Of a DNA stretch of 64,000 nucleotides, positions 1 to 64,000 are shown piece after piece (within the stretch, counting starts at the first letter, position 1; each line of letters starts with the position of its first letter). The notes beneath the pieces were generated by a model. It was given only the letters and a program-made list of their open reading frames with translations, searched no databases and had not been told where the DNA came from. This DNA comes from Phycisphaerae bacterium. Lineage in GTDB: Bacteria; Planctomycetota; Phycisphaerae; Phycisphaerales; UBA1924. The stretch spans positions 62,001-126,000 of the forward strand of contig JAUIHS010000001.1 in assembly GCA_030432255.1 (NCBI GenBank), written 5' to 3'. Both the position numbers and the translations under genes were made by a program.

Positions 1-1298
1 TCGGAGACGGTCCAGCGGTGTGAGACAAAGGCACCGATCCACTGGTCATCGACCGAGGCATCATCGAGGGCGTCCGTGATTCGCGCACGATCGACGGACG
101 CGTTGACGAACCTGGCCGTACCGCCGACGGTGAGTTCGTGGTCTTCGACAGGGGCAAAGTCGATCTGGCCTTCCAGGGCGTTGTCATAGGACTCGTAGCG
201 CCACTGGGCGGGTAGATTGACGTCCTGAAACGTTCCGTGCCACTGGATATAACCGCTCAGGTCGTCATCCGCCTGGATGTTCAGCCTGGCGTGACCCCGG
301 AAGAGATCGATGCGGTCATCGGCGAGGACCTGCGTGTCGATGAAGGGCGAGGCTCCTCGCGCGGTATGCGCATAGGCGGCACCGAAGTCCAGTTCGAGCC
401 CCTCCTCCATGTCCCAGAGTCCGTCGAGCGCGAACTTCTGAGTCCGGGCGAAGTCCCGGGCGGGAGCCAGCACGAAGCCGTTGCCTGCATTGGTGAATGG
501 CTCATTGGTCGCCTCGTGCTGGGCAAACTCCGCTGAGAGCCTCCATGCCAGTTCGTCGGAGGCATCGCCGTACCGGAGGTTCGTCCTCGTATCCCCAAGT
601 TCATTGAAGCGCTGGCCAAGCATGAACCCCGTCGTGTCCCTTGGGTTCTTTTCAATGATGTTGATCACACCGTTGAACGCGTTCGCACCCCACGCTCCGC
701 CCGCGGGTCCTCGGACGATCTCGATTCGTTCGATGTCATGGATGAAGATCGGAAGCCGCTGGAGGTCAAAGCCTCCGAAGATTGCGTTGCTGGCATTGCG
801 ACCGTTAATGAGGAGCAGGGTACGGTCGGAACTCACCTGATGGAGGCCGCGGACACCGATTGCCCACTGGTTCCGGCCGACACGCAGCGCATCGACACCG
901 GGCGCGAACTCAAGTAGCTCCTGAATCTCCCGCACACCGGAGTACTTGATGTCGTCCGCATCGATGATGGTGACCGGGGCGGCGGACATGGCTGCGGACT
1001 GCGCCTTGCGAGATGCCGTGACCACAATGTCGAAGTCCTCGAAGAGGAGATCCAGGTCATCCTCAAGTGCGATGTCTTCATCAAGAAGGCTGTTCAGTCC
1101 TTCAAGCAGTTCGACACTCTCTCCAGTTGCCTCGGTGGAGGAACTGCTGGAACCGGCGCGTGCGCTCTCGACATCGCTGCTGATGTCGGTGTGGGTGCTC
1201 TCTCCTGCGGATCCGGAGGGTGGCTCCCCCAGGGTAGTCGTGAGTGCGGCGAACACCACGCCGATGGCTGCGGTTCGAAGGATTGAGAAGCGATTCAT
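1..1298 (-). CDS. TonB-dependent outer-membrane receptor, 5' part (runs off the window start)
   Basis: About 432 codons are open from an ATG at 1298 to the window edge, so the C-terminal barrel is missing. The protein starts with a signal peptide (MNRFSILRTAAIGVVFAAL...), then an acidic linker rich in Glu, Asp and Ser, then a TonB-box-like FDIVVTASRK. The plug domain follows, with typical phrases such as INGRNASNAIFGG, IERIEIVRGPAGGAWGANAF and NGVINIIEKN. The first barrel strands come after it. The family imports siderophores, vitamins or glycans across the outer membrane using TonB energy; the substrate cannot be told here. A clear Shine-Dalgarno (GGAGG, 6 nt spacing) supports the start. It is divergent from the histidine kinase. 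Family certain, substrate unknown. Confidence 0.9.
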   Translation of the reverse strand, partial: MNRFSILRTAAIGVVFAALTTTLGEPPSGSAGESTHTDISSDVESARAGSSSSSTEATGESVELLEGLNSLLDEDIALEDDLDLLFEDFDIVVTASRKAQSAAMSAAPVTIIDADDIKYSGVREIQELLEFAPGVDALRVGRNQWAIGVRGLHQVSSDRTLLLINGRNASNAIFGGFDLQRLPIFIHDIERIEIVRGPAGGAWGANAFNGVINIIEKNPRDTTGFMLGQRFNELGDTRTNLRYGDASDELAWRLSAEFAQHEATNEPFTNAGNGFVLAPARDFARTQKFALDGLWDMEEGLELDFGAAYAHTARGASPFIDTQVLADDRIDLFRGHARLNIQADDDLSGYIQWHGTFQDVNLPAQWRYESYDNALEGQIDFAPVEDHELTVGGTARFVNASVDRARITDALDDASVDDQWIGAFVSHRWTVS

Positions 1299-1312
1299 GC
1301 TTGCCTCCATGC

Positions 1313-1330
1313 GACTCATCCATGTGAGTC
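1313..1330. promoter_or_regulatory. Inverted repeat just upstream of the TonB receptor start
   Basis: GACTCA and TGAGTC arms of 6 bp are separated by 6 bp (TCCATG). They lie 15-32 bp upstream of the receptor ATG, in the divergent region shared with the kinase. This could be an operator or an mRNA hairpin near the ribosome site. It does not look like an AT-rich Fur box. Confidence 0.3.
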
Positions 1331-1562
1331 ATGGCTCGGGGAGCACGCCCTTCGGGTTGGTGCCTGCCGCGGGTTCTTATCGGAGAACGATGCGGGTCAG
1401 AACAGCCGGGATGGCGAGATCGATCACCGATGGCGCGGGCATGCGTCCCGATTCGGGGGGGCTTCCACAGGGCAACACGTGGTGCTCATTCGGGTGCTTC
1501 ACTTTGCCGATGAGACGAGACGACTGACTTCAACCGGAGAGACGAAGGGATCCCTCAGGCAG

Positions 1563-4388
1563 ATGTGGAAGCCGCACCTCAACCTCAAGGTCAAAGCGCT
1601 CGCGATGGTGCTCGGCGTCGTGGTATGTACGGCCGGCCTGGTGTCGTGGGTTGACCTCGCACGATCGACCGCGTCCATTCGACGATCGGTCGAGAACACA
1701 GCTCAGGGGCTTGCCGCGAGCATCGGCACGGCCTGTGAACTGCCGATGGCGGTCGGTGATGAAGTGGAGTTGAAGCGTCTTGCGGATCGCTATCTGGAAC
1801 TGGATCCCGACGTGGCCTTCATCGCGCTCATTGATGGTGAAGGCAGGACGGTAGCCAGTTCGGTGAGGGATCGTGACGCGTGGTCTGACTTCGGTGTGAG
1901 CCTCGGCCGTGGAGCGGTCGGAGGTGTCGGAGCGCTGGAGGGCTCTCACAGTACCGGTTTCATCACGCGTCGAGCAATGGTCGGTGCAATCAACGGCTTC
2001 GGGATCACGAATGACCTTGAGTCCGATCCTGAGCCTGTCCACAAGGCCGGGACTGTTGCGGTAGGTGTGTCTCTCGACAGCTTCCACAAGACTCACGCCG
2101 AGCAGCGTACCATGGCGATCCTGACCACAGTGCTCGCACTGTGCGTCTCGGGTCTCATCATCATCCCGGTCGTAGGCCGCTGGACGCGTCGACTCGAATC
2201 CCTTGTTCACGCGAGCGACTGGATATCGAGCGGCGACTTCACTCATAAGCTCAGCGATGAGCGGCAGGATGAAGTCGGGACTCTCGTGCGCTCCTTCGAG
2301 CAGATGCGCAGCGCAATTGAGGAGCGGGACAGGCGCGAACAACGACGGCGGGAAGAACTGGAAACGGCGCGGGCGGCGGCAGAAGATGCCAACGCGGCGA
2401 AGAGCCAGTTCCTGGCGCACATGAGTCACGAGATCCGGACGCCGCTGAATGGCGTCGTCGGCATGCTGGATCTTCTGCACGATACGGAGATGACTGACCG
2501 GCAGGCTCGATTCGTTGACATCGGACGGTCATCCGCGGATGCCCTGCTGGGTGTCATCAACGACATCCTTGACTTCTCGAAGATCGAGGCGGGTCAGTTC
2601 CATCTGGAGACGATCGACTTCAATCCCCAGGAAGTCATCGAGTCCGTGGTCGAGATGCTCGCACCCAAGGGGCAGCAGAAGGGGCTTGAGGTCGTATGCT
2701 CGATCACACCCACGGTGCCGCGCTGTGCCAAGGGTGACCCCTCTCGCTTCCGTCAGATCGTTCTGAACCTCATGGGCAACGCGCTCAAGTTCACTGAAGA
2801 GGGAGAGATCGTGGTTCGTGCGGAAGCACGCGAACTCGATGGCGGCCGCGTGGAATTGCGTGTTGCCGTCGCTGACACCGGCATCGGGATTCCGCTGGAG
2901 AAGCATGATCGGCTCTTCAAGTCCTTCTCGCAGGTAGACGGCTCCACCACGCGCAAGTTCGGTGGTACGGGTCTTGGGCTTGCGATATGCAAGAACCTGG
3001 CGGAGATGATGGGCGGCTCGATCGGCCTCACGAAGGACCGGGAGGTCGGAGCAGAGTTCTGGTTCACCGCTGTGCTTGACCACTCGGATACCAGCAAGCC
3101 GAAGACACCCGTCGGAGAATTGAAGCCTGCTCGTGTTCTGGTCGTCGACGACAATGTCACGAACACCGAGATCCTGCTCGAGGCCCTGGGCAACTGGGGC
3201 ATGGAATCGGAGTCGGCGGGTGACGGCGTTGAGGCCTTGCAGGTCCTTCGAGAGACCGAGGCGCGCGATGAGCCCTTTGACATCATCCTGCTGGATATGC
3301 AGATGCCGAACATGGATGGCGTTCAGTTCGCCGATGCGCTCCAGTCGGATCCTGAACTGGGGTCGTACCTGGTCGTCATGCTCAGCTCCATCAGTGATCG
3401 AGCAGACATTCAGGACCTTCGGAACCACGGGATCGACGCTTACCTCTCCAAGCCCGTACGTCTGTCCCTGCTCTACGACACGCTTGCCCGACTCGGTTCG
3501 GATCAGACCCGGACGATTGTCGAGACTGTTGACGATCGTGAAACCGTTGATGTTTCGTCCCTCGCCGGCGCCCGTGTCCTTGTGGCGGAGGACAACGCCG
3601 TCAACCAGATCGTCATCTCGGAGTTGCTGCGCAGTCGCGGCATGCACGTCACGGTAGCCGGGAATGGTCAGGAAGCGGTAAACGAGTGGCGCCAATCGGA
3701 AGTGGACCTGATCCTGATGGACTGCGAGATGCCGGTGATGGATGGCCTGGCCGCGACGGCAGCCATTCGCGCGGCGGAAGCAGATTCCAACCGCAGTCAC
3801 ACGCCGATCATCGCGCTGACGGCCAAGGCCATCCAGGGTGACCGTGAGATGTGCCTGGCACGGGGCATGGACGACTATCTCTCCAAGCCGCTTGACCCGG
3901 TCAAGGTTCTGAACACCATGAAACTGCACCTGGCCGAATGTGGTGATGCCGCGCTGGCTGACGCCGAGCACTTGAGCGGAGGTACTGAGGGATTCGAAGG
4001 CGAAGAGACTGGCAATGGGGCGGAGATCGATGAAGTGCTCGAAATCGATGCGGCCCTGGCACGGTGCGGGGGCAATGCTGCGATCCTCGGTCGGGTCCTC
4101 AGAGTCTACGTGGAAAGTCTCGATGACATCATGGAGAGCCTCGACTCAGCGCTTGCCGGGGGCGATGAGACGGCCCTGCAGAAGACCGCTCACACATTGA
4201 AGGGTGCATCGGCCAACATCGGAGCACAGGGTGCTGCATCGCTCGCGGCGAACATTGAGCGGCGTGCCGGAGCACCGGGGGACGCCCCGTGTGCTGATGA
4301 GATCACCGACCTGAAGCGGGAACTCGATCGAGTTACCCGTGCGATCCAGACGTTTGAGGACTCAGGAAACATCGGAGGCGGTGCATGA
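1563..4388 (+). CDS. Hybrid sensor histidine kinase with two receiver domains and an HPt domain
   Basis: A membrane-bound multi-step phosphorelay kinase of 941 aa. An N-terminal membrane helix (about residues 13-32), a periplasmic sensor of about 140 residues and a second helix precede a HAMP segment. Next come HisKA with phospho-acceptor His289 (SHEIRTPLNG) and a HATPase domain with the FGGTGLGLAI G-box. Receiver 1 (LLDMQMPNMDG, Asp578) and receiver 2 (LMDCEMPVMDG, Asp720, ALTAK) follow. An HPt domain carries His877 (AHTLKGASANIG). The order gives a full His-Asp-His relay in one chain. I chose ATG 1563 because it places the first helix near the N-terminus; an in-frame GTG at 1479 would add 28 residues of unlikely signal context. 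The stop overlaps the next start (ATGA), so both proteins are probably made together and the HD-GYP regulator is the likely partner. Confidence 0.92.
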   Translation: MWKPHLNLKVKALAMVLGVVVCTAGLVSWVDLARSTASIRRSVENTAQGLAASIGTACELPMAVGDEVELKRLADRYLELDPDVAFIALIDGEGRTVASSVRDRDAWSDFGVSLGRGAVGGVGALEGSHSTGFITRRAMVGAINGFGITNDLESDPEPVHKAGTVAVGVSLDSFHKTHAEQRTMAILTTVLALCVSGLIIIPVVGRWTRRLESLVHASDWISSGDFTHKLSDERQDEVGTLVRSFEQMRSAIEERDRREQRRREELETARAAAEDANAAKSQFLAHMSHEIRTPLNGVVGMLDLLHDTEMTDRQARFVDIGRSSADALLGVINDILDFSKIEAGQFHLETIDFNPQEVIESVVEMLAPKGQQKGLEVVCSITPTVPRCAKGDPSRFRQIVLNLMGNALKFTEEGEIVVRAEARELDGGRVELRVAVADTGIGIPLEKHDRLFKSFSQVDGSTTRKFGGTGLGLAICKNLAEMMGGSIGLTKDREVGAEFWFTAVLDHSDTSKPKTPVGELKPARVLVVDDNVTNTEILLEALGNWGMESESAGDGVEALQVLRETEARDEPFDIILLDMQMPNMDGVQFADALQSDPELGSYLVVMLSSISDRADIQDLRNHGIDAYLSKPVRLSLLYDTLARLGSDQTRTIVETVDDRETVDVSSLAGARVLVAEDNAVNQIVISELLRSRGMHVTVAGNGQEAVNEWRQSEVDLILMDCEMPVMDGLAATAAIRAAEADSNRSHTPIIALTAKAIQGDREMCLARGMDDYLSKPLDPVKVLNTMKLHLAECGDAALADAEHLSGGTEGFEGEETGNGAEIDEVLEIDAALARCGGNAAILGRVLRVYVESLDDIMESLDSALAGGDETALQKTAHTLKGASANIGAQGAASLAANIERRAGAPGDAPCADEITDLKRELDRVTRAIQTFEDSGNIGGGA

Positions 4389-5437
4389 AGCCGACAGGGT
4401 CCATTCCTCACACAAATCCGCTCCGCATCCTGGCAGTCGATGATGAGGCAACGAGTCGGATGATGCTCGTGGCAACGTTGCAGGATGCGGGATACGACGT
4501 CACGGATGTCGAGGATCCTCGCGAAGCGCTGGGACTGGCTCAATCCGGCAGCTTTCCGGTGGTCGTGTCGGATTGGAACATGCCGGGAATGACGGGGCTG
4601 GAATTGTGCCGGGCCATCCGGGCGTCGACGACAGAGCGCTATGTCTATGTCATTCTGCTCACTTCCAACTCGGATCCGTCTGATGTCGTGGAGGGGCTGG
4701 ACTCTGGCGCGGATGATTTCGTTGTCAAGCCCTTCAACCCGCTTGAACTCATCAAGCGCGTGGAGATCGGCGTTCGGATCTCGTCGCTTGATACGCGCGA
4801 TGCCACGATATTCGCGCTTGCGAAGCTGACCGAGTCACGCGACCCGGAAACAGGGTCCCATCTGGAGCGCGTGCAGAACTACTCCCGGGAACTGGCCGCG
4901 AAGCTCTTTGAGGATGGGCACCTGCCATCCGGGCTCGATGAAGCCTTTGTGAAGCTCATCTACTCGACGACTCCGCTGCATGACATCGGCAAAGTCGCGA
5001 TTCCCGACAGCGTCCTGCTCAAGCCGGGGCAGCTCAACGACCAGGAGTTTGAGATCATGAAGTCGCACACCGTTATTGGTGCGACGACGATCGCAGCGGT
5101 GGCTGATCGGTATCCGTGGGCTGCATTCCTCAGGACGGCTCACGATATTGCGCGGTCGCACCATGAGCGTTGGGATGGCAGTGGGTATCCCGACGGTCTT
5201 GAGGGTCGGGAGATTCCCGTGGCCGCCCGAATCATGTCGGTTGCGGATGTCTACGATGCGCTGACATCGAAGCGAGTCTACAAGCAGGCACGCGAACACG
5301 AGGTCAGTGTCTCGATCATCAGTGAAGGATCGGGAACGCAGTTTGATCCGGTGATCGTGGACGCCTTCCTGTCACTTGAAGAGCGCTTCCGGGAGATCCG
5401 GGAGACATTCAGCGACAGTACCCGCATCGCCGCGTGA
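4385..5437 (+). CDS. Response regulator with HD-GYP output domain
   Basis: A 350-aa cytosolic protein. The N-terminal receiver domain begins RILAVDDEATS and has the phospho-acceptor Asp63 in VVVSDWNMPG. The C-terminal HD-GYP domain shows LHDIGKV (His199, Asp200), HHERWDGSGYPDG (GYP at 267-269) and the VADVYDALTS helix. HD-GYP proteins usually hydrolyse cyclic di-GMP, and all visible catalytic motifs are intact. It overlaps the kinase gene by 4 bp, which points to phosphotransfer from that kinase controlling local c-di-GMP breakdown. No GGDEF synthase lies nearby. The family is certain; pairing with the kinase is inferred from context. Confidence 0.92.
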   Translation: MKPTGSIPHTNPLRILAVDDEATSRMMLVATLQDAGYDVTDVEDPREALGLAQSGSFPVVVSDWNMPGMTGLELCRAIRASTTERYVYVILLTSNSDPSDVVEGLDSGADDFVVKPFNPLELIKRVEIGVRISSLDTRDATIFALAKLTESRDPETGSHLERVQNYSRELAAKLFEDGHLPSGLDEAFVKLIYSTTPLHDIGKVAIPDSVLLKPGQLNDQEFEIMKSHTVIGATTIAAVADRYPWAAFLRTAHDIARSHHERWDGSGYPDGLEGREIPVAARIMSVADVYDALTSKRVYKQAREHEVSVSIISEGSGTQFDPVIVDAFLSLEERFREIRETFSDSTRIAA

Positions 5438-5438
5438 A

Positions 5439-5461
5439 TGACACTGGATTCGTCGGTGTCA
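5439..5461. terminator. Possible bidirectional hairpin between convergent genes
   Basis: TGACAC and GTGTCA can pair around an 11-nt loop in the short convergent gap, overlapping the end of the minus-strand gene. There is no T-tract, so this is a weak call. Confidence 0.22.
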
Positions 5462-8029
5462 CTGGCAAGTGCTTCCCCATGACTCCAGCAGCAGTTCGAG
5501 ATCGGTGAAGTTGACGCTCCCGTCTGCATTGAGATCTCCACTGGAGAGCGGGAAGACGCTCGTGTTCCAGGACTCCAGTAACTGCTCCAGGTCAGTGAAG
5601 TTCACCAGCCCGTCGCCGCTGGTGTCACCGGGACAGTGCGCGAGGAGAACCGCAGTCTCTTCGTCAGACACGGCCTTCCACGTCATCGGGGAGATGTCTG
5701 GCGCGATGACAGATGCGAAGGACCCGGTGATGCTCAGGCCGGGATGGGTGCTCCGATCAGCGATGACAACACGGGTTCCGGCGGCGGGGGCATAGCCGGG
5801 CGCGTGCAGGATTCGGATGCTGCCGTCGAGTGACAGGGAGCCGGCGCCCTGGATGAACGGTCCTCGCGGAGTGGAGTCCAATGACACCGTGGTCTCGGAG
5901 GCTTCGGAGGTCGTGAACTGACTGTCGTCGAGGTGCAGCGTGGTGTCAGACGCGAACGCGGTGCTTCCCGTCATCTGAGCCGCACTGAAGATGACGCTTT
6001 CGGCTGCGAGGTCGAGAACGCCATCACCGATCGCCTCCGCTGTGCCACCCATGATCGTCACGCTGGAGCCTGCGAAACGCACTGTACCGCCATCGGCCCG
6101 AATGGTGCCGAGGGTGTCCTGTGCGATGGAGGCCGAACGGATCTCGAGGGTCGCACCCGCTTCGGCTGTCATGGTGCCATGGTTCATGCGGCTGGAGGAA
6201 CCGCGGCTGCCAGATGCATCGATGACGAGCGGTGCCGTCGGATCGTTTGCAACAAACTCGCCCTGGTTGAAGATCTCATTGGGAAGGATGCCGCGCCCCT
6301 CGAGCCGCGAGTTGCCATTGACATACAGGTAGTTGACCGTGAGATGGTCCTCGAATGCGAGGGCCAAAGTTCCCCCGAGGACGTCGAGGAAACCTGCGAA
6401 AGCGTGGGACCCGTTGGTGAGCGTCCACCTTCCGGATCCGCGTTTACGGAGGGTCGCTGAAGCGCTGCCCATGAGAACGCCATCAAAGGTCCAGTTGTCG
6501 TTCAGTTCACCGAACGTCAGGTGCCCACTGCCGGACACCGTGAGGGTTCCATCACCGGTGATCCGGCGCGCTGCGACAATCCCGCCGGGTGCATTGAACG
6601 TGGTTCCTGATGCAAGATGAATCGAGGTGCAGTTGGTCAGGCTCTCGCGCAGTGCGCCCATGGAGCCCTCAGTGACCCGGATCTCGCCGCAGAAGTCGTT
6701 CATGCCAGTGAGCATGTAGTGCTGCGCGCCGCGCTTCTCAAGGTAGGATCCCTCAGTGCCTTCTACACGTCCTTCAAACGTGTCATGACCCGGTGTTGAA
6801 GTGAAGGTCAAGCCCGTACCGGTGCCATTCAGCGTGAGGACGCCGGCTCCGGTCAGCGTGTCAACGGTGAGGGCATTGTTGATGCTCAGTTGGCCATCGT
6901 CGTGGATGATGACGTCAGATTCGGTCGTGACTGGTAGGTTGCAGGAGAGGTGGCCTTCGAAGACCTCAAGTTCCCCATCGAGACTACCGACGGGACCGAG
7001 GTAGACAAGTCCGGGGCCATCGATTCGGAGAGTGCCGGTGCCTGTCATACCGGCGAGCGTGTAGGCCGATGAGGCGGGAGCGATGGTCAGCGTGTGCCCG
7101 TTGAGAAGTACCTCGCCCGGGCCGCGGATCAGGCCGGTCTGGTTGGATCCGGTCAGGTCGAGGGTGGTACCTGACAGGAGATGGATGGTTCCTGTCCCGA
7201 GTGCGTTGGTTGCTGCACGCAGGGTGCCCTCGGATATGGTCATGTAGACAGCGGCGCTCGTGTTGGATCCGTTGAGGCTGAGGGTACCGGGGCCGATCTT
7301 GGTGACCGTGCCGTCGCCCTCGATTGGGAGGAGCAGTGAGGTCGTCTCATCGGCGTTTGCCGTATTGATGGTGCCCTGCTCGAAGATGAAGGGGATGGCA
7401 ATGTTGAGAGGAGTCCTGGCGTAGAACGTCCCGCCGGCGAGGGTGTAGGTGTTGGAGAGCGCGCCCAGTTTCGAGGCGGTCGGGACGGTGAACATGCCGC
7501 CGGTGTGCCTGATGCCACCCGTGAGGGTGTGCTGTCCCCCGGGTGGGTTGAACTCGACCATCCCGAATTCAATGATGGCGCCGGCGGTGCCCTGCAGGGG
7601 CGCTTCGATGATGAGTGCCTCGCTGTCCGTCCACGTGGAACTGGGCGAGTACTTGGAGATCAACCCTTCACCGACCAGGCGGATTGGCATCCCGGTGATC
7701 CGTGCCTGGGGCGCATCGCAGACGAAGAGGTGTGCGGCACGAAGCCCGGACTTGAGATCGTTGTCTGCCGTGAAGGGTGCGGGTGTGTCAAAGCAGAACT
7801 GCAGAGAGTTCGCGGCAGAGTCCGAAGTGGAGGGGCGACAGAAGTCGTACCAGTTCGCAGAGTTTGAGAATGAGCCGGACTCCGGGGAACCACCCGGGTT
7901 CCACCACAGGTTGGGAAAGCCGGGGTTGTCGGCTGATACACCACCCACGGCAGTCAATGAGAGGCCTGCCACGGCAGCGATGCGGGTTGCGGACGGTCGG
8001 ATGAGCTTGTGCTTCGTTGTATGTGCCAT
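5459..8029 (-). CDS. Secreted autotransporter-type beta-strand repeat protein with C-terminal GC-type dockerin
   Basis: About 856 aa. An N-terminal signal peptide (MAHTTKHKLIRPSATRIAAV...) precedes a long right-handed beta-helix-like region. The repeated phrases GDGTVTKIGPGTLSLNG, GSGRWTLTNGS and ISEGTLRAATNALGTGTIHL are the hallmark of autotransporter-associated (PATR-type) strand repeats. There is no translocator barrel. Instead the chain ends in two EF-hand-like repeats (GDTSGDGLVNFTDLEQLL and GDLNADGSVNFTDLELLL) bracketed by cysteines. I prefer the ATG at 8029 because it gives a standard signal peptide; an upstream ATG at 8083 would add 18 residues. It is the last gene of a co-directional run of exported proteins. 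The role is probably a surface or matrix structural protein; no enzyme motif is seen. Confidence 0.82.
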   Translation of the reverse strand: MAHTTKHKLIRPSATRIAAVAGLSLTAVGGVSADNPGFPNLWWNPGGSPESGSFSNSANWYDFCRPSTSDSAANSLQFCFDTPAPFTADNDLKSGLRAAHLFVCDAPQARITGMPIRLVGEGLISKYSPSSTWTDSEALIIEAPLQGTAGAIIEFGMVEFNPPGGQHTLTGGIRHTGGMFTVPTASKLGALSNTYTLAGGTFYARTPLNIAIPFIFEQGTINTANADETTSLLLPIEGDGTVTKIGPGTLSLNGSNTSAAVYMTISEGTLRAATNALGTGTIHLLSGTTLDLTGSNQTGLIRGPGEVLLNGHTLTIAPASSAYTLAGMTGTGTLRIDGPGLVYLGPVGSLDGELEVFEGHLSCNLPVTTESDVIIHDDGQLSINNALTVDTLTGAGVLTLNGTGTGLTFTSTPGHDTFEGRVEGTEGSYLEKRGAQHYMLTGMNDFCGEIRVTEGSMGALRESLTNCTSIHLASGTTFNAPGGIVAARRITGDGTLTVSGSGHLTFGELNDNWTFDGVLMGSASATLRKRGSGRWTLTNGSHAFAGFLDVLGGTLALAFEDHLTVNYLYVNGNSRLEGRGILPNEIFNQGEFVANDPTAPLVIDASGSRGSSSRMNHGTMTAEAGATLEIRSASIAQDTLGTIRADGGTVRFAGSSVTIMGGTAEAIGDGVLDLAAESVIFSAAQMTGSTAFASDTTLHLDDSQFTTSEASETTVSLDSTPRGPFIQGAGSLSLDGSIRILHAPGYAPAAGTRVVIADRSTHPGLSITGSFASVIAPDISPMTWKAVSDEETAVLLAHCPGDTSGDGLVNFTDLEQLLESWNTSVFPLSSGDLNADGSVNFTDLELLLESWGSTCQ

Positions 8030-8060
8030 GGCGGGGTCCCTGAACGAATGGGGCGAGATA

Positions 8061-8081
8061 GAGGCGGCGGGCGCCGCCCTC
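8061..8081 (-). terminator. GC-rich hairpin between two dockerin genes
   Basis: GGCGGC (8063-8068) pairs with GCCGCC (8073-8078) around a 4-nt loop, and GA/TC can extend it past a one-base bulge. It lies in the 114-bp gap between the small dockerin gene and the repeat protein. Without a T-tract it is more likely an mRNA processing or stability element than a strong terminator. Confidence 0.3.
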
Positions 8082-8143
8082 ACGGAAGAACACGAGTCCT
8101 GGCGCTGCGACCTGCAGCCGTTCTCATCCGGATCGAAGAGAAT

Positions 8144-8551
8144 TCAACCGCACTGGCTTCCCCATGCATCGAGGAGGATCTCAAGGTCCGAGAAGTTCAC
8201 CGAGGCGTCTCCGTTCAGATCACCGGACATGCCGGCCTCAACGGAGTCTCCCCAGAAGTCGAGCACGATCTCAAGGTCGGCGAATGTGACAGCCTGATCG
8301 CCGTCTGCATCACCGGGACAGACCGGAATGGGAGCGACTGCCGGCCAGAATCCACCCTGGAGCGTCCACCCACTCCCCGCGAGCGTTCCGGCGTCTGGCT
8401 GCCCGATGCTCGCTCTCAGGGTGGTGGATTCATGGCTCATGGTTGCTGCGCCACCGTCGATCCGCTGACTCTCCAGCGCGTATTCGGCAAGTGACACCGA
8501 GGCGGCTGTGAGCAGTGCGACGGTTCCAACAGTGATGGCTGTCGTATTCAC
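8144..8551 (-). CDS. Small secreted GC-type dockerin protein
   Basis: 135 aa: a signal peptide (MNTTAITVGTVALLTAASVSLA), a short beta-rich segment containing ASIGQPDAGTLAGSGWTLQG, then a full two-repeat dockerin-like tail. The tail starts VCPGDADGDQAVTFADLEIV and ends at a cysteine next to the C-terminus. The IGQPDA segment recurs in the protein encoded at 24884-25297, so the two are paralogues. It follows the 573-aa protein gene by 31 bp and is probably co-transcribed with it. The tail suggests a Ca2+-dependent docking or sorting unit. No catalytic motif is present, so it may be an adaptor or minor structural subunit. Confidence 0.82.
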   Translation of the reverse strand: MNTTAITVGTVALLTAASVSLAEYALESQRIDGGAATMSHESTTLRASIGQPDAGTLAGSGWTLQGGFWPAVAPIPVCPGDADGDQAVTFADLEIVLDFWGDSVEAGMSGDLNGDASVNFSDLEILLDAWGSQCG

Positions 8552-8582
8552 GTGATGACTCCGAATCTTGAGGAGGGTCGGT

Positions 8583-10304
8583 TTACGGGTTCGGGAGGAA
8601 CGTCACGGGTCCGCCTGCCGGGATGATCGTCAGGGGTGAGTTTGTGACGGGTTCCAGTTGGGTCTTGAAGTAGATGCCTGCCGATGGCGAGAGAACCGGA
8701 TCGGGTTCGTTCGAAGCGAGGATCGGCAAGAGGAGGAGGGCGCTGTCGAGCGTGGAAAACAGTGAGCCTGGTCCTGCGGGAAATGTGCCCGCGAGATACA
8801 CGGAGCGGATGCGATCGTGCCAACCGGCAATGAACACGCCACTCAGCGGGTTGTTGTCCATGAAACTGCCGTTGTCGATGTCCTGGAAGAAGTGAACGTT
8901 GCCGTCCCCGACCAGCGTGATGACATTCCCGTCCCAGTTGTTTTCCGAGTAGAGGCGGATGACGGCGCCGGGGGGCGCCCACCAGCGGAGCGAGTCTGCT
9001 TCCTGGGCCCAGCCATCTTCGCTGTCAAGATTGAAGACGCTCTCCTGTCCGAAGTCGATCTGCTCGAGCAGCAGTGAACGATTCGGGCTGGAGTCATTCC
9101 ACCCGTTGGTGTCCCAGTAGAGTTCCACCCAGGCGGATCCGTACTGACCGGCACCGGTGAGTGACATGTTGTAGGAGCGGAACTCGCCTGCACGAATCGT
9201 ATTGCTCGGTCCGTTGTTCTCATGCTCCGTTGCGTACATGATCAGGTTGCGCGTGGGAGTGACATAGAACCCGGTTGCAGCGGCGCCGTTGCCCATTCGC
9301 GGGTCATTCATCTTGAGATGGCGTTCCGCGACGTATGACAGTGCAAAGTTGTTGCCGGAGCGTGTGACCTCGAACAGGCGGATCCAGTCGTCGCCCATGT
9401 CCGTGCCGCCGGTGTTGTCCGAGGTCGCCATGTACAGGCGGCCGTCCGTCTGACGGATGAAGTCGAGATTCTGCCACTTCTCCCACTTGTTCTTCACGGA
9501 CTGGGGTGTTGTAGAATCGTTGACATCCCAGATATCGCGAAGGACCAGTTGTGAAGGAGAGGAAAGATCGCGGAGGTCCGTCACGGTGGTTTCCCAGAAG
9601 CGCAGCTCTTCCGTCGCTCCGGCGGATGCGACGATGATGTAGCGACCAGTTGATGGGTCCCGCGTCATGCCGAGGACACCCAGTCGGTACGGGTAGACAA
9701 ACTCGGCGATGAGCGAGGGGTTCTCCGGATCGGCGAGATCGAGGAAGACGAGCGAGCCGAGATCATCGTCCGTTGGTGTTCGTTCCATGGGAACCACCCA
9801 GACGCCGTCGACGATCTGCGCATCGCCGCCGTGCTCCCACGACGACCAGCCGCCTGTTCCATCGAAGACGATGCTCGTGACCCCGGTGTCACTGGTGGGC
9901 GGCACGGTATCGTCAACCGATCCGAAGCGGTTGAGGCGGTTGGATCGCATCCGCTCGGCGTGCTTGGGCCGTGAACCCATACGAACGACCAGCAGGTGAG
10001 CTGGATCGTCATACGCTCCGCAGAACCCACTCCCGCGATGACCGCTGCCGACGACCATGAGGTAAGGTGTGCCGTCCGGACCGTTGTAGCGATTGACGCC
10101 CTGGTAGTGCCGACAGAGGCTGGGATCGACACCGGGACCGAGATGGAATCCGAGTGGATCTCCGTGAAGGGCTATCTTGTTGAATTCGGCCGCGACGTTG
10201 TCAACGGTGTAGCCGCCGAGCGGTTCGGTTCCGGCGTGACCCGGGTTCGCGGCGAGGATCGTCAGTGCCCATACGACACCTGAAATCAAGGGTGAAGTTC
10301 TCAT
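8583..10304 (-). CDS. Secreted propeller-like protein with possible crystallin-like C-terminal module
   Basis: About 573 aa from ATG 10304, which has a good GGAGAG Shine-Dalgarno and a signal peptide (MRTSPLISGVVWALTILAA). The first 330 residues contain beta-propeller-like strands of the LVIVD type, for example DLGSLVFLDLADPENPSLIA and GRLYMATSDNTGG. The C-terminal third holds VIRLYSENNWDGNVITLVG, which resembles a beta/gamma-crystallin Greek-key motif, followed by a similar half (GVFIAGWHDRIRSVYLAG). No catalytic signature is visible. It lies 22 bp after a tail-fibre-like gene and 31 bp before a dockerin gene, so it occupies the place the giant proteins take in the other cassettes. The function is unknown; the crystallin match is tentative. 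Confidence 0.72.
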   Translation of the reverse strand: MRTSPLISGVVWALTILAANPGHAGTEPLGGYTVDNVAAEFNKIALHGDPLGFHLGPGVDPSLCRHYQGVNRYNGPDGTPYLMVVGSGHRGSGFCGAYDDPAHLLVVRMGSRPKHAERMRSNRLNRFGSVDDTVPPTSDTGVTSIVFDGTGGWSSWEHGGDAQIVDGVWVVPMERTPTDDDLGSLVFLDLADPENPSLIAEFVYPYRLGVLGMTRDPSTGRYIIVASAGATEELRFWETTVTDLRDLSSPSQLVLRDIWDVNDSTTPQSVKNKWEKWQNLDFIRQTDGRLYMATSDNTGGTDMGDDWIRLFEVTRSGNNFALSYVAERHLKMNDPRMGNGAAATGFYVTPTRNLIMYATEHENNGPSNTIRAGEFRSYNMSLTGAGQYGSAWVELYWDTNGWNDSSPNRSLLLEQIDFGQESVFNLDSEDGWAQEADSLRWWAPPGAVIRLYSENNWDGNVITLVGDGNVHFFQDIDNGSFMDNNPLSGVFIAGWHDRIRSVYLAGTFPAGPGSLFSTLDSALLLLPILASNEPDPVLSPSAGIYFKTQLEPVTNSPLTIIPAGGPVTFLPNP

Positions 10305-10326
10305 CGTTCGCTCTCCATTCGAGGAA

Positions 10327-11562
10327 TCACTGGGGACGCACGAGGATGAGCACCAGGCCGCGGCCGGACTCAAGAGACGTCATGGCCTTACCGATGGTGG
10401 CACCGAAGGCACGGTCCCGGTCGTCGGCTCGCATGGCATGCCCCGGCGTGGAAGAGGTCGTGAGCATGTCTCCGGGCTTGATCGCGCCATTGAGTTCGGC
10501 ATCGCACCACACATACACACGGCCCGTCATGGCAACCGGATGTTCACCATCTGCAAGCGTGCCTTCCTGAGTGAGGAGCATGCCGGCGTTGACCCCGCCG
10601 GCACCGCTGATCACACCAGCCACGCAGGGGTCGTAGTCGCTCGCGGCGAGTCGCAACTCGCCGGGATGTTCGGGGTCGATCGACACGACCATGCCCGGCT
10701 GGACGGTTGGCTCGTGGACTTCTCGATTGACATTGAAGGGCTCGGCGATGTCGGAGCCACCACGAACCTGGAGGATGGGGACTGAGAATATGCCGGCGGC
10801 ATCACCGTTGTGGAATGCGCAGATGTTTCCATCCGAGCACATTCCGATGGACCATGTGTCGTTGCTGGCACCGCCCGAGGTTGCGCTGAAGACAACCGAG
10901 GCGCTTGAACTTCCGTTGACGTTGAGCGACTTGCTGAAGTTATTGGGATTCACGGGCGCGCTCGTACCGATACCGACATGGCCACTCGATGGTGCGAGAA
11001 GGACATGGTTGTTGCTGGCGTTGCTTCCGTGGATTCCTCCGGCACCCACACGAATACTGCCGACCCCGGCTGAGTCGCACTGGCCGTCGTTGTCGACGCA
11101 GAGACTGCCATATCCGATTTCAAGGTGCAGAGGCTGACCGGCGGGATCCGTGAGGCTGATCCGGCCGCTGGCATCGGGATGCAGGGTGCCCGCACTGATC
11201 GCGTAGGGAGTCGGTGTGACGCGCTGCCGACTATCAAGTGTGTCGAAGGAACCAGTGCCGGCCGGCCGAACTTCCACCTGCATCCAGCGCTCCCCGCCAT
11301 TGAACGCGTCTCCTCCGAAATCCAGGCTCGTTGTGAAGACGCCGCGTTCGGGCGTGAGTGTCATGTCAATGGTGGTTCCGACCTGCGTACCACCGACCTC
11401 GCCAGTCCAGAGAGAGAACTTGAAGTCCGTGGCGGCCTGAACGGGTTGGTCATCCAGTGTCAGGAGGCCCTGGTAGGTGAAACTGGAAGCGATCTCGGCA
11501 GCGGCCGGTGTGGCCATGGCCAGGATCGCCCCGAGGGTCAGGCTCGCAAGTGGCTTGAACAT
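10327..11562 (-). CDS. Secreted tail-fibre-like protein (YQG-type N-terminal domain)
   Basis: 411 aa. A signal peptide (MFKPLASLTLGAILAMATPAAA) is followed by a domain recognised by FTYQGLLTLDDQPV, KFSLWTGEVGGTQVG and RQRVTPTPYAISAG. This domain is shared by the proteins at 29961, 44788 and 46673. The middle is short-repeat beta structure (NNHVLLAPSSGHVGIGTSAP). The C-terminus differs from the other three and resembles the capping domain of phage tail-spike and tail-fibre proteins (GVISGAGGVNAGMLL, AELNGAIKPGDMLTTSSTPG, FGATIGKAMTS). The likely architecture is a fibrous, perhaps trimeric, surface stalk. It is first in the minus-strand run and upstream of the propeller-like gene. The fibre role is inferred from related sequence types. 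Confidence 0.75.
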   Translation of the reverse strand: MFKPLASLTLGAILAMATPAAAEIASSFTYQGLLTLDDQPVQAATDFKFSLWTGEVGGTQVGTTIDMTLTPERGVFTTSLDFGGDAFNGGERWMQVEVRPAGTGSFDTLDSRQRVTPTPYAISAGTLHPDASGRISLTDPAGQPLHLEIGYGSLCVDNDGQCDSAGVGSIRVGAGGIHGSNASNNHVLLAPSSGHVGIGTSAPVNPNNFSKSLNVNGSSSASVVFSATSGGASNDTWSIGMCSDGNICAFHNGDAAGIFSVPILQVRGGSDIAEPFNVNREVHEPTVQPGMVVSIDPEHPGELRLAASDYDPCVAGVISGAGGVNAGMLLTQEGTLADGEHPVAMTGRVYVWCDAELNGAIKPGDMLTTSSTPGHAMRADDRDRAFGATIGKAMTSLESGRGLVLILVRPQ

Positions 11563-11843
11563 GATGTGTGGACTCGCTTTCCGTGGGGGGTCGACTTGGA
11601 AGACTCTGTTCTCATGGAAGCCAACGACAATGGCTGGCTCGGTCTGCAGCCCATTCGCCAGATTCGGTGGCGGCGGCCTCGACCGCAGTTCATCAGCGCA
11701 TGCGCAGCGCAGCCGGGATTTCCCCGATCCAATGTGCTGATTGGGCCAAGTGCCGGGAAATGTTGCGCAATCGGTGCGGCTGGATTCCCCGGATTGCCTG
11801 AATTGCCACCACGGGCGTGAACCAGGGCGGCATCCGGGGCTCG

Positions 11844-12197
11844 TCAGCCCCCGGCGGGCTTCGCCTTGTAGCCGCGAGCGAGCAGTTCACTCACGATCGC
11901 GTCGCGGTGATCACCCTGGACGATGATCTCCCCGTCCGTGATGCCACCGCCCGTCCCCAGCGCGGTGCGCAGTTGGCGTGCGAGGGACTTCATCTCGTCA
12001 GGGGCGAGTTCGAGGCCGGCGATGATCGTGCACCACTTGCCGCGTCGTTTCTCGCGGCGAACGCGCGGATGCTGCGTCTCCGGTGGCGAAGCATGACCAG
12101 CGGCATTCCGTGGACAGGAGCACTGATCCAGCGGCTTGGCGCAGTGTTCGCAGGTGACCGGTCGTTCGAGTGAAGTACCGTCAAAGAGTCCGGGCAT
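11844..12197 (-). CDS. SUI1/eIF1-like translation factor (YciH family)
   Basis: 117 aa from ATG 12197. The N-terminus carries a four-cysteine cluster (CEHCAKPLDQCSC) that could bind zinc. The C-terminal SUI1 domain includes RRGKWCTIIAGLEL, LRTALGTGGGITDGEIIVQG and DHRDAIVSELLARGYK. Bacterial YciH-type proteins resemble eukaryotic eIF1 and are thought to influence start-site fidelity or a subset of translation events. It lies 58 bp downstream of the DEAD-box helicase gene on the same strand, an RNA- and translation-related pair. An open frame extends upstream of 12197 but lies antisense to low-complexity helicase sequence and lacks homology. A hairpin (11834-11854) straddles the stop. Confidence 0.88.
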   Translation of the reverse strand: MPGLFDGTSLERPVTCEHCAKPLDQCSCPRNAAGHASPPETQHPRVRREKRRGKWCTIIAGLELAPDEMKSLARQLRTALGTGGGITDGEIIVQGDHRDAIVSELLARGYKAKPAGG

Positions 12198-12255
12198 ACT
12201 CGAAGTGTATCGCGCCGCGACTCGAAGTGAGTCCGGCGCGGGTTCCAGCGACTCG

Positions 12256-13665
12256 TCAGCTGCGGCTCGCACGGGAGGACCGGCCACCCGGGCGCTTGCC
12301 CTGACTGCGACTCCGGCGCTTCGGTGTCGAGCGACGGTCGGAGGCGTGCTCGTTCTCCCGTCGGCGGCTCCGGTCAGCGCTGCCGTTCTCCCGGTTCGCG
12401 GAACGTGTGCCATTGCGGCGGCCGGAGCCCCGGGGGCCGCCGGGGCGACGGCCCTTCTTCTGAGGCCTGCCCCTCCCGCCCGCTTCGCGACCCTCGGCCG
12501 CGTGGTCGTAGATCAGGTCGTCCAGCCCGGCACCCACACGGATGCTGGAGCGCGTTCGGCGCTCAATTGCCCGCAGCAGACCGATTTCCTCAGTGTCGCA
12601 TAATGACAGGGCAACTCCCGAGGCGCCGGCCCGCGCGGTCCGACCGATACGATGAACATACGTCTCAGAATCGACCGGCATGTCGTAGTTCACCACATGC
12701 GTGACCTCGTCGACATCGATGCCGCGAGCCGCAATGTCCGTGGCCACAAGCACGCGCACCTGGCCGGAGCGGAAGCCGTTCATTGCACGGGTGCGTGCGT
12801 TCTGCGACTTGTTGCCGTGAATCGCCTCAGCGGCATGACTCGATCGGCGCAGGACGCGCACGAGGCGGTCTGCACCATGCTTGGTTCGGGTAAAGACGAG
12901 TGTCCGACCGATGTCCTCTCCTGAGAGGATTCGTTGCAGGGCAGTGGCCTTGTTCTGCTTGCGCACCATGTAGACCCACTGTTCGACCATATCGGCGGTG
13001 GTGGCTTCGGGCGTCACATCGATGCGAACGGGATTCTGCAGCATCGCGGCGGCGAGTTTCCGGATCTCCTTCGACGCGGTCGCCGAGAAGAAGAGGGTCT
13101 GCCGTTTCTCCGGCAGTTGTGACGTCACTCGTCGGATGTCATGGATGAATCCCATGTCGAGCATGCGATCCGCCTCGTCGAGAACCAGGCACTCGACATC
13201 GTCGAGCCGGACATATCCCTGGTTCATGAGGTCCAGAAGGCGACCGGGGGTGGCGATCAGCACATCGACTCCCGCCTCCAGTTTGCGGACCTGCGGCCTT
13301 TGATTCACACCCCCGAATATCACGGCATGTCGCAGAGGGAGCTGGCGTCCGTAGGTGACAAAGCTGTCGAAGATCTGGCTGGCCAGTTCCCTGGTCGGGC
13401 AGAGCACAAGGGCGCGCGGTGCCCGGCCTCGGCGAAGTCGGCCCTGACGCCCCTTGTCCGGCTCGATGTCTCCAGCCAGCTGGTGCAGGATGGGCAGGGC
13501 GAAGGCGCAGGTCTTGCCGGTGCCGGTCTGGGCACAGCCGAAGATGTCTCGACCTTCCAGCGCCGGCGGAATCGCCTGGGCCTGGATCGGCGTGGGATTC
13601 TCGTAGCCTTCGGAGGCCACAGCGCGAACGATCGGCGTGGAAAGCCGCAATGCATCAAAACTCAT
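12256..13665 (-). CDS. DEAD-box RNA helicase, RhlE type
   Basis: 469 aa from ATG 13665, where the family's N-terminus (MSFDALRLSTPIVRAV) begins. Motifs in order: GYENPTPIQ Q-motif, AQTGTGKT (45-52), PTRELA (90-95), DEAD (163-166), FFSATAS, LVFTRTKHGADRL, ATDIAARGIDVD and YVHRIGRTARAG. The last 90 residues are a very basic Arg/Gly/Ser-rich tail, typical of RNA-tethering extensions. The enzyme unwinds RNA using ATP; ribosome assembly, mRNA decay and cold adaptation are the usual jobs. It precedes the SUI1 gene. An in-frame upstream extension to 13848 has no homology. Assignment to RhlE rather than a sister DEAD-box group rests on overall motif spacing. Confidence 0.92.
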   Translation of the reverse strand: MSFDALRLSTPIVRAVASEGYENPTPIQAQAIPPALEGRDIFGCAQTGTGKTCAFALPILHQLAGDIEPDKGRQGRLRRGRAPRALVLCPTRELASQIFDSFVTYGRQLPLRHAVIFGGVNQRPQVRKLEAGVDVLIATPGRLLDLMNQGYVRLDDVECLVLDEADRMLDMGFIHDIRRVTSQLPEKRQTLFFSATASKEIRKLAAAMLQNPVRIDVTPEATTADMVEQWVYMVRKQNKATALQRILSGEDIGRTLVFTRTKHGADRLVRVLRRSSHAAEAIHGNKSQNARTRAMNGFRSGQVRVLVATDIAARGIDVDEVTHVVNYDMPVDSETYVHRIGRTARAGASGVALSLCDTEEIGLLRAIERRTRSSIRVGAGLDDLIYDHAAEGREAGGRGRPQKKGRRPGGPRGSGRRNGTRSANRENGSADRSRRRENEHASDRRSTPKRRSRSQGKRPGGRSSRASRS

Positions 13666-13883
13666 GAAGTCACTCTTCTCGTTGATCCGGAGTCTTCGGG
13701 CGCTCGGAGGCCTTATCGAAGACTGGTCAACTCCGGGTACATGATGCACCCTCGTAAGAGCCAACGACCTTCGATCGTCTCCGCGATCGGCCCGAGGCCG
13801 CCGTCGGAGTGGGGCAGGAGTGTAGGCATCCTGACCGGGCTTGTCCAATCGGGAGGTCTTGAGGTGCCTTGGCCGGCGCTGTC

Positions 13884-13918
13884 CGGGCGTACGCCCGTCA
13901 TCATGGCGGCGGTAGAAT
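13884..13918 (+). promoter_or_regulatory. 14-bp palindrome with adjacent -10-like element upstream of the peptidase fusion
   Basis: CGGGCGTACGCCCG (13884-13897) is a perfect palindrome. TAGAAT at 13913-13918 could be a -10 box about 95 bp before the start at 14013. The palindrome would cover the -35 area and may be a repressor site. Otherwise the 347-bp divergent region 13666-14012 shows no gene. Confidence 0.35.
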
Positions 13919-14012
13919 GCATCAGCCGGGATACAGACCCTTTGCCGTGTCGATTCGAGGAGCCGCCACTGTGATCACCAATGGAATTCAGACGCACCGG
14001 TCAAGTTGCGCG

Positions 14013-17000
14013 ATGCGTGCCCGCCTGCTGCCGGTGGTGATCATGCTTCTCTTCGGGTGGGGGGGTGCAGTCGCCAGCGGTGGCGTCACCCCGACCGTGG
14101 AACACACGATGCATGTCGTTCTGGATCCAGCCTCCCATCGCCTGATCGTCGAGGATGTCATCCGACTGCCTGAATCGGTCGGCCGGGAGGGGGCGGAGTT
14201 CCTGCTCAACAGTGCCCTGACGATCACCGAGAGTGACCCGGCCGTTCGCGACCTGGGGATCGTTGCCGGGGCCGGGGGAGCAGAGAAGCGGCGGTACGCG
14301 CTGGAATCGACGGCAGAGGATGGGGAACTCCGACTGTCGTACTCCGGGGCGATCGACTTCGGGCTTGGCGATGAGAAAGAGCAGTACTCGCGGGGGTTCC
14401 GGGAAACGCACGGGAGCCTCGGGCCGGAGGGTGTCTACCTGGATGGCGGCACGGCATGGGTCGCGGCGTTTGGCGACGAGATGGTTCGCTTCACAATCGA
14501 GGTCGAGGGGCCGGACGACTGGCACGTCATCAGCCAGGGTAACGGTCGTTCCGACGTGCACAGTGCAAGCGGGGTGCGGACTGCACGGTGGGAATCGGGT
14601 GCGGACCTGGAGCAGGTCTATCTCGTCGGCGGGCCGCTGACCGTTCATCGCGAGATGGCGGGTTCCGTCGAAGCGCTCGTCTACCTGCATGACGAGGATG
14701 AAGCGCTGGCGCGAAAGTATCTCGATGCGACCGCACGGTACATCGAAATGTATCGCGGCCTGATTGGACCGTATCCCTACGAGAAGTTCGCTTTGGTGGA
14801 GAACTTCTGGGAGACGGGTTACGGCATGCCGTCATTCACGCTCCTCGGGCCACAGGTGATCCGGTTGCCGTTCATCCTCCATTCATCCTACCCGCACGAG
14901 ATCCTGCACAACTGGTGGGGCAACTCCGTCTTCGTGGACTATGAGTCGGGCAACTGGTGTGAGGGACTGACCGCCTACATGGCGGACCACCTCATCCAGG
15001 AGCAGCGGGGGGTGGGGGCCGCGTATCGGCGCGATGCGCTTCAGAAGTTCCGGAGCTTCGTCAGGGACGGGCGTGACTTCCCGCTCAATGAGTTCAGGAG
15101 CCGACACAACGCCGCGACAGAGGCGGTCGGGTACGGGAAGGCGTTGATGATGTTCCACATGCTTCGTTGCCACATCGGTGATGATGCTTTCCGTGCGGCG
15201 ATGCAGACCTTCTATCGGAAGAACCGCGGACGTCGGGCCGGGTACGCCGATATCCGTACCAGTGTCGAAGCTGTCACCGACGAGGACTTCGAGTGGTTCT
15301 TTGGTCAGTGGGTGAGCCGCGCGGGGGCGCCGAGCCTTGGTGTGCGTGATGTCGAGGTTCAGAAGCAGGCCGGGGGAGGCGGCTACGTGGTGTCGGGTCT
15401 GATCGAGCAGCGGCAGAGTGATACGCCGTTTGTCATCACAGTACCCATCGTGGTGGCGACCGAGAGTGATCAGGTGTCGCTTGGTGTGCACGTCGAGAGC
15501 CGCCAGCAACATTTCTCACTGCACACGAATGACCGTCCTGTTGCGCTCGCAGCGGATCCGTCCTTTGACGTCTTTCGTCTGCTTGATCCGCTAGAGATGC
15601 CCAGTTCAATTGGCCAGATCTTCGGCGAACCCGAAGTGCTGGCCGTTTTGCCGTCCGATGGATCAGCGCCCGCTTATCGTGCACTGGTCGAGGGCTGGAG
15701 TATGACCGGCCACGACGTGGAGTGTGTCTTCGACCTGGAGATCGAGAGCCTGCCCGATGATCGTGGCATCTGGATTCTGGGAGCGGCCAACCGGTTCGCG
15801 CCATCCTTGCTCGCCTTTGATCCCGAAATCGAATCAGATGGTCCGGTGACATCGGTCGCATTGGCCGAAGAGCGCGTCGGGTTGGAGAGCAAGTCAGTTG
15901 TTGTCGTGCGGCGAAACCCGCGCAATGCAGTAAAGGCCATGGGATGGATTGCGATTGATCCCGATGCAGCATTCGCCGGGATCGCGAGAAAGCTGCCCCA
16001 CTACGGAAAGTACTCGTACCTGGCGTTCGAAGGCGATGAGCCGACGAATGTTCTGAAGGGTCAGTGGGGCACGGATGACTCGCCGATGGTGGTCGAGTTT
16101 GACCGAGGTGCATCGAGCCGTATCTCCCTTCCGCCAAGTGCCGCGCTGGCGGAATTGGCGCCGGTCTTCTCACAGCGGCGGTTGCAATCTCACGTGGAGT
16201 GGCTCGCTGCGCCTGAACGAGGTGGGCGCGGCCTGGGCTCTCCCGGGCTTGAAGCCTCGGCAAACTACATCGCGGAGCAGTTCGAGGCGGCAGGTCTCGT
16301 ACCGGGTGGCGATGATGGCGGGTGGTACCAGCACTTCACGGTGGAGTCGGGCCCGAACGGTCGGGCAACTGCAGCGATGAATGTTGTCGGTATCCTGCGT
16401 GGTACGCGGCTGGACTGGTCGGAACAGTCAATCGTAGTGGGGGCACACTTCGATCATCTCGGGCTGGGTTGGCCCGATGTTCACGCTGGCGATGAGGGTC
16501 AGGTTCACCCGGGCGCAGACGACAATGCCAGTGGCGTCGCGGTGCTGATGGAACTCGCTCACATCATGGCCGCGGATGGCGGGTCGCGCCATCTGGTCTT
16601 CGTCGCTTTTTCCGGGGAAGAGTCAGGGCTGCACGGCTCAAGGCACTATGTTGCCAATCCATGCTTTCCGGTTGATGGGATGCGCGGGATGATCAACATG
16701 GACACGGTAGGGCGACTTCATGATGGAGAGATACACATCCATGCCAGTGGAACCGCGGACGAATGGCAGCACATCTTCCGGGGAGTGGGATTTGTCACCG
16801 GAATCAGAAGCAGGAATATCGCGGATGCGATCGGCGGCTCGGATCAGGACAGTTTCATTGCGGCGGGTGTCCCGGCGGTGCAGTTCTTCACCGGTGCGCA
16901 TACCGACTACCATCGACCGAGCGACACGGCCGACCGGGTGGATCACGCCGGGCTTGTCAAGGTTGCGACCTTTGCCCGCGAGTCGCTGGCCTATCTCTGC

Positions 17001-17342
17001 GAACGGGAACCGCCCATGCAGGTGCGGATCGAGGGAACTGCGACTGAGCAAGCGGTCGACGCGGGAACAGGCGACGGGCGCCGGGTCTCGTTTGGAACGC
17101 TGCCGCAGTTTGATTTCCCGGGTCCCGGTGTCAAGGTCGAATCGGTCATGCCGGGGTCTCCCGCTGAGCGGGCCGGAGTTCTACCGGGTGATGTTCTGAT
17201 CCGCATTGATGAGACTGAAATCTCGGATCTGCGTCGTTTCTCAGAGTTTCTGAAGACACTGGCACCGGGAGACGAGGTCAGTGCCGTCCTCAGGCGCGCT
17301 GATGTCGAGGTGATCGTGCCTGTGCGCGTGGTAGCGAGATAG
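14013..17342 (+). CDS. Exported M1-like / M28 / PDZ multi-domain metallopeptidase
   Basis: About 1,109 aa from ATG 14013, with a signal peptide (MRARLLPVVIMLLFGWGGAVA). An M1 (gluzincin) domain carries HEILHNWWGN (His295-His299) and the downstream ligand Glu317 in GNWCEGLTAYMADH. The usual GAMEN exopeptidase motif is replaced by GYGMPSFTLL. A linker of about 300 residues leads to a complete M28 domain. Its dizinc ligands and catalytic residues are visible: His812 (GAHFDHLG), Asp836 (GADDNASG), Glu869/Glu870 (SGEESGLHG), Asp897 (NMDTVG) and His963 (GAHTDYHRPSD). A C-terminal PDZ domain (SVMPGSPAERAGVLPGDVLI) ends the chain. Both peptidase sites look intact, so it may work on peptides in the periplasm or outside the cell. 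No neighbour explains its substrate. The fusion has no visible frameshift or domain break. Confidence 0.9.
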   Translation: MRARLLPVVIMLLFGWGGAVASGGVTPTVEHTMHVVLDPASHRLIVEDVIRLPESVGREGAEFLLNSALTITESDPAVRDLGIVAGAGGAEKRRYALESTAEDGELRLSYSGAIDFGLGDEKEQYSRGFRETHGSLGPEGVYLDGGTAWVAAFGDEMVRFTIEVEGPDDWHVISQGNGRSDVHSASGVRTARWESGADLEQVYLVGGPLTVHREMAGSVEALVYLHDEDEALARKYLDATARYIEMYRGLIGPYPYEKFALVENFWETGYGMPSFTLLGPQVIRLPFILHSSYPHEILHNWWGNSVFVDYESGNWCEGLTAYMADHLIQEQRGVGAAYRRDALQKFRSFVRDGRDFPLNEFRSRHNAATEAVGYGKALMMFHMLRCHIGDDAFRAAMQTFYRKNRGRRAGYADIRTSVEAVTDEDFEWFFGQWVSRAGAPSLGVRDVEVQKQAGGGGYVVSGLIEQRQSDTPFVITVPIVVATESDQVSLGVHVESRQQHFSLHTNDRPVALAADPSFDVFRLLDPLEMPSSIGQIFGEPEVLAVLPSDGSAPAYRALVEGWSMTGHDVECVFDLEIESLPDDRGIWILGAANRFAPSLLAFDPEIESDGPVTSVALAEERVGLESKSVVVVRRNPRNAVKAMGWIAIDPDAAFAGIARKLPHYGKYSYLAFEGDEPTNVLKGQWGTDDSPMVVEFDRGASSRISLPPSAALAELAPVFSQRRLQSHVEWLAAPERGGRGLGSPGLEASANYIAEQFEAAGLVPGGDDGGWYQHFTVESGPNGRATAAMNVVGILRGTRLDWSEQSIVVGAHFDHLGLGWPDVHAGDEGQVHPGADDNASGVAVLMELAHIMAADGGSRHLVFVAFSGEESGLHGSRHYVANPCFPVDGMRGMINMDTVGRLHDGEIHIHASGTADEWQHIFRGVGFVTGIRSRNIADAIGGSDQDSFIAAGVPAVQFFTGAHTDYHRPSDTADRVDHAGLVKVATFARESLAYLCEREPPMQVRIEGTATEQAVDAGTGDGRRVSFGTLPQFDFPGPGVKVESVMPGSPAERAGVLPGDVLIRIDETEISDLRRFSEFLKTLAPGDEVSAVLRRADVEVIVPVRVVAR

Positions 17343-17364
17343 GCGAGTTGGTGGAGGGGCCTTG

Positions 17365-17417
17365 ATCACCGGCCCGGGTCTGAGCCATCGATGACGAGGA
17401 GTCCGGGCATCGGTGAT
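17365..17417. promoter_or_regulatory. Long imperfect inverted repeat between the peptidase and the efflux operon
   Basis: ATCACCG-GCCCGG (17365-17377) pairs with CCGGGC-AT-CGGTGAT (17403-17417), giving 13 base pairs with a two-base bulge and a 25-nt loop. It begins 23 bp after the peptidase stop and ends 30 bp before the efflux start. It could be a terminator-like structure or an operator for the efflux operon. No regulator gene is adjacent. Confidence 0.4.
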
Positions 17418-17446
17418 AGAGCGCACTCACTGGGGGATAGTTCACC

Positions 17447-18919
17447 ATGTACAGCAGCATGAAGCGAAGCCGCATCGATATTGAAAGAAGTCCGCTGTTT
17501 CGGCGACCCGCCAATGATGCTGCGCTGATGCTTGCGTGCCTGCTACCCGCGTGCGCGGCTCCGCAGTCCCGGGAGCCCATGCCCTTTCAGACCGCGCCCG
17601 CGTTTTCGGTCGCGCAGGGTGTCGAGCGAGCGGAGCGGTGGTGGGAGGACTTCAATGATGACCGCCTGTCAGACCACGTTGAGCGCGGTCTGCGTTCGAA
17701 CCTCACCCTTCGCACCGCGTACGAGCGACTGAGTGAAGCCTTGACGGTGGCGAGGCAGGAAGAATCGTTGAAGTTCCCGACGGTCGATGGGGTTGCCGGC
17801 GGTTCCGTGCGCCGGGAAAGCAGCATGGACGAACTGCGCGAGGTAAGCATCGGGCTGGAGGCTGCGTATGAACTGGACCTGTGGGGCCGCATCAGATCCG
17901 GTATCGAGGCCCGGCAACTCGAAGCGGGCGCGACGCTTGAAGACTATCAGGCCGCGGCCGTCAGTCTCTCTGCGGAGATCACGCGCGTCCTGTATCGCCT
18001 GACTGAGGCAACGGCACAACTCAAGCTCCTTGATTCCCAGCTTCAGACCAACCGAAACGTGCTCACCGTGATTGAAGAGCGTTTTGCCATCGGTCAGTCC
18101 GGCAGCGCTGATGTCCTTCGCCAGCGGCAACTGGTCGAGGCGACACTCGAGCAGAGCGTCGTGACGCGGGCATCCATTGAGGTCCTCGAACACCAACTCG
18201 CGGTGTTGCTGGGCATGCCACCGCAGGGGGATGTCGCGGCGGAGCGGCCAGGTGCGCTGCCGGATGTGCCGAGCATTCCGGAGGTTGGTCTTCCCTCAGA
18301 TTTGCTCCGGCGGCGACCGGATGTGCGTGCTGCCTTCCTCCGACTGGAGGCGGCGGACGCCGACGTCGCGGCGGCAGTCAGAGATCAGTATCCCTCCATC
18401 AGCCTCGGTGCCTCGCTCGCGACGGTGGCAGAGAGTCCTTCGGGGCTCTTCAGTTCATGGCTGACTTCCGTATCGGGTCAACTGCTGGCTCCAATCGTTG
18501 ATGGGGGGCGTCGGCGTCAGGAGGTCAGGCGCACCGAGGCGGTTCGACGTCAGCGGCTCGCAGAGTATGGCGATGCAGTTCTCGTGGCGTTTCAGGATGT
18601 TGAAGATGCGCTTGCCCAGGAGCGTCACCAGGTCACTCGTATCGCGAGCCTGGAGCGGCAGCGCGAGCTTGTGACCAGCACCTACCGGGAGCTGCGCAAT
18701 CAGTATCTCAACGGGGCGGCGGACTTCATCGATGTCCTTGTCGCGCTGCGTGATCAGCAGGAGATCGAGCGGAGCATCCTGGCTGCGCGCCTGCTTCGGA
18801 TCGAGTATCGCATTGCGCTGCACCGAGCCATTGCCGGCGGCCTGAGTCACCTTGCAATGCCCATTTCGAGGGAGGATGTCACCGATGTTGGTGATGAAAG
18901 GCTGAAAGGAAGCCAGTGA
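17447..18919 (+). CDS. Outer-membrane efflux lipoprotein (TolC/NodT family)
   Basis: 490 aa. A signal segment ends in a lipobox-like LPAC (Cys36). Two OEP-type repeats follow, with coiled-coil hairpins and typical phrases such as WWEDFNDDRL, YELDLWGRIRSGIEARQLEA, PSDLLRRRPDVRAAFLRLEAAD and QLLAPIVDGGRRRQEVRRTEA. It forms the trimeric outer-membrane duct of an RND efflux pump. The ATG at 17447 has a GGGGGATAG ribosome site about 8 nt upstream. The stop overlaps the next start (GTGA), so all three pump parts are probably translated together. The substrate is unknown. Confidence 0.93.
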   Translation: MYSSMKRSRIDIERSPLFRRPANDAALMLACLLPACAAPQSREPMPFQTAPAFSVAQGVERAERWWEDFNDDRLSDHVERGLRSNLTLRTAYERLSEALTVARQEESLKFPTVDGVAGGSVRRESSMDELREVSIGLEAAYELDLWGRIRSGIEARQLEAGATLEDYQAAAVSLSAEITRVLYRLTEATAQLKLLDSQLQTNRNVLTVIEERFAIGQSGSADVLRQRQLVEATLEQSVVTRASIEVLEHQLAVLLGMPPQGDVAAERPGALPDVPSIPEVGLPSDLLRRRPDVRAAFLRLEAADADVAAAVRDQYPSISLGASLATVAESPSGLFSSWLTSVSGQLLAPIVDGGRRRQEVRRTEAVRRQRLAEYGDAVLVAFQDVEDALAQERHQVTRIASLERQRELVTSTYRELRNQYLNGAADFIDVLVALRDQQEIERSILAARLLRIEYRIALHRAIAGGLSHLAMPISREDVTDVGDERLKGSQ

Positions 18920-20148
18920 GTACTGACAGGACCAACGGCAAGCTGCTGCGTCGAATACTCAGAGTCGCTGCGACCACCGGTGTGATCGCCGTGCTGCTCG
19001 GGGGAGCGGGAGCGGTGAGTTACTGGATCAAGGCTTCCGAGCCGAAGGCTCAGCGTGAGGCGGCGACCCGGAAGTCGGCCGCGTTGGTCGAGACCATAAC
19101 GGTGAGTCGTGGGACCTACCGACCGACACTCAATGTGCTTGGCGTTGTTCAACCGGCTCGAGACATCCTGCTGAGCCCGCGTGTGAGCGGCACGATCATT
19201 GCGGTTGAAGAGGCCTTCGTGCCGGGCGGCCGGATCCGGGCCGGTGAACTGCTGCTGAGAATCGATCCTGCTGACTTTGAGCAGGCGATCATCATGCGGC
19301 AGAGTGAGATGCGACAGGTTGAAGCGGAGCTCCGCATCGAGGAGGGGCAGCAGCGTGTGGCGCGGCGTGAGTTTGAACTGCTGGGCGAGGAGATTGATGA
19401 GTCCAATCGATCCCTGGTGCTCCGCGAGCCTCAGATCGAAGCACTTCGCGCCAGGCTTCGTGCCGCGGAAGCCTCACTGGAGCAGGCGCAGCTCGATCTT
19501 GAGCGCACGAAGGTCGTCGCTCCGTTTGACGGGCAGATCCTGGATCGATCGGTGGAACTGGGATCGCAGGTGAGCATGGGCGACGAACTTGCACGCCTGG
19601 TCGGTACCGATGAGTACTGGGTGATGGCGACGGTTCCGCTCAACACGATCCGCCAACTTGAGTTTCCCGGCGCCGGCGAGGTGGGTTCGTCGGCGACGAT
19701 CGCTCATCGGACCGCGTGGGGGGAAGGTGCGAGCAGGGGGGGGACGGTCATCCGTCTCATTGGCGAAGTGGACGATGCGACGCGGCTGGCCCGTGTCATT
19801 ATCTCGGTTCCCGAACCTCTTGGTGGTAAGGGGGAGCCGGCGCTGATTCTGGGCGCCGTGGTGTCGGTCAGTATCGAAGCGCGACCGCTTGATCGTGTCG
19901 TCCGACTGGACAGGGCTTATCTGCGCCAGAACGACACCGTCTGGATCAACGACGAAGGCGTGTTACGCATTCAATCCGTCATGGTGGCATTCTCGGATGC
20001 GGATCATGCGTACATTCGCGATGGCCTCGAGGATGGTGAGCAGGTCGTCACGACCAGCCTGGCTACGGTTGCCAATGGTCTTGAGATCCGCGAACTCGAG
20101 GGTGAGACACCGACGACAGCAGGCGGCGGTGACGGAGTGGCGCCATGA
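18916..20148 (+). CDS. RND efflux periplasmic adaptor (membrane fusion protein)
   Basis: 410 aa, GTG start with a strong AAAGGA ribosome site. One N-terminal membrane anchor (residues about 17-37) is followed by a lipoyl/barrel-sandwich half ([19 protein letters not shown]), a long alpha-hairpin of about 100 residues, the second lipoyl half ([20 protein letters not shown]), a beta-barrel and a membrane-proximal region. It links the outer-membrane duct to the inner-membrane permease. It overlaps both neighbours by 4 bp. Charge-rich hairpin residues ([19 protein letters not shown]) fit the adaptor hexamer model. Confidence 0.92.
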
Positions 20149-23100
20149 GCGACCGGGAGGTTCAGCGCGAGCGGAAGACCCGGGGAGCGATCGCGTGGAT
20201 GGTGCGCAACTCGATCGCCGGCAATCTGCTGATGGCCGTGCTGCTCATCGGTGGCATCTGGTCTGCGCTCACGATTCAGAAGGAGGTCTTCCCGCAGTTC
20301 CAACTCGACATCGTTGACATCTCGGTGGGATATCCCGGCGCCGCTCCGGAGGAGGTTGAGCAGGGAATCCTGCGACCGGTGGAGGAGGCAGTCCGCGGCG
20401 TAGACGGGATTCGGGAGATCACATCCCAGGCGCGCGAGGAGCGCGGTTCTGTCACGATCGAACTGGTCGCAGGTGCCGAACGCATGAAAGCGTTTCAGGA
20501 CATCGATCAGGCCGTGTCGCGCATCCAGACGTTCCCCGACGACATCGAGCAGCCCGAAGTCAGTCTTCAGTCGCGGCAGGTCGAGGTCATGCGCGTTGGC
20601 CTTTATGGTCCGGTGGACATCTGGAGCCTCCGCCAACTCGCCGAACGCGTTCGCGATCAACTGCTGGCCAACCCGTACATCACGCAGATCGAACTCTCGC
20701 GTGTTCCGGACTACGTCACCCACGTGGAGATCCCCCGGAACCGGCTTCGTGAATTTGACCTGACACTTGATGAAGTCGCCAGGCTGATCGAGACATCAAG
20801 TGAGGACGTGGCGGCGGGATCGGTCCAGACGAGTGCGGGTGAGATCCTGCTCCGGGTCAAGGCACGGAAGCAATGGGCTGAGCAGTTCAGTCGGATCGAA
20901 GTGCTGACGAGCGATGCCGGTACAGCGGTCACGCTTGGCGATATCGCAATCATCCGAGATGGATTCACCGAGGGTAATTTCCACTCTCAGTTCAATGAGC
21001 AGCCTTCCGTTGAACTTCAGGTCTACCGCGCGGGTGAGCAGTCTCCGCTCAGAATCGCGGATGCAGTTGAAGAGGTCATGATCGCAGCGGAGTCCCAGTT
21101 CCCTCCGGGGGTGCAGTGGCGGATTGACAACAACAACGCGGAGGACTTTCGGAGCAGGTTGGCACTTGTCCTCAAGAACGGACTCCTGGCCATTGTCATT
21201 GTGCTCCTGGTGCTTGCGCTCTTTCTTGAGTTCAGACTCGCCTTCTGGGTGATGGCGGGGATGGCGATCTCGTTCATCGGCGGCATCCTCTTCCTGCCGG
21301 TGGTCGGCGTGAGCATCAACATGATCTCACTCTTCGGATTCCTGATCGTCCTCGGGATCGTTGTCGATGATGCGGTCGTCGTCGGTGAGAATGTCTACGA
21401 ACTTCGACAGGAGGGGCTGAGCCCGATTGAAGCAGCGATTCGCGGTACTCGCGAGGTCGGTGGCCCCGTTGTCTTCAGTATTCTCACCAACGTGGTGGCA
21501 TTCATTCCGCTTCTCTTCATTCCGGGCGAGACGGGCAAATTCTGGCGGCCCCTTCCGATCGTTGTGATTGTCGTGCTCCTCCTGTCCCTGTTCGAGGCGC
21601 TGTTCATTCTCCCGGCACACCTCGCGCATATCCGGTCCATTGACCAGTCTCGAGGACTCCGGGGTCAACTGCATGCACTTCAGCAGGCGTTCTCACGGCA
21701 GTTCTCCCGAATGATCAATGGTCTGTATCGCCCAGTGCTTCGGATTGCTCTCCGTGGCCGCTACATCACGGTCGCCGCGGCGATCTCTATTTTTACAGTT
21801 GTGATCAGTTACAGCACGAGTTCATACATGGGCATGATCCTGATGCCCGAGGTATCGGCCAACGAGATCGAGGCGGGCGTGCGCCTCCCGGTCGGGACAA
21901 CGCCTGACCAGGCGGCCGCCGTCGCCGAAGCCGTCACGGCAGCGACGGCCCGCCTCTTCGAGGAGAAGAACTTCGATGAGGTTGCCGAGGGCGTGATGAC
22001 CAACGTTCGTGGCGACAGCTTCATCGACGTGGAACTCGTCATGCTCCCGCCCGATGAACGCAGTCTGTCCGCGGCGGAAGTGATCCAGATCTGGCGAGAC
22101 TCGATTGGTGACATTCCGGGCGTTGACCAGATCACATTCGAGGCGGAGCGGGGGCCCGGAGGGCATCGGCGTGACATCAGCGTTGATCTGAGTCACGGCG
22201 ACATCGCCGTACTTGAGACGGCTGCAAAGGCGTTCGCGGCGGAGATGGAAGAATTCGCTTACACCAGGGATGTCAACGACAGCTACAGCCGGGGCAAGAT
22301 CCAGTATGACTTCGAACTCCTTCCCGAGGGGCGTGCGCTGGGTCTGACTCCGGCGGATATCGGGAGTCAACTCAGGGGTGCGTTCTACGGATCGCTCGCG
22401 ATGCGACTGCTTCGCGGCACGAACGAGATCGAGGTCAGGGTCAAACTGCCGGAGGAGGAGCGCAAGGACGTCTACAACCTGGAGGAACTGATCATCCAGA
22501 CGCCGTCGGGGGCCGAGGTGCCCCTGCTGGATGTTGCGATCGTGCGGCAGGGCGAAGCATTCGCGCGGATCAACCGTCGGGATGGACGGCGGGTCGTGAG
22601 TGTGTCGATGGACGTGGAGCCTGACCGCGCCATGGGGCAGGTTATTGCGGCGATCAACGAGGATGTGCTGCCTCAACTGGCACAGCAGTATCCCGGGCTG
22701 ACATGGTCGTTCGAAGGAAGTAATGCGGAGATGCGTGAAGCGACCTCGTCTCTGTGGGGCGGGTTCGGTCTCTCCATGTTCGTGGTCTATGCGCTGCTCG
22801 CTGTCGCATTCCGGCGATACATCCAGCCGCTGATTGTCATGATCGCGATACCGTTCGGGATCATCGGTGCTGTGGTTGGACACATCATCCTTGGATTCGA
22901 TCTGTCCCTGATCAGTTTCATGGGTGTCATTGCGCTTGCAGGTGTCGTGGTGAACGACTCGCTCATCATGATTGACTACGCCAATGGCATTCGCTCCCGA
23001 TACAGCGCATTCGATGCGATTCTGCTGGCGGGAGTCCGTCGCTTCCGACCCATCTTCCTGACCACGGCGACGACCTTCCTCGGGCTGATACCGATCATCA

Positions 23101-23303
23101 TGGAGACTTCGCTGCAGTCACAGCACATCGTTCCGATGGCAATATCGCTGGGCTTCGGCATCCTCTTTGCGACGCTCGTCACACTGATACTTGTTCCTGC
23201 TCTGTACCTCGTGGTCGAGGACCTGACGAGTCTGGTCGTCGACTCAACGGATCCCGAAGCCGAGCGTGCTGGCGAAGAAGCGCCGGTCGTCCAGCCGCAA
23301 TAG
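20145..23303 (+). CDS. RND efflux permease (AcrB superfamily, Asn-containing subclass)
   Basis: 1,052 aa with the duplicated RND layout: a helix near the N-terminus ([20 protein letters not shown]), a large periplasmic loop, six helices, a second loop and six more helices. The helix-4 acidic pair is present ([17 protein letters not shown]). In helix 10 the equivalent segment reads [15 protein letters not shown], so the Lys that AcrB uses in proton relay is an Asn here, as in several SwrC-like pumps. The periplasmic start [20 protein letters not shown] is typical of export pumps. It is the last gene of the operon; the 364 bp that follow hold no supported gene. Substrate class uncertain. Confidence 0.93.
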
Positions 23304-23574
23304 TGTCGGGGCGGATCCAGAGGCAGGTCGCGGGCATCAGCTGCATGGCAGTCGGCTCTGACACATCATGGCAGCAGAGTCATTGTTATCGTTGTTGGCA
23401 GCAGCAGCAGGAGCATGACGGGTCGCAACATGAACTTCGCCTCATGAGCGCGCCCCCGATGCGCGGGGTGCCGGGGTCGGAACACAGGCTGTTCAGACCC
23501 GACGCGCATTAAACCCACTTCAGTAACGAACGAACTCTTGAATCCTGGGCATACTCCATTGCCTCGGCATGTTG

Positions 23575-23627
23575 CACTGCCATGTGGCAGTGATTGGGGC
23601 AGCGATGCCCCATGTTCTGCGGGGCAT
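23575..23627 (+). promoter_or_regulatory. Structured leader of the hydrolase gene: 18-bp inverted repeat plus two competing hairpins
   Basis: CACTGCCA-TG-TGGCAGTG (23575-23592) is a perfect inverted repeat. GGGGCA (23596-23601) then pairs with TGCCCC (23606-23611) across a GCGA tetraloop. Alternatively ATGCCCC (23605-23611) pairs with GGGGCAT (23621-23627). The two pairings exclude each other, as in attenuators. The start codon is at 23668, 41 bp downstream. The rest of 23304-23667 shows no convincing gene. Confidence 0.45.
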
Positions 23628-23667
23628 CTGCGACTCGACACCACTCACGTTGCGGCGAAAGGACAAT

Positions 23668-24861
23668 ATGACCACGACAGCACTTCAGTATTCCGGACGC
23701 CATGCCATGTCCGATGCCAGGCGCCGGTCCGACCGAAAGTTGGCGAGCGCCGCCGTTCTCTGCGCAATGATCCTGACACCGGTTGTCGGTCACGCCGCGG
23801 ACTTTGAAGGTGTCGTCTATGCGCAGGTCGGAACGCACCAACTGCTACTCGACGTCCACCTCCCCACGACGGGAGAGGCGCCCCATCCTGCAGTCTTCTG
23901 GATCCATGGCGGTTCGTGGCGGACGGGTTCACGAGTCGGAATTGGTCCGGCATCCGGTCTTCTGGAGCGCGGTATCGCTGTCGTGAGCGTGGATTACCGA
24001 CTGACTCAATCGGGCTGGACTGACGTCCCGGTGCTCTGGCCGGCACAGATTCATGACGTCAAGGGTGCTGTGCGATTCATCCGTGCCAATGCGTCAACGT
24101 ACAGCATCGATCCGAATCGCCTGGGTGCCTGGGGGCCATCTGCCGGAGCACAACTCGCCACTTTGCTGGCTCTGTCTGCCAACGATCCTGAACTCGAGGG
24201 TGACACCGGTGGCAACCTTGAGCAGAGCAGCCATGTGAGTTGTGCCGTTGACTACTACGGTCCGACCAATCTCATGCGACTTGCTCTCGATGTCGTTGAT
24301 CCACCGGGAAGCGATGGAGACCACGATGCACCCCATGCCGGAGAGGCTCAACTGATCGGGTGGGACCAGCCCGGACAGGGCATCGGGGACCTCCGTGCCA
24401 ACGAGGACAACCCCAATGCGCCGTACCCGGAACTGGTGGCGCAGATCGAATCAGCAAGCCCGATCTACTATCCGTCACCCGATGACCCGCCATTGTTCAT
24501 TGCGCATGGCGAAGACGACATCTCGTATCCGATCGCGCAGAGCGCCAACCTCGCACAGGCCTGTGCAGCAGCAGGTATGCCCTTCGAATACCACGCCGTT
24601 CCCGATGCAGGACACGGCAACCTCGGCGGTGTCACGAATCGTGCCGCGTGGGACTTCCTGGAGAGTCACCTGAGCGATCCCTGCCCGGGAGACCTCGACG
24701 GCAATGGCGAGATTGACTTTCTCGACCTCAACTCAGTCCTGATCAATTGGGGGACATCGCATGCCACCAGTGATGCCAACGGCGATGGAGCGGTTGATTT
24801 CGACGACCTGATTGTCGTGCTCAGTACCTGGAATGCCGGGTGTGAAGTGCCATCAGGCTGA
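23668..24861 (+). CDS. Secreted alpha/beta hydrolase (esterase-like) with C-terminal GC-type dockerin
   Basis: About 397 aa from ATG 23668, which has an AAAGGA ribosome site and a signal peptide ending PVVGHAA. The hydrolase fold shows the oxyanion-hole HGGSWRTGSR, the nucleophile elbow GPSAG (Ser158), a likely acid Asp284 in HGEDDIS and the catalytic His316 in DAGHGN. This is the layout of the BD-FAE and carboxylesterase-like group that acts on small esters or carbohydrate esters. After residue about 337 a two-repeat dockerin-like tail follows (CPGDLDGNGEIDFLDLNSVL and DANGDGAVDFDDLIVVL). The enzyme is therefore exported and tagged like the neighbouring surface proteins. The in-frame ATG at 23569 is rejected because it would translate the structured leader. 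Substrate unknown. Confidence 0.87.
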   Translation: MTTTALQYSGRHAMSDARRRSDRKLASAAVLCAMILTPVVGHAADFEGVVYAQVGTHQLLLDVHLPTTGEAPHPAVFWIHGGSWRTGSRVGIGPASGLLERGIAVVSVDYRLTQSGWTDVPVLWPAQIHDVKGAVRFIRANASTYSIDPNRLGAWGPSAGAQLATLLALSANDPELEGDTGGNLEQSSHVSCAVDYYGPTNLMRLALDVVDPPGSDGDHDAPHAGEAQLIGWDQPGQGIGDLRANEDNPNAPYPELVAQIESASPIYYPSPDDPPLFIAHGEDDISYPIAQSANLAQACAAAGMPFEYHAVPDAGHGNLGGVTNRAAWDFLESHLSDPCPGDLDGNGEIDFLDLNSVLINWGTSHATSDANGDGAVDFDDLIVVLSTWNAGCEVPSG

Positions 24862-24883
24862 GGTGCCCACTCGGCCGATGAGG

Positions 24884-25297
24884 TCAGCAGTCCGTCGCCC
24901 AGTACTCGAGTACCTCGTTCAGATCTTCGAAGTTGACCATGCCGTCGCCCGTGACGTCACCCATGGTGCCGACAGGTACGCTTGCGCCCCACGCGTTGAG
25001 GACTTCGTTCAGGTCGGTGAAGTTCACCAATCCGTCGCCCGTGGCGTCACCGGGGCAGGGCGTGGCCGTTGATGGCGGCGCGGGTATGTAGCCTGCCCGG
25101 AGCGAGTAGGATCCGCCGGTCATGGTTGCCGCATCAGGCTGGCCGATGACCATGCTCATGCCGTATGGCCCGTCAGAGGAGAATCCACCGGCATCGATCG
25201 TGGACCACGTCGTACTGTAGGTCGGCGCACCCGCCATCGCGGACGTGATGACCACACATGGGAGCAACCATGCCAATTCGCTGCGGCGCCTGATCAT
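24884..25297 (-). CDS. Small secreted GC-type dockerin protein, coupled to a giant protein
   Basis: 137 aa: signal peptide (MIRRRSELAWLLPCVVITSAMAGA), a short segment with MVIGQPDAATMTGGSYSLRA, and a two-repeat dockerin-like tail (CPGDATGDGLVNFTDLNEVL; GDVTGDGMVNFEDLNEVL) ending in Cys. It is a paralogue of the protein at 8144-8551. Its ATG overlaps the TGA of the giant protein gene (25294-25297), so translation is probably coupled and the two products may bind each other. It converges on the hydrolase gene with a 22-bp gap. Confidence 0.85.
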   Translation of the reverse strand: MIRRRSELAWLLPCVVITSAMAGAPTYSTTWSTIDAGGFSSDGPYGMSMVIGQPDAATMTGGSYSLRAGYIPAPPSTATPCPGDATGDGLVNFTDLNEVLNAWGASVPVGTMGDVTGDGMVNFEDLNEVLEYWATDC

Positions 25298-28200
25298 TGG
25301 AGGCCTCCCTTGATGGTTGCCGGATCATCGTTGTTGTTCCATGCCGGACGCCGCGTGTCCGGTCCGGGAGCGGTCTGGGCCTGGGCCGGAGCCAGGACAG
25401 TGAACGAGAACACTGCGGAGGCGCGGGAGTCACTGGGATTGAGCACCTGCATGTCGTAAACGCCGGGTCGACTGATGTCGGAATCGCTGAGGGTCACGGT
25501 CAGGTTGTATTCTGAGGCGCGCGAAGTGGTTCGTGGCTCGCCATCGAATAGGACGACAGCATCCGGTGCGAAGTTGAGTCCGTTGATCGTGACCGCATAG
25601 CTCGCGTTGATGAAGTCCTGATCGTACTGGTCCACGGTGTCGACGGTCCTCGACATGATCACCGGGTCCTCCCAGGCAATGTCGAGGATGACCGAGTTCG
25701 ACCAGCCACCACTGGGCACGTTCCCGGTGAAGTCCACGACCTCGAACCACTCCTCGTTGACATCGTCGTACTCAAGGTGGCTGTATCGCTCGAAGTACGA
25801 ACTGTCATTGGCAGGCGTATGGACGGAGATCTGGGCGCGGGTGTAGTCGGAGAGCAGTGATGCGGGCACAACCGCTTCCAGCAGCGCGGAGTCGAAGAAA
25901 TCGGTCTCCAGTGCGGTGTCGTTGAAGTAGACGACTGAGGATGCGTTGAAGTTGCCACGTTTCTCCGACTCCAGGTTCCATGTGGTGCCACCCACAGTGG
26001 TCGAGAGTCGCGGCACGTTGATCGGCCCCTTCACGAGGATGCGGAAATCTGATGCCGTGGCTGATGAGTCCGGCCGAATGATGTCCGGTGAGATCGATGT
26101 CACACGTGGAATCGGGGCGCCGACGTTCAGATTCATCCTCTGACTCAATCCGCCGCCCGGTCCGGGATTCTGCAACTGGAACGTCAGAACGCCCGGCTCG
26201 TCATAATCTTCCTCGCGAAGCGTGACATTCAGCAGGCCATTCTCCACGGATTGAGCGTACCTGGCTGTTGGGCTGCCGCTGACGATGACCGCAGGCATGG
26301 CGGGACGCGCATTGAAGTCCCAGTTCGGGAAGTAGTTCGCGGCGGTCGTCCCCTGGATGTTCGCTGTGTCCCATAGAGACTCGTAGATCTCCCAGTAGTC
26401 GCGCCGGGCGATGAAGGTGTCGAAGTTGCCGAGCGGGTCGAGCCCATCGAGCACTGCCGCGGGAAGTTCAGTGCCCAGTGTCGGATCGGCCGCCCAGGGA
26501 TTGGGATTGACGGTCTCGAGGTTGGGACGCGGGTAGTTGACGTCGAACCCGACCGTGTTGGACGTGCCGAGGTCACTCTCGACTCGGATCCGAGCCTCCC
26601 CAGGAATCGTCAGAAAGCGCCGGGGCACTTCGATCAGCATCGCGGTGCTGTTGATGAGTTCGTGCTGGAGGATCTCATCGCGACCCTTGTGGGCCAGGTG
26701 CACCTCGATGTTGGAGCCCTGCACGAACCGACGACCGTAGAGGACCATCCGCTCCACGCCGTTCATCAGGTTGGAGAAGTTGGCTGGGAGTGGGGGAGAG
26801 GTCTGGTCGTAGATGATCATGGCGCTGGACTCACGGCTCGCACCGATGATCAGGGGATCGTTGCTCTCGGCAAAGTTGATGACCACACCTTCGAGCTTCT
26901 TATCCGGGATATCGATATTGAATGTCTTGTACTCCCGGGCGGGGGGACTTCCGCCGGGTGGGACCAGGTCAAAGCGAGGCGTCGGGAAGATCTGAATGTA
27001 GACGTCAATGCCTTCCTCGTAACAGCGTTCGCAGACGTCGAGATCGATGATGTTGGAATCGCCGGCACCCGCGGCGACTGCCATGGCAATGGTTTCCCAG
27101 CCGACAGACCCCTTGAAGCGCAGCGCGGTGTAGTTCTTGAATGTGGCATTGGCCTTGATGACGGGCGTAACGTGGATGGATGTCAGTCCTTCAGGCGTCG
27201 AGATGCAGAGCGGCTGCCCGGGCTCGACTTCGTAGGTGGCGATTGGATTCGCCTGGCCGGCGGTCTCGCGGATTTCGTACTTGACCGAAGGCCTGAACTC
27301 GGTGATCAGTTCCTGGAGTCCGAACATCTCGCTCTGCACATAGAGCTGTGCAATCGACCCGGTATAGCCGAGGCGGAAGAGAGAGGTCGCGATACCCTCG
27401 CAGACAAAGGTCGGGGTGCTGAGGAGTGTGGTGGAGAGGATATTGGTGAGATTGGCTCGCACCGACATGAACTTCTCCTGCCGATCCGATCTGACGATGT
27501 CCGGATCCATGGCGGGCAGTGTGATCGTGCAGCCGTCGTCGGGAAGGCAGTCGCACTCGGTGTAGGAGCGATCAGCCTCGTTGAAGTCCGAGTCGGTCAC
27601 GAATGTCGGAATGCGCATCGTGCCGGTGACGAAGTTCATGGGATCACTGAGCGCAACCCATTCACCCTGGGCCACGCTGTAGACGCTGGTGAACCAGCCG
27701 AGATTGAGGAACGGAACAGGCAGCGGGCCGGTTTCCGGCGTGGAGTAGTTGAGAAAGTTGAATGTGTCGCTCCCACCAAGAACGCACAGGTCCAGGCCGA
27801 AGCCGACGTTCACGGAGAGTTCGCCAGTCAGGCCTGCGCTGAGCATCGGCAATGTCTGGGCGGTCATGCCGTTGGAGTTGTCGGCATCGAAAAACGTTGC
27901 TGCCGGGAAATATAATTGTGGTTCGGCAGGTTCGGTGGGGAGAATCTCCTCCTGACCCGGGAAGATGATTTCAACGTCGCCGCGATAGTCCACGTCAACC
28001 TGTCCGCCGGTGATCGCGGCCTGGAGTCCGCTCTCGAGGAACGCCTTGTTGGGCTCCTGCGAGTGATTCCCGGTGGGCCCGGCATCGAGACGGAGGGTGT
28101 AGCCGCCACTGGTGCAGTTTCCGCCACTGATGTCGTTGACCGGATCGTTCCAGGTCTCCTTGAAGAGTCTGTAGTAGATGTCCGGTTCCTTGAAGTTCGG

Positions 28201-29925
28201 TCCCCAGATACTGCGGTTGTAGAGGCTGAAGTCGACGCTGTCGGTGATGATGGTGGGCACGGACTCGAAGAGTTGGTCGTAGCGGAGGACCACGTGCTGA
28301 GCAGTGTCGACCCCGAAGTTGTCGTACTTGCTCAGTCCGACGAAGGCGTTGCCTCCCGCGTCAACCACCAGGTCGTTGAGTTTGCGCGACTGGTCCCAGA
28401 TGCCGCCGTCGCCCAGTTGGTACTCGCAGGACCAGACGGGTGCATTGGGGCTGGGAGCGCTGGAGTCCTTGATCTTGTCGTACTTCAGCGTCAACACGCG
28501 GCTGTTGCTCACCTTGCGAGCGAGCACGAAGGCATTGCCGAACCGTCCCACGGCGAGGTTGGAGGGCGCATGATTGCCCTTGGTGCGTGACCAGTCCCGG
28601 GTGCCGTCGGCGAGGATCCGGACGAGGCGGAAGCCGGAGTTGCCGTTGTCCTGGGTCAGCGTGTAGACGTTCCCATCGATGTCCACAGCGGTATCGATGG
28701 GGAATCCGTCGCTGGTCACCGTATCGCGCCACAGCTCTTCGCCGGTGATGGCATCGAATTTGATGGTCAGACCATTGCTGGAGGAGTCATCATCATCGGT
28801 GAGAATGATGACGTTGCCATCGAAGTCCACTTCCAGGTCGGCGAGATCTGCGGCGCCGGTGACGTCGGTTGACCAGAGCAGCGATCCGTCAAAGGGATCG
28901 AGGCTCTCCACCTTGAAGGTTGGTGCACCCACGAGTTCGAACCCTGTCTCGCGGGCGAGTAGAAGACGGTCGCTGCGGTCTGTCCGGATCTCGACGTGCT
29001 GGTGAGATGGGATGTCACCGCTCACTTCAACTTCGAACGTCTTCGACCACTTCAGGTCGCCGCCGAACAGCGGATCGGCATCGGGATCGATCTGGGCAAC
29101 CAGGGTGTCGCCGTCCCACTGCCGGTAGCAGATGTAGACGAGGCCGCCCGGCGACACCTCGACCTGCATTTGAGTGATGTCACGCACGTTGGGAAGTTCG
29201 TCATAGATTCGAATCCAGCTCCGGGCCGCCGAGGTGCCTCCGCTGCTGGTCACCATGCTGTAGCGAACCAGGAATGGTGTGGTGTTGGTGCGTTGCAGTC
29301 CGAACCCGATCTCACCCGGTGCGTAGTCGATGAAGCCGAAGGCGAAGACCCGGCCGGTGGCATCGGTCTCAACTTCGATGAACTTGAGCGTATCGTCGAT
29401 GTCCCAGGGATCACCCTGCGGGTTCAGTCCCGGAAGATCGTCATAGCGGATCACATCCTGCCATTGCTTCGCATCCGACCAGGTCTGATCGTTTGCGCCC
29501 TGCACCCCGATGACGAAGGCCCTCGCTGCGCCTGTGCTCGCCTGATCCCATCGCCCGGCGACAATCAGGTTGCCCAGGGGATCGGTTTCGAGATCGGCAA
29601 TCTCGTTGAGGGCATTGCCCGTCGCGGTGCCATCAAAGTCCGGATCGAGGCCCCATGACAGGTTCACAAGGTTGGTACCGTCGGCCCGCAACTGGTCTGG
29701 CCCGACTGCAACGTCGTGCCACTGCGACTGTGTTCCCTGCGAGATCTCGTCCCAGCCGATCACCTTGCGCAACTCACGCCGAAAATCCTGCGCCTCGATG
29801 AACTGATCGATGGCCGGAGAGGGACGGGCGGAGGGTTGCGGCAGATCGACTTCTGCCCCTCCGGAGGAGACGAACATTCCGATCGCAGCGGGGAAGACGA
29901 GTAAGCGAGTCTTCAGGGTATTCAT
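25294..29925 (-). CDS. Giant secreted propeller and IPT-like repeat protein (paralogue B)
   Basis: 1,543 aa with a signal peptide (MNTLKTRLLVFPAAIGMFVS). Residues about 60-550 are beta-propeller-like blades with SBBP/PQQ-type phrases (DPLGNLIVAGRWDQAS, DIDGNVYTLTQDNGNSG). Residues about 560-1,020 form a conserved middle region of unknown fold. From about 1,030 the shared signature SAMIIYDQTSP opens a chain of IPT/TIG-like Ig domains (PNLETVNPNPWAADPTLG, VSGSPTARYAQSVENGL, NPGPGGGLSQRMNLNVGAPI). Paralogues lie at 32318-36718, 40172-44791 and, truncated, 52071-53741. It sits 35 bp after a tail-fibre-like gene and is coupled to a dockerin gene. No catalytic residues were recognised. Probably a surface structural or binding protein. 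Confidence 0.8.
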   Translation of the reverse strand: MNTLKTRLLVFPAAIGMFVSSGGAEVDLPQPSARPSPAIDQFIEAQDFRRELRKVIGWDEISQGTQSQWHDVAVGPDQLRADGTNLVNLSWGLDPDFDGTATGNALNEIADLETDPLGNLIVAGRWDQASTGAARAFVIGVQGANDQTWSDAKQWQDVIRYDDLPGLNPQGDPWDIDDTLKFIEVETDATGRVFAFGFIDYAPGEIGFGLQRTNTTPFLVRYSMVTSSGGTSAARSWIRIYDELPNVRDITQMQVEVSPGGLVYICYRQWDGDTLVAQIDPDADPLFGGDLKWSKTFEVEVSGDIPSHQHVEIRTDRSDRLLLARETGFELVGAPTFKVESLDPFDGSLLWSTDVTGAADLADLEVDFDGNVIILTDDDDSSSNGLTIKFDAITGEELWRDTVTSDGFPIDTAVDIDGNVYTLTQDNGNSGFRLVRILADGTRDWSRTKGNHAPSNLAVGRFGNAFVLARKVSNSRVLTLKYDKIKDSSAPSPNAPVWSCEYQLGDGGIWDQSRKLNDLVVDAGGNAFVGLSKYDNFGVDTAQHVVLRYDQLFESVPTIITDSVDFSLYNRSIWGPNFKEPDIYYRLFKETWNDPVNDISGGNCTSGGYTLRLDAGPTGNHSQEPNKAFLESGLQAAITGGQVDVDYRGDVEIIFPGQEEILPTEPAEPQLYFPAATFFDADNSNGMTAQTLPMLSAGLTGELSVNVGFGLDLCVLGGSDTFNFLNYSTPETGPLPVPFLNLGWFTSVYSVAQGEWVALSDPMNFVTGTMRIPTFVTDSDFNEADRSYTECDCLPDDGCTITLPAMDPDIVRSDRQEKFMSVRANLTNILSTTLLSTPTFVCEGIATSLFRLGYTGSIAQLYVQSEMFGLQELITEFRPSVKYEIRETAGQANPIATYEVEPGQPLCISTPEGLTSIHVTPVIKANATFKNYTALRFKGSVGWETIAMAVAAGAGDSNIIDLDVCERCYEEGIDVYIQIFPTPRFDLVPPGGSPPAREYKTFNIDIPDKKLEGVVINFAESNDPLIIGASRESSAMIIYDQTSPPLPANFSNLMNGVERMVLYGRRFVQGSNIEVHLAHKGRDEILQHELINSTAMLIEVPRRFLTIPGEARIRVESDLGTSNTVGFDVNYPRPNLETVNPNPWAADPTLGTELPAAVLDGLDPLGNFDTFIARRDYWEIYESLWDTANIQGTTAANYFPNWDFNARPAMPAVIVSGSPTARYAQSVENGLLNVTLREEDYDEPGVLTFQLQNPGPGGGLSQRMNLNVGAPIPRVTSISPDIIRPDSSATASDFRILVKGPINVPRLSTTVGGTTWNLESEKRGNFNASSVVYFNDTALETDFFDSALLEAVVPASLLSDYTRAQISVHTPANDSSYFERYSHLEYDDVNEEWFEVVDFTGNVPSGGWSNSVILDIAWEDPVIMSRTVDTVDQYDQDFINASYAVTINGLNFAPDAVVLFDGEPRTTSRASEYNLTVTLSDSDISRPGVYDMQVLNPSDSRASAVFSFTVLAPAQAQTAPGPDTRRPAWNNNDDPATIKGGLQ

Positions 29926-29960
29926 GGCGGTACGCTCCAGTGCGGGCGTCGGTATGGCGC

Positions 29961-32012
29961 TCAGTTGCGAGATTCGTTGTCAGAACTGGGATCGGCAGGC
30001 GCTGCGGGCGCCTGGTGACCGTGAATGGCCATCGACTTCGGCTGGCCGTAGACCTCCGGCTGGAGGTAGCGACCGACATCCTTGCCTGTCTTGGGTCGGA
30101 CAGCCTCGATCGTCATCCGCCGAGTGCCGGGATCACTGCGCCGGGCCTTGACCTCCCACGACACCTCCATCCCGGGATCGCCGCCGGCGATGAGGAAGGT
30201 GTTGCCCGCGATCTTCTGGGCGACGTGCAGCAGCGGTGCCGGGCCTCCGATCGCAGTCAGTTGATAACGGGGATCGGTGTTGATGGCGTCGAAGTAAACA
30301 GGCAGTTCAACCCAGGCCTCGCCGAGCGCGTCCAATGTGATGACACCGTTGTAGATGTTCTGTGGTTCGGGACCCTCGGCGCTGTAGTGGATCAGGTACG
30401 CGTTTCCGGGATCGAGAGGATGATCAATCAGGAAGGTCTTGACACCGCTGGAGCCGAGATTGCCCGCGGCGTACACCCCGTAGGCCAGGGCATCGGAACT
30501 GTCCGTCGCACCGTACACGCCATAGCTCCGACCCGTGCCGCGTGTGGCTTCGCCATAGACGCCGTAGCCGGTGGCGGAGTCCGTCTCGCCCCACACACCG
30601 ATCGTGGCGCCGCTGTTGGCGAGCACGCGGCCGCGAACGCCCACACCCTCGGTACTGTCGTTCACGAAGCGGCCACCCTCGGTCGTTCCGGTTGTGGCAT
30701 CCATGTTGACCTGTATGCCGACATTGCCGGAGTCGGAGTTGACGACCAGCGGTGTGCCGCGGCTGCCACCGTGGATGGTCAGTCCGCCATTGGCACCGCC
30801 GGGATTGTTGTCATCCGATATCACCACCAGGCCACCCTCGCGCACCTCCATGAGGAGTTCCGCATTCGCGCTGTTCAGTTCGCCATCCTTCTTGACTTGG
30901 AACGTGTCGACGTTGTTGTTGTCGTTGTTGTCAATGACCACCTCGACGGAACCACGGCCAGACATGGAGAGGCGTCCGCCCGTATCAGTCAGATTGCCGA
31001 AGATCACACCGTTATCTGTTGTGTTCTGGGTCACCTGGAAGCGCGGAGAGCCCTGCTCGCCGACGTCGAGGAGGCGATCCGGGCTGTCCAGCCCGATGCC
31101 GACGTTACCGGAGGAATCGATGATCATGGTGGTGGCTTCGCTTCCACCACTGCCGCGATAGAACTGCACGATGGCATTGTCGGTGTTGTTGGAGATCAGC
31201 ACGCGGGTCGCGAGCCCTCCACTGCTGTCGGTGGTGAGGAGTTCGAGGCCCTGGTTGCTCAGGATCCCCTGGCCCATGCCCACTTCGTTACTGCCGAAGC
31301 GGTCGATGCTGAAAGCGATCTGAGGATCGTTGTGGTAGGCGCCGATGTTGCCGTCGAACCACGCCTTGTCCGCCGCGGCGAGCAGCAGGATGCCATCGTC
31401 CGAATCGTCGGCGAAGCCACTTGGGATACCGGCGAGTGTCGTCCACGTTTCCACTGAGGTCGTGTCATCATCGATGCCGTCGGCGAAGCCTGCGGGGATT
31501 CCGGCGAGTGTCGACCAGGTTTCAACCGAGTTGGTGTCGTTGTCGATGCCATCGGCGAAGCCGGGTGGCACATTGGTGAGGCCCGCCCAGTCTGTCTGCT
31601 TGGCGCGAATCGCATATGGCGAGGGAAGAATCGGCTGACGCGGATCCAGGAAGGTGTACGCCGGTTCTGCGCCCTGGCCGTCCCATGCGGGTGTCCGCAC
31701 GCCGATGCGCAACCAGCGTTCTTCGCCGTCGAAGGCGCCGGTGCCGAAGTCGAGGTCGGCCACGATGCGTCCATTTGTCAGGGTCGCCGCGGTGAGTACG
31801 AGCGTCGGCCCCACCTGCGAACCGCCCAGATCCGCATCGAAGAGCGTGAATGCGAGATCGGCCGTGCCGGAGTAGGGCGCGCCCGCTTCGGTCAGTTCCG
31901 CCTGCCAGGTGAACACTTCGCCGACCTCGGCGCGGTCCGCTCCAAGTGCCAGGCTTGCCGATCCCAGCATCGCCACCAGTGCCGTACGCCATCCCCTGAA
32001 CATCGTCGCCAT
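29961..32012 (-). CDS. Secreted tail-fibre-like protein, YQG family (cassette B)
   Basis: About 683 aa from ATG 32012 (GGAGAG ribosome site, 6 nt spacing). A signal peptide is followed by the shared N-terminal domain (VFTWQAELTEAGAPYSG, FTLFDADLGGSQVGPTL, LDPRQPILPSPYAIRA). Next come three short repeats of the type AGIPAGFADGIDDDTTSVE and a fibre-like region (GNVGIGLDSPDRLLDVG; GVYGEATRGTGRSYGVYG). The conserved C-terminal domain has KTFLIDHPLDPGNAYLIHYS and GMEVSWEVKARRSDP. The repeats suggest a trimeric stalk with a globular head, as in tail fibres. It is first in its operon, ahead of giant protein B, and divergent from giant protein D. The adhesion or scaffold role is inferred. Confidence 0.78.
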   Translation of the reverse strand: MATMFRGWRTALVAMLGSASLALGADRAEVGEVFTWQAELTEAGAPYSGTADLAFTLFDADLGGSQVGPTLVLTAATLTNGRIVADLDFGTGAFDGEERWLRIGVRTPAWDGQGAEPAYTFLDPRQPILPSPYAIRAKQTDWAGLTNVPPGFADGIDNDTNSVETWSTLAGIPAGFADGIDDDTTSVETWTTLAGIPSGFADDSDDGILLLAAADKAWFDGNIGAYHNDPQIAFSIDRFGSNEVGMGQGILSNQGLELLTTDSSGGLATRVLISNNTDNAIVQFYRGSGGSEATTMIIDSSGNVGIGLDSPDRLLDVGEQGSPRFQVTQNTTDNGVIFGNLTDTGGRLSMSGRGSVEVVIDNNDNNNVDTFQVKKDGELNSANAELLMEVREGGLVVISDDNNPGGANGGLTIHGGSRGTPLVVNSDSGNVGIQVNMDATTGTTEGGRFVNDSTEGVGVRGRVLANSGATIGVWGETDSATGYGVYGEATRGTGRSYGVYGATDSSDALAYGVYAAGNLGSSGVKTFLIDHPLDPGNAYLIHYSAEGPEPQNIYNGVITLDALGEAWVELPVYFDAINTDPRYQLTAIGGPAPLLHVAQKIAGNTFLIAGGDPGMEVSWEVKARRSDPGTRRMTIEAVRPKTGKDVGRYLQPEVYGQPKSMAIHGHQAPAAPADPSSDNESRN

Positions 32013-32122
32013 GTCAACTCTCCATATCCGTTCGGACGGGGTATTCCGCCCAAGGGAACTCGAAGAAGGGGGGAGCGAGGCGCAATGGAACGTCGGAGAT
32101 TCTCCATATTCAACATGCTGCC

Positions 32123-32278
32123 TGCCGCTGAGGGCTTGCGGCACAGCTAAGCTGAGTCAGCAGGGCAACTTAGGGTCGGCAACGTTCGTTTGGCGTGCGC
32201 ATGCAGGGGCGTGCGTGAGGGTCTTCCGCTGAATCCGATCAGATGTGCATTGATTCGGTGTCCCCCAGCGATTAGCGT
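32123..32278. promoter_or_regulatory. Divergent regulatory region between two surface-protein operons
   Basis: The 305-bp gap 32013-32317 has no gene. It contains an inverted repeat TGCCGC/GCGGCA (32123-32143), an odd palindrome GCTGAGTCAGC (32151-32161), and a weak promoter for the rightward gene: TTGATT (32250-32255), 17-bp spacer, TAGCGT (32273-32278). Placement fits shared control of both cassettes. Confidence 0.3.
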
Positions 32279-32317
32279 GATTGCAGTTCATTCCCGGGGA
32301 ATCAAGCGGAGCATGCG

Positions 32318-35300
32318 ATGAGATTGATTGTTGTGTTGTGCAGGGTCCTGATGGCGATCTTCGTGTTGCTGTGGGGGCAGGGCGATCTCGTGGGCCAGAC
32401 GGTCGAGCAGCATCCTGAGCCGGCGCCGGGAGAGACCGCGGAAGCCTACGCGGATCGAGTCTTCGATCTCTATGGTCCGAAACGGCAGGCCGAAGACGAG
32501 GACCGAACTGCGGCGGTCAAGCATGCGTGGTCGTGGCTGGATCCCTCCTGGCAAGTCGGGCAGTTCCAGTTCATGGAATCCGCGGGGATCGACATTGAAG
32601 GCAACGTCATCTTCACCGGACGGACGGTCGAGTTCAGTCCGGATATCGAGACGGCGCGTGTGCTCAAGGTCGATGCAGCTCCGGATAATGCGTTGATCCA
32701 GGTTTATGACCAGGACCTGCCATTCCTCGACCGGATGACTCTTGCCAGCAGAGGTGCGGGCTTTGATCAGGATGGGTTTCTGTATGCGCTTGCTGATGAC
32801 CACGTTCTGTCAGCCGGCCCGGCGGCGGTCGTGCGCATTGCACCTGCCGGGTTTGTGCAGTGGCTCTCCCGACTCGAGCCGTTCGGAAGCAATTACGGTG
32901 CTCAGATTCTCGTTGATGACGAAGGTGTCCCGTACGCCGTGGTCAATCGCACGATCTACCAGTTGGACCCCGAGTCTGGGGGCGTCCTCTGGTCGACCGA
33001 GTTGCCGTCAATGGGGGTGGGTGGACCTGTGTTGGCGGGGATCGAAACCGTGGTGATGGGTGAGGGTGTCATCTTCGCGCTTCTGCATCGCATCGACACT
33101 TTTGAGGATCCCGCGAATCAGCGCACATCGGTCCTCTTCCGACTGGATGCGCGAACCGGCGAGATTCAGTGGCAGCAGAGCATCGAGGAGGCCTCCGGAG
33201 CGATCGGCGGTGGATTCCGGCTCCTGCTTGACGATCTCGGCAGACCGCTCCTCGCAGGAATTGACACCACTTACACGGCCGCGCTCTGGCGCTTCGATAC
33301 CGATGGGAACCTCCTGCAGACCGTCACCCTTCCGAGGACTCCCCAGGCGCTGTCCTCACAGGTCAGCGATATCGTGCGCAGCGATGAATCGGGCGATACG
33401 TTCGTGGTCGTGGATGAGATTCGGGAGGATTCAAGGGGCGGTGTCGAGCATGAATGGACCATCGTCCAACTCGACGCTGATCTCGCGGAGGTGAGCCGCA
33501 GAAGCTTCGGGCAGGAGCAGCCGGAGGAGCTGCAGACTGATCGACTCGGTAATCTCTATGCGGCATTCACATCGGAGTTCGATACTGTTTTCCTGCGTGT
33601 CGCGAAGTTCGATCCGACAAATGACCTTGCGGTGGTCTGGTCCGCGCCGCGCGAAGGGAACGTGTTCCGCCTCACCTCCATGGACGTTGATCGCGGCGGC
33701 CAGATCTTCATCGCCGGCTTTGCGAGCGGCAACGGATCCCAGTTGCGGATGGACAAGTACGATCAGGCCTACCTCGCCGTGCCGCAGACTGCCCGCGACT
33801 GTGTCAGTGTGCGAATCGAAGATCGCAGCATCTGGGCGGATGGCGTCGGGAGGCTCGAAGAGTCGGACACCTTCTTCGACGAGTCCTGGAATGAGAATCT
33901 GAGCGCCAAGGCGTGCGTTCACATTCCCATCCCGTTCACGGACGGGATCGACTTCGGTGGTGGTGTTGGCGTTCGGACCAGTGGTGCCATCGAGATGGGG
34001 TACAAGGCGGAGGTCGATGGCGGCACGCTGGATGTGCACCTGCCCATGGACATCGAGTGGTCCATCATCGACACCACGGGCAAGCCACCGGCAGACGGGA
34101 CGACCGTTCGGGTGACGCCCACATGGAATGCTGATCCTGCGGCAAGAATGACCAGTTGCTTTCAGCCGACCTTCAACGCTGGGCTGACGGCGGGTGTTGA
34201 GTTCAACCTGTACGTGGACATCAGCATGAAGTTCATCGTGCCGCTGTTTGATGCCGTGTTGCTCGACACCGGCTTTAACTGGCCCGAAGACTACATTCCG
34301 TTCAGCGAGACGCTGGATTACATTCCGTACCTGAACCTGCTCGACATTCTCGTCTACCTGGGGTTCCCTGACACGGGAGAGTGGCATACCGAGAGTGATG
34401 CTCAGGGGTTCTTCGAGATCGGCATGGGGATTCCGAAGCTTGTCGCTGAGAGTGGTTTCACACCGACGCTGGCGCCCGATGGACTGTCGGCGACCGGTGG
34501 CATGTTCAGCACGACTGCCTCCGATCGATTCCTCAACCTGACGGCGTACATCAGTGAAATCATCCATGCCATTGCCGATGACCTTTCACCCTACCCGCTG
34601 CCGCCGATTTCCGGGACCATCGGAACCGACGGCAGTCTCAGCTTCCTGCTGAGTTACCGCGTACTCCAGTTGCAGGCGCTCTGCAATTTCCTCGCTGAAC
34701 AGAACATCGACGTCGATGTGCAGCCTCGCGTCCGTTACGTGCTGTCCACCGGTCAGGAGTTCGACCTTGAACTCGAAGACCCGTTCGAGTTCGTCATGTC
34801 GGAGTCCCACATCTCGATCACACCATACGTCTACGCCCGGATGTCCTTCTGTAACGACACCGACGTCCTGATCGTGCCCGGCGTGGCATGGGAGACGGCG
34901 GCCTTCGATGTCGCGGCGTCGTTCCAGGGCAACAACCTCTTCTCGTTCGGAAACTGCTTCCTGTGCTATTCGACGGACTTTGGATCGGCGGGGTTGGATA
35001 TCTACAACAACGACTGGGTCTATGACTCCCCGCAGATCGAACTGGCACCGATCCGTATCGAGTCCAGCGGCAGCAGCGCACCGAGACTCAGTTCGGCCAG
35101 TCGGACGAGACTCACCATGCTCATCTACGAGCAGCGCTCACCATCGGTCAACGAGTTCAACCTGGATGTCAATCAGACAACGCCCATGCTTCTCTTCGGG
35201 ACAAGAATGGCACCGGGGTCGCAGGTCTGGATCTCAATGCATGGCCGGGAGGAAGTCCTGCCCACCACAGTCGTGAACAACGGGACGATCCTCGTCCGGG

Positions 35301-36718
35301 TTCCGAACCGCTTCCGCCTCCTGCCGGGTGTCGCTCGTATCTGGATCCAGTCCGGAGCGCAGCGATCCGAGACCCTCGACATTCCCGTCGAATTCCCGCG
35401 GCCGGTTCTCGACACCGTCAACCCCAACCTGTGGGCGGCGGATCCTGACCTCAACGTGATCCCGGTGCAGGTGATTGACGCCCAGACGCTCCGGGGCGCG
35501 GACTCGTTCATCGCGCGGCGTGACTACTTCCAGAAACTCAGGGATGACCTCTGGAATGCAACGACCGCTCCGGGTCAGACCAATGGTGAGTCTGCCGCGG
35601 CGTACTTCCCGTGCTTCGACTTCAACCAGTTGCCGCCCTTCCCGGGTGTCTTCATGCGTCGTGAAGGTGAGCCGTGGATGCCTCTGCCGCGCTTTGTGCA
35701 GCCGGTGGACAGCGGGATCCACAACCTTCGGCTGGCGCCGTACAACTATGACACACCGGGTGAGATCGAGGTTCAACTGTGTAACCCGGGTCCCGGCGGG
35801 GGGGAGAGCCGCATCCGCAAATTGTTCATCGGTGCCCCGATTCCGCAGGTCACGGCCATCGAACCGCCGTTCATTGATCCCGGTGTCCCACTGACACCCG
35901 GTCGGACAACGGTCACGATCTCCGTCCGGGGTCCGGCCCATGTTTCAACGGGTGCCGGCGAAGAGCCGAAGTACAGCAATTTCAATCGCGCCTCGATCGT
36001 TCGCTTTGACGGGATCGATCTGCCGACGACCTATGTCAGTTCCGACACGCTGCTCGCCGAAGTGCCTTTCGCGGCGGTTCAGCACCCTGGTGTTGCCACG
36101 ATCACCGTCTTCACACCATCGAACGACTCCTTCTACTTTGAAGACATCATCATTGGTGGCAAGCGTCCTGCGGGTATGTGTTATGACGAGTCGCTGACGC
36201 CTTATCCGGTGGATGATGAGTCGGAGTGTTCCGGCACGTTCTATCCGTTGCCGGGCCTGATACCGAGTGGCGGCGAGTCGCTTCCATTGGGCCTTCCGAT
36301 CCACTACGAAGAGCCGCTGCTCCTCTCCCTGAGCCCCGCTGTGACTACGCAGAACGCGGAGATCTTCTCGGGTGATCCATCCGGTGCGGTCATCACACCG
36401 TATGACCCGAAGGAACCCGGACCGGAGGTTGGATTCACCTATGCCAATTTCTCCGTCATGGGAGATGGATTCCGACCAGGCGCGGTCGTCCTGATTGACG
36501 GCGTCGAGCGCGAGACGACGTTCTGTTCGCGCTCACTCCTCACCGCCCGCCTGGTGCCGGAAGATGTGGCAATCGTCGGCGAGCGGATGATTTCCGTGCG
36601 AAACCCGCTGCCGCAGGCGGATGAGACTGAGGTGCTTCCATTGCTGGTAGTCGAGCCGGTCATGTCACGAGGTGACATGCACGGAACCCGAAGCTATACG
36701 GATGGGAGGAGCCGCTGA
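32318..36718 (+). CDS. Giant secreted propeller and IPT-like repeat protein (paralogue D)
   Basis: 1,466 aa. The signal peptide (MRLIVVLCRVLMAIFVLLWG) is followed by PGETAEAYADRVFDLYG, an element also found near the start of paralogue C. Blade-like repeats occupy residues about 60-480 (DIEGNVIFTGRTVEF, DRLGNLYAAFTSEFD, DRGGQIFIAGFASGNG). The middle region starts at RIEDRSIWADGVGRLEES. The Ig-like part from about residue 920 contains TMLIYEQRSPS, VRVPNRFRLLPGVARIWI, VNPNLWAADPDLN, YFPCFDFNQLPPFPG and NPGPGGGESRIRKLFIGAPI. Its TGA overlaps the next ATG by one base (TGATG), with GGGAGGAG upstream, so the beta-helix dockerin protein is its coupled partner. Confidence 0.8.
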   Translation: MRLIVVLCRVLMAIFVLLWGQGDLVGQTVEQHPEPAPGETAEAYADRVFDLYGPKRQAEDEDRTAAVKHAWSWLDPSWQVGQFQFMESAGIDIEGNVIFTGRTVEFSPDIETARVLKVDAAPDNALIQVYDQDLPFLDRMTLASRGAGFDQDGFLYALADDHVLSAGPAAVVRIAPAGFVQWLSRLEPFGSNYGAQILVDDEGVPYAVVNRTIYQLDPESGGVLWSTELPSMGVGGPVLAGIETVVMGEGVIFALLHRIDTFEDPANQRTSVLFRLDARTGEIQWQQSIEEASGAIGGGFRLLLDDLGRPLLAGIDTTYTAALWRFDTDGNLLQTVTLPRTPQALSSQVSDIVRSDESGDTFVVVDEIREDSRGGVEHEWTIVQLDADLAEVSRRSFGQEQPEELQTDRLGNLYAAFTSEFDTVFLRVAKFDPTNDLAVVWSAPREGNVFRLTSMDVDRGGQIFIAGFASGNGSQLRMDKYDQAYLAVPQTARDCVSVRIEDRSIWADGVGRLEESDTFFDESWNENLSAKACVHIPIPFTDGIDFGGGVGVRTSGAIEMGYKAEVDGGTLDVHLPMDIEWSIIDTTGKPPADGTTVRVTPTWNADPAARMTSCFQPTFNAGLTAGVEFNLYVDISMKFIVPLFDAVLLDTGFNWPEDYIPFSETLDYIPYLNLLDILVYLGFPDTGEWHTESDAQGFFEIGMGIPKLVAESGFTPTLAPDGLSATGGMFSTTASDRFLNLTAYISEIIHAIADDLSPYPLPPISGTIGTDGSLSFLLSYRVLQLQALCNFLAEQNIDVDVQPRVRYVLSTGQEFDLELEDPFEFVMSESHISITPYVYARMSFCNDTDVLIVPGVAWETAAFDVAASFQGNNLFSFGNCFLCYSTDFGSAGLDIYNNDWVYDSPQIELAPIRIESSGSSAPRLSSASRTRLTMLIYEQRSPSVNEFNLDVNQTTPMLLFGTRMAPGSQVWISMHGREEVLPTTVVNNGTILVRVPNRFRLLPGVARIWIQSGAQRSETLDIPVEFPRPVLDTVNPNLWAADPDLNVIPVQVIDAQTLRGADSFIARRDYFQKLRDDLWNATTAPGQTNGESAAAYFPCFDFNQLPPFPGVFMRREGEPWMPLPRFVQPVDSGIHNLRLAPYNYDTPGEIEVQLCNPGPGGGESRIRKLFIGAPIPQVTAIEPPFIDPGVPLTPGRTTVTISVRGPAHVSTGAGEEPKYSNFNRASIVRFDGIDLPTTYVSSDTLLAEVPFAAVQHPGVATITVFTPSNDSFYFEDIIIGGKRPAGMCYDESLTPYPVDDESECSGTFYPLPGLIPSGGESLPLGLPIHYEEPLLLSLSPAVTTQNAEIFSGDPSGAVITPYDPKEPGPEVGFTYANFSVMGDGFRPGAVVLIDGVERETTFCSRSLLTARLVPEDVAIVGERMISVRNPLPQADETEVLPLLVVEPVMSRGDMHGTRSYTDGRSR

Positions 36719-39700
36719 TGTTCCGCGCTGCCATGACGACCGTGGTGCTGCTCGGCGTGACCTCGGCCGGGGCCGAGCCGATTCCCACGCCACACGTTCG
36801 GCCTGCTGATGGGTACCCATTGCCGGCGCCGCAGACGGCGCGCGGTGGTGGGCAGATCGTCCAGTCATTCACTTTCTCGAGCGAGACTGACGGGATCACG
36901 TGCCTGGTCACCATGACGGGTGAGGACCTGGATGGTGATGGCGTGATCATGGGCAGCGGCGGCTACTATGCCCCGCCCAGTGCTGAGGTCATCGATCTGT
37001 ACGTCACCTTTTGGGAAGCCGGTGCGCGGGCCGCGGCGTATGACAACGCGAATGTGGATACGTTCGACTACCCCTACTTCTACTTTGAGTGGCCGTTGGG
37101 TGCAGATGCTCCCACGTCGTGGGATATCGGCGCGGATCCGGGGTGGTATTCGTTCGGCGGGCCCGCCGTAACCCCCTCTCCGGGAGCGTGGTTCTTCGAT
37201 TCCTCGACATTCTCCGGTGGGCTGTTCTCGTCGCTCGAGCGGTCTGATCCGCTCTTCGTCGCCAGTATTGGAAGCGTCGAACGCACGCTGACCGTGAGCG
37301 CCGTTGCCGATGGAATGGATGAGCTTCCCGGCGATCCACCAGATTGCATCATCCTCTGCACCGACTTTCAGTCAGACACAATCGACTTCAATGACGATGG
37401 GCGCTGGGAAGCGGAAGTGAGCGCTTTCGCGGCGTGCGGCTCCTGCGACTTCGGGACCGCAGATGCCGTCCTGACGGTGGATTCTGTGGTCGACAATGAC
37501 TACATCGCGGCGCGGGGTCGGAGTGTCGTTGGCACTTCAGGCCCGGGCAGTGGGACGGGCCAGTTTCAGACGGTCGCTGAACTCGAGTGTGACGAACTTG
37601 CCGTTGTGACTTTCGATCTGGTAGGTGTGTCGTCCGGCTCATTGATCACGCTGACAGGGCCTGGTAGCAGCCAGACCATTCCACCCGGGGTGAAGTCCGA
37701 GCGCCTTCTTGAACCGGGGGATTACACACTGGATCTGCGGGTCCATGTCGGGGGGAACGGGATATTCTCCTATGCCGTGCACATCGGGTTGCCGCCGATC
37801 CTCCGCGAAGACCGGCAACGGGGCTATGAGACGATCCAGGCCGCGATTGACGACGGGCCGGGGGCCTATCTCCTGCTCGGACCCGGGACCTACATCGAGA
37901 GCCTCGTGGCGAATGCGGAGCAGCAGACACTGTACCTGCAAGGGTCTGCGGGGGCTGAGTGGACCGTTCTCGAGCCACCGAGTTTCGGTGGACTGCTGTC
38001 CCTGACAGGGGTGTCCGCTCAGTTGCAAGGGGTCTGCTTACGAGACGGCCAGACGTTGGTCGTCGCTTCGGCCGCAGATCTGCAGGTTGACGCGTGCATC
38101 TTTGAACTGTTCGTGGATGGTGCGATCAATGCCGACGAGTCGTCGCTCCAGATCAAAGACTGCATATTCAGGGCTGGATCAACGCTCTTCACAGCGATTC
38201 CCGTGATCTCGAGCACCCAGCCGGCGGATCCGCACTTCACCATCACCAACAGTCTGTTTCACGACATCACAGGCACCATTGGCATGCCGATTCTCGGCCT
38301 TGAGGACATGACATCCGCAGATGTTCTGAACTGTACGTTCGCCGACAACGTCGCGAAAGAAGGCAGTGCAATTCGTTATAGCGCGGATGCCACGATCAAC
38401 GTCTCCAACTGCATCTTCTGGAACGAGTTTCTCAATCCGTTTGACGGACCGATGCCGCCGAACGTGCAGTACTCGATCCTGCCGGGCGGGACCGGAACGA
38501 ACATTGATGCGGATCCGCTGTTCAGGAATGCGAGCGGAGAGGACTACCGTCTGTCGCGCGGATCGCCCGCCATTGATGCTGGCGACAACTCCGTGTGGCC
38601 CAGCGTGTCACCCTTTACCCGGGATGTCCTCGGGCAGACACGATTCATGGACGACTTCTACACGCCGGACACAGGTGCTGGTGTGCGACCGGTCGTCGAC
38701 ATCGGGGCCACTGAGTATCAGGGCGATCTGCTCTTCGTCCCGGATGACCATGCCACCATTCAGGCGGCCATTGACGCTGCTGAGGACGGTCAGTCGGTCG
38801 TGATTCGATGGGGACTGTATCGCGAACTCGTGAATCTGCGGGGCAAGGCGATCGCACTGCGATCGGAAGATCCAGCGAGTCCGTTCTATTCCGAGGGGAC
38901 GACCATATTCGGCGATCTCGACCTGGATGATCTGGGTGACGGGACCGTGGTCTCCTGCGTATCCGGTGAAGGGCCCACGACGCTGATCGACGGCCTGACG
39001 ATCCGGCGTGGCAGCGGCACCTTCGGAGGTGGCATGCGCATCGCGTCCAGCGGGCCGATCATTCGTCGCTGCCGCTTCGTCGAGAACGTAGGCGACTTCG
39101 GCGCTGCTGTCAGCCAGTCGGACTCGAGTGCATACTTCGAGTCATGTACGTTCTTCGACAACACCTCAACGACTTCGAACGGTGGGGGCGCGGCGTGGAA
39201 TGAGAACAGCACACCCACGTTTACCAACTGTCTGATCCATGACAACACGGTCGGTGGCAGCGGTGCAGCGTTCACAGACATCAATTCCAATCCCACACTC
39301 ATCGGCTGCACGATCGCCGACAACTCTGGCGGGCTGGGAGCCATCTTTGACTTTGGCAATTCCTCCGCCACCGTGATCAACACGATCCTGTGGAATCCGG
39401 CGAGTAATTCAGAGATCTTTTCGGGTGCGATGCCGCCAACCGTGGCATACTCACTGATTCGCGGCGGGGCCGCGGGTCCCGGTAACGTCTCCGGTGATCC
39501 GCAGTTCACCGGAGGCTTCCGGCCGTACCAACTGGACATGGACTCTCCGGCCATCGATGCGGGAGACAATTCTGCAGCACCTCCGGAGGTCACGATCGAC
39601 TTGTCAGGGCAGCCACGCTTCAGGAATGACACGTTCGTGCCGGATTCTGGATCAGGGACAGCTCCGATTATCGATATCGGTGCGTACGAGAGGCAACCGA

Positions 39701-39885
39701 CGTTCAATCCCGCATGTCGCGCTGATATCAACGGGAGCGGCGTGGTCGACTTCACCGACTTGAATGAAATCCTCGACCATTGGGGCGAGTCGTCCCCGGC
39801 CCCGGGCGACATCGACTTCAGCGGCGTCGTTGACTTTGGAGACCTCAACGAACTGCTCGATCACTGGGCCGAGATCTGCCAGTGA
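36718..39885 (+). CDS. Secreted right-handed beta-helix protein with GC-type dockerin
   Basis: 1,055 aa with a signal peptide (MFRAAMTTVVLLGVTSAGA). The first 360 residues form an N-terminal beta-rich region with a choice-of-anchor-like segment. Two beta-helix units then begin with YETIQAAIDDGPGAYLLLGPGTY (positions about 37830-37890) and DHATIQAAIDAAEDGQSVVI. Each ends with the family phrase SPAIDAGDNS. The C-terminus is a dockerin-like pair starting CRADINGSGVVDFTDLNEIL; the usual CPGD is CRAD here, and the second loop is IDFSGVVDFGDLNELL. Beta-helix proteins of this type are pectate-lyase-like in fold, but no lyase active site was recognised, so binding or structure is as likely as catalysis. 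It is coupled to giant protein D. Confidence 0.82.
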   Translation: MFRAAMTTVVLLGVTSAGAEPIPTPHVRPADGYPLPAPQTARGGGQIVQSFTFSSETDGITCLVTMTGEDLDGDGVIMGSGGYYAPPSAEVIDLYVTFWEAGARAAAYDNANVDTFDYPYFYFEWPLGADAPTSWDIGADPGWYSFGGPAVTPSPGAWFFDSSTFSGGLFSSLERSDPLFVASIGSVERTLTVSAVADGMDELPGDPPDCIILCTDFQSDTIDFNDDGRWEAEVSAFAACGSCDFGTADAVLTVDSVVDNDYIAARGRSVVGTSGPGSGTGQFQTVAELECDELAVVTFDLVGVSSGSLITLTGPGSSQTIPPGVKSERLLEPGDYTLDLRVHVGGNGIFSYAVHIGLPPILREDRQRGYETIQAAIDDGPGAYLLLGPGTYIESLVANAEQQTLYLQGSAGAEWTVLEPPSFGGLLSLTGVSAQLQGVCLRDGQTLVVASAADLQVDACIFELFVDGAINADESSLQIKDCIFRAGSTLFTAIPVISSTQPADPHFTITNSLFHDITGTIGMPILGLEDMTSADVLNCTFADNVAKEGSAIRYSADATINVSNCIFWNEFLNPFDGPMPPNVQYSILPGGTGTNIDADPLFRNASGEDYRLSRGSPAIDAGDNSVWPSVSPFTRDVLGQTRFMDDFYTPDTGAGVRPVVDIGATEYQGDLLFVPDDHATIQAAIDAAEDGQSVVIRWGLYRELVNLRGKAIALRSEDPASPFYSEGTTIFGDLDLDDLGDGTVVSCVSGEGPTTLIDGLTIRRGSGTFGGGMRIASSGPIIRRCRFVENVGDFGAAVSQSDSSAYFESCTFFDNTSTTSNGGGAAWNENSTPTFTNCLIHDNTVGGSGAAFTDINSNPTLIGCTIADNSGGLGAIFDFGNSSATVINTILWNPASNSEIFSGAMPPTVAYSLIRGGAAGPGNVSGDPQFTGGFRPYQLDMDSPAIDAGDNSAAPPEVTIDLSGQPRFRNDTFVPDSGSGTAPIIDIGAYERQPTFNPACRADINGSGVVDFTDLNEILDHWGESSPAPGDIDFSGVVDFGDLNELLDHWAEICQ

Positions 39886-40171
39886 GGAACAGGCGATCGT
39901 TCGCCTGGCCGCCTATCTGCTCTTGAATGCCATTCTGCGGGAGCGGCCGCGTCCGGCGCATTCGAGTGCCGACACTGAGACATGGCTCTTGATGTCCGAG
40001 ACTGTGCAGGAAACGTTGGGGTCGATGCCTTCGATCTCATCACTCGCGACGTTGTGGACGGCGAGGGCGTTCCAGTCGGCCCCGGCATGTCGGCGAGGCG
40101 ATGCGGGGGTTGCCGGAATGCGCACGCCACCTGGCAGATGAGTGGCACCCGTGTCTCAGGGTTACCCGGCG

Positions 40172-43100
40172 CTACTGGCTGTGGTGCGGAGTGATCGTGG
40201 CCTCGCGATTGATGGGCGGCGTCTTCGTCACGCCGGGCGCCGGTGCCGGGGGTGGCTGGGTGACAAGGAATTCGGCTCCCTGCGAGGTGGCTCCGTTGAA
40301 GTTGCGTACCCTGATCTGTGTGATCCTGGGGCTGAGCACGTCCTCCGGCATCAGGGTGGCTTCGAGCATGCTGTGGCTGACGAAGTTGGTCGGCCGATCC
40401 TCTCCACCGATCTGCACCACCGACGTCGAGCGGAAGTTCTCGCCACACACCGTCAGGTTGTACTGCTGCGTTCCCATGTCGAACGCGACGTTTCCGGCCA
40501 CGGTCGAGTTCGGGCTGAGCATCGTGATGACGGGGTCGCGATACCGGGACCGGAACAGGAGGGCGCCGGACTCGCCTCCACTTGAGACCAGTCCCTGGAA
40601 CACGATCTCGTCGTCACCGTTCCTCAACTCTTCAAAGTAGGACGTTCCGTTCGCGGGCGTGAAGACAGAGACCGTGTGGTTCCGTTCCTGCCCATTAATC
40701 AGGCTCGCGGGAACCATCGTGCGAAGTTCAGCAGAACCGACGAACGTTGTCGGAAGATCCATGCCATTGAAGCGGATGACGCTGGCGCGATTGAAGTTGC
40801 CGTACTTGGGCTCTTCGTAGCCTGACCAGAATGGAACGTGCTTCGGCCCGCGAACGATGAGTTCGAAGTCGTCGGTATCCGGTTCGACTTCCCGTGGTTC
40901 GATACTGCTGACGGCCGGACGAGGAGCCGCGATCGTCAAGTCGAGCGTATTGCCCATCCCACCACCGGGGCCCGGGTTGCACAGTACAACGGGAATCAGG
41001 CGGGGTGTGTTGTAGTCAGCTTCGGCAAGGCGAACGTTGTGGATGCCATTGTCGACCGGTTGGGCGTATCGCTCCATCGGGCTGCCGTTGAAGAGCACGG
41101 CTGGGAAGGCGGGCATCGCATCAAAGTCGAAGCACGGGAAGTATCCGGGAGCACTGATGCCTCCGGTGCCCTCAAACTCCAGCGACCAGCCGACGAGTGC
41201 GCCCATGTCCTGTCCTGCATTGTCACTCACCTCGATCGTCCACGTTCCGGATCGGTCCATGCCGTCGAACGCGCTCAGCGGGTTGTTCGGAACGTAGCTC
41301 GGAGGGCTGATCACGCCGCTTGGGCTGTCCACATCTTCGATCAGGCCGCCGTCTCCCTCATCATCCAGGATGATGTTGAGACCGTTGTTGTCAAAGCCGA
41401 AGCCGCTGCCGGAGTAGCCCGGTCGATCGACGACCGTGACGGTGGTGCCGCCATGGCTGAGGCGAACGATCAGGTCGCCGTTCCAGGTGTGATTGATGAC
41501 GAGGCGCAGGTTCATGTCGGTGATCGTTCCGCCATCGACAATCTCCATGGTGTCGGCAATGAAAGCGCCGGTGCCGTCCGGAATGGAGTCGGATGCTGAT
41601 GATGTGTACGTGGGGTTTCCGGGTGCCGTACTCGGATTCCAGAGATCCTCGCGCATCTTGATGTAGTAGTCACGCCTCGCAATGAACGTGTCATTTCCGA
41701 TACTGGTCTGCCGATCGATCACGGCGACCGGGAGGGTGTTCATGTCCGGGTCCGCCGACCACAGGTTGGGGTTGACCGCATCGAGCAGTGGCGTGGGGTA
41801 GGTAATCGGCATGTCGATGGAGTCCGAGATCCCGAAGGAAGACTCGACCCAGAGCTTGGCGACTCCCGGGAGGAGCCTGAAGCGATTCGGAATCTCCACG
41901 AGCAGCGTCTGGTTGTTGATCCATGTCGTCGGGAGGCATTCGGTCCGTCCGTGGTGCTTGATCACCGCTTCGCTGGAATCGAAGAGGCGATCGCCGAAGA
42001 TGAGCATGCGCGAGCCGCCGCGGGTGGAGACGTTGAACTTGGACTGCGTCGGCGACGTCTGGTCATAGATGATCATGCTCAGGTTGTCGCGGCTGGCCGC
42101 GAAGACGCGGGGCTGGACATCAGTGCTGCCCGTCAGGCGCATCGGTGCGAGTTCAACCTCGGGGAAGAGGAGGGGCCACCCCGCGTTGAAAATGTCAATA
42201 TTGAACGTGACCAGTTCTTCGTCGATGCAGAGCAGGCATTCGCTGAGGCCGACGAGGCGCCAGCCGTCAAAGTCAGCCGCGACGGAGAACTCAATGGTGT
42301 TGAATCCCGCGGTGGGAGACAGCGTCATGTCCGTGTCGTTGTCGAACGTTGCAGTTGCGTAAGCGAAAGGCGTGATCTCGAGCGTGCCGTCTGGCGGCAT
42401 CACGACGCCGGAGATCGGTTCGCCGAGAGCAAGGTCCAGGTCCGGGAGGCCATCGGAGAATTCGTAGCGAACTCGCGGCGTGACTTCGACCGTCAGCGTC
42501 TGATCGGCACCGAGGTTGACGCCGAACAGGGCCTGTGCGAACGCGACGGAGAGGGCGGCATAGAACGTATCATCCTCGTCACCGAGGACCTGCTCATAGG
42601 TCGCGGTGAAGCCGAAGGCTTTGAGGATGGCCTGTGTCAGACTCAGCCGCAGTTTGAGGAAGTCAGCCTCGACGTTGGTCTGGAAGCTGTTGGTGGTCGG
42701 GTTGAAGTTGGCCTTGGCAGAGAGCTTGGGGAAACGGACGCTCCCGGTGAAGATGCCGTTGGAGTCGGCGACCGTGAACCACTCGCCGGGTGCGGGGAAA
42801 CCGAACTGCCCGAGGAGTCCCAGCACGTGCAACGGTGGGATATAGTCCGGAGGCGACACATCCCAGTCGGTATCGACCAGGGTCAGGTCAAGAATCTCAG
42901 CGCTGAATGCAGTCAGTTTCAGGTCGGCGTAGACCTCTCCGTCGGTCTCGGCCGTCAGGCCGGCATCCACCGTTGGCGTCGCGTTGGATGTCATGCGCGC
43001 TGCGGGATCGGGGTCCCAGTCGGTGGGAATGTCCGGGATGACCACGCCGGCGAAGAGCTTGGTGAAGGGCGGGATCAGGAACTGTGTGCCCATCGGGAAG

Positions 43101-44791
43101 TTGAAGTCCGCCGAGCCGCCGTTGACCTCGGCTTTGTAGCCAAGCGTCATTTCACCATTCGCGCGCAGACGCGGCCCGCCGCCGAATTCACCGACGGGAG
43201 TGATGAAGAAGTCCTGCAGCGGAATGCTGTTGGTGTCGAAGTCCCAGGATGGGACTTCCCAGATCACGCCCTCTTCCTCGATGGAGCCCACTCCCGGGGC
43301 CCACACGCCCTGGTTCTCAAGCATCAGGTTGGGGCATGCGGTCTGGAGGATCGGTATGCCGAGGAAGGGCTGCGTGTACTTGGTCACGATCACCCTGTTG
43401 GGTTCCTCGGAGGAGCCGACCAGGTAGAGGCTCATTCCGTTGTCCACCACGACATCGACGGCGAAGAACTCATCCAGCCCTGAGCGAGTGTCCTGCCAGA
43501 TGGTTGCGCCCGGGTCCGAACCCAGTTCGCCGATGTCAATCTTCGCGATGTACTGGTCAGCACCGGATTCGGTGTGCACGTAGACGTTACCAATTCGATC
43601 CACGGCCGCCTTGCTTGAAGACCCCTCATTGCCGGTCGGGCCGTCCCACTCCCACATCTTCGTTCCGGAGCGGTCCCATGACTGGACAAAGGTGCCGGTC
43701 GGATTGACAGCGCCGGCAACGATGATGTCCTGCGCACGTGAGATCTCCACGTTGCCGACACCGGACGCCGCACCGGGCTGAAGATCACGTGAGAAATTCG
43801 GAGTGCCGTCCGGACTGATGGAGATGAGAAAGCTGTTCTGAGAAAACGTGCCGCGCCCACCCACCACGTACACATTACCGTCACGATCCGTCTCGATGTC
43901 ACGCGGGAACCACGCTTCATCACTCGCACTCTCCCACGTCCACTCGATGAGGCCGGTATCAGGTTGCAGGCGAGAGATGTACAGGCGGTCGGCATTGCCC
44001 ATGAAGACGCGAACGTACGCGGCGTAGACCGCCCCCGTACGAGACACGGCGAGGATGGAGTAGGTATCGACGTCTTCAATGAGGTCAACCGACCATGCCT
44101 CGGCCCCTGTCACAGGGTCGAGTCGGGTCACGCGGCCGAAATCAAGGTTACCCAGCGAGAAGTACGGGACTCCCTCCGGATCAAGTTCAAGGTCGTTCAG
44201 GAACGGTGTCGAAGTCGCGAAGACAGGTGAGGACTCCCACAACACGGCACCGTTGTCTGCTCTGAGCTTGACCACACCGGCAGACTCGGTGTTTCCAGGG
44301 AGATCAAGCAGGCCACCGACATAGATTCCGCCATTCAGATCCGCCCGCACGGACTCGACTGTGAGCATGGACGGAATATTGATGCTCCAGATGGCGTTCG
44401 GGCCATCGTTGTTGGCGACCTCGAGTTTCTCGACCTGAACCCCGAGGAAAAAGCCCTTCTGGTACGCAATGATCAGGTTGCCTTCGAGGTCGACAAACTG
44501 TTTCGACGTGAAGTTGATGTCGTAGTCCCACCGGCGATTGAAGAGGGGGATGCCGCGACTCTGCTCGGACTCCGCTGGAACCGTACCGTTCCGATAGAGG
44601 TCCATCATGCGATTGGCATAGGCTTCGGCAGTCTCGCCGGGTTGCGGGCCCGATGCATCCACCTGTGTGATCGGCTTGCGCTCCGGCTCTCCGATGGCAC
44701 GCGTCGTCTGTCCGCAGACCGGAATCGCTGTCAGTGCGACAAACAGGAGTCCGGCGGTCATTCTTGTAACTGTGAGGGGCAGGTTGATCAC
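40172..44791 (-). CDS. Giant secreted propeller and IPT-like protein with inserted P-domain (paralogue C)
   Basis: 1,539 aa with a signal peptide (MINLPLTVTRMTAGLLFVAL). It has the same plan as paralogues B and D: PGETAEAYANRMMDLYRNG near the start, blade repeats (DRDGNVYVVGGRGTFSQN), a middle region from NQGVWAPGVGSIEEEG, then SMIIYDQTSPTQSKFN and Ig-like domains. The unusual part is a proprotein-convertase-type P-domain of about 150 residues (about 1,060-1,210). It has NHTWNGDLIVRL, RPGYSGSGFGFDNNGL and SGTWTIEVSDNAGQDMGALV, and lies between FIARRDYYIKMREDLW and YFPCFDFDAMPAFPAV, which are nearly adjacent in the paralogues. No subtilisin domain is present. The start overlaps the upstream gene stop (ATGA). 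No dockerin gene follows; the next gene is convergent. Confidence 0.82.
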   Translation of the reverse strand: MINLPLTVTRMTAGLLFVALTAIPVCGQTTRAIGEPERKPITQVDASGPQPGETAEAYANRMMDLYRNGTVPAESEQSRGIPLFNRRWDYDINFTSKQFVDLEGNLIIAYQKGFFLGVQVEKLEVANNDGPNAIWSINIPSMLTVESVRADLNGGIYVGGLLDLPGNTESAGVVKLRADNGAVLWESSPVFATSTPFLNDLELDPEGVPYFSLGNLDFGRVTRLDPVTGAEAWSVDLIEDVDTYSILAVSRTGAVYAAYVRVFMGNADRLYISRLQPDTGLIEWTWESASDEAWFPRDIETDRDGNVYVVGGRGTFSQNSFLISISPDGTPNFSRDLQPGAASGVGNVEISRAQDIIVAGAVNPTGTFVQSWDRSGTKMWEWDGPTGNEGSSSKAAVDRIGNVYVHTESGADQYIAKIDIGELGSDPGATIWQDTRSGLDEFFAVDVVVDNGMSLYLVGSSEEPNRVIVTKYTQPFLGIPILQTACPNLMLENQGVWAPGVGSIEEEGVIWEVPSWDFDTNSIPLQDFFITPVGEFGGGPRLRANGEMTLGYKAEVNGGSADFNFPMGTQFLIPPFTKLFAGVVIPDIPTDWDPDPAARMTSNATPTVDAGLTAETDGEVYADLKLTAFSAEILDLTLVDTDWDVSPPDYIPPLHVLGLLGQFGFPAPGEWFTVADSNGIFTGSVRFPKLSAKANFNPTTNSFQTNVEADFLKLRLSLTQAILKAFGFTATYEQVLGDEDDTFYAALSVAFAQALFGVNLGADQTLTVEVTPRVRYEFSDGLPDLDLALGEPISGVVMPPDGTLEITPFAYATATFDNDTDMTLSPTAGFNTIEFSVAADFDGWRLVGLSECLLCIDEELVTFNIDIFNAGWPLLFPEVELAPMRLTGSTDVQPRVFAASRDNLSMIIYDQTSPTQSKFNVSTRGGSRMLIFGDRLFDSSEAVIKHHGRTECLPTTWINNQTLLVEIPNRFRLLPGVAKLWVESSFGISDSIDMPITYPTPLLDAVNPNLWSADPDMNTLPVAVIDRQTSIGNDTFIARRDYYIKMREDLWNPSTAPGNPTYTSSASDSIPDGTGAFIADTMEIVDGGTITDMNLRLVINHTWNGDLIVRLSHGGTTVTVVDRPGYSGSGFGFDNNGLNIILDDEGDGGLIEDVDSPSGVISPPSYVPNNPLSAFDGMDRSGTWTIEVSDNAGQDMGALVGWSLEFEGTGGISAPGYFPCFDFDAMPAFPAVLFNGSPMERYAQPVDNGIHNVRLAEADYNTPRLIPVVLCNPGPGGGMGNTLDLTIAAPRPAVSSIEPREVEPDTDDFELIVRGPKHVPFWSGYEEPKYGNFNRASVIRFNGMDLPTTFVGSAELRTMVPASLINGQERNHTVSVFTPANGTSYFEELRNGDDEIVFQGLVSSGGESGALLFRSRYRDPVITMLSPNSTVAGNVAFDMGTQQYNLTVCGENFRSTSVVQIGGEDRPTNFVSHSMLEATLMPEDVLSPRITQIRVRNFNGATSQGAEFLVTQPPPAPAPGVTKTPPINREATITPHHSQ

Positions 44792-46632
44792 CGGGTCACC
44801 TCCTCTGAGATGGCCTGGTGCGGTCGGATACCCTTGTCGGCGGGCTGGTCATACAGCCCCGGCATCAGGTACCGGCCCTGAAGTTCGGGTGACTTCCTGA
44901 GGGACTCAGGCGCACCCATGCGCTGGACATACAGATCGCTTCGCTGAGCTTTGACTTCCCATGAGACCTTCATTCCGGGCGTGCCTCCGGCAATCACGAA
45001 CTGATTATTCAGGATCTCTTCCGCAATGTAGAGCAGCGCCGGCTCTCCGATCGCAGTCAACTGGTAACGGAAGTCCGTGTTGATTGCCGCAAAATAGTCA
45101 GGCAATTCAACCGTCGCCCGTCCAGCCTGATTCAGGGTCACAACACCGTTGTATGCGTTCTGAGGCTGGGGACTCTCGGTGCTGTAGTGGAAGAGAAACT
45201 CTTCCTCCGGCCGGGTGGGGTGGTCGATGACGAAGCTCTTGGTACCTGAGGCCGCGAGGCGGCCGGCGGCGAAGACGGCATAGGACGCCGACCCGCTGGC
45301 TTCACCAAAGACGCCGTAGTTGACGCCGGAGTTCCCTGTGGCCTCTCCGTAAACACCATAGCCGGTGCTCGCCGAACCCAGCACGCCGACGCCCGCGCCG
45401 GTGCCATCGCTCCGACCGCTGATCGTCGTGCTGCTGGGGTCGAATCGGCGGACATCCACCTTGGCAAACGGGTTCGTCGTGCCCATCCCGATGCGGCCGT
45501 CTGCCAGGATCGACAGGATGCGAGGATTGTTGGACGCGGCTCGGTCCTGACCGAACGATAGATCCAGTCGTGCTCCATCGACGTCTGTGCGGCGGAAGAT
45601 GGCCCAGTGGTTGTGGAGGCTTCCAGCCCCGTCGACCTCTTTCAGACTCAGCGTCGAGCCGACAGAACCCTGCCCGGTGCTGACGAGTTCGAGCAGCGCA
45701 TCCTGTGATACGACCAGCAGATCGGTGTGCTCTGTCAGCACTGCAGGTGAGTCGAAAGTGACGTTGTCGTTGGCAAGGTGCAGTATGGAGACGGGATCGA
45801 ACGTTCCGACCCCGAGGTGACCTGCACTGGAGAGTGCCATCATGACCGGGTTGAAGTCAGGACCAACGCCGGGGCCGTATGAGAAGTACAGCGACGTGTC
45901 GTACCTGAACAGCGCCCAGTGGTCGATGAGGTCACCACTCGCATCCGCTCCCTTGAAACTGATGGTGGATCCCGGGCGGGTGGTGACGTCACTGCTGACC
46001 AGTTCCACCACGGCCGTCTGCGTTCGGATGAGCAGATCGGATGGCGGTGTCAGGAGCGGGCTTCCGACGGGGGAGTTGCCGATGTGCAGCAACGTCTGCG
46101 GCGGGTCGGCGAAGATACCGACATTGCGGTTCGCCACCGCGCTGAATCCTGAGAAGTCCCAGGGCCCCTCATCATCCGTGCCATCGGCGAACCCAGCCGG
46201 GATTCCTGAGATGTCGTTCCATGCCATGGAGCCGGCGACCATCGCGAACTGGGATGTCGGCGCAGGAGTGATCAACTGCCGCGGCGAGAGCGACTCGTAG
46301 GCCCCTCCGCCGGGGCTGGAGCGCACATCGATCTGAAGCCACCTTTCGGCGCCGACAAAGATGGGCCCGAAGTCAACGTCAGTTGCGAAGATGCCACCGT
46401 TGACGTCGATGCCGGTTCGAGTGACCGGTCCGGCAACGAGTGTGCCACCGACCGGCTGATCGAACACCCGGAATCGAGCATCAACCTGACCGGTCATGGG
46501 AGCGCCGCTCTCGAAGAGGCGCCCCTGGTAGGTCAGGGACGTCCCATCGGGTGTCGTCCCACTGAACGAGGTGGTTCCAACCAGCAGGGCAGCAATGGCG
46601 GCCGCTGCGGCACGATGTCTGAGGGTGTTCAT
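44788..46632 (-). CDS. Secreted tail-fibre-like protein, YQG family (cassette C, second copy)
   Basis: About 614 aa from ATG 46632, which starts a good signal peptide (MNTLRHRAAAAAIAALLVG). An ATG at 46680 would add 16 residues and overlap the upstream gene by 8 bp. The shared domain reads SLTYQGRLFESGAPMTG, FRVFDQPVGGTLV and LSPRQLITPAPTSQFA. The fibre region holds GRIGMGTTNPFAKVDV and GVYGEATGNSGVNYGVFG. The conserved C-terminal domain has KSFVIDHPTRPEEEFLFHYS and GMKVSWEVKAQRSD. It is a tandem relative of the gene at 46673-48592 and is translationally coupled to giant protein C. Probably a stalk-like surface protein; the partner relation is inferred from coupling. Confidence 0.78.
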   Translation of the reverse strand: MNTLRHRAAAAAIAALLVGTTSFSGTTPDGTSLTYQGRLFESGAPMTGQVDARFRVFDQPVGGTLVAGPVTRTGIDVNGGIFATDVDFGPIFVGAERWLQIDVRSSPGGGAYESLSPRQLITPAPTSQFAMVAGSMAWNDISGIPAGFADGTDDEGPWDFSGFSAVANRNVGIFADPPQTLLHIGNSPVGSPLLTPPSDLLIRTQTAVVELVSSDVTTRPGSTISFKGADASGDLIDHWALFRYDTSLYFSYGPGVGPDFNPVMMALSSAGHLGVGTFDPVSILHLANDNVTFDSPAVLTEHTDLLVVSQDALLELVSTGQGSVGSTLSLKEVDGAGSLHNHWAIFRRTDVDGARLDLSFGQDRAASNNPRILSILADGRIGMGTTNPFAKVDVRRFDPSSTTISGRSDGTGAGVGVLGSASTGYGVYGEATGNSGVNYGVFGEASGSASYAVFAAGRLAASGTKSFVIDHPTRPEEEFLFHYSTESPQPQNAYNGVVTLNQAGRATVELPDYFAAINTDFRYQLTAIGEPALLYIAEEILNNQFVIAGGTPGMKVSWEVKAQRSDLYVQRMGAPESLRKSPELQGRYLMPGLYDQPADKGIRPHQAISEEVTR

Positions 46633-46672
46633 GTGCAATGGTCTCAAGAGTGGGGCGTGCCAGGGAATGTGC

Positions 46673-48592
46673 TCATTCATCCACGGTCTCAGTGGTAGCG
46701 GGATGATTGTGGATCCGCTTGCTCTCCGGCTGACCGTAGAGTTGCGGCATCAGGTAGAGCCCGCGTTCAGCGGGGCCCTTGTGCATTTCAACAGGGGCGC
46801 CCATCTGCTGAACGAAGCGGTCATTCCTTCTGGCCTTGACTTCCCACGACACCTTCATGCCGGGCATGCCGCCGGCAATCGTGAAGACGCCGTGTTCGAT
46901 CTCGGAGGCGATGTGCAGGAGTGGCGCGGGACCGCCGATCGCGGTGAGCTGATACCGGAAGTCCGCGTTGATCAATTCGAAGTAGTCAGGAAGCCTGACC
47001 GCGGCTTCGCCATCTGCATTCAACTGCACAACGCCGTTGTAGACGTTCTGAGGTTCGGGAGATTCCAGGCTGTAATGCAGGAGGTACTTCTCTTCCGGGT
47101 CAGCCGGGTGATCGATCATGAACGTCTTGGTGCCGGAGGCGCCAATTCTTCCCGCGGCAAAGACGCCGTACGCTGCCGGGCTCGATCCCGAAGCGCCGAA
47201 GACGCCATAGTTCGGGTTGCCTGAACCGGTTGCTTCTCCGTACACGCCGTAGCCCGAGTTGACCTTGCCATGGACGCCGACGCTGGCACCGGAGCCCGTG
47301 TTCTCCGCATGAATCGCCGTGCTGTTAGCGCTGAACGACCTTACATCGAGGCGAGCTGTGGGTGCGGTGGTCCCGATGCCCACTCTTCCGTTCCCTTTCC
47401 AGGTCATGATGCTGCCAAGGCCGCCAATGTTCGTGGCCAGAGATATGAAATTCTCACCGTCCACGGGAGTGAACCCGCTGCTGAACCAGAAGCTCAGGCT
47501 GGGTCCTTCTCCAAAGCCGAGCATCGGGACACCGTCGGCGCTTCCGACATTCTCAATCGACAGCAGCGCATCCGGGTCGAGTGATCGAATGCCGACACGT
47601 CCGCCGTCGGGCTGAAGCAGGAGATCGACAGGCTGGAGCATGTCATAGTCATAGCCGGCAATGACGGGCAGGCCGAGTGAGCCTTCGTTCCACAGTCGCA
47701 GCCCCGATCCCGCGCCGACCGGCAGGTTGCCGCCGCCGTTGCCACTGAGCCAGAGCGCACCGTCCTGAATGTGCATGGCGGCAGCGGGATCGGTCGTTCC
47801 GACGCCTACGTTTCCATCAAACCCGATGGTGACCTGGGCGGGGAACTGGTTGCCCAGCGAAAGTGCGCCGGTCTGCTCCAGCGCGACCGTGCTCCCGATG
47901 GTCTGGCCCATCTCTCCAACACCAATGAGTCGAAGCGTGACGCCGCCCACATCGCTGACGAACTGGCTGATCAGCTGGTTCCCGGTGCCCGGATTCGGAC
48001 CGATGTCGCGGACTCGAAACGACCCCCCGAGCGATCCGACGATCTCAAACAGGTCGTCCGGATCCGTGGTCCCGATGCCGACGTTGCCACCGGAGAAGAA
48101 CGCTTCGTTGCTCAGATTGAGCGAGAACGCACCGTCGTCCACGCCGTCCGCAAACCCTGCCGGCTTGTTGAGGACGCCGCTCCAGTCCACGGCTTCCGTC
48201 ATCAGCGAGAACTGTGAGGAGGGGGCCGGATGGAGGGGCTGCCGCGGCGAGAGTGTCGTATAGGGGCCGGTACCATCCGGCCTGACGTCGACCTCGAGCC
48301 ACCGGGCGGCGCCGACGAACTCAGGGCCGAAGTCCAGTTCAACAGTGAACAGGCCGTCGGTGATCGCGATGTTCGGTACGACGATCTGAGACCCTCGCTG
48401 CGTCCCTCCAGTGACTTCGTCATAAAGACGGAAACGCACATCATAGACGCCCTCGGTAGCCGCACCGGACTCTCTGAGCTGCCCCTGGTAGGTGAACGCG
48501 GTGCCCTCCGGTACGACGCCTGCATCCAATACTGCAGAAAACAACAACACGCCAGCGGATACCACAGTGCGGGGCCAGCCGTTCAAAAACAT
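46673..48592 (-). CDS. Secreted tail-fibre-like protein, YQG family (cassette C, first copy)
   Basis: 639 aa; GAGGATG ribosome site 7 nt before ATG 48592; signal peptide MFLNGWPRTVVSAGVLLFSA. The N-terminal domain shows AFTYQGQLRESGAATEG, RFRLYDEVTGGTQRGSQ and LSPRQPLHPAPSSQF. The stalk region has NVGIGTTDPDDLFEIVG, NVGVGTTDPAAAMHIQDG and GYGVYGEATGSGNPNYGVFG. The conserved C-terminal head has KTFMIDHPADPEEKYLLHYS and MKVSWEVKARRNDRFVQQMG. It heads the three-gene operon that ends with giant protein C. Its pairing with a second copy suggests a hetero-oligomeric stalk or recent duplication. Confidence 0.78.
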   Translation of the reverse strand: MFLNGWPRTVVSAGVLLFSAVLDAGVVPEGTAFTYQGQLRESGAATEGVYDVRFRLYDEVTGGTQRGSQIVVPNIAITDGLFTVELDFGPEFVGAARWLEVDVRPDGTGPYTTLSPRQPLHPAPSSQFSLMTEAVDWSGVLNKPAGFADGVDDGAFSLNLSNEAFFSGGNVGIGTTDPDDLFEIVGSLGGSFRVRDIGPNPGTGNQLISQFVSDVGGVTLRLIGVGEMGQTIGSTVALEQTGALSLGNQFPAQVTIGFDGNVGVGTTDPAAAMHIQDGALWLSGNGGGNLPVGAGSGLRLWNEGSLGLPVIAGYDYDMLQPVDLLLQPDGGRVGIRSLDPDALLSIENVGSADGVPMLGFGEGPSLSFWFSSGFTPVDGENFISLATNIGGLGSIMTWKGNGRVGIGTTAPTARLDVRSFSANSTAIHAENTGSGASVGVHGKVNSGYGVYGEATGSGNPNYGVFGASGSSPAAYGVFAAGRIGASGTKTFMIDHPADPEEKYLLHYSLESPEPQNVYNGVVQLNADGEAAVRLPDYFELINADFRYQLTAIGGPAPLLHIASEIEHGVFTIAGGMPGMKVSWEVKARRNDRFVQQMGAPVEMHKGPAERGLYLMPQLYGQPESKRIHNHPATTETVDE

Positions 48593-48668
48593 CTGTACAT
48601 CCTCGAATTCTTGCGGTCACGGTGCACCGAGCACACCGTCTCAGTCAGCAGTCACACACCCGAGCCAC

Positions 48669-48696
48669 AGAATAGAGTCAACGGGAGAGCGATCAA
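48669..48696 (-). promoter_or_regulatory. Candidate sigma-70-like promoter of the cassette C operon
   Basis: On the minus strand, TTGATC (48696-48691) and TATTCT (48674-48669) are separated by 16 bp and lie about 80 bp upstream of ATG 48592. The match is only moderate, but the placement suits the head of the three-gene operon. Confidence 0.35.
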
Positions 48697-48764
48697 AGAA
48701 CAAACCAATTGATTACTCGGAATGACTTCCATGAAACAGCCCGTTTCGCGGCAAGATGGGACAA

Positions 48765-48781
48765 ATGGGTTCTCAACCCAT
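48765..48781 (-). terminator. Hairpin downstream of the DUF2200 gene
   Basis: ATGGGTT and AACCCAT form a perfect 7-bp stem around a 3-nt loop. It is followed on the minus strand by TTTGTCCCATCTT, which is moderately T-rich, and lies 68 bp past the DUF2200 stop. A second weaker hairpin (ACACCG/CGGTGT, 48837-48857) straddles that stop. Confidence 0.38.
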
Positions 48782-48848
48782 GACGGCTGGCGTGGACAGT
48801 CACGCGACTGGAATCTTCGCCGTTCACCGACACCGGACACCGTCCCGA

Positions 48849-49217
48849 CTACGGTGTGCGCAGGATCTTCTCCATGGCCTTGCCCTTTGCAAGTTCGTCC
48901 ACGATCTTGTCGAGATAGCGTGCCTTTCTCGTGAGCGGAGTCTCGATGTCCTCGACTCGATAGCCGCAGATGACGCCCTTGATCAGGTGCGCATTCGGGT
49001 TCAGCGTCGCCTGCTGAAAGAACTCCTCGAAGGTTGCCGTGCCATCAATGTGCTTCTGCAGTTGCTTCTCGCTGAAGCCCGTCAGCCAGCAGATCACCTG
49101 GTGCAGTTCTTCGCGCGTGCGGCCCTTCTTTTCGATCTTCGTCACGTAGTGCGGATAGACAGAAGCGAAGGTCATTCTGGCAATGCGCTCGTCATGTTCG
49201 GGTGTCGTCGTCGGCAT
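48849..49217 (-). CDS. DUF2200 family protein
   Basis: About 122 aa from ATG 49217, which has a GGAGAG ribosome site. The chain matches the DUF2200 family along its whole length: [58 protein letters not shown] and [20 protein letters not shown]. It is a small soluble protein with no signal peptide or catalytic motif, and the family has no established function. It is isolated among exported proteins, with its own likely transcription unit. The upstream in-frame extension to 49286 is not conserved in the family. Confidence 0.9.
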
Positions 49218-49381
49218 GTCTGCTCTCCATCGATGGACTGTCCGGCAAAGCCACGAGGCGAGAGCCATGTTATCGGCAGTGTGCACCGGGTTGGGATCAG
49301 TGCGCGGCAGTTCAGCAATGAAAACGCCGCCGAGTCTCCTCGGCGGCGTCGTGAGCGAGTCACTGGGTTGATCGGGTGGTG

Positions 49382-51769
49382 TCAGCAGGCCGTATCCCAG
49401 TTCGCGAGCACGGCGTTGAGATCATCGAAGTCCACATCACCATCTCCGTCAGTGTCGCCGGAGGTGAAAGGAGCGACCGTCGTATCCCATGAGCTGAGCA
49501 CGGTGTTGAGGTCATCGAAGTCCACATCGCCATCATTGTCGACATCACCGACACAGAGTTCCTCGTCGCAGGAGACAAGGCGAATCGTGACGGCGTCCAC
49601 ACCCGCTTCGACCACGCTGCCGTCACCAAGATCGGATGCGGTAAAGCGAACGCGCATGTTGCTGGTCGGAACGATGGTGTCCTCGATGCGGTGCTCAACA
49701 AGGTTCCAACCACCGCTGGTGCCGGCGCCGGTAGGCCCGACAGTTTCGAGGGTGGTCCAGGAGGAGCCACCGTTGTTGCTGATCTCGACCACGAAAGTAT
49801 CTGCATTGGGTGCAGCGCCGAAGTCATTGGAGTACCAGCGGTAGTACGACAGAAATGCCGTCGAGTCAGTGCCACCGGCCGCATCCAGAACTGGCGAGGT
49901 CAGGATCGTCGAACCGCCGTCAACATCCGTGTTGGTGTCCGGAATGTTGCCGTTGTCGGTGACGAAACAGAAGCCGCCGCCGATCGTCTCAGCATCGGCT
50001 GCGGGGTCGCCGCGATCTCCGTTGTTGGGAATCGCGCGCTCCCATTGCCCGTCTGTCGCGTTTCCGGAAACTGCCCAGCCGAGGTTCGTGTCGAAGGAAT
50101 CAGAGAAGGTGTCGGCGTCGTTGTCGGCGCTCAACACGCTGAAGGATGAACCGGGCGCACCTGACGGCAGGGTTGCCATGGTCCCCGACTGCAACTCAAA
50201 GGACACATAGAACGCGATGTCTGTCAGGCAGTCTGAGGCGGGGAATGTGGCCGTGAAGGTCGTCCCGGAGTCCTGGGACAGTGCCACCTGCTGGAATCCG
50301 GAGCCGGTATCGACATGGAAAGTCCCACTGCCGGGAACGACCGGGTCTTCCGGGGAAGGCACGATCTCGACCGCGAGCGTGTCGCCGCCTGCCGGAGACA
50401 CGAGGTCAGGCACTCCGTTTGGCAATGCGATCTCAAACCCGGTGACGAACACCCCACCCCGTGCTTCGATAGCGCTTCGGTAAACCGCGGTTCCGGTCCA
50501 CCACGAGATGTCGCCGTAGACACTGGTGCTTGTGGTGCCTCCTGAGAGGACGCCTGCGATGACCCATTCGCTCCCGAACTGAACGAGCACCGGGCCGCCA
50601 CTGTCACCGGGCGCCGTGGTTGCCTCGAATTGAACCGGGGTCGGACTGCTGCCTGAGATGGTGTTGGCGCCGCCCGAACCGTCGTCGAAGTCGGTCGAGA
50701 TGATGTTGGATCCACTGGTGCCCGCCGGGCTGCCGTAGACATCGATGATGTTCTCGCCGCCCCAACGGAAGCCATCGGCCGAGAAGCCATGTCCGCTGCT
50801 GCCGAGGCCGTTGTACCCGTACCCGAGCGTTGCGCAGAGCATGCCCTCAAGGGCATCGGTCTCATCGATCAAGCGCATGGGTTCGGCGATGTTTGAAGGG
50901 ACCGCTGAGGTCAGCGTCAGGATGGAGACGTCTCCGCCGTCCAACAGCGAACCGCTCCCGGCCGGAAGGAATGAAGACTGCACAGTCGCGTTGAAGATGC
51001 CGCCGCCACCAGCATTGTCACCGAAGACAATGGTGTCGCCCGCACCCACACCACAATGCCGCGCACAGAGGACGACGTTGTCAGCGATCAGTGTGCCGGT
51101 GCATCCGAAGTCCACTTCGACGACGGCATCGAACGGGGCCGCGTAGGCCCGTGAGCCCGCGGCCCCGATGGTGTTGTTGATGACGATTCGGGGGAAGACA
51201 CCGCCGGCGTTCTCCGGGGTGTACTCCTTGGTGTCGATCTGACGCTGCGAAAGCACGGCGCCCGTGGTCGCATCAAGGACGGTCTCCAGGTGCGTCGGAC
51301 TGGCCGCGCGACCGCTATCGGCGAGGTCGGTCGTCACTTCCCACGCGAGGATGGCCTCGCGGCCGAGCCGGAACCAGACGAGATCGGCGTCCGAGGCGAT
51401 CTCATCCGGCGTCATTGCTTCCGCCGCGGCGACCGCCTGATCCAGAGCAAGCCCCGGATCGTCCTGGCGCAGAAGGAGGTGCTGGGTGGAGTCATGCAGG
51501 ACCTGCTGCACGGTTCCGTCCGGCTCTTCGACCACGATGACGCGTGATCCGTGCAGCCGCAGACCGTTGATGTAGGTCTGGAACACGATCGAACCCTCGG
51601 CCGCGTGCTTGTCCGCATCGACTCGTTCGATCCGGAAACTGCCTTCCTGGAGATAGGCCGTGGACTCCCGCTCGGCGAGGAACGCCCGTGCGGTGGTTTC
51701 GTCTCCCAGGCAGAGGTTGCCGGCCCACAGGCCGCCAATCAATGCTACTGCTGTCAGTCTGGACATCAT
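49382..51769 (-). CDS. Secreted trypsin-like (S1) serine protease with GC-type dockerin
   Basis: About 795 aa. Adjacent ATGs at 51769 and 51766 both precede the signal peptide ([21 protein letters not shown]). Residues about 30-180 look like an FTP/PepSY-type propeptide ([38 protein letters not shown]). The protease domain shows the S1 triad in order: His238 (CARHCGVG), Asp280 (GGDVSILTL) and Ser390 ([11 protein letters not shown]). A jelly-roll, MAM-like region follows ([35 protein letters not shown]). The C-terminal dockerin-like pair has loops [18 protein letters not shown] and [18 protein letters not shown] and ends in Cys. It is probably exported, self-processed and tethered at the surface. 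It stands alone in its unit. Confidence 0.88.
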
Positions 51770-52070
51770 GACTCTCAGAACCTCCATAAGCGCAGCCGGC
51801 GAGTTGAGGATATGCCCAAGTCGGCCCACGAATGGCCTCCAGGTCCTCGTCCAAAGGGCATCGCTGCTGCCTTCTGAATGAAGATACAGGCAATTCCAGC
51901 AGATCTCACCGCTGATAGCGCGGCAACGGGTGACGAATATCGGTGAGTTTCTGACGGTCCAATAAAGGGCGGCTCACCAGAAGTCCCATTCCAACGATTC
52001 CGGGACTCCGGGCGTGATCAGCGATCATGCAGTATGTCCGCCGCGCGTCTTTCGAAACCGAGACTCACAC
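51770..52070. other. Intergenic stretch without a supported gene
   Basis: These 301 bp separate the protease start from the stop of the truncated giant paralogue. No coding frame with homology, tRNA or strong hairpin is visible. It should hold the protease promoter, but I could not place one with confidence. Confidence 0.4.
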
Positions 52071-53741
52071 TCAGCACTCGGTATCCCAGGCACCGAGGAC
52101 GATGTTGAGGTCTTCGAAGTCGACAAGATTGTCGCCGTTGGCATCGCCGGGGCATGGTGGGGGGATGACGATGCCTCGGACAATCACGTTGTCGATGCCG
52201 AAGTTGCTGGATGGTGAGTTGCCACCGTATGAGAACCTGAGTCGTGCGGTGCTGAGGTCGGTCGAAGTGACGGTTGCATAGCCGGGCGCCTGCCAGCCGA
52301 AGTCTCCGGGTTCCGGGCTGACCCAGGAACCGCTCGGTCCACCAGCGCTCGCATAGACTGTCGTGCCGGATGCGCCATTGAGTTGGACCGAGAGACTCCG
52401 GTTCTCACCGGCACTGCTCGCCGAGATCCAGTCCCATTCGACTTCCGTGATGCGGAACATGGTGCCGGCGGGTGCGGCGATGTCGAATTGATATCGATTC
52501 AGGCTGAGGTTCCACCCTGTGCTCTGCCGTGCCGCAGACCCTGGATTCCCGGGACCGAAGGCAATCGGTTGCAGTACGTTGCCCTGGTACAGTGCCATGT
52601 CGCTGACCGCTAATCCCGGAGCGGCGACATCGGGTACTGCCGTGCCGGCGCCCGCCGCACGGTTGGGCGGCCGCCGCCGTTGGGCTGGTGCCCGCGCTGG
52701 CGTCAACGGCGTGTCCGACACCCGCAGCACAGTCTCCGCCTGGGGCGACCCGATGCCGGGGTTCGTCACCACCACCACGCGATCGCCCGGCGCCGCTGCG
52801 TCTTCCGGAAGCAACTTCACCTGCAGCATGTGGGAATTCACGTATGTCGTCACCCGCACATTCCCGTCCACCCGGACCACCGCCCCTTCGCGGAAGTCCG
52901 AACCCATGATTGTGAAGTTCGAGGCCGGTGCCGACATCCACTCGCTGTCATCAAAGCCCGGTGCATTCAGCGGCACGACGTCGGGGGACACGCCAGTGAT
53001 CGTGGGTGGTCGATACGCCACCGTGAACAGGTACGGCGCAGACTCACCGCCACTGGGCATGTGCCCCTGGAATACGATGTCACCGCTGCCGTCGCGCAAC
53101 TCCTCAAAGTACCCCGTGCCGTTGGAGGGCGTGAACACCGTGACGTAGTGGGTACCCTCCAACGCCATCGCGGCGGGAAGCTCCGCCGTCAACAGCCCGG
53201 AACTTGTGAAGGTGGTCGGCAGATCCATGCCGTCAAAGCGAACGACCGAGGATGCATTGAAGTTGCCGTACTTCGGCTCTTCGTAGCCGTGGAATGTGGG
53301 CACGTGATGCGGCCCGCGCACCACCAGTTCCACAGGTCGCGCCACCGGTATGTCATCGGGATCGAAATAGTCGTCGTCCATCACCACGTCCAATGGCGAC
53401 ATCCCGTCCGGCTCCACTGAGGCAATCACTGGCACCGGGGCCGCGATCGTCAGATCGCTGGGGTTGCTCATTCCGCCTCCGGGACCGGGATTGCAGAGGG
53501 CCACCGGCACCAGCCGGGGCCGGTCATAGTTGTCCTCCGCCAGCCGCACGTTGTGGATGCCGTTGTCGACCGGCTGTACATACCGCGGCAGCGGCAGCAC
53601 CCCCGCACTCCCCACCCCCCAAAGCACCGCAGGGAAGGCCGGCAACTGGTCGAAGTCGAACATGGGGAAGTAGTCGTCGACGGGCGTGCTGGAAATCACT
53701 TCCGTCCACAACTGGTCACGCATCAGGATCCAGTAGGGACG
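52071..53741 (-). CDS. 5'-truncated giant protein paralogue (E) fused to an anchor domain and half dockerin
   Basis: Homology to the giant paralogues starts abruptly at RPYW (53741-53730), matching their RRDYW position before YFPCFDF. The signal peptide, propeller and middle region, roughly 1,000 or more residues, are missing. The Ig-like part is well kept: YFPMFDFDQLPAFPAVLWG, CNPGPGGGMSNPSDLTIAAP and GYEEPKYGNFNASSVVRFDG. Unlike the full-length copies, it continues past the normal end into a choice-of-anchor-like module (GENRSLSVQLNGASGTTVY, NFGIDNVIVRG). It closes with one EF-hand-like repeat between two cysteines (CPGDANGDNLVDFEDLNIVL). An open frame runs to 53945 but reads antisense to the neighbouring beta-helix gene. 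Without a signal peptide it is probably not exported as it stands. Confidence 0.7.
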   Translation of the reverse strand, partial: RPYWILMRDQLWTEVISSTPVDDYFPMFDFDQLPAFPAVLWGVGSAGVLPLPRYVQPVDNGIHNVRLAEDNYDRPRLVPVALCNPGPGGGMSNPSDLTIAAPVPVIASVEPDGMSPLDVVMDDDYFDPDDIPVARPVELVVRGPHHVPTFHGYEEPKYGNFNASSVVRFDGMDLPTTFTSSGLLTAELPAAMALEGTHYVTVFTPSNGTGYFEELRDGSGDIVFQGHMPSGGESAPYLFTVAYRPPTITGVSPDVVPLNAPGFDDSEWMSAPASNFTIMGSDFREGAVVRVDGNVRVTTYVNSHMLQVKLLPEDAAAPGDRVVVVTNPGIGSPQAETVLRVSDTPLTPARAPAQRRRPPNRAAGAGTAVPDVAAPGLAVSDMALYQGNVLQPIAFGPGNPGSAARQSTGWNLSLNRYQFDIAAPAGTMFRITEVEWDWISASSAGENRSLSVQLNGASGTTVYASAGGPSGSWVSPEPGDFGWQAPGYATVTSTDLSTARLRFSYGGNSPSSNFGIDNVIVRGIVIPPPCPGDANGDNLVDFEDLNIVLGAWDTEC

Positions 53742-55675
53742 GTTCTTCCTGGGCGGACGCCATGACCAGTTTGCAGGATGCCCTCGTGCTGTCACTGTCC
53801 CGACATCTGCCCGGGACTGAGATCTGGGTCGCCGCGGGTACTTACCATCCCGATGCGGCGTGCGGAGATCGATCGCGGTCATTTGCGCTGCCCGATGGCG
53901 TTGTGATCCTCGGCGGGTTCGTCGGCGGAGAGGATCATGCATCACAACGCAACCCTGATCTCAACCTCACGATTCTCTCCGGAGACTATCTTGGCGATGA
54001 TGAGGAACCTGGTGGTTTCGCGGAGAATGCCTATCACGTCGTGAGAGTCGGCGCTGTCGGACCGGAGACGGTGCTCGATGGCTTCACGATCATGGGAGGC
54101 AACGCCGACGGCTCAACATTCTCTGCCGCTCGCGGCGGCGGTGCCTGGATCGAGCATGGTTCGCCAACGTTCGTTGGCTGCCGATTCGTTTCGAATCGCT
54201 GCGGGGCTTATGGTGGCGCCGTTCACGTCGATCTCGATGCGTCTCCCACGTTCCTGGATTGCTCGTTTGCTTCGAATGAATCCGCCGGTGGAGGTGGCGC
54301 GGTCCAGATGTACAGGTGCTCCGCCACTCTGGATGGTTGCTCATTTGATGCCAACCAGGCCGTCGCGGAGGGCGGTGCAATCAGATCCCATCTCTCCTCG
54401 GTTGTCGTTCGGAATTGCGAGTTCACGCGTAATCGCTCGACGGGATCCCGGGCCGGAGCAATATCAAGTCACGACTCGGACATGGAACTTGCATCATGCC
54501 GATTCACCGAGAACCTCGCGCTTGGGCCAAACAGTGGCGGAGGTGCGATCATCAGTTCTTCGCCCATTTCCATGCGGGACTGCGTCTTCGAACGCAACGC
54601 CGCGCCCACATGGGATGGTGGCGCTGTCTGGCTCTACAGTGGTGCGAGTGCCACCATCGAAGGGTGCTCGTTCATTGAGAACACGGCGATGTTCGCTGGA
54701 GGAGCATTGCAGTCCACGGCGTCCCTTGACATACGTTCCTGCGACTTTGTCAACAACGAAGCGAACACCGAGGGCGGCGCGATTCGAATCGCGGGGGCGA
54801 CCAATGAAACCACGGTGGTGCGCTGCAGGTTTGAAGGGAACCAGTCCGCTTCGGGTGGGGCCATTCTCTGGAACGGTCCGGGGACCATATCGCACACCAC
54901 GTTCAGGTCGAACACAGCGGCACGCGGCGGAGCGCTCGACTACTACGACTCCAGTACCACCAACATCCTCGACAACTGCGAGATCACGAACTGCACGGCA
55001 ACCCTGTTCGGTGGAGGCATTTACTGTCGCATCGGCGCTGAGATCGACATTCGAAATGGAACGATCGCTTCAAATGTGGCCAACAGCAGTGGAGGCGGAA
55101 TCCAGGCCGGCACAGGTTCCGCAGTATCCCTTGCCAACAGCATCGTCTGGGACAATGGGAGTGTGCAGATCGGCGGATTCGGCTCCACGATGGCGACTGA
55201 CTCAATCGTGCAAGGTGGCTACCCCGGTGCGAACAACCTCAGTGCTGACCCGCAGTTCGAGAACGCTTCAGCGGGGAATTACTGTCTGTTGCCTGGTTCT
55301 CCTGCGATCGATTCCGGGGCGAACGCTTCGATCCTGCCCGATGCGCTCGATGTGGATGGGGATGGCGATGTTACTGAACTCACACCGGTCGACCTTCGAG
55401 GCAATCCCCGTCGGGTCGACGATCCGGCGAGCCCCGACACTGGCAACGGTGGCGTCCCACTGGTCGATCGAGGCGCCCATGAGTTCCTGCCCGGAGCATG
55501 CCCCGGCGACACGAACGGCGACAGCCAGGTCGACTTCGCTGACCTGAACGTACTTCTCGATGACTGGAACCAGTTCGCCGCGAGCTCATCCGCAGATCTG
55601 AACTGCGACGGTCTGGTGAACTTCACCGATCTTGAGATCCTGCTGGAGAACTGGGCAACCGTATGCGGCATCTAG
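53738..55675 (+). CDS. 5'-truncated beta-helix protein with GC-type dockerin
   Basis: Recognisable protein begins at DGSSWADAMTSLQDALVLS (53738), the usual start of a planctomycete-type parallel beta-helix unit, which normally follows a signal peptide and a short lead. Those parts are absent. The helix region has EIWVAAGTYHPDAACGD, ILGGFVGGEDHASQRNPDLN, VLDGFTIMGGNADGS and many GG-rich turns, ending SPAIDSGANAS. The dockerin-like tail has CPGDTNGDSQVDFADLNVLL and DLNCDGLVNFTDLEILL. The first internal ATG is at 53762. The open frame further left is antisense to the truncated giant gene and is not real. Likely a remnant that lost its export signal in a rearrangement. Confidence 0.7.
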   Translation, partial: DGSSWADAMTSLQDALVLSLSRHLPGTEIWVAAGTYHPDAACGDRSRSFALPDGVVILGGFVGGEDHASQRNPDLNLTILSGDYLGDDEEPGGFAENAYHVVRVGAVGPETVLDGFTIMGGNADGSTFSAARGGGAWIEHGSPTFVGCRFVSNRCGAYGGAVHVDLDASPTFLDCSFASNESAGGGGAVQMYRCSATLDGCSFDANQAVAEGGAIRSHLSSVVVRNCEFTRNRSTGSRAGAISSHDSDMELASCRFTENLALGPNSGGGAIISSSPISMRDCVFERNAAPTWDGGAVWLYSGASATIEGCSFIENTAMFAGGALQSTASLDIRSCDFVNNEANTEGGAIRIAGATNETTVVRCRFEGNQSASGGAILWNGPGTISHTTFRSNTAARGGALDYYDSSTTNILDNCEITNCTATLFGGGIYCRIGAEIDIRNGTIASNVANSSGGGIQAGTGSAVSLANSIVWDNGSVQIGGFGSTMATDSIVQGGYPGANNLSADPQFENASAGNYCLLPGSPAIDSGANASILPDALDVDGDGDVTELTPVDLRGNPRRVDDPASPDTGNGGVPLVDRGAHEFLPGACPGDTNGDSQVDFADLNVLLDDWNQFAASSSADLNCDGLVNFTDLEILLENWATVCGI

Positions 55676-55835
55676 GAATGTCAGTGCCAATCCGAATTGA
55701 GCGCCCGCGCAGAAGCTGATTGGCAATAGCCGAATCACGATGCGACAATTGGCACTGCAGGAGGGCAGCGCATCTCCGCGGAGTTCAGCGTCGTGCTACC
55801 GAATCACTGTGATGGTGCGACTGCGGACGGGCCGC

Positions 55836-56351
55836 TCAGCACGCCGCCCCCCAGTTGTCCAGCACCAAGTTGAGGTCGCCGAAGTCCACCATGCCGCTGC
55901 CGTCGAGATCCGCCTCTGGCGACACTTCGCCCCAGCGCGACACCACATGGTTCAGGTCGTTGCCGTCCACGAAGCCCGAGCCGTCGACATCGCCGGGGCA
56001 GACGGACTCGCAGACATCGGGGCGGCCGTTCTCGTTCACGTCCGCTGCGGCACCGGAGCCCACCTCAACGAGATCCGTCACGCCGTTACCGTCGCAGTCC
56101 TCAATGCCGACATAGACGAAGAGGACTCCGGGTGTTCCGACCGCCGGTTGCCGCGGTGCACCCACCCAGGCCGCGCCGTTCGCGACTGCGACGGCGCGTC
56201 CCAGCGCATCGTACGGTGCATGGCGCGTGGTGCTGAGCGTGACTTCGGCTGTCCACACTCCGTCGACCGGGTCAAACCGAAAGAGGGTCGCCGATCCCGC
56301 CTGCTCGCCCCATGCGCCGTCGTGCGGGGAGCCGACGACGATCCTGTTTCC
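55836..56351 (-). CDS. 5'-truncated FG-GAP-like protein with GC-type dockerin
   Basis: The readable frame is open from 56351 (GNRIVVGSPHDGAWGEQAGS) to the stop at 55836, and a TGA precedes it. The sequence is the tail of an FG-GAP or integrin-alpha-like propeller (GSATLFRFDPVDGVWTAEV), then IEDCDGNGVTDLVEVGSG, an EF-hand-like linker, and a two-repeat dockerin (CPGDVDGSGFVDGNDLNHVV; ADLDGSGMVDFGDLNLVL; final Cys). Proteins of this kind normally carry several more FG-GAP blades and a signal peptide, so most of the gene is missing. The first internal ATG is at 56258. Probably a pseudogene. Confidence 0.65.
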   Translation of the reverse strand, partial: GNRIVVGSPHDGAWGEQAGSATLFRFDPVDGVWTAEVTLSTTRHAPYDALGRAVAVANGAAWVGAPRQPAVGTPGVLFVYVGIEDCDGNGVTDLVEVGSGAAADVNENGRPDVCESVCPGDVDGSGFVDGNDLNHVVSRWGEVSPEADLDGSGMVDFGDLNLVLDNWGAAC

Positions 56352-56540
56352 TCAGGTCCGGACGCCCTGAAACTTCGCGATGTCGCGCCCACTACGCGCA
56401 TCCAGGCTCGGGCAGGACCATTATTCTCGGTCAATGCTGATACAGGCATCCGGTGCGTGGGACCACTGGAACGTCCTTTCGACCTCGTTGCGACCAACTT
56501 CGACGTGAACTCATCTTCTGACGAGTCAATTGGGCTTTGA
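56352..56540 (+). pseudogene. 3' fragment of an unidentified gene, possibly SUMF1-like
   Basis: The plus frame from 56352 to the TGA at 56538-56540 has no start of its own and abuts the truncated FG-GAP gene head to head. It reads LRDVAPTTRIQARAGPLF and NADTGIRCVGPLERPFD. The GIRCV phrase recalls the C-terminus of formylglycine-generating enzyme-like (SUMF1) proteins, but the match is weak. Confidence 0.3.
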
Positions 56541-56645
56541 GACCGCAAGGGGAACCGCTACGATCGAGAGGACCGGCGCGGCGATGTCGAAGTGTCGACT
56601 TTGTCGACAGTACGGCGCACACTTCGGACTCGAGGAGGCAGAAAG

Positions 56646-58598
56646 ATGTTTCACCGTTGGCTGCTCGGCGTGCTTGGGCTGATCACGACCACCGGACTCG
56701 CCGGTGGTGGGACCCAGGTGGTTCCGTCGGTTGAGTTTACCCAGGACGGCCGCTCGCTTTCCTGCTGGGCGGAGGTGCTTGGGGGCAGCGGGCTGGTCGA
56801 CGACATGGCCGAGCCTGCCGACTTCTTCCCGTTCGACGCCACCGTCAACGCGTCGACCTCCGGCGGGTTTTCGGAGTCGGAAGGCCTCGCTTTCGGATCG
56901 GCGTCTCAGAGTTCGACAATCAGCACGTTCGCTGCGGAGGGCCGGGGCGAGGCCTTCGCAAGCGTCTCCAGCACACCCAAGGAGCCCGGGTGCGGCGTGT
57001 TCACCTATGCCAACGGCTACAGTTCATTCTTCGTCAACTTCACGATCGCCGAGCCGACCGCGCTTACGGTCTCCGCCAGAGTTGAGGCCCAGACCACAGG
57101 ATGCTGTCAGGGCAGCGCATACACGGTCTTCGAGATCAACAAGGCGGATCCCTTCCAGCAGGTGTTCAGGGTCGAGGCCCAGGTGAGTGCCGGTGAGTCC
57201 GCCGATCAGGAGGACTCCCAGACCATCATGCTCCAGCCGGGGGACTACTTCATCCAGGCGGTCGCGGAGGTCAACATGCCCGAGATCTGCGGCACCGAGG
57301 AGAGTGGGACCGGCAGTTGGGAGTTTGTCGTGGACTTCGGCGACCGCGACCGTGACGGGCTGCTCGACATCTGGGAGATCGAGGGTATTGACGTGAACAA
57401 CGACGGCACGATCGACCTCGACCTCCCCACCCTGGGTGCGAACCCGGATCGCAAAGACCTCTTCGTCGAGATTGACGCGATGACGGGCCGCGAACCCATG
57501 GCGCAGGCACTTGCGGATGTTGTCGCGGCGTTCGACAACGCCCCGGTCGCGCCAGCGGGCGCGGGACAGCTTGCGGGCATCAGCCTGCACGCGATTGTCG
57601 ATGAGACCGGACTGCCGCTGGTCGACTGGCCCAACAGCTTCGCCGACTTCGACACGTTCAAGTCCGCGCACTTCGGGACTCCCACCGAACGCGCCAGCGG
57701 CAACTGGGAGAACATCAGGACAGCGCGCGAGTGGGCGTTCCGATATTGCGCCTTCGCCAACACGTACAACGGCGGGAGCAGTTCGGGCCTCGCAGAGTAT
57801 CCCGGGAACGACTTCATCGTCTCGCTCGGCGGATGGTCCACCCCCGGTGGCACCAAGGACCAGCAAGCGGGCACGTTCATGCACGAACTCGGTCACTGTC
57901 TGGGCCTCGGTCACGGCGGCATCGACAGTGTCAACTACAAGCCCAACTACTACAGCGTCATGAACTATCACTGGCAGACGCCGCAGAGTGGCTATCCAGA
58001 ACTGTGGCGCCTCGACTACTCGCGAGAAAGGCTCGCCGACCTCAATGAGTCGAGGCTGCTGGAACCGGACGGGCTCGGTGCCTTCGAGCCGCTCTACGCC
58101 ACCGTCTTCGTCCCCTTCACCGCCAATTCACAGTGGTCGTGGGCGGGTCTCGCCGATGGGAACGCGGCCGACTGGGACGACGACGGCATGATCGATGCGA
58201 CGACCGTCGCAGTCGACACCAACCTCGCGTGCCCACTGTGCAGCGGGTGCACGTGCTCCGGGACCCCGGGCGAACTACTGCGGGGTAACGACGACTGGGC
58301 GACCCTTTGGTACCACCTCACGGGGCCTGCCAATTTCGCCGATGGCCACGAGGTGACCACCATCGACGAGGAGTTCGACCTCGCAGATTTCAATGCCAAT
58401 GAACTGATCCCGCAGCCGCCACTCGCGGCCTGCCCGGGGGATGCTGATGGCGACGGCCTGGTCAACTTCGTCGACCTCAACATTGTCCTGGACTCCTGGG
58501 GCATGCCGGGTCCTGAGGGTGACGTTGATGCCAGCGGCTTCGTGGACTTTGCCGATCTCAACCTGGTGCTCGATTCTTGGGGCGGCGGATGCCGCTGA
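56646..58598 (+). CDS. Secreted metzincin-like metalloprotease with GC-type dockerin
   Basis: About 650 aa from ATG 56646, with GGAGG 7 nt upstream and a signal peptide (MFHRWLLGVLGLITTTGLAG). Residues about 20-220 are a beta-rich N-domain. A Ca2+-loop-like segment (DFGDRDRDGLLDIWEIEGID) leads to the catalytic domain, which has the extended zinc motif HELGHCLGLGH (His413, Glu414, His417, His423) and a Met-turn-like SVMNY (Met439). This combination marks metzincins. The chain ends with a dockerin-like pair (CPGDADGDGLVNFVDLNIVL; DVDASGFVDFADLNLVL; Cys). It is the only clearly intact protein gene between the two broken junctions and the mobile-element remnants. Confidence 0.87.
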   Translation: MFHRWLLGVLGLITTTGLAGGGTQVVPSVEFTQDGRSLSCWAEVLGGSGLVDDMAEPADFFPFDATVNASTSGGFSESEGLAFGSASQSSTISTFAAEGRGEAFASVSSTPKEPGCGVFTYANGYSSFFVNFTIAEPTALTVSARVEAQTTGCCQGSAYTVFEINKADPFQQVFRVEAQVSAGESADQEDSQTIMLQPGDYFIQAVAEVNMPEICGTEESGTGSWEFVVDFGDRDRDGLLDIWEIEGIDVNNDGTIDLDLPTLGANPDRKDLFVEIDAMTGREPMAQALADVVAAFDNAPVAPAGAGQLAGISLHAIVDETGLPLVDWPNSFADFDTFKSAHFGTPTERASGNWENIRTAREWAFRYCAFANTYNGGSSSGLAEYPGNDFIVSLGGWSTPGGTKDQQAGTFMHELGHCLGLGHGGIDSVNYKPNYYSVMNYHWQTPQSGYPELWRLDYSRERLADLNESRLLEPDGLGAFEPLYATVFVPFTANSQWSWAGLADGNAADWDDDGMIDATTVAVDTNLACPLCSGCTCSGTPGELLRGNDDWATLWYHLTGPANFADGHEVTTIDEEFDLADFNANELIPQPPLAACPGDADGDGLVNFVDLNIVLDSWGMPGPEGDVDASGFVDFADLNLVLDSWGGGCR

Positions 58599-58609
58599 CT
58601 GCCGCCGAA

Positions 58610-58723
58610 CCTTACCTTAGTATTTGGGTCCGCCTCGACTTCAGCAGGCCCGGAACGCCCACGGGTAATGGCCGGATCGAGTCGTTCAATCGGCTGCGTG
58701 CGGAGTGCCTGAACGAGAAGTGA
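58610..58723 (+). mobile_element. Remnant of an IS3-type transposase (3' end of integrase core)
   Basis: The frame from 58610 to the TGA at 58721-58723 reads VRLDFSRPGTPTGNG and then RIESFNRLRAECLNEK. This is the C-terminal catalytic region of IS3-family transposases, including the Glu of the DDE triad in IESFN. One residue normally present after ESFN is missing, and the rest of the transposase is absent. It begins 11 bp after the metzincin stop. Confidence 0.7.
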
Positions 58724-58793
58724 TTGAGTGCAGAAACTCATGAGGTTGAGTGCGAGCGCAACCGCTCTCGGGAAACGAATCTGGGGTCGAAAC

Positions 58794-58814
58794 CGCGAGA
58801 CGAGTTGTCTCGCG
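58794..58814. repeat. Perfect 8-bp inverted repeat in the mobile-element remnant zone
   Basis: CGCGAGAC and GTCTCGCG flank a 5-nt loop (GAGTT). It lies between the transposase and recombinase remnants, where 58724-59074 has no recognisable gene. It may be a relic terminator or element end. Confidence 0.4.
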
Positions 58815-59074
58815 ATTCCGGCAGGTTCAGAGACGTTTGGTAATGGCCACGTCATTGCGGGAGCGACTCAGGTCAACGCGTTTCTGCCGAGGTCCGCCGG
58901 CTTGGTTCCTTCGTGAGCGAGACCGCCGGATCTTTCGCTGGTTTGACCACGGAGACCCGTTCCGAAACGCGTTGCTTTCCCAGCCGGTTGCGTGCGCTAC
59001 CGGCTGTGTTCCGCGCGGGACAACCCACCGGCAGTTCGAAGTCTGAGGCGGAGACGGAACGGGCTGGCGGCCCC

Positions 59075-59313
59075 TCACCTCACCCGCCCCCGCATCGCCT
59101 CCGTCACCGCCACCGGCGCAATGTGATCGAGGTACGTCGCGATGGGCCGGTGGCCCAACTGGCGCGAGATGATGCCGTTGTCCACGCCCCCCGTGCGAAG
59201 TTCCGCGGCGTTCGTGTGGCGCAGGCCGTGCGCGTGCACGCGTTTAGCGACCCGTCGGCCAGACAGAACAGCGGCGACTTGTGGCACCGCACATCCAAGC
59301 ACGCGGCGACCAT
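59075..59313 (-). pseudogene. Frameshifted C-terminal remnant of a tyrosine recombinase/integrase
   Basis: The frame ending at 59075 encodes RVHAHGLRHTNAAELRTGG and ISRQLGHRPIATYLDHIAP, the box-II region of tyrosine recombinases with the HxLRH motif, LGH and the tyrosine. Two or three residues usually found between LGH and the nucleophilic Tyr are missing. An upstream piece (SPLFCLADGSLN) that fits the same family lies in another frame (59313 downward), so a frameshift or deletion has occurred. The first catalytic Arg region is absent. Confidence 0.68.
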
Positions 59314-59488
59314 CTCAAACGCCGCACATCCATCTCCACGGTGCCTGATCGGTCACACTTGCCCTGAGGACGCGCACGCCCCCGCGTGTGGTGACCCGGG
59401 GGCCCCGAAAGAGTACGGTGCATGATCGCAGCGCGCGCGGTATTCTCATGCGAGTTGCGAAGTCGGCGGATCTCACGGAGATGTGGCA

Positions 59489-60640
59489 ATGCAAGTTCGG
59501 TGGTGGTTGCTCATTGCTTTGATGTGGTCGCCTCAGGGTTGTCATGAGCCCAAGGCCGCCGCACCGGGCGAGGTTCGACCTCGCGATGTGGAAGTCGTGC
59601 AGGTCGTTGCGCGGGATCTTCCGGTTGAGTTCGAGGCGGTCGGCCGGACGGAAAGTTCACAGCGGGTTGAGATTCGCGCGCGCGTGGCCGGGTTCCTCGA
59701 CCAGATCGTGTATGACGAGGGGGCGTTCGTTGAGTCCGGCGATGTCCTCTTTCGGATCGATGCCGCCCCCTTTGAGTCGAAGTTGAGGGCGGCTCGGGCG
59801 GAACTCGCTCAGCAGCAGGCGCGCCTCGAGAACGCTGAGGCCCTCCTGGCCCGTATCAAGCCGCTCGCTGAAGCTCAGGCCGTTGCGGAAAAGGAACTGG
59901 ATGATGCACAAGGGCGCGTTCGGGAAGCCGCGGCGGCGGTTGAGGCGGCATCTGCCCATGTCTTTGATGCGGAATTGAATCTGGGATATGCGACCATTCA
60001 CTCGCCGGTCCGAGGAATGACGGGCGAGGCTCGTGAGCGCGATGGAGCGTACATCTCCGGGACCTCGGGGCCGTTGACGTATGTCGCTCGTATCGATCCG
60101 ATGTGGGTTGAGTTCAGCGTCACGGAGACCCAGATCCTCCGGGCGATGCGCAACGAAGAAGAGCGGGCGATCGAATACCCGAAGGAGGGGCGGTTCGTGG
60201 TCGAGGTCGAGTTGGCCGACGGATCGCGGCATCCGCACACAGGACATATCTCTTTCACCGACGCCACGGTCAGCACGAGCACTGGCACACTTCTCGTCCG
60301 TGCCGAGATCCCGAACCCGGACCGGGAACTTCTACCGGGTCAATACGTTCGGGTGTACCTCCAGGGCGCCCGTCGGCCGGGGGCAACCCTGATCCCGCAG
60401 CGGGCTGTCCGTGAGAGTCCGAAGGGGCCGTATGTGTGGGTGATTGATCGGGATGGCCATGCCGAGCGACGCCCGGTCACTCTGGGACCCTGGTACGCAG
60501 ACGCCTGGGTGATCGAGTCAGGAGTCGGCGAGGGCGACCGGGTTGTCGTGAATGGAACGGTGGGGCTCCAGCCGGGTATTCCGTTGTCCGTGGCGCGAAT
60601 CGTTGATCCTGCGGCTGTCAATGAAGGTGAGACTCGGTGA
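59489..60640 (+). CDS. RND efflux periplasmic adaptor (AcrA-like)
   Basis: About 383 aa from ATG 59489, with GGAG 8 nt upstream; a GTG at 59483 is also in frame. The N-terminus ends in a possible lipoprotein cysteine (SPQGC, Cys18), although its -3 position is not ideal. The order is lipoyl half RARVAGFLDQIVYDEGAFVE, coiled-coil hairpin (LAEAQAVAEKELDDAQGRV), second lipoyl half with SPVRGMTGEARERDGAYI, barrel, and the LLPGQYVRVYLQG segment typical of AcrA-like adaptors. It overlaps the permease gene by GTGA. First gene of an MFP-RND-OMF operon. Confidence 0.93.
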   Translation: MQVRWWLLIALMWSPQGCHEPKAAAPGEVRPRDVEVVQVVARDLPVEFEAVGRTESSQRVEIRARVAGFLDQIVYDEGAFVESGDVLFRIDAAPFESKLRAARAELAQQQARLENAEALLARIKPLAEAQAVAEKELDDAQGRVREAAAAVEAASAHVFDAELNLGYATIHSPVRGMTGEARERDGAYISGTSGPLTYVARIDPMWVEFSVTETQILRAMRNEEERAIEYPKEGRFVVEVELADGSRHPHTGHISFTDATVSTSTGTLLVRAEIPNPDRELLPGQYVRVYLQGARRPGATLIPQRAVRESPKGPYVWVIDRDGHAERRPVTLGPWYADAWVIESGVGEGDRVVVNGTVGLQPGIPLSVARIVDPAAVNEGETR

Positions 60641-63600
60641 TTGCGTCGCTCTTCGTCCGGCGCCCGATTCTGGCCTCTGTGCTTTCAATTGTCCTCGTGC
60701 TGGCAGGCGCCGTTGCGGGCTTGAACCTGCCCATCACACAGTACCCCGAGATCGCGCCGGTGCAGGTCTCCGTGTCGGCGAGCTATCCGGGCGCGGATGC
60801 CGAGACGGTTGCCAATTCCGTTGCCGCGCCGATTGAGACTGAAGTGAACGGTGCGGATGGACTCCTGTACATGCAGTCGACAAGTGCTGCATCAGGTCGG
60901 ATGTCGCTCACCGCGTACTTTGCCCTGGGAACTGATCCTGACACCGCTCAGGTCCAGGTACAGAATCGCGTCAATCTCGCTCTTCCCGGCTTGCCGGAGC
61001 AGGTTCGTACAACAGGTGTTCAGGTTGAGAAGCGGTCGTCGAGCATTCTCCTCCTTATAGCGTTGTACAGCCCGGACAGTTCGTACGACGAGAAGTACAT
61101 CGGGAACTATGCGAATCTATACGTTCTGGATGCACTGAAGCGCGTCGAGGGTGCGAATCAGGCGCAGATCATGGGTTTGCCAGACCTTGCGATGCGGATC
61201 TGGCTGGATCCGGAGCGAATGGCCAGTCTTGGTATCACGCCTGCGGACGTGAAATCGGCCATTTCCAGGCAGAACCAGCAGTTCAGCGCAGGCACCGTGG
61301 CCCAGGCGCCACTGGACCGGGAGGCCGAACTGACTGTTCCGGTTGTGGCGGAAGGCCGCTATGACGAGCCGCATGAGTTCGAGAGCATCATTGTGCGAGC
61401 GGCGTCCGAGGGGACCGCGGTCGTCCGGGTCGGCGATGTGGCTCGTGTCGAAGTCGGAATTCAGCAGGACCTGCTGCGTTCCACGCTGGCTCGGGGCGGT
61501 GACGCGAGCGATGGCAAGCCGGCCACGTTCATTGCCGTGTACCAGCAGCCGGGTTCCAACGCCCTCGCGGTCGCAGAGCGAGTCGGGGCGATGATGGAGG
61601 AGTTGAAGGCGTCGTTTCCAGCGGGGATTGACTATGCGGTTTCATTCGACACGACGGAAGTCGTAGCGGCGTCAATTGACGAGGTCATAGTGACGCTGAT
61701 CATCGCGGTGATCCTTGTTGTCTTCGTCACCTACATCTTCCTGCAGAGTGTGCGGGCAACCATCATTCCGACGGTCGCGATTGTGGTGGCGGTCGTCGGA
61801 ACCCTCGCTGGCATGTTGCTGCTCGGGTTCAGCTTGAACCTCCTGACACTCCTGGGACTGGTGCTCGCGATCGGAATTGTGTGCGATGATGCGATCGTCG
61901 TTGTTGAGAACGTCGAGAGGGTCATGCAGGAGGAAGGACTGGATTCGCGCGAAGCGACCATCCGTGCCATGGGCGAGGTCATCGGACCTGTGATCGCAAC
62001 AACTCTGGTGCTGTGCGCCGTTTTCGTCCCCGTCGCATTTCTGGGCGGGACGACTGGCGTGCTTTATAAGCAGTTCGCCGTCACGATTGCCATCTCGGTC
62101 GCCATTTCCAGTTTCGTCGCGCTGACGCTCACGCCGGCTCTCTGCGGCGTGCTCCTCGCGCCGCGCGGCAGACTCCCTGCCCCTTTCCGAGCGTTCAACT
62201 GGGCCCTGGCGCGCGTGACCGACATTTATGGTCTGGGTGTTCACGCTGTGATCCGCTTTGCTGTCGTCGGTCTGCTGCTTGTCGGAGCGACTGCTTACGG
62301 AATCTATGTGCTCTTTGGGTTGATCCCGTCGAGCTTTGTTCCCGAGGAAGACCAGGGATTCCTGTTCGCGGCGGTGTTCCTGCCCGATGGTGCGACGCTC
62401 GATCGGACCGATGCCGTCACCAGCGAGGTCGAACGGATATTCGCGGACCACGGGGCGGTGCGCTTTGCATCCAAGCTCTCCGGGTACAGCATCGTGGATG
62501 GGCAGTTCAAGACGAACGCCGGCACCGTGTTTGTGTCACTCCGCGAGTTTGGGGAGCGGAAGGGCAACCCCTCCATGTCGCTTGAGCGCCTGCTTGCAGA
62601 CATTTCGCCGAAACTCGCAGGACTTCGGGATGGCGTTGCATTTCCCATCAACCCGCCCGCCATCCCGGGACTTGGCAGTCAGGGGGGATTCGAGTTCTGG
62701 TTGCAGAATCGCGGCGATGATGACGCTCAACTGCTCGCGACCCAGGTCCGCACCCTCATCGGAGGAGCACAGGAGGAGCCGGTTCTGACATCAGTCAGTT
62801 CGACCTTCAACGCCTCCGCCCGGCGGCTGAGAATTGCGGTCGACCGGGTCAGGGCGGAGACGCTCGGTATGCCGACTGAGGGGATCTACGACGCCCTGGC
62901 GTCGCTCTTTGGTGCTTCATACGTCAGTCAGTACACCCGGTATGGGCGCGTCTGGAACGTCATCGTGCAAGCGGACTCGGCCTACCGGGATGACCCGCAG
63001 GACATCGGTCGGGCGTATGTGAGACAGCGCGATGGCGAGATGATCCCGCTCTCGGCTGTCGTCGACAGCTCCTTCGACTCTGGGCCCGATCTCGTGCAGC
63101 GTTTCAACGGACTGCCAGCCGCGAAGATCACCGGAGATGCGGCGTACGGGTACAGCTCCGGCCAGGCCATTGCCGCGATGGAAAGGCTGGCGGGCTCGAC
63201 CCTGCCGGACTCCATGTCCTTCGCCTGGTCGGGTCTCGCATTTGAGGAAAAGCAATCCGGCGGAAGCGCCGGATCGACGTTTGCATTCGGCATTGTGCTG
63301 GTGTTCCTGATCCTGGCTGCTCAGTACGAGCGTTGGACGTTGCCACTTGCAATCATCACCGCGGTGCCATTCGGCGTCTTTGGGGCCCTCGTCTCCGTGT
63401 GGCTCGCCGGGATGGAGAACGATGTCTATTTCCAGGTGGGGTTGATTACGCTGATCGGACTCTCCGCAAAGAACGCCATCCTCATTGTGGAGTTTGCGCA
63501 GGTGAAACATGATGAAGGGTTGTCTGCGAAGGAAGCTGCCATCGAAGCTGCAAAGCTGAGACTGCGACCGATTCTGATGACTTCGCTCTCCTTTATTCTC

Positions 63601-63783
63601 GGAACGATTCCGCTGGTGCTGGCGAGCGGCGCCGGTGCGAACGCACGCCACTCGATCGGAACGGGCGTTCTGGGTGGCATGATCGGCGCCACGACGCTGG
63701 CGCTCTTCTTTGTGCCGATGTTCTACTTCCTGATCGTTGGATTGACCGATCGGATGGGCCGTCGGAAGGGGGTGGCGGAGTGA
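60637..63783 (+). CDS. RND efflux permease, HAE1 (AcrB-like) type
   Basis: 1,048 aa, GTG start preceded by GAAGGTGAG. The sequence has the AcrB signature start (FVRRPILASVLSIVLVLAG), YPGADAETVANSVAAPIE in the pore loop, the helix-4 acidic pair (IVCDDAIVVVENVERVM) and the helix-10 lysine (LSAKNAILIVEFAQVKHDEG). The proton-relay residues of classical drug exporters are therefore all present. The proline-rich loop NPPAIPGLGSQGGFEFWLQN resembles the funnel loop of AcrB. It is coupled by 4-bp overlaps to the adaptor before it and the outer-membrane gene after it. Probably a multidrug or lipophile exporter; substrate not deducible. Confidence 0.95.
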   Translation: MIASLFVRRPILASVLSIVLVLAGAVAGLNLPITQYPEIAPVQVSVSASYPGADAETVANSVAAPIETEVNGADGLLYMQSTSAASGRMSLTAYFALGTDPDTAQVQVQNRVNLALPGLPEQVRTTGVQVEKRSSSILLLIALYSPDSSYDEKYIGNYANLYVLDALKRVEGANQAQIMGLPDLAMRIWLDPERMASLGITPADVKSAISRQNQQFSAGTVAQAPLDREAELTVPVVAEGRYDEPHEFESIIVRAASEGTAVVRVGDVARVEVGIQQDLLRSTLARGGDASDGKPATFIAVYQQPGSNALAVAERVGAMMEELKASFPAGIDYAVSFDTTEVVAASIDEVIVTLIIAVILVVFVTYIFLQSVRATIIPTVAIVVAVVGTLAGMLLLGFSLNLLTLLGLVLAIGIVCDDAIVVVENVERVMQEEGLDSREATIRAMGEVIGPVIATTLVLCAVFVPVAFLGGTTGVLYKQFAVTIAISVAISSFVALTLTPALCGVLLAPRGRLPAPFRAFNWALARVTDIYGLGVHAVIRFAVVGLLLVGATAYGIYVLFGLIPSSFVPEEDQGFLFAAVFLPDGATLDRTDAVTSEVERIFADHGAVRFASKLSGYSIVDGQFKTNAGTVFVSLREFGERKGNPSMSLERLLADISPKLAGLRDGVAFPINPPAIPGLGSQGGFEFWLQNRGDDDAQLLATQVRTLIGGAQEEPVLTSVSSTFNASARRLRIAVDRVRAETLGMPTEGIYDALASLFGASYVSQYTRYGRVWNVIVQADSAYRDDPQDIGRAYVRQRDGEMIPLSAVVDSSFDSGPDLVQRFNGLPAAKITGDAAYGYSSGQAIAAMERLAGSTLPDSMSFAWSGLAFEEKQSGGSAGSTFAFGIVLVFLILAAQYERWTLPLAIITAVPFGVFGALVSVWLAGMENDVYFQVGLITLIGLSAKNAILIVEFAQVKHDEGLSAKEAAIEAAKLRLRPILMTSLSFILGTIPLVLASGAGANARHSIGTGVLGGMIGATTLALFFVPMFYFLIVGLTDRMGRRKGVAE

Positions 63784-64000
63784 AACGGTTCAGACTCCCA
63801 GGACTGCTCGGTTTGGTGGTCGTCACGGGCTCCTGCACTGTGGGTCCCGAATACGAACGCCCGGAGGTCGAAGTTCCCGATGCGTTTCGCTTTGAAGCCG
63901 ATGGCGCTCTCAATGCCACAGATTCGGAGTGGTGGGTCGGCTTTGATGATCCGGTCCTCGAAGAACTCGTGGATGAGAGCCTGCTGCAGAATCTGGATGT
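63780..64000 (+). CDS. Outer-membrane efflux lipoprotein (NodT family), 5' part
   Basis: GTG start overlapping the permease stop (GTGA). The first 73 codons are open to the window end. The signal peptide ends in a lipoprotein-type cysteine (VVVTGSC, Cys19) followed by TVGPEYERPEVEVPDAFRF, the family's N-terminal phrase, then EWWVGFDDPVLEELVDESL. It is the duct of the second efflux operon; the remainder lies outside the window. Confidence 0.9.
   Translation, partial: MKRFRLPGLLGLVVVTGSCTVGPEYERPEVEVPDAFRFEADGALNATDSEWWVGFDDPVLEELVDESLLQNLD

Follow-up and report, generated by a model that had tools for sequence, protein, structure and literature searches.

A recurrent cassette of fibre-like, giant and dockerin genes in planctomycetes and its possible role as a surface appendage

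Many secreted dockerin proteins and giant proteins in planctomycetes have no known partners; the genome studied here alone gives 147 dockerin hits. The window analysed, 64,000 nucleotides long (positions 62001-126000 of contig C12 in genome G000, an assembly of 4.54 Mb in 122 contigs), carries several copies of a giant gene, most of them adjoining genes for fibre-like or dockerin proteins. Do these neighbouring genes encode partners of one extracellular structure, or is their adjacency incidental? The nearest giant-bearing relatives of the window genome are labelled Phycisphaerales or Phycisphaerae, and the cassette was followed through genomes of the same family.

Giant-protein cassettes in the window

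The central cluster comprises the following genes.

24884..25297 (-): SD protein of cassette B, 137 aa, secreted; third gene; Pfam Dockerin_1 E 3.9e-5
25294..29925 (-): giant B, 1543 aa; PQQ_2 and TIG; NF058597 109.6 bits
29961..32012 (-): YQG protein of cassette B, 683 aa; alignments show a YQG domain at the N-terminus, a shaft and a conserved domain at the C-terminus
32318..36718 (+): giant C, type II, 1466 aa; NF058597 100.1 bits; same-strand YQG gene absent upstream
36718..39885 (+): beta-helix dockerin protein, secreted; Beta_helix E 1.3e-14; choice_anch_Q; C-terminal GC-type dockerin_GC
40172..44791 (-): giant D, 1539 aa; TIG and P_proprotein; NF058597 116.6 bits
44788..46632 (-): YQG protein 2 of cassette D; C-terminal domain 297 bits; GTGA overlap with giant D
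46673..48592 (-): YQG protein 1 of cassette D, 639 aa; structure predicted
52071..53945 (-): fourth giant copy, 5'-truncated, C-terminal half only; NF058597 94.6 bits

Giants B, C and D had been annotated as full-length paralogues, and this was borne out: the open reading frames are present, their mutual full-length identity is 29-31%, and all match NF058597 (CoaZ_rpt_PGGG), which scores 95-117 bits in the four window copies against a curated cut-off of 30. Judged from sequence, the three are one family, built from a PQQ-like propeller, a long-stranded beta region and CoaZ/PGGG-IPT repeats; at the N-terminus they match PQQ_2 or similar propeller repeats with varying strength, and at the C-terminus TIG/IPT. 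The landmark motifs said to be shared are less uniform than described. NPGPGGG is present in all three giants, whereas the others occur but are not letter-identical, one reading VNPNPWAADP, VNPNLWAADP or VNPNLWSADP, and another YFPNWDF in giant B and YFPCFDF in the other two.

A model of giant C residues 447-1466 (mean pLDDT 71.6, pTM 0.59) predicts very long antiparallel strands in the middle region (up to 36-39 residues) and IPT-like sandwiches at the C-terminus. Foldseek and PDB sequence searches gave no convincing solved-structure match for the middle region, Foldseek returning mainly generic strings of Ig-like domains. In giant D, a proprotein-convertase P-domain is inserted before YFPCFDF; in four giants of relatives (L012, L014, L017 and L018), some 200 aa are inserted near the same position.

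The full-length giants carry no recognisable anchor, and among the window copies only the truncated fourth has one. This copy, missed by the initial annotation together with its dockerin and with the SD gene 8144-8551 (-), is 38% identical to giant B over residues 1174-1518 and continues on the same chain into another beta domain and a dockerin-like C-terminus of its own, ending ..CPGDANGDNLVDFEDLNIVLGAWDTEC. Within 52071-55675 the giant fragment (-) and a beta-helix dockerin gene (+) lie head to head near 53700-53750; the latter seemingly lacks its 5' part too, and the arrangement resembles a deletion or rearrangement junction. Beyond the window copies, a search of the 4.54 Mb of this genome found no giant.

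The proposed start/stop overlaps were all confirmed from the sequence: ATGA joins giant B to the SD gene 24884-25297, GTGA joins the YQG gene 44788-46680 to giant D, and TGATG joins giant C to the beta-helix gene. The tandem YQG genes of cassette D overlap only if the start at 46680 is used, and the start at 46632, which we prefer and which a signal-peptide-like stretch follows, leaves a gap. Two giants are indeed preceded by YQG genes (29961-32012 before giant B; 44788-46632 and 46673-48592 before giant D). The geometry of the annotated layout was thus correct, but its giant letters were inconsistent with its own listing order. RND-type efflux operons, recognised by eye from translations, flank the surface-protein cluster at 17447-23303 and 59483-63783.

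Giant C stands apart. A beta-helix dockerin gene adjoins it, as annotated, but this is a different pairing, without a YQG gene of its own, that recurs only at locus L009 of genome G092. After each of these two giants comes a large protein, and the two large proteins share an N-terminal domain (38% identity along 178 aa, E 5e-25), the one at L009 being cut by the contig end; the type II pairing rests on these two loci. Type II was rejected as a clade, since the tree does not resolve giant C and the L009 giant as sisters.

Elsewhere in the window, the minus-strand run 11562-5459 had been described as keeping the same order with a different middle protein, and a YQG-middle-SD cassette was identified within it.

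10327..11562 (-): YQG protein, 411 aa; different C-terminus; YQG N-domain E 8e-43
8583..10373 (-): middle protein, true start near 10305; has a related counterpart in the middle of the YQG-X-SD locus L172
8144..8551 (-): SD protein, 135 aa; SD domain E 1.2e-10; Dockerin_1 E 3e-4; closes the cassette

The middle protein is 25% identical to its L172 counterpart over 515 columns (E 6e-28).

YQG proteins and their shafts

An export signal followed by a beta-rich domain opens the YQG protein, as read from a hydrophobic N-terminus by eye and an all-beta model of residues 31-120. The AlphaFold2 model of 46673-48592 gives two beta domains with confidence, at residues 31-120 and about 490-630; the shaft between them has low confidence. 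In a Foldseek search with this model, Bd2133 of Bdellovibrio (8OND) and the DUF3823 protein 4FXT had the best E-values, 4FXT having the higher match probability of the two, and further fibres and tailspikes came next; these fold matches are partial and have low TM-scores. Matches in BFVD were phage tail and tail-fibre proteins, and the shaft sequence matched tail-fibre families in PHROGs and, weakly, PDB 8OJN (E 0.04). PDB sequence searches with the YQG C-domain, the YQG N-domain and the giant returned nothing usable. A scan that used the published MAT consensus in a relaxed version counted 35 capping-loop-like motifs in YQG sequences versus 2.5 in shuffled ones.

The shaft appears to be replaceable. 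Collagen triple-helix repeats occupy it in 10 of 32 YQG proteins, and RCC1 repeats form a third kind in one protein (L019:6359-9100, whose sequence shows the repeat pattern; Pfam E 1.7e-41 for one member of the set). The label 'tail-fibre-like' suits the shaft, but among solved proteins the bacterial MAT adhesins come closest, and in several relatives the shaft is collagen instead. The natural reading of models and matches is that the YQG protein is a MAT-adhesin-like fibre, probably trimeric given the collagen shafts.

In the window genome the YQG family is less common than dockerins, 13 stretches matching one YQG protein used as query. The C-terminal domain occurs in only three genes, all within this cluster, so the other YQG genes, such as 10327-11562, end differently. 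Alignment shows that the C-terminal tip is conserved among giant-linked YQG proteins. Across the family, 60 of 150 genomes contain YQG C-domains, in most cases with no giant, which indicates that the fibre does not depend on one. One giant-bearing genome, G134 (L019, L051), has 37 YQG N-domain matches compared with 2-24 in the others searched.

Linkage of giant, YQG and SD genes in related genomes

We searched 163 genomes of the same family for giants, together with an order sample (400) and a phylum sample (392) that overlap each other and the family sample. Giants, either full-length or partial but long, are present in 16 of the 163; outside the family, the order and phylum samples gave no full-length giants and only propeller similarity at E 1e-30. 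All cassette homologues with a named source come from metagenome bins, and HMM-guided gene calling was used for the genes around the relatives' giants, including small ones.

The initial annotation's reading would be undermined if giants elsewhere usually lay without YQG or dockerin neighbours; the opposite was found. A YQG gene with the same C-terminal domain lies directly upstream on the same strand in 15 of the 17 giants whose upstream gene is known, with gaps of -4 to 72 bp in the 14 measurable cases. The G015 contig opens with a fragment of the YQG C-domain, and the G025 giant is split, its first part ending one contig and the remainder lying on another. The two exceptions are giant C and the L009 giant. 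This linkage holds across giants whose identity to giant D is mostly 28-43%. The giant and YQG trees are congruent (distance correlation r 0.63, matched by 0 of 20,000 permutations, P 5e-5), and shared species history may be part of the agreement. Giant B and its YQG protein fall near the same relatives in both trees, with cassette D placed elsewhere; the giant tree has long deep branches and several unresolved forks, and the YQG alignment has gappy rows. After the giants of L006, L011 and L015, a sigma-factor-like gene and then a Ser/Thr kinase-like gene follow in conserved order, as seen by eye.

The third partner required more care. Dockerin_GC has 147 matches in the window genome, so adjacency to a dockerin is weak evidence; a generic dockerin neighbour was rejected as evidence for the cassette, and the analysis was redone with the SD domain stripped of its dockerin. 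SD proteins are small and secreted (about 130-160 aa). That of cassette B combines a short 'DAGG..GQPDA..GGxYxL' domain with a C-terminal GC-type dockerin, which scores 27.9 bits in the protein scan and 29.2 in the genome scan (NF041540, cut-off 29); eight SD proteins scanned against this model all matched it, four at 36-52 bits and four more weakly, under the 29-bit cut-off. A 140-aa frame at 55836-56258 (-) scores 30.7 bits for dockerin_GC, above the cut-off; the ORF 55740-56540 (+), which it overlaps, is probably not a gene.

Searching 15 genomes with the non-dockerin domain alone gave 40 matches. An SD gene lies beside 10 of the 15 YQG-preceded giants, two by weak matches. It follows the giant in L007, L012, L017, L018, L054 and G025 (weak, E 1.2e-4) as well as giant B, and in L011, L015 and L006 (this last weak, E 7.5e-4) it adjoins the YQG gene in divergent orientation; it is missing or distant in cassette D, L008, L014 and L019. 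Within 180 bp downstream of a giant there are 7 SD matches in the 15 genomes, compared with 0.03 expected within 1 kb, and 27 of the 40 lie within 8 kb of a YQG gene against 1.9 expected; the expected counts assume even placement in the genome and are approximate, and the SD profile, built partly from giant-linked copies, may favour such copies. Many SD-YQG pairs occur without a giant or with a different middle protein, in both orders. The dockerin member proposed for the cassette therefore stands as the recurring SD-dockerin protein, not as any dockerin gene.

Taken together, the cassette is an undescribed operon built from known domain types, marked by conserved order, close spacing, congruent trees and a common domain make-up. 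With gene order conserved and trees matching, three families that are poorly annotated become an assembly that can be put to the test.

Proposed assembly and comparison with known systems

Since the same genes are kept together in the same order in relatives, their products probably cooperate outside the cell. We favour, at a probability of about 0.55, a conserved surface-protein operon whose products assemble into one outer-surface appendage, adhesive or substrate-binding in function. The YQG gene would supply an exported, probably homotrimeric fibre with the YQG N-domain, a replaceable shaft (tail-fibre-like or collagen) and the conserved C-domain. The next gene would supply the giant, with its propeller, long-stranded beta region and IPT-like stalk, and the SD gene, where present, a GC-type dockerin acting as a retention tag. 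Co-expressed and exported, the three would meet at the outer surface, where the SD protein may fix the base, the fibre may give reach and the giant may serve as functional head or platform. Such contacts, like trimerisation, surface location and the adhesive role, are inferred. More speculatively, and with considerable doubt, the YQG N-domain might dock on the giant or on the dockerin-bearing SD protein; the operon would then supply the missing receptor side of MAT-like fibres, and these planctomycetes would display modular fibres whose shafts, heads and dockerin base are exchanged.

It is possible that the operon merely co-regulates secreted proteins that act independently, linked for joint expression and transfer without forming a complex. 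YQG and SD genes each occur without a giant, the membership of the cassette varies, and the sporadic presence of giants (16 of 163 genomes) would fit transfer as a unit. Tight spacing, repeated coupling overlaps and partner trees that stay congruent across great divergence nevertheless argue for closer cooperation, as does the fourth copy, in which giant and dockerin form a single chain. That adjacency is functionally meaningless, a plain vertical retention of one ancestral cassette, is very improbable: the giants are all related by descent and our sample shows them in a single family, but divergence is high, flanking genes differ between loci, and SD-YQG pairs exist independently of giants in both orders.

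The dockerins could also be taken to plug into a cohesin scaffold, as in the cellulosome-like 'planctosome', for which a cohesin-dockerin model was proposed in freshwater planctomycetes (PMC6461901); the dockerin-type I/EF-hand repeats of the SD and beta-helix proteins would suit it. We consider this improbable. Despite 147 dockerin_GC matches, the window genome gave no cohesin match (PF00963) at E 0.01 and the 15 genomes none above cut-off, making a cellulosome-type scaffold unlikely, and NCBIfam naming, a curator's reading, treats GC-type dockerins as anchors (NF041540). That the cassette is what remains of a phage or tailocin, and the YQG proteins are true tail fibres, is scarcely credible: the PHROGs and BFVD tail-fibre matches are set against signal-peptide-like N-termini on all partners, collagen shafts and main window ORFs among which no other phage-like gene was noticed.

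The surface appendage that we favour resembles several described systems in part. With the 'planctosome' it shares a planctomycete host, secretion, dockerins and P-domains, but it has no cohesin above cut-off and no peptidase in the cassette. The CoaZ_rpt_PGGG repeat of choice-of-anchor Z proteins (NF058597) is common to all four window giants, to which the full-length giants add the propeller and long-stranded region while having no recognisable anchor; among the papers listed for 'choice-of-anchor', judged by title or abstract start, none concerned planctomycetes. The SD and beta-helix partners end in the domain of GC-type dockerin proteins (NF041540) or a diverged form of it, but unlike other such proteins they are tied to a recurrent fibre/giant operon; a literature search found no paper using the phrase 'GC-type dockerin'. 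The collagen-like adhesins Lcl, SclA and SclB have a collagen shaft, as do 10 of 32 YQG proteins; the likeness is that of the repeat, the YQG N- and C-domains lying outside the models of those families.

The closest parallel is the MAT family of Bdellovibrio bacteriovorus (PMC10769870; PDB 8OND, 8OML), whose PDB entries found here cover C-terminal parts. As far as the available text of that report describes them, MAT and YQG proteins are alike in being exported fibres whose signal peptide is followed by a beta-rich domain, and in having a tail-fibre-like shaft, capping-loop-like VGIGTxxPxxxL motifs and interchangeable parts. YQG proteins differ in their recurrent giant and dockerin operon partners, in the collagen shafts of some members and in their C-terminal domain. 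In the same text, the surface element bound by the MAT N-domain is said to await identification, and gene partners are not named. Should the MAT and YQG N-domains turn out to be homologous, the pairing of SD with YQG would point to a concrete candidate for that element.
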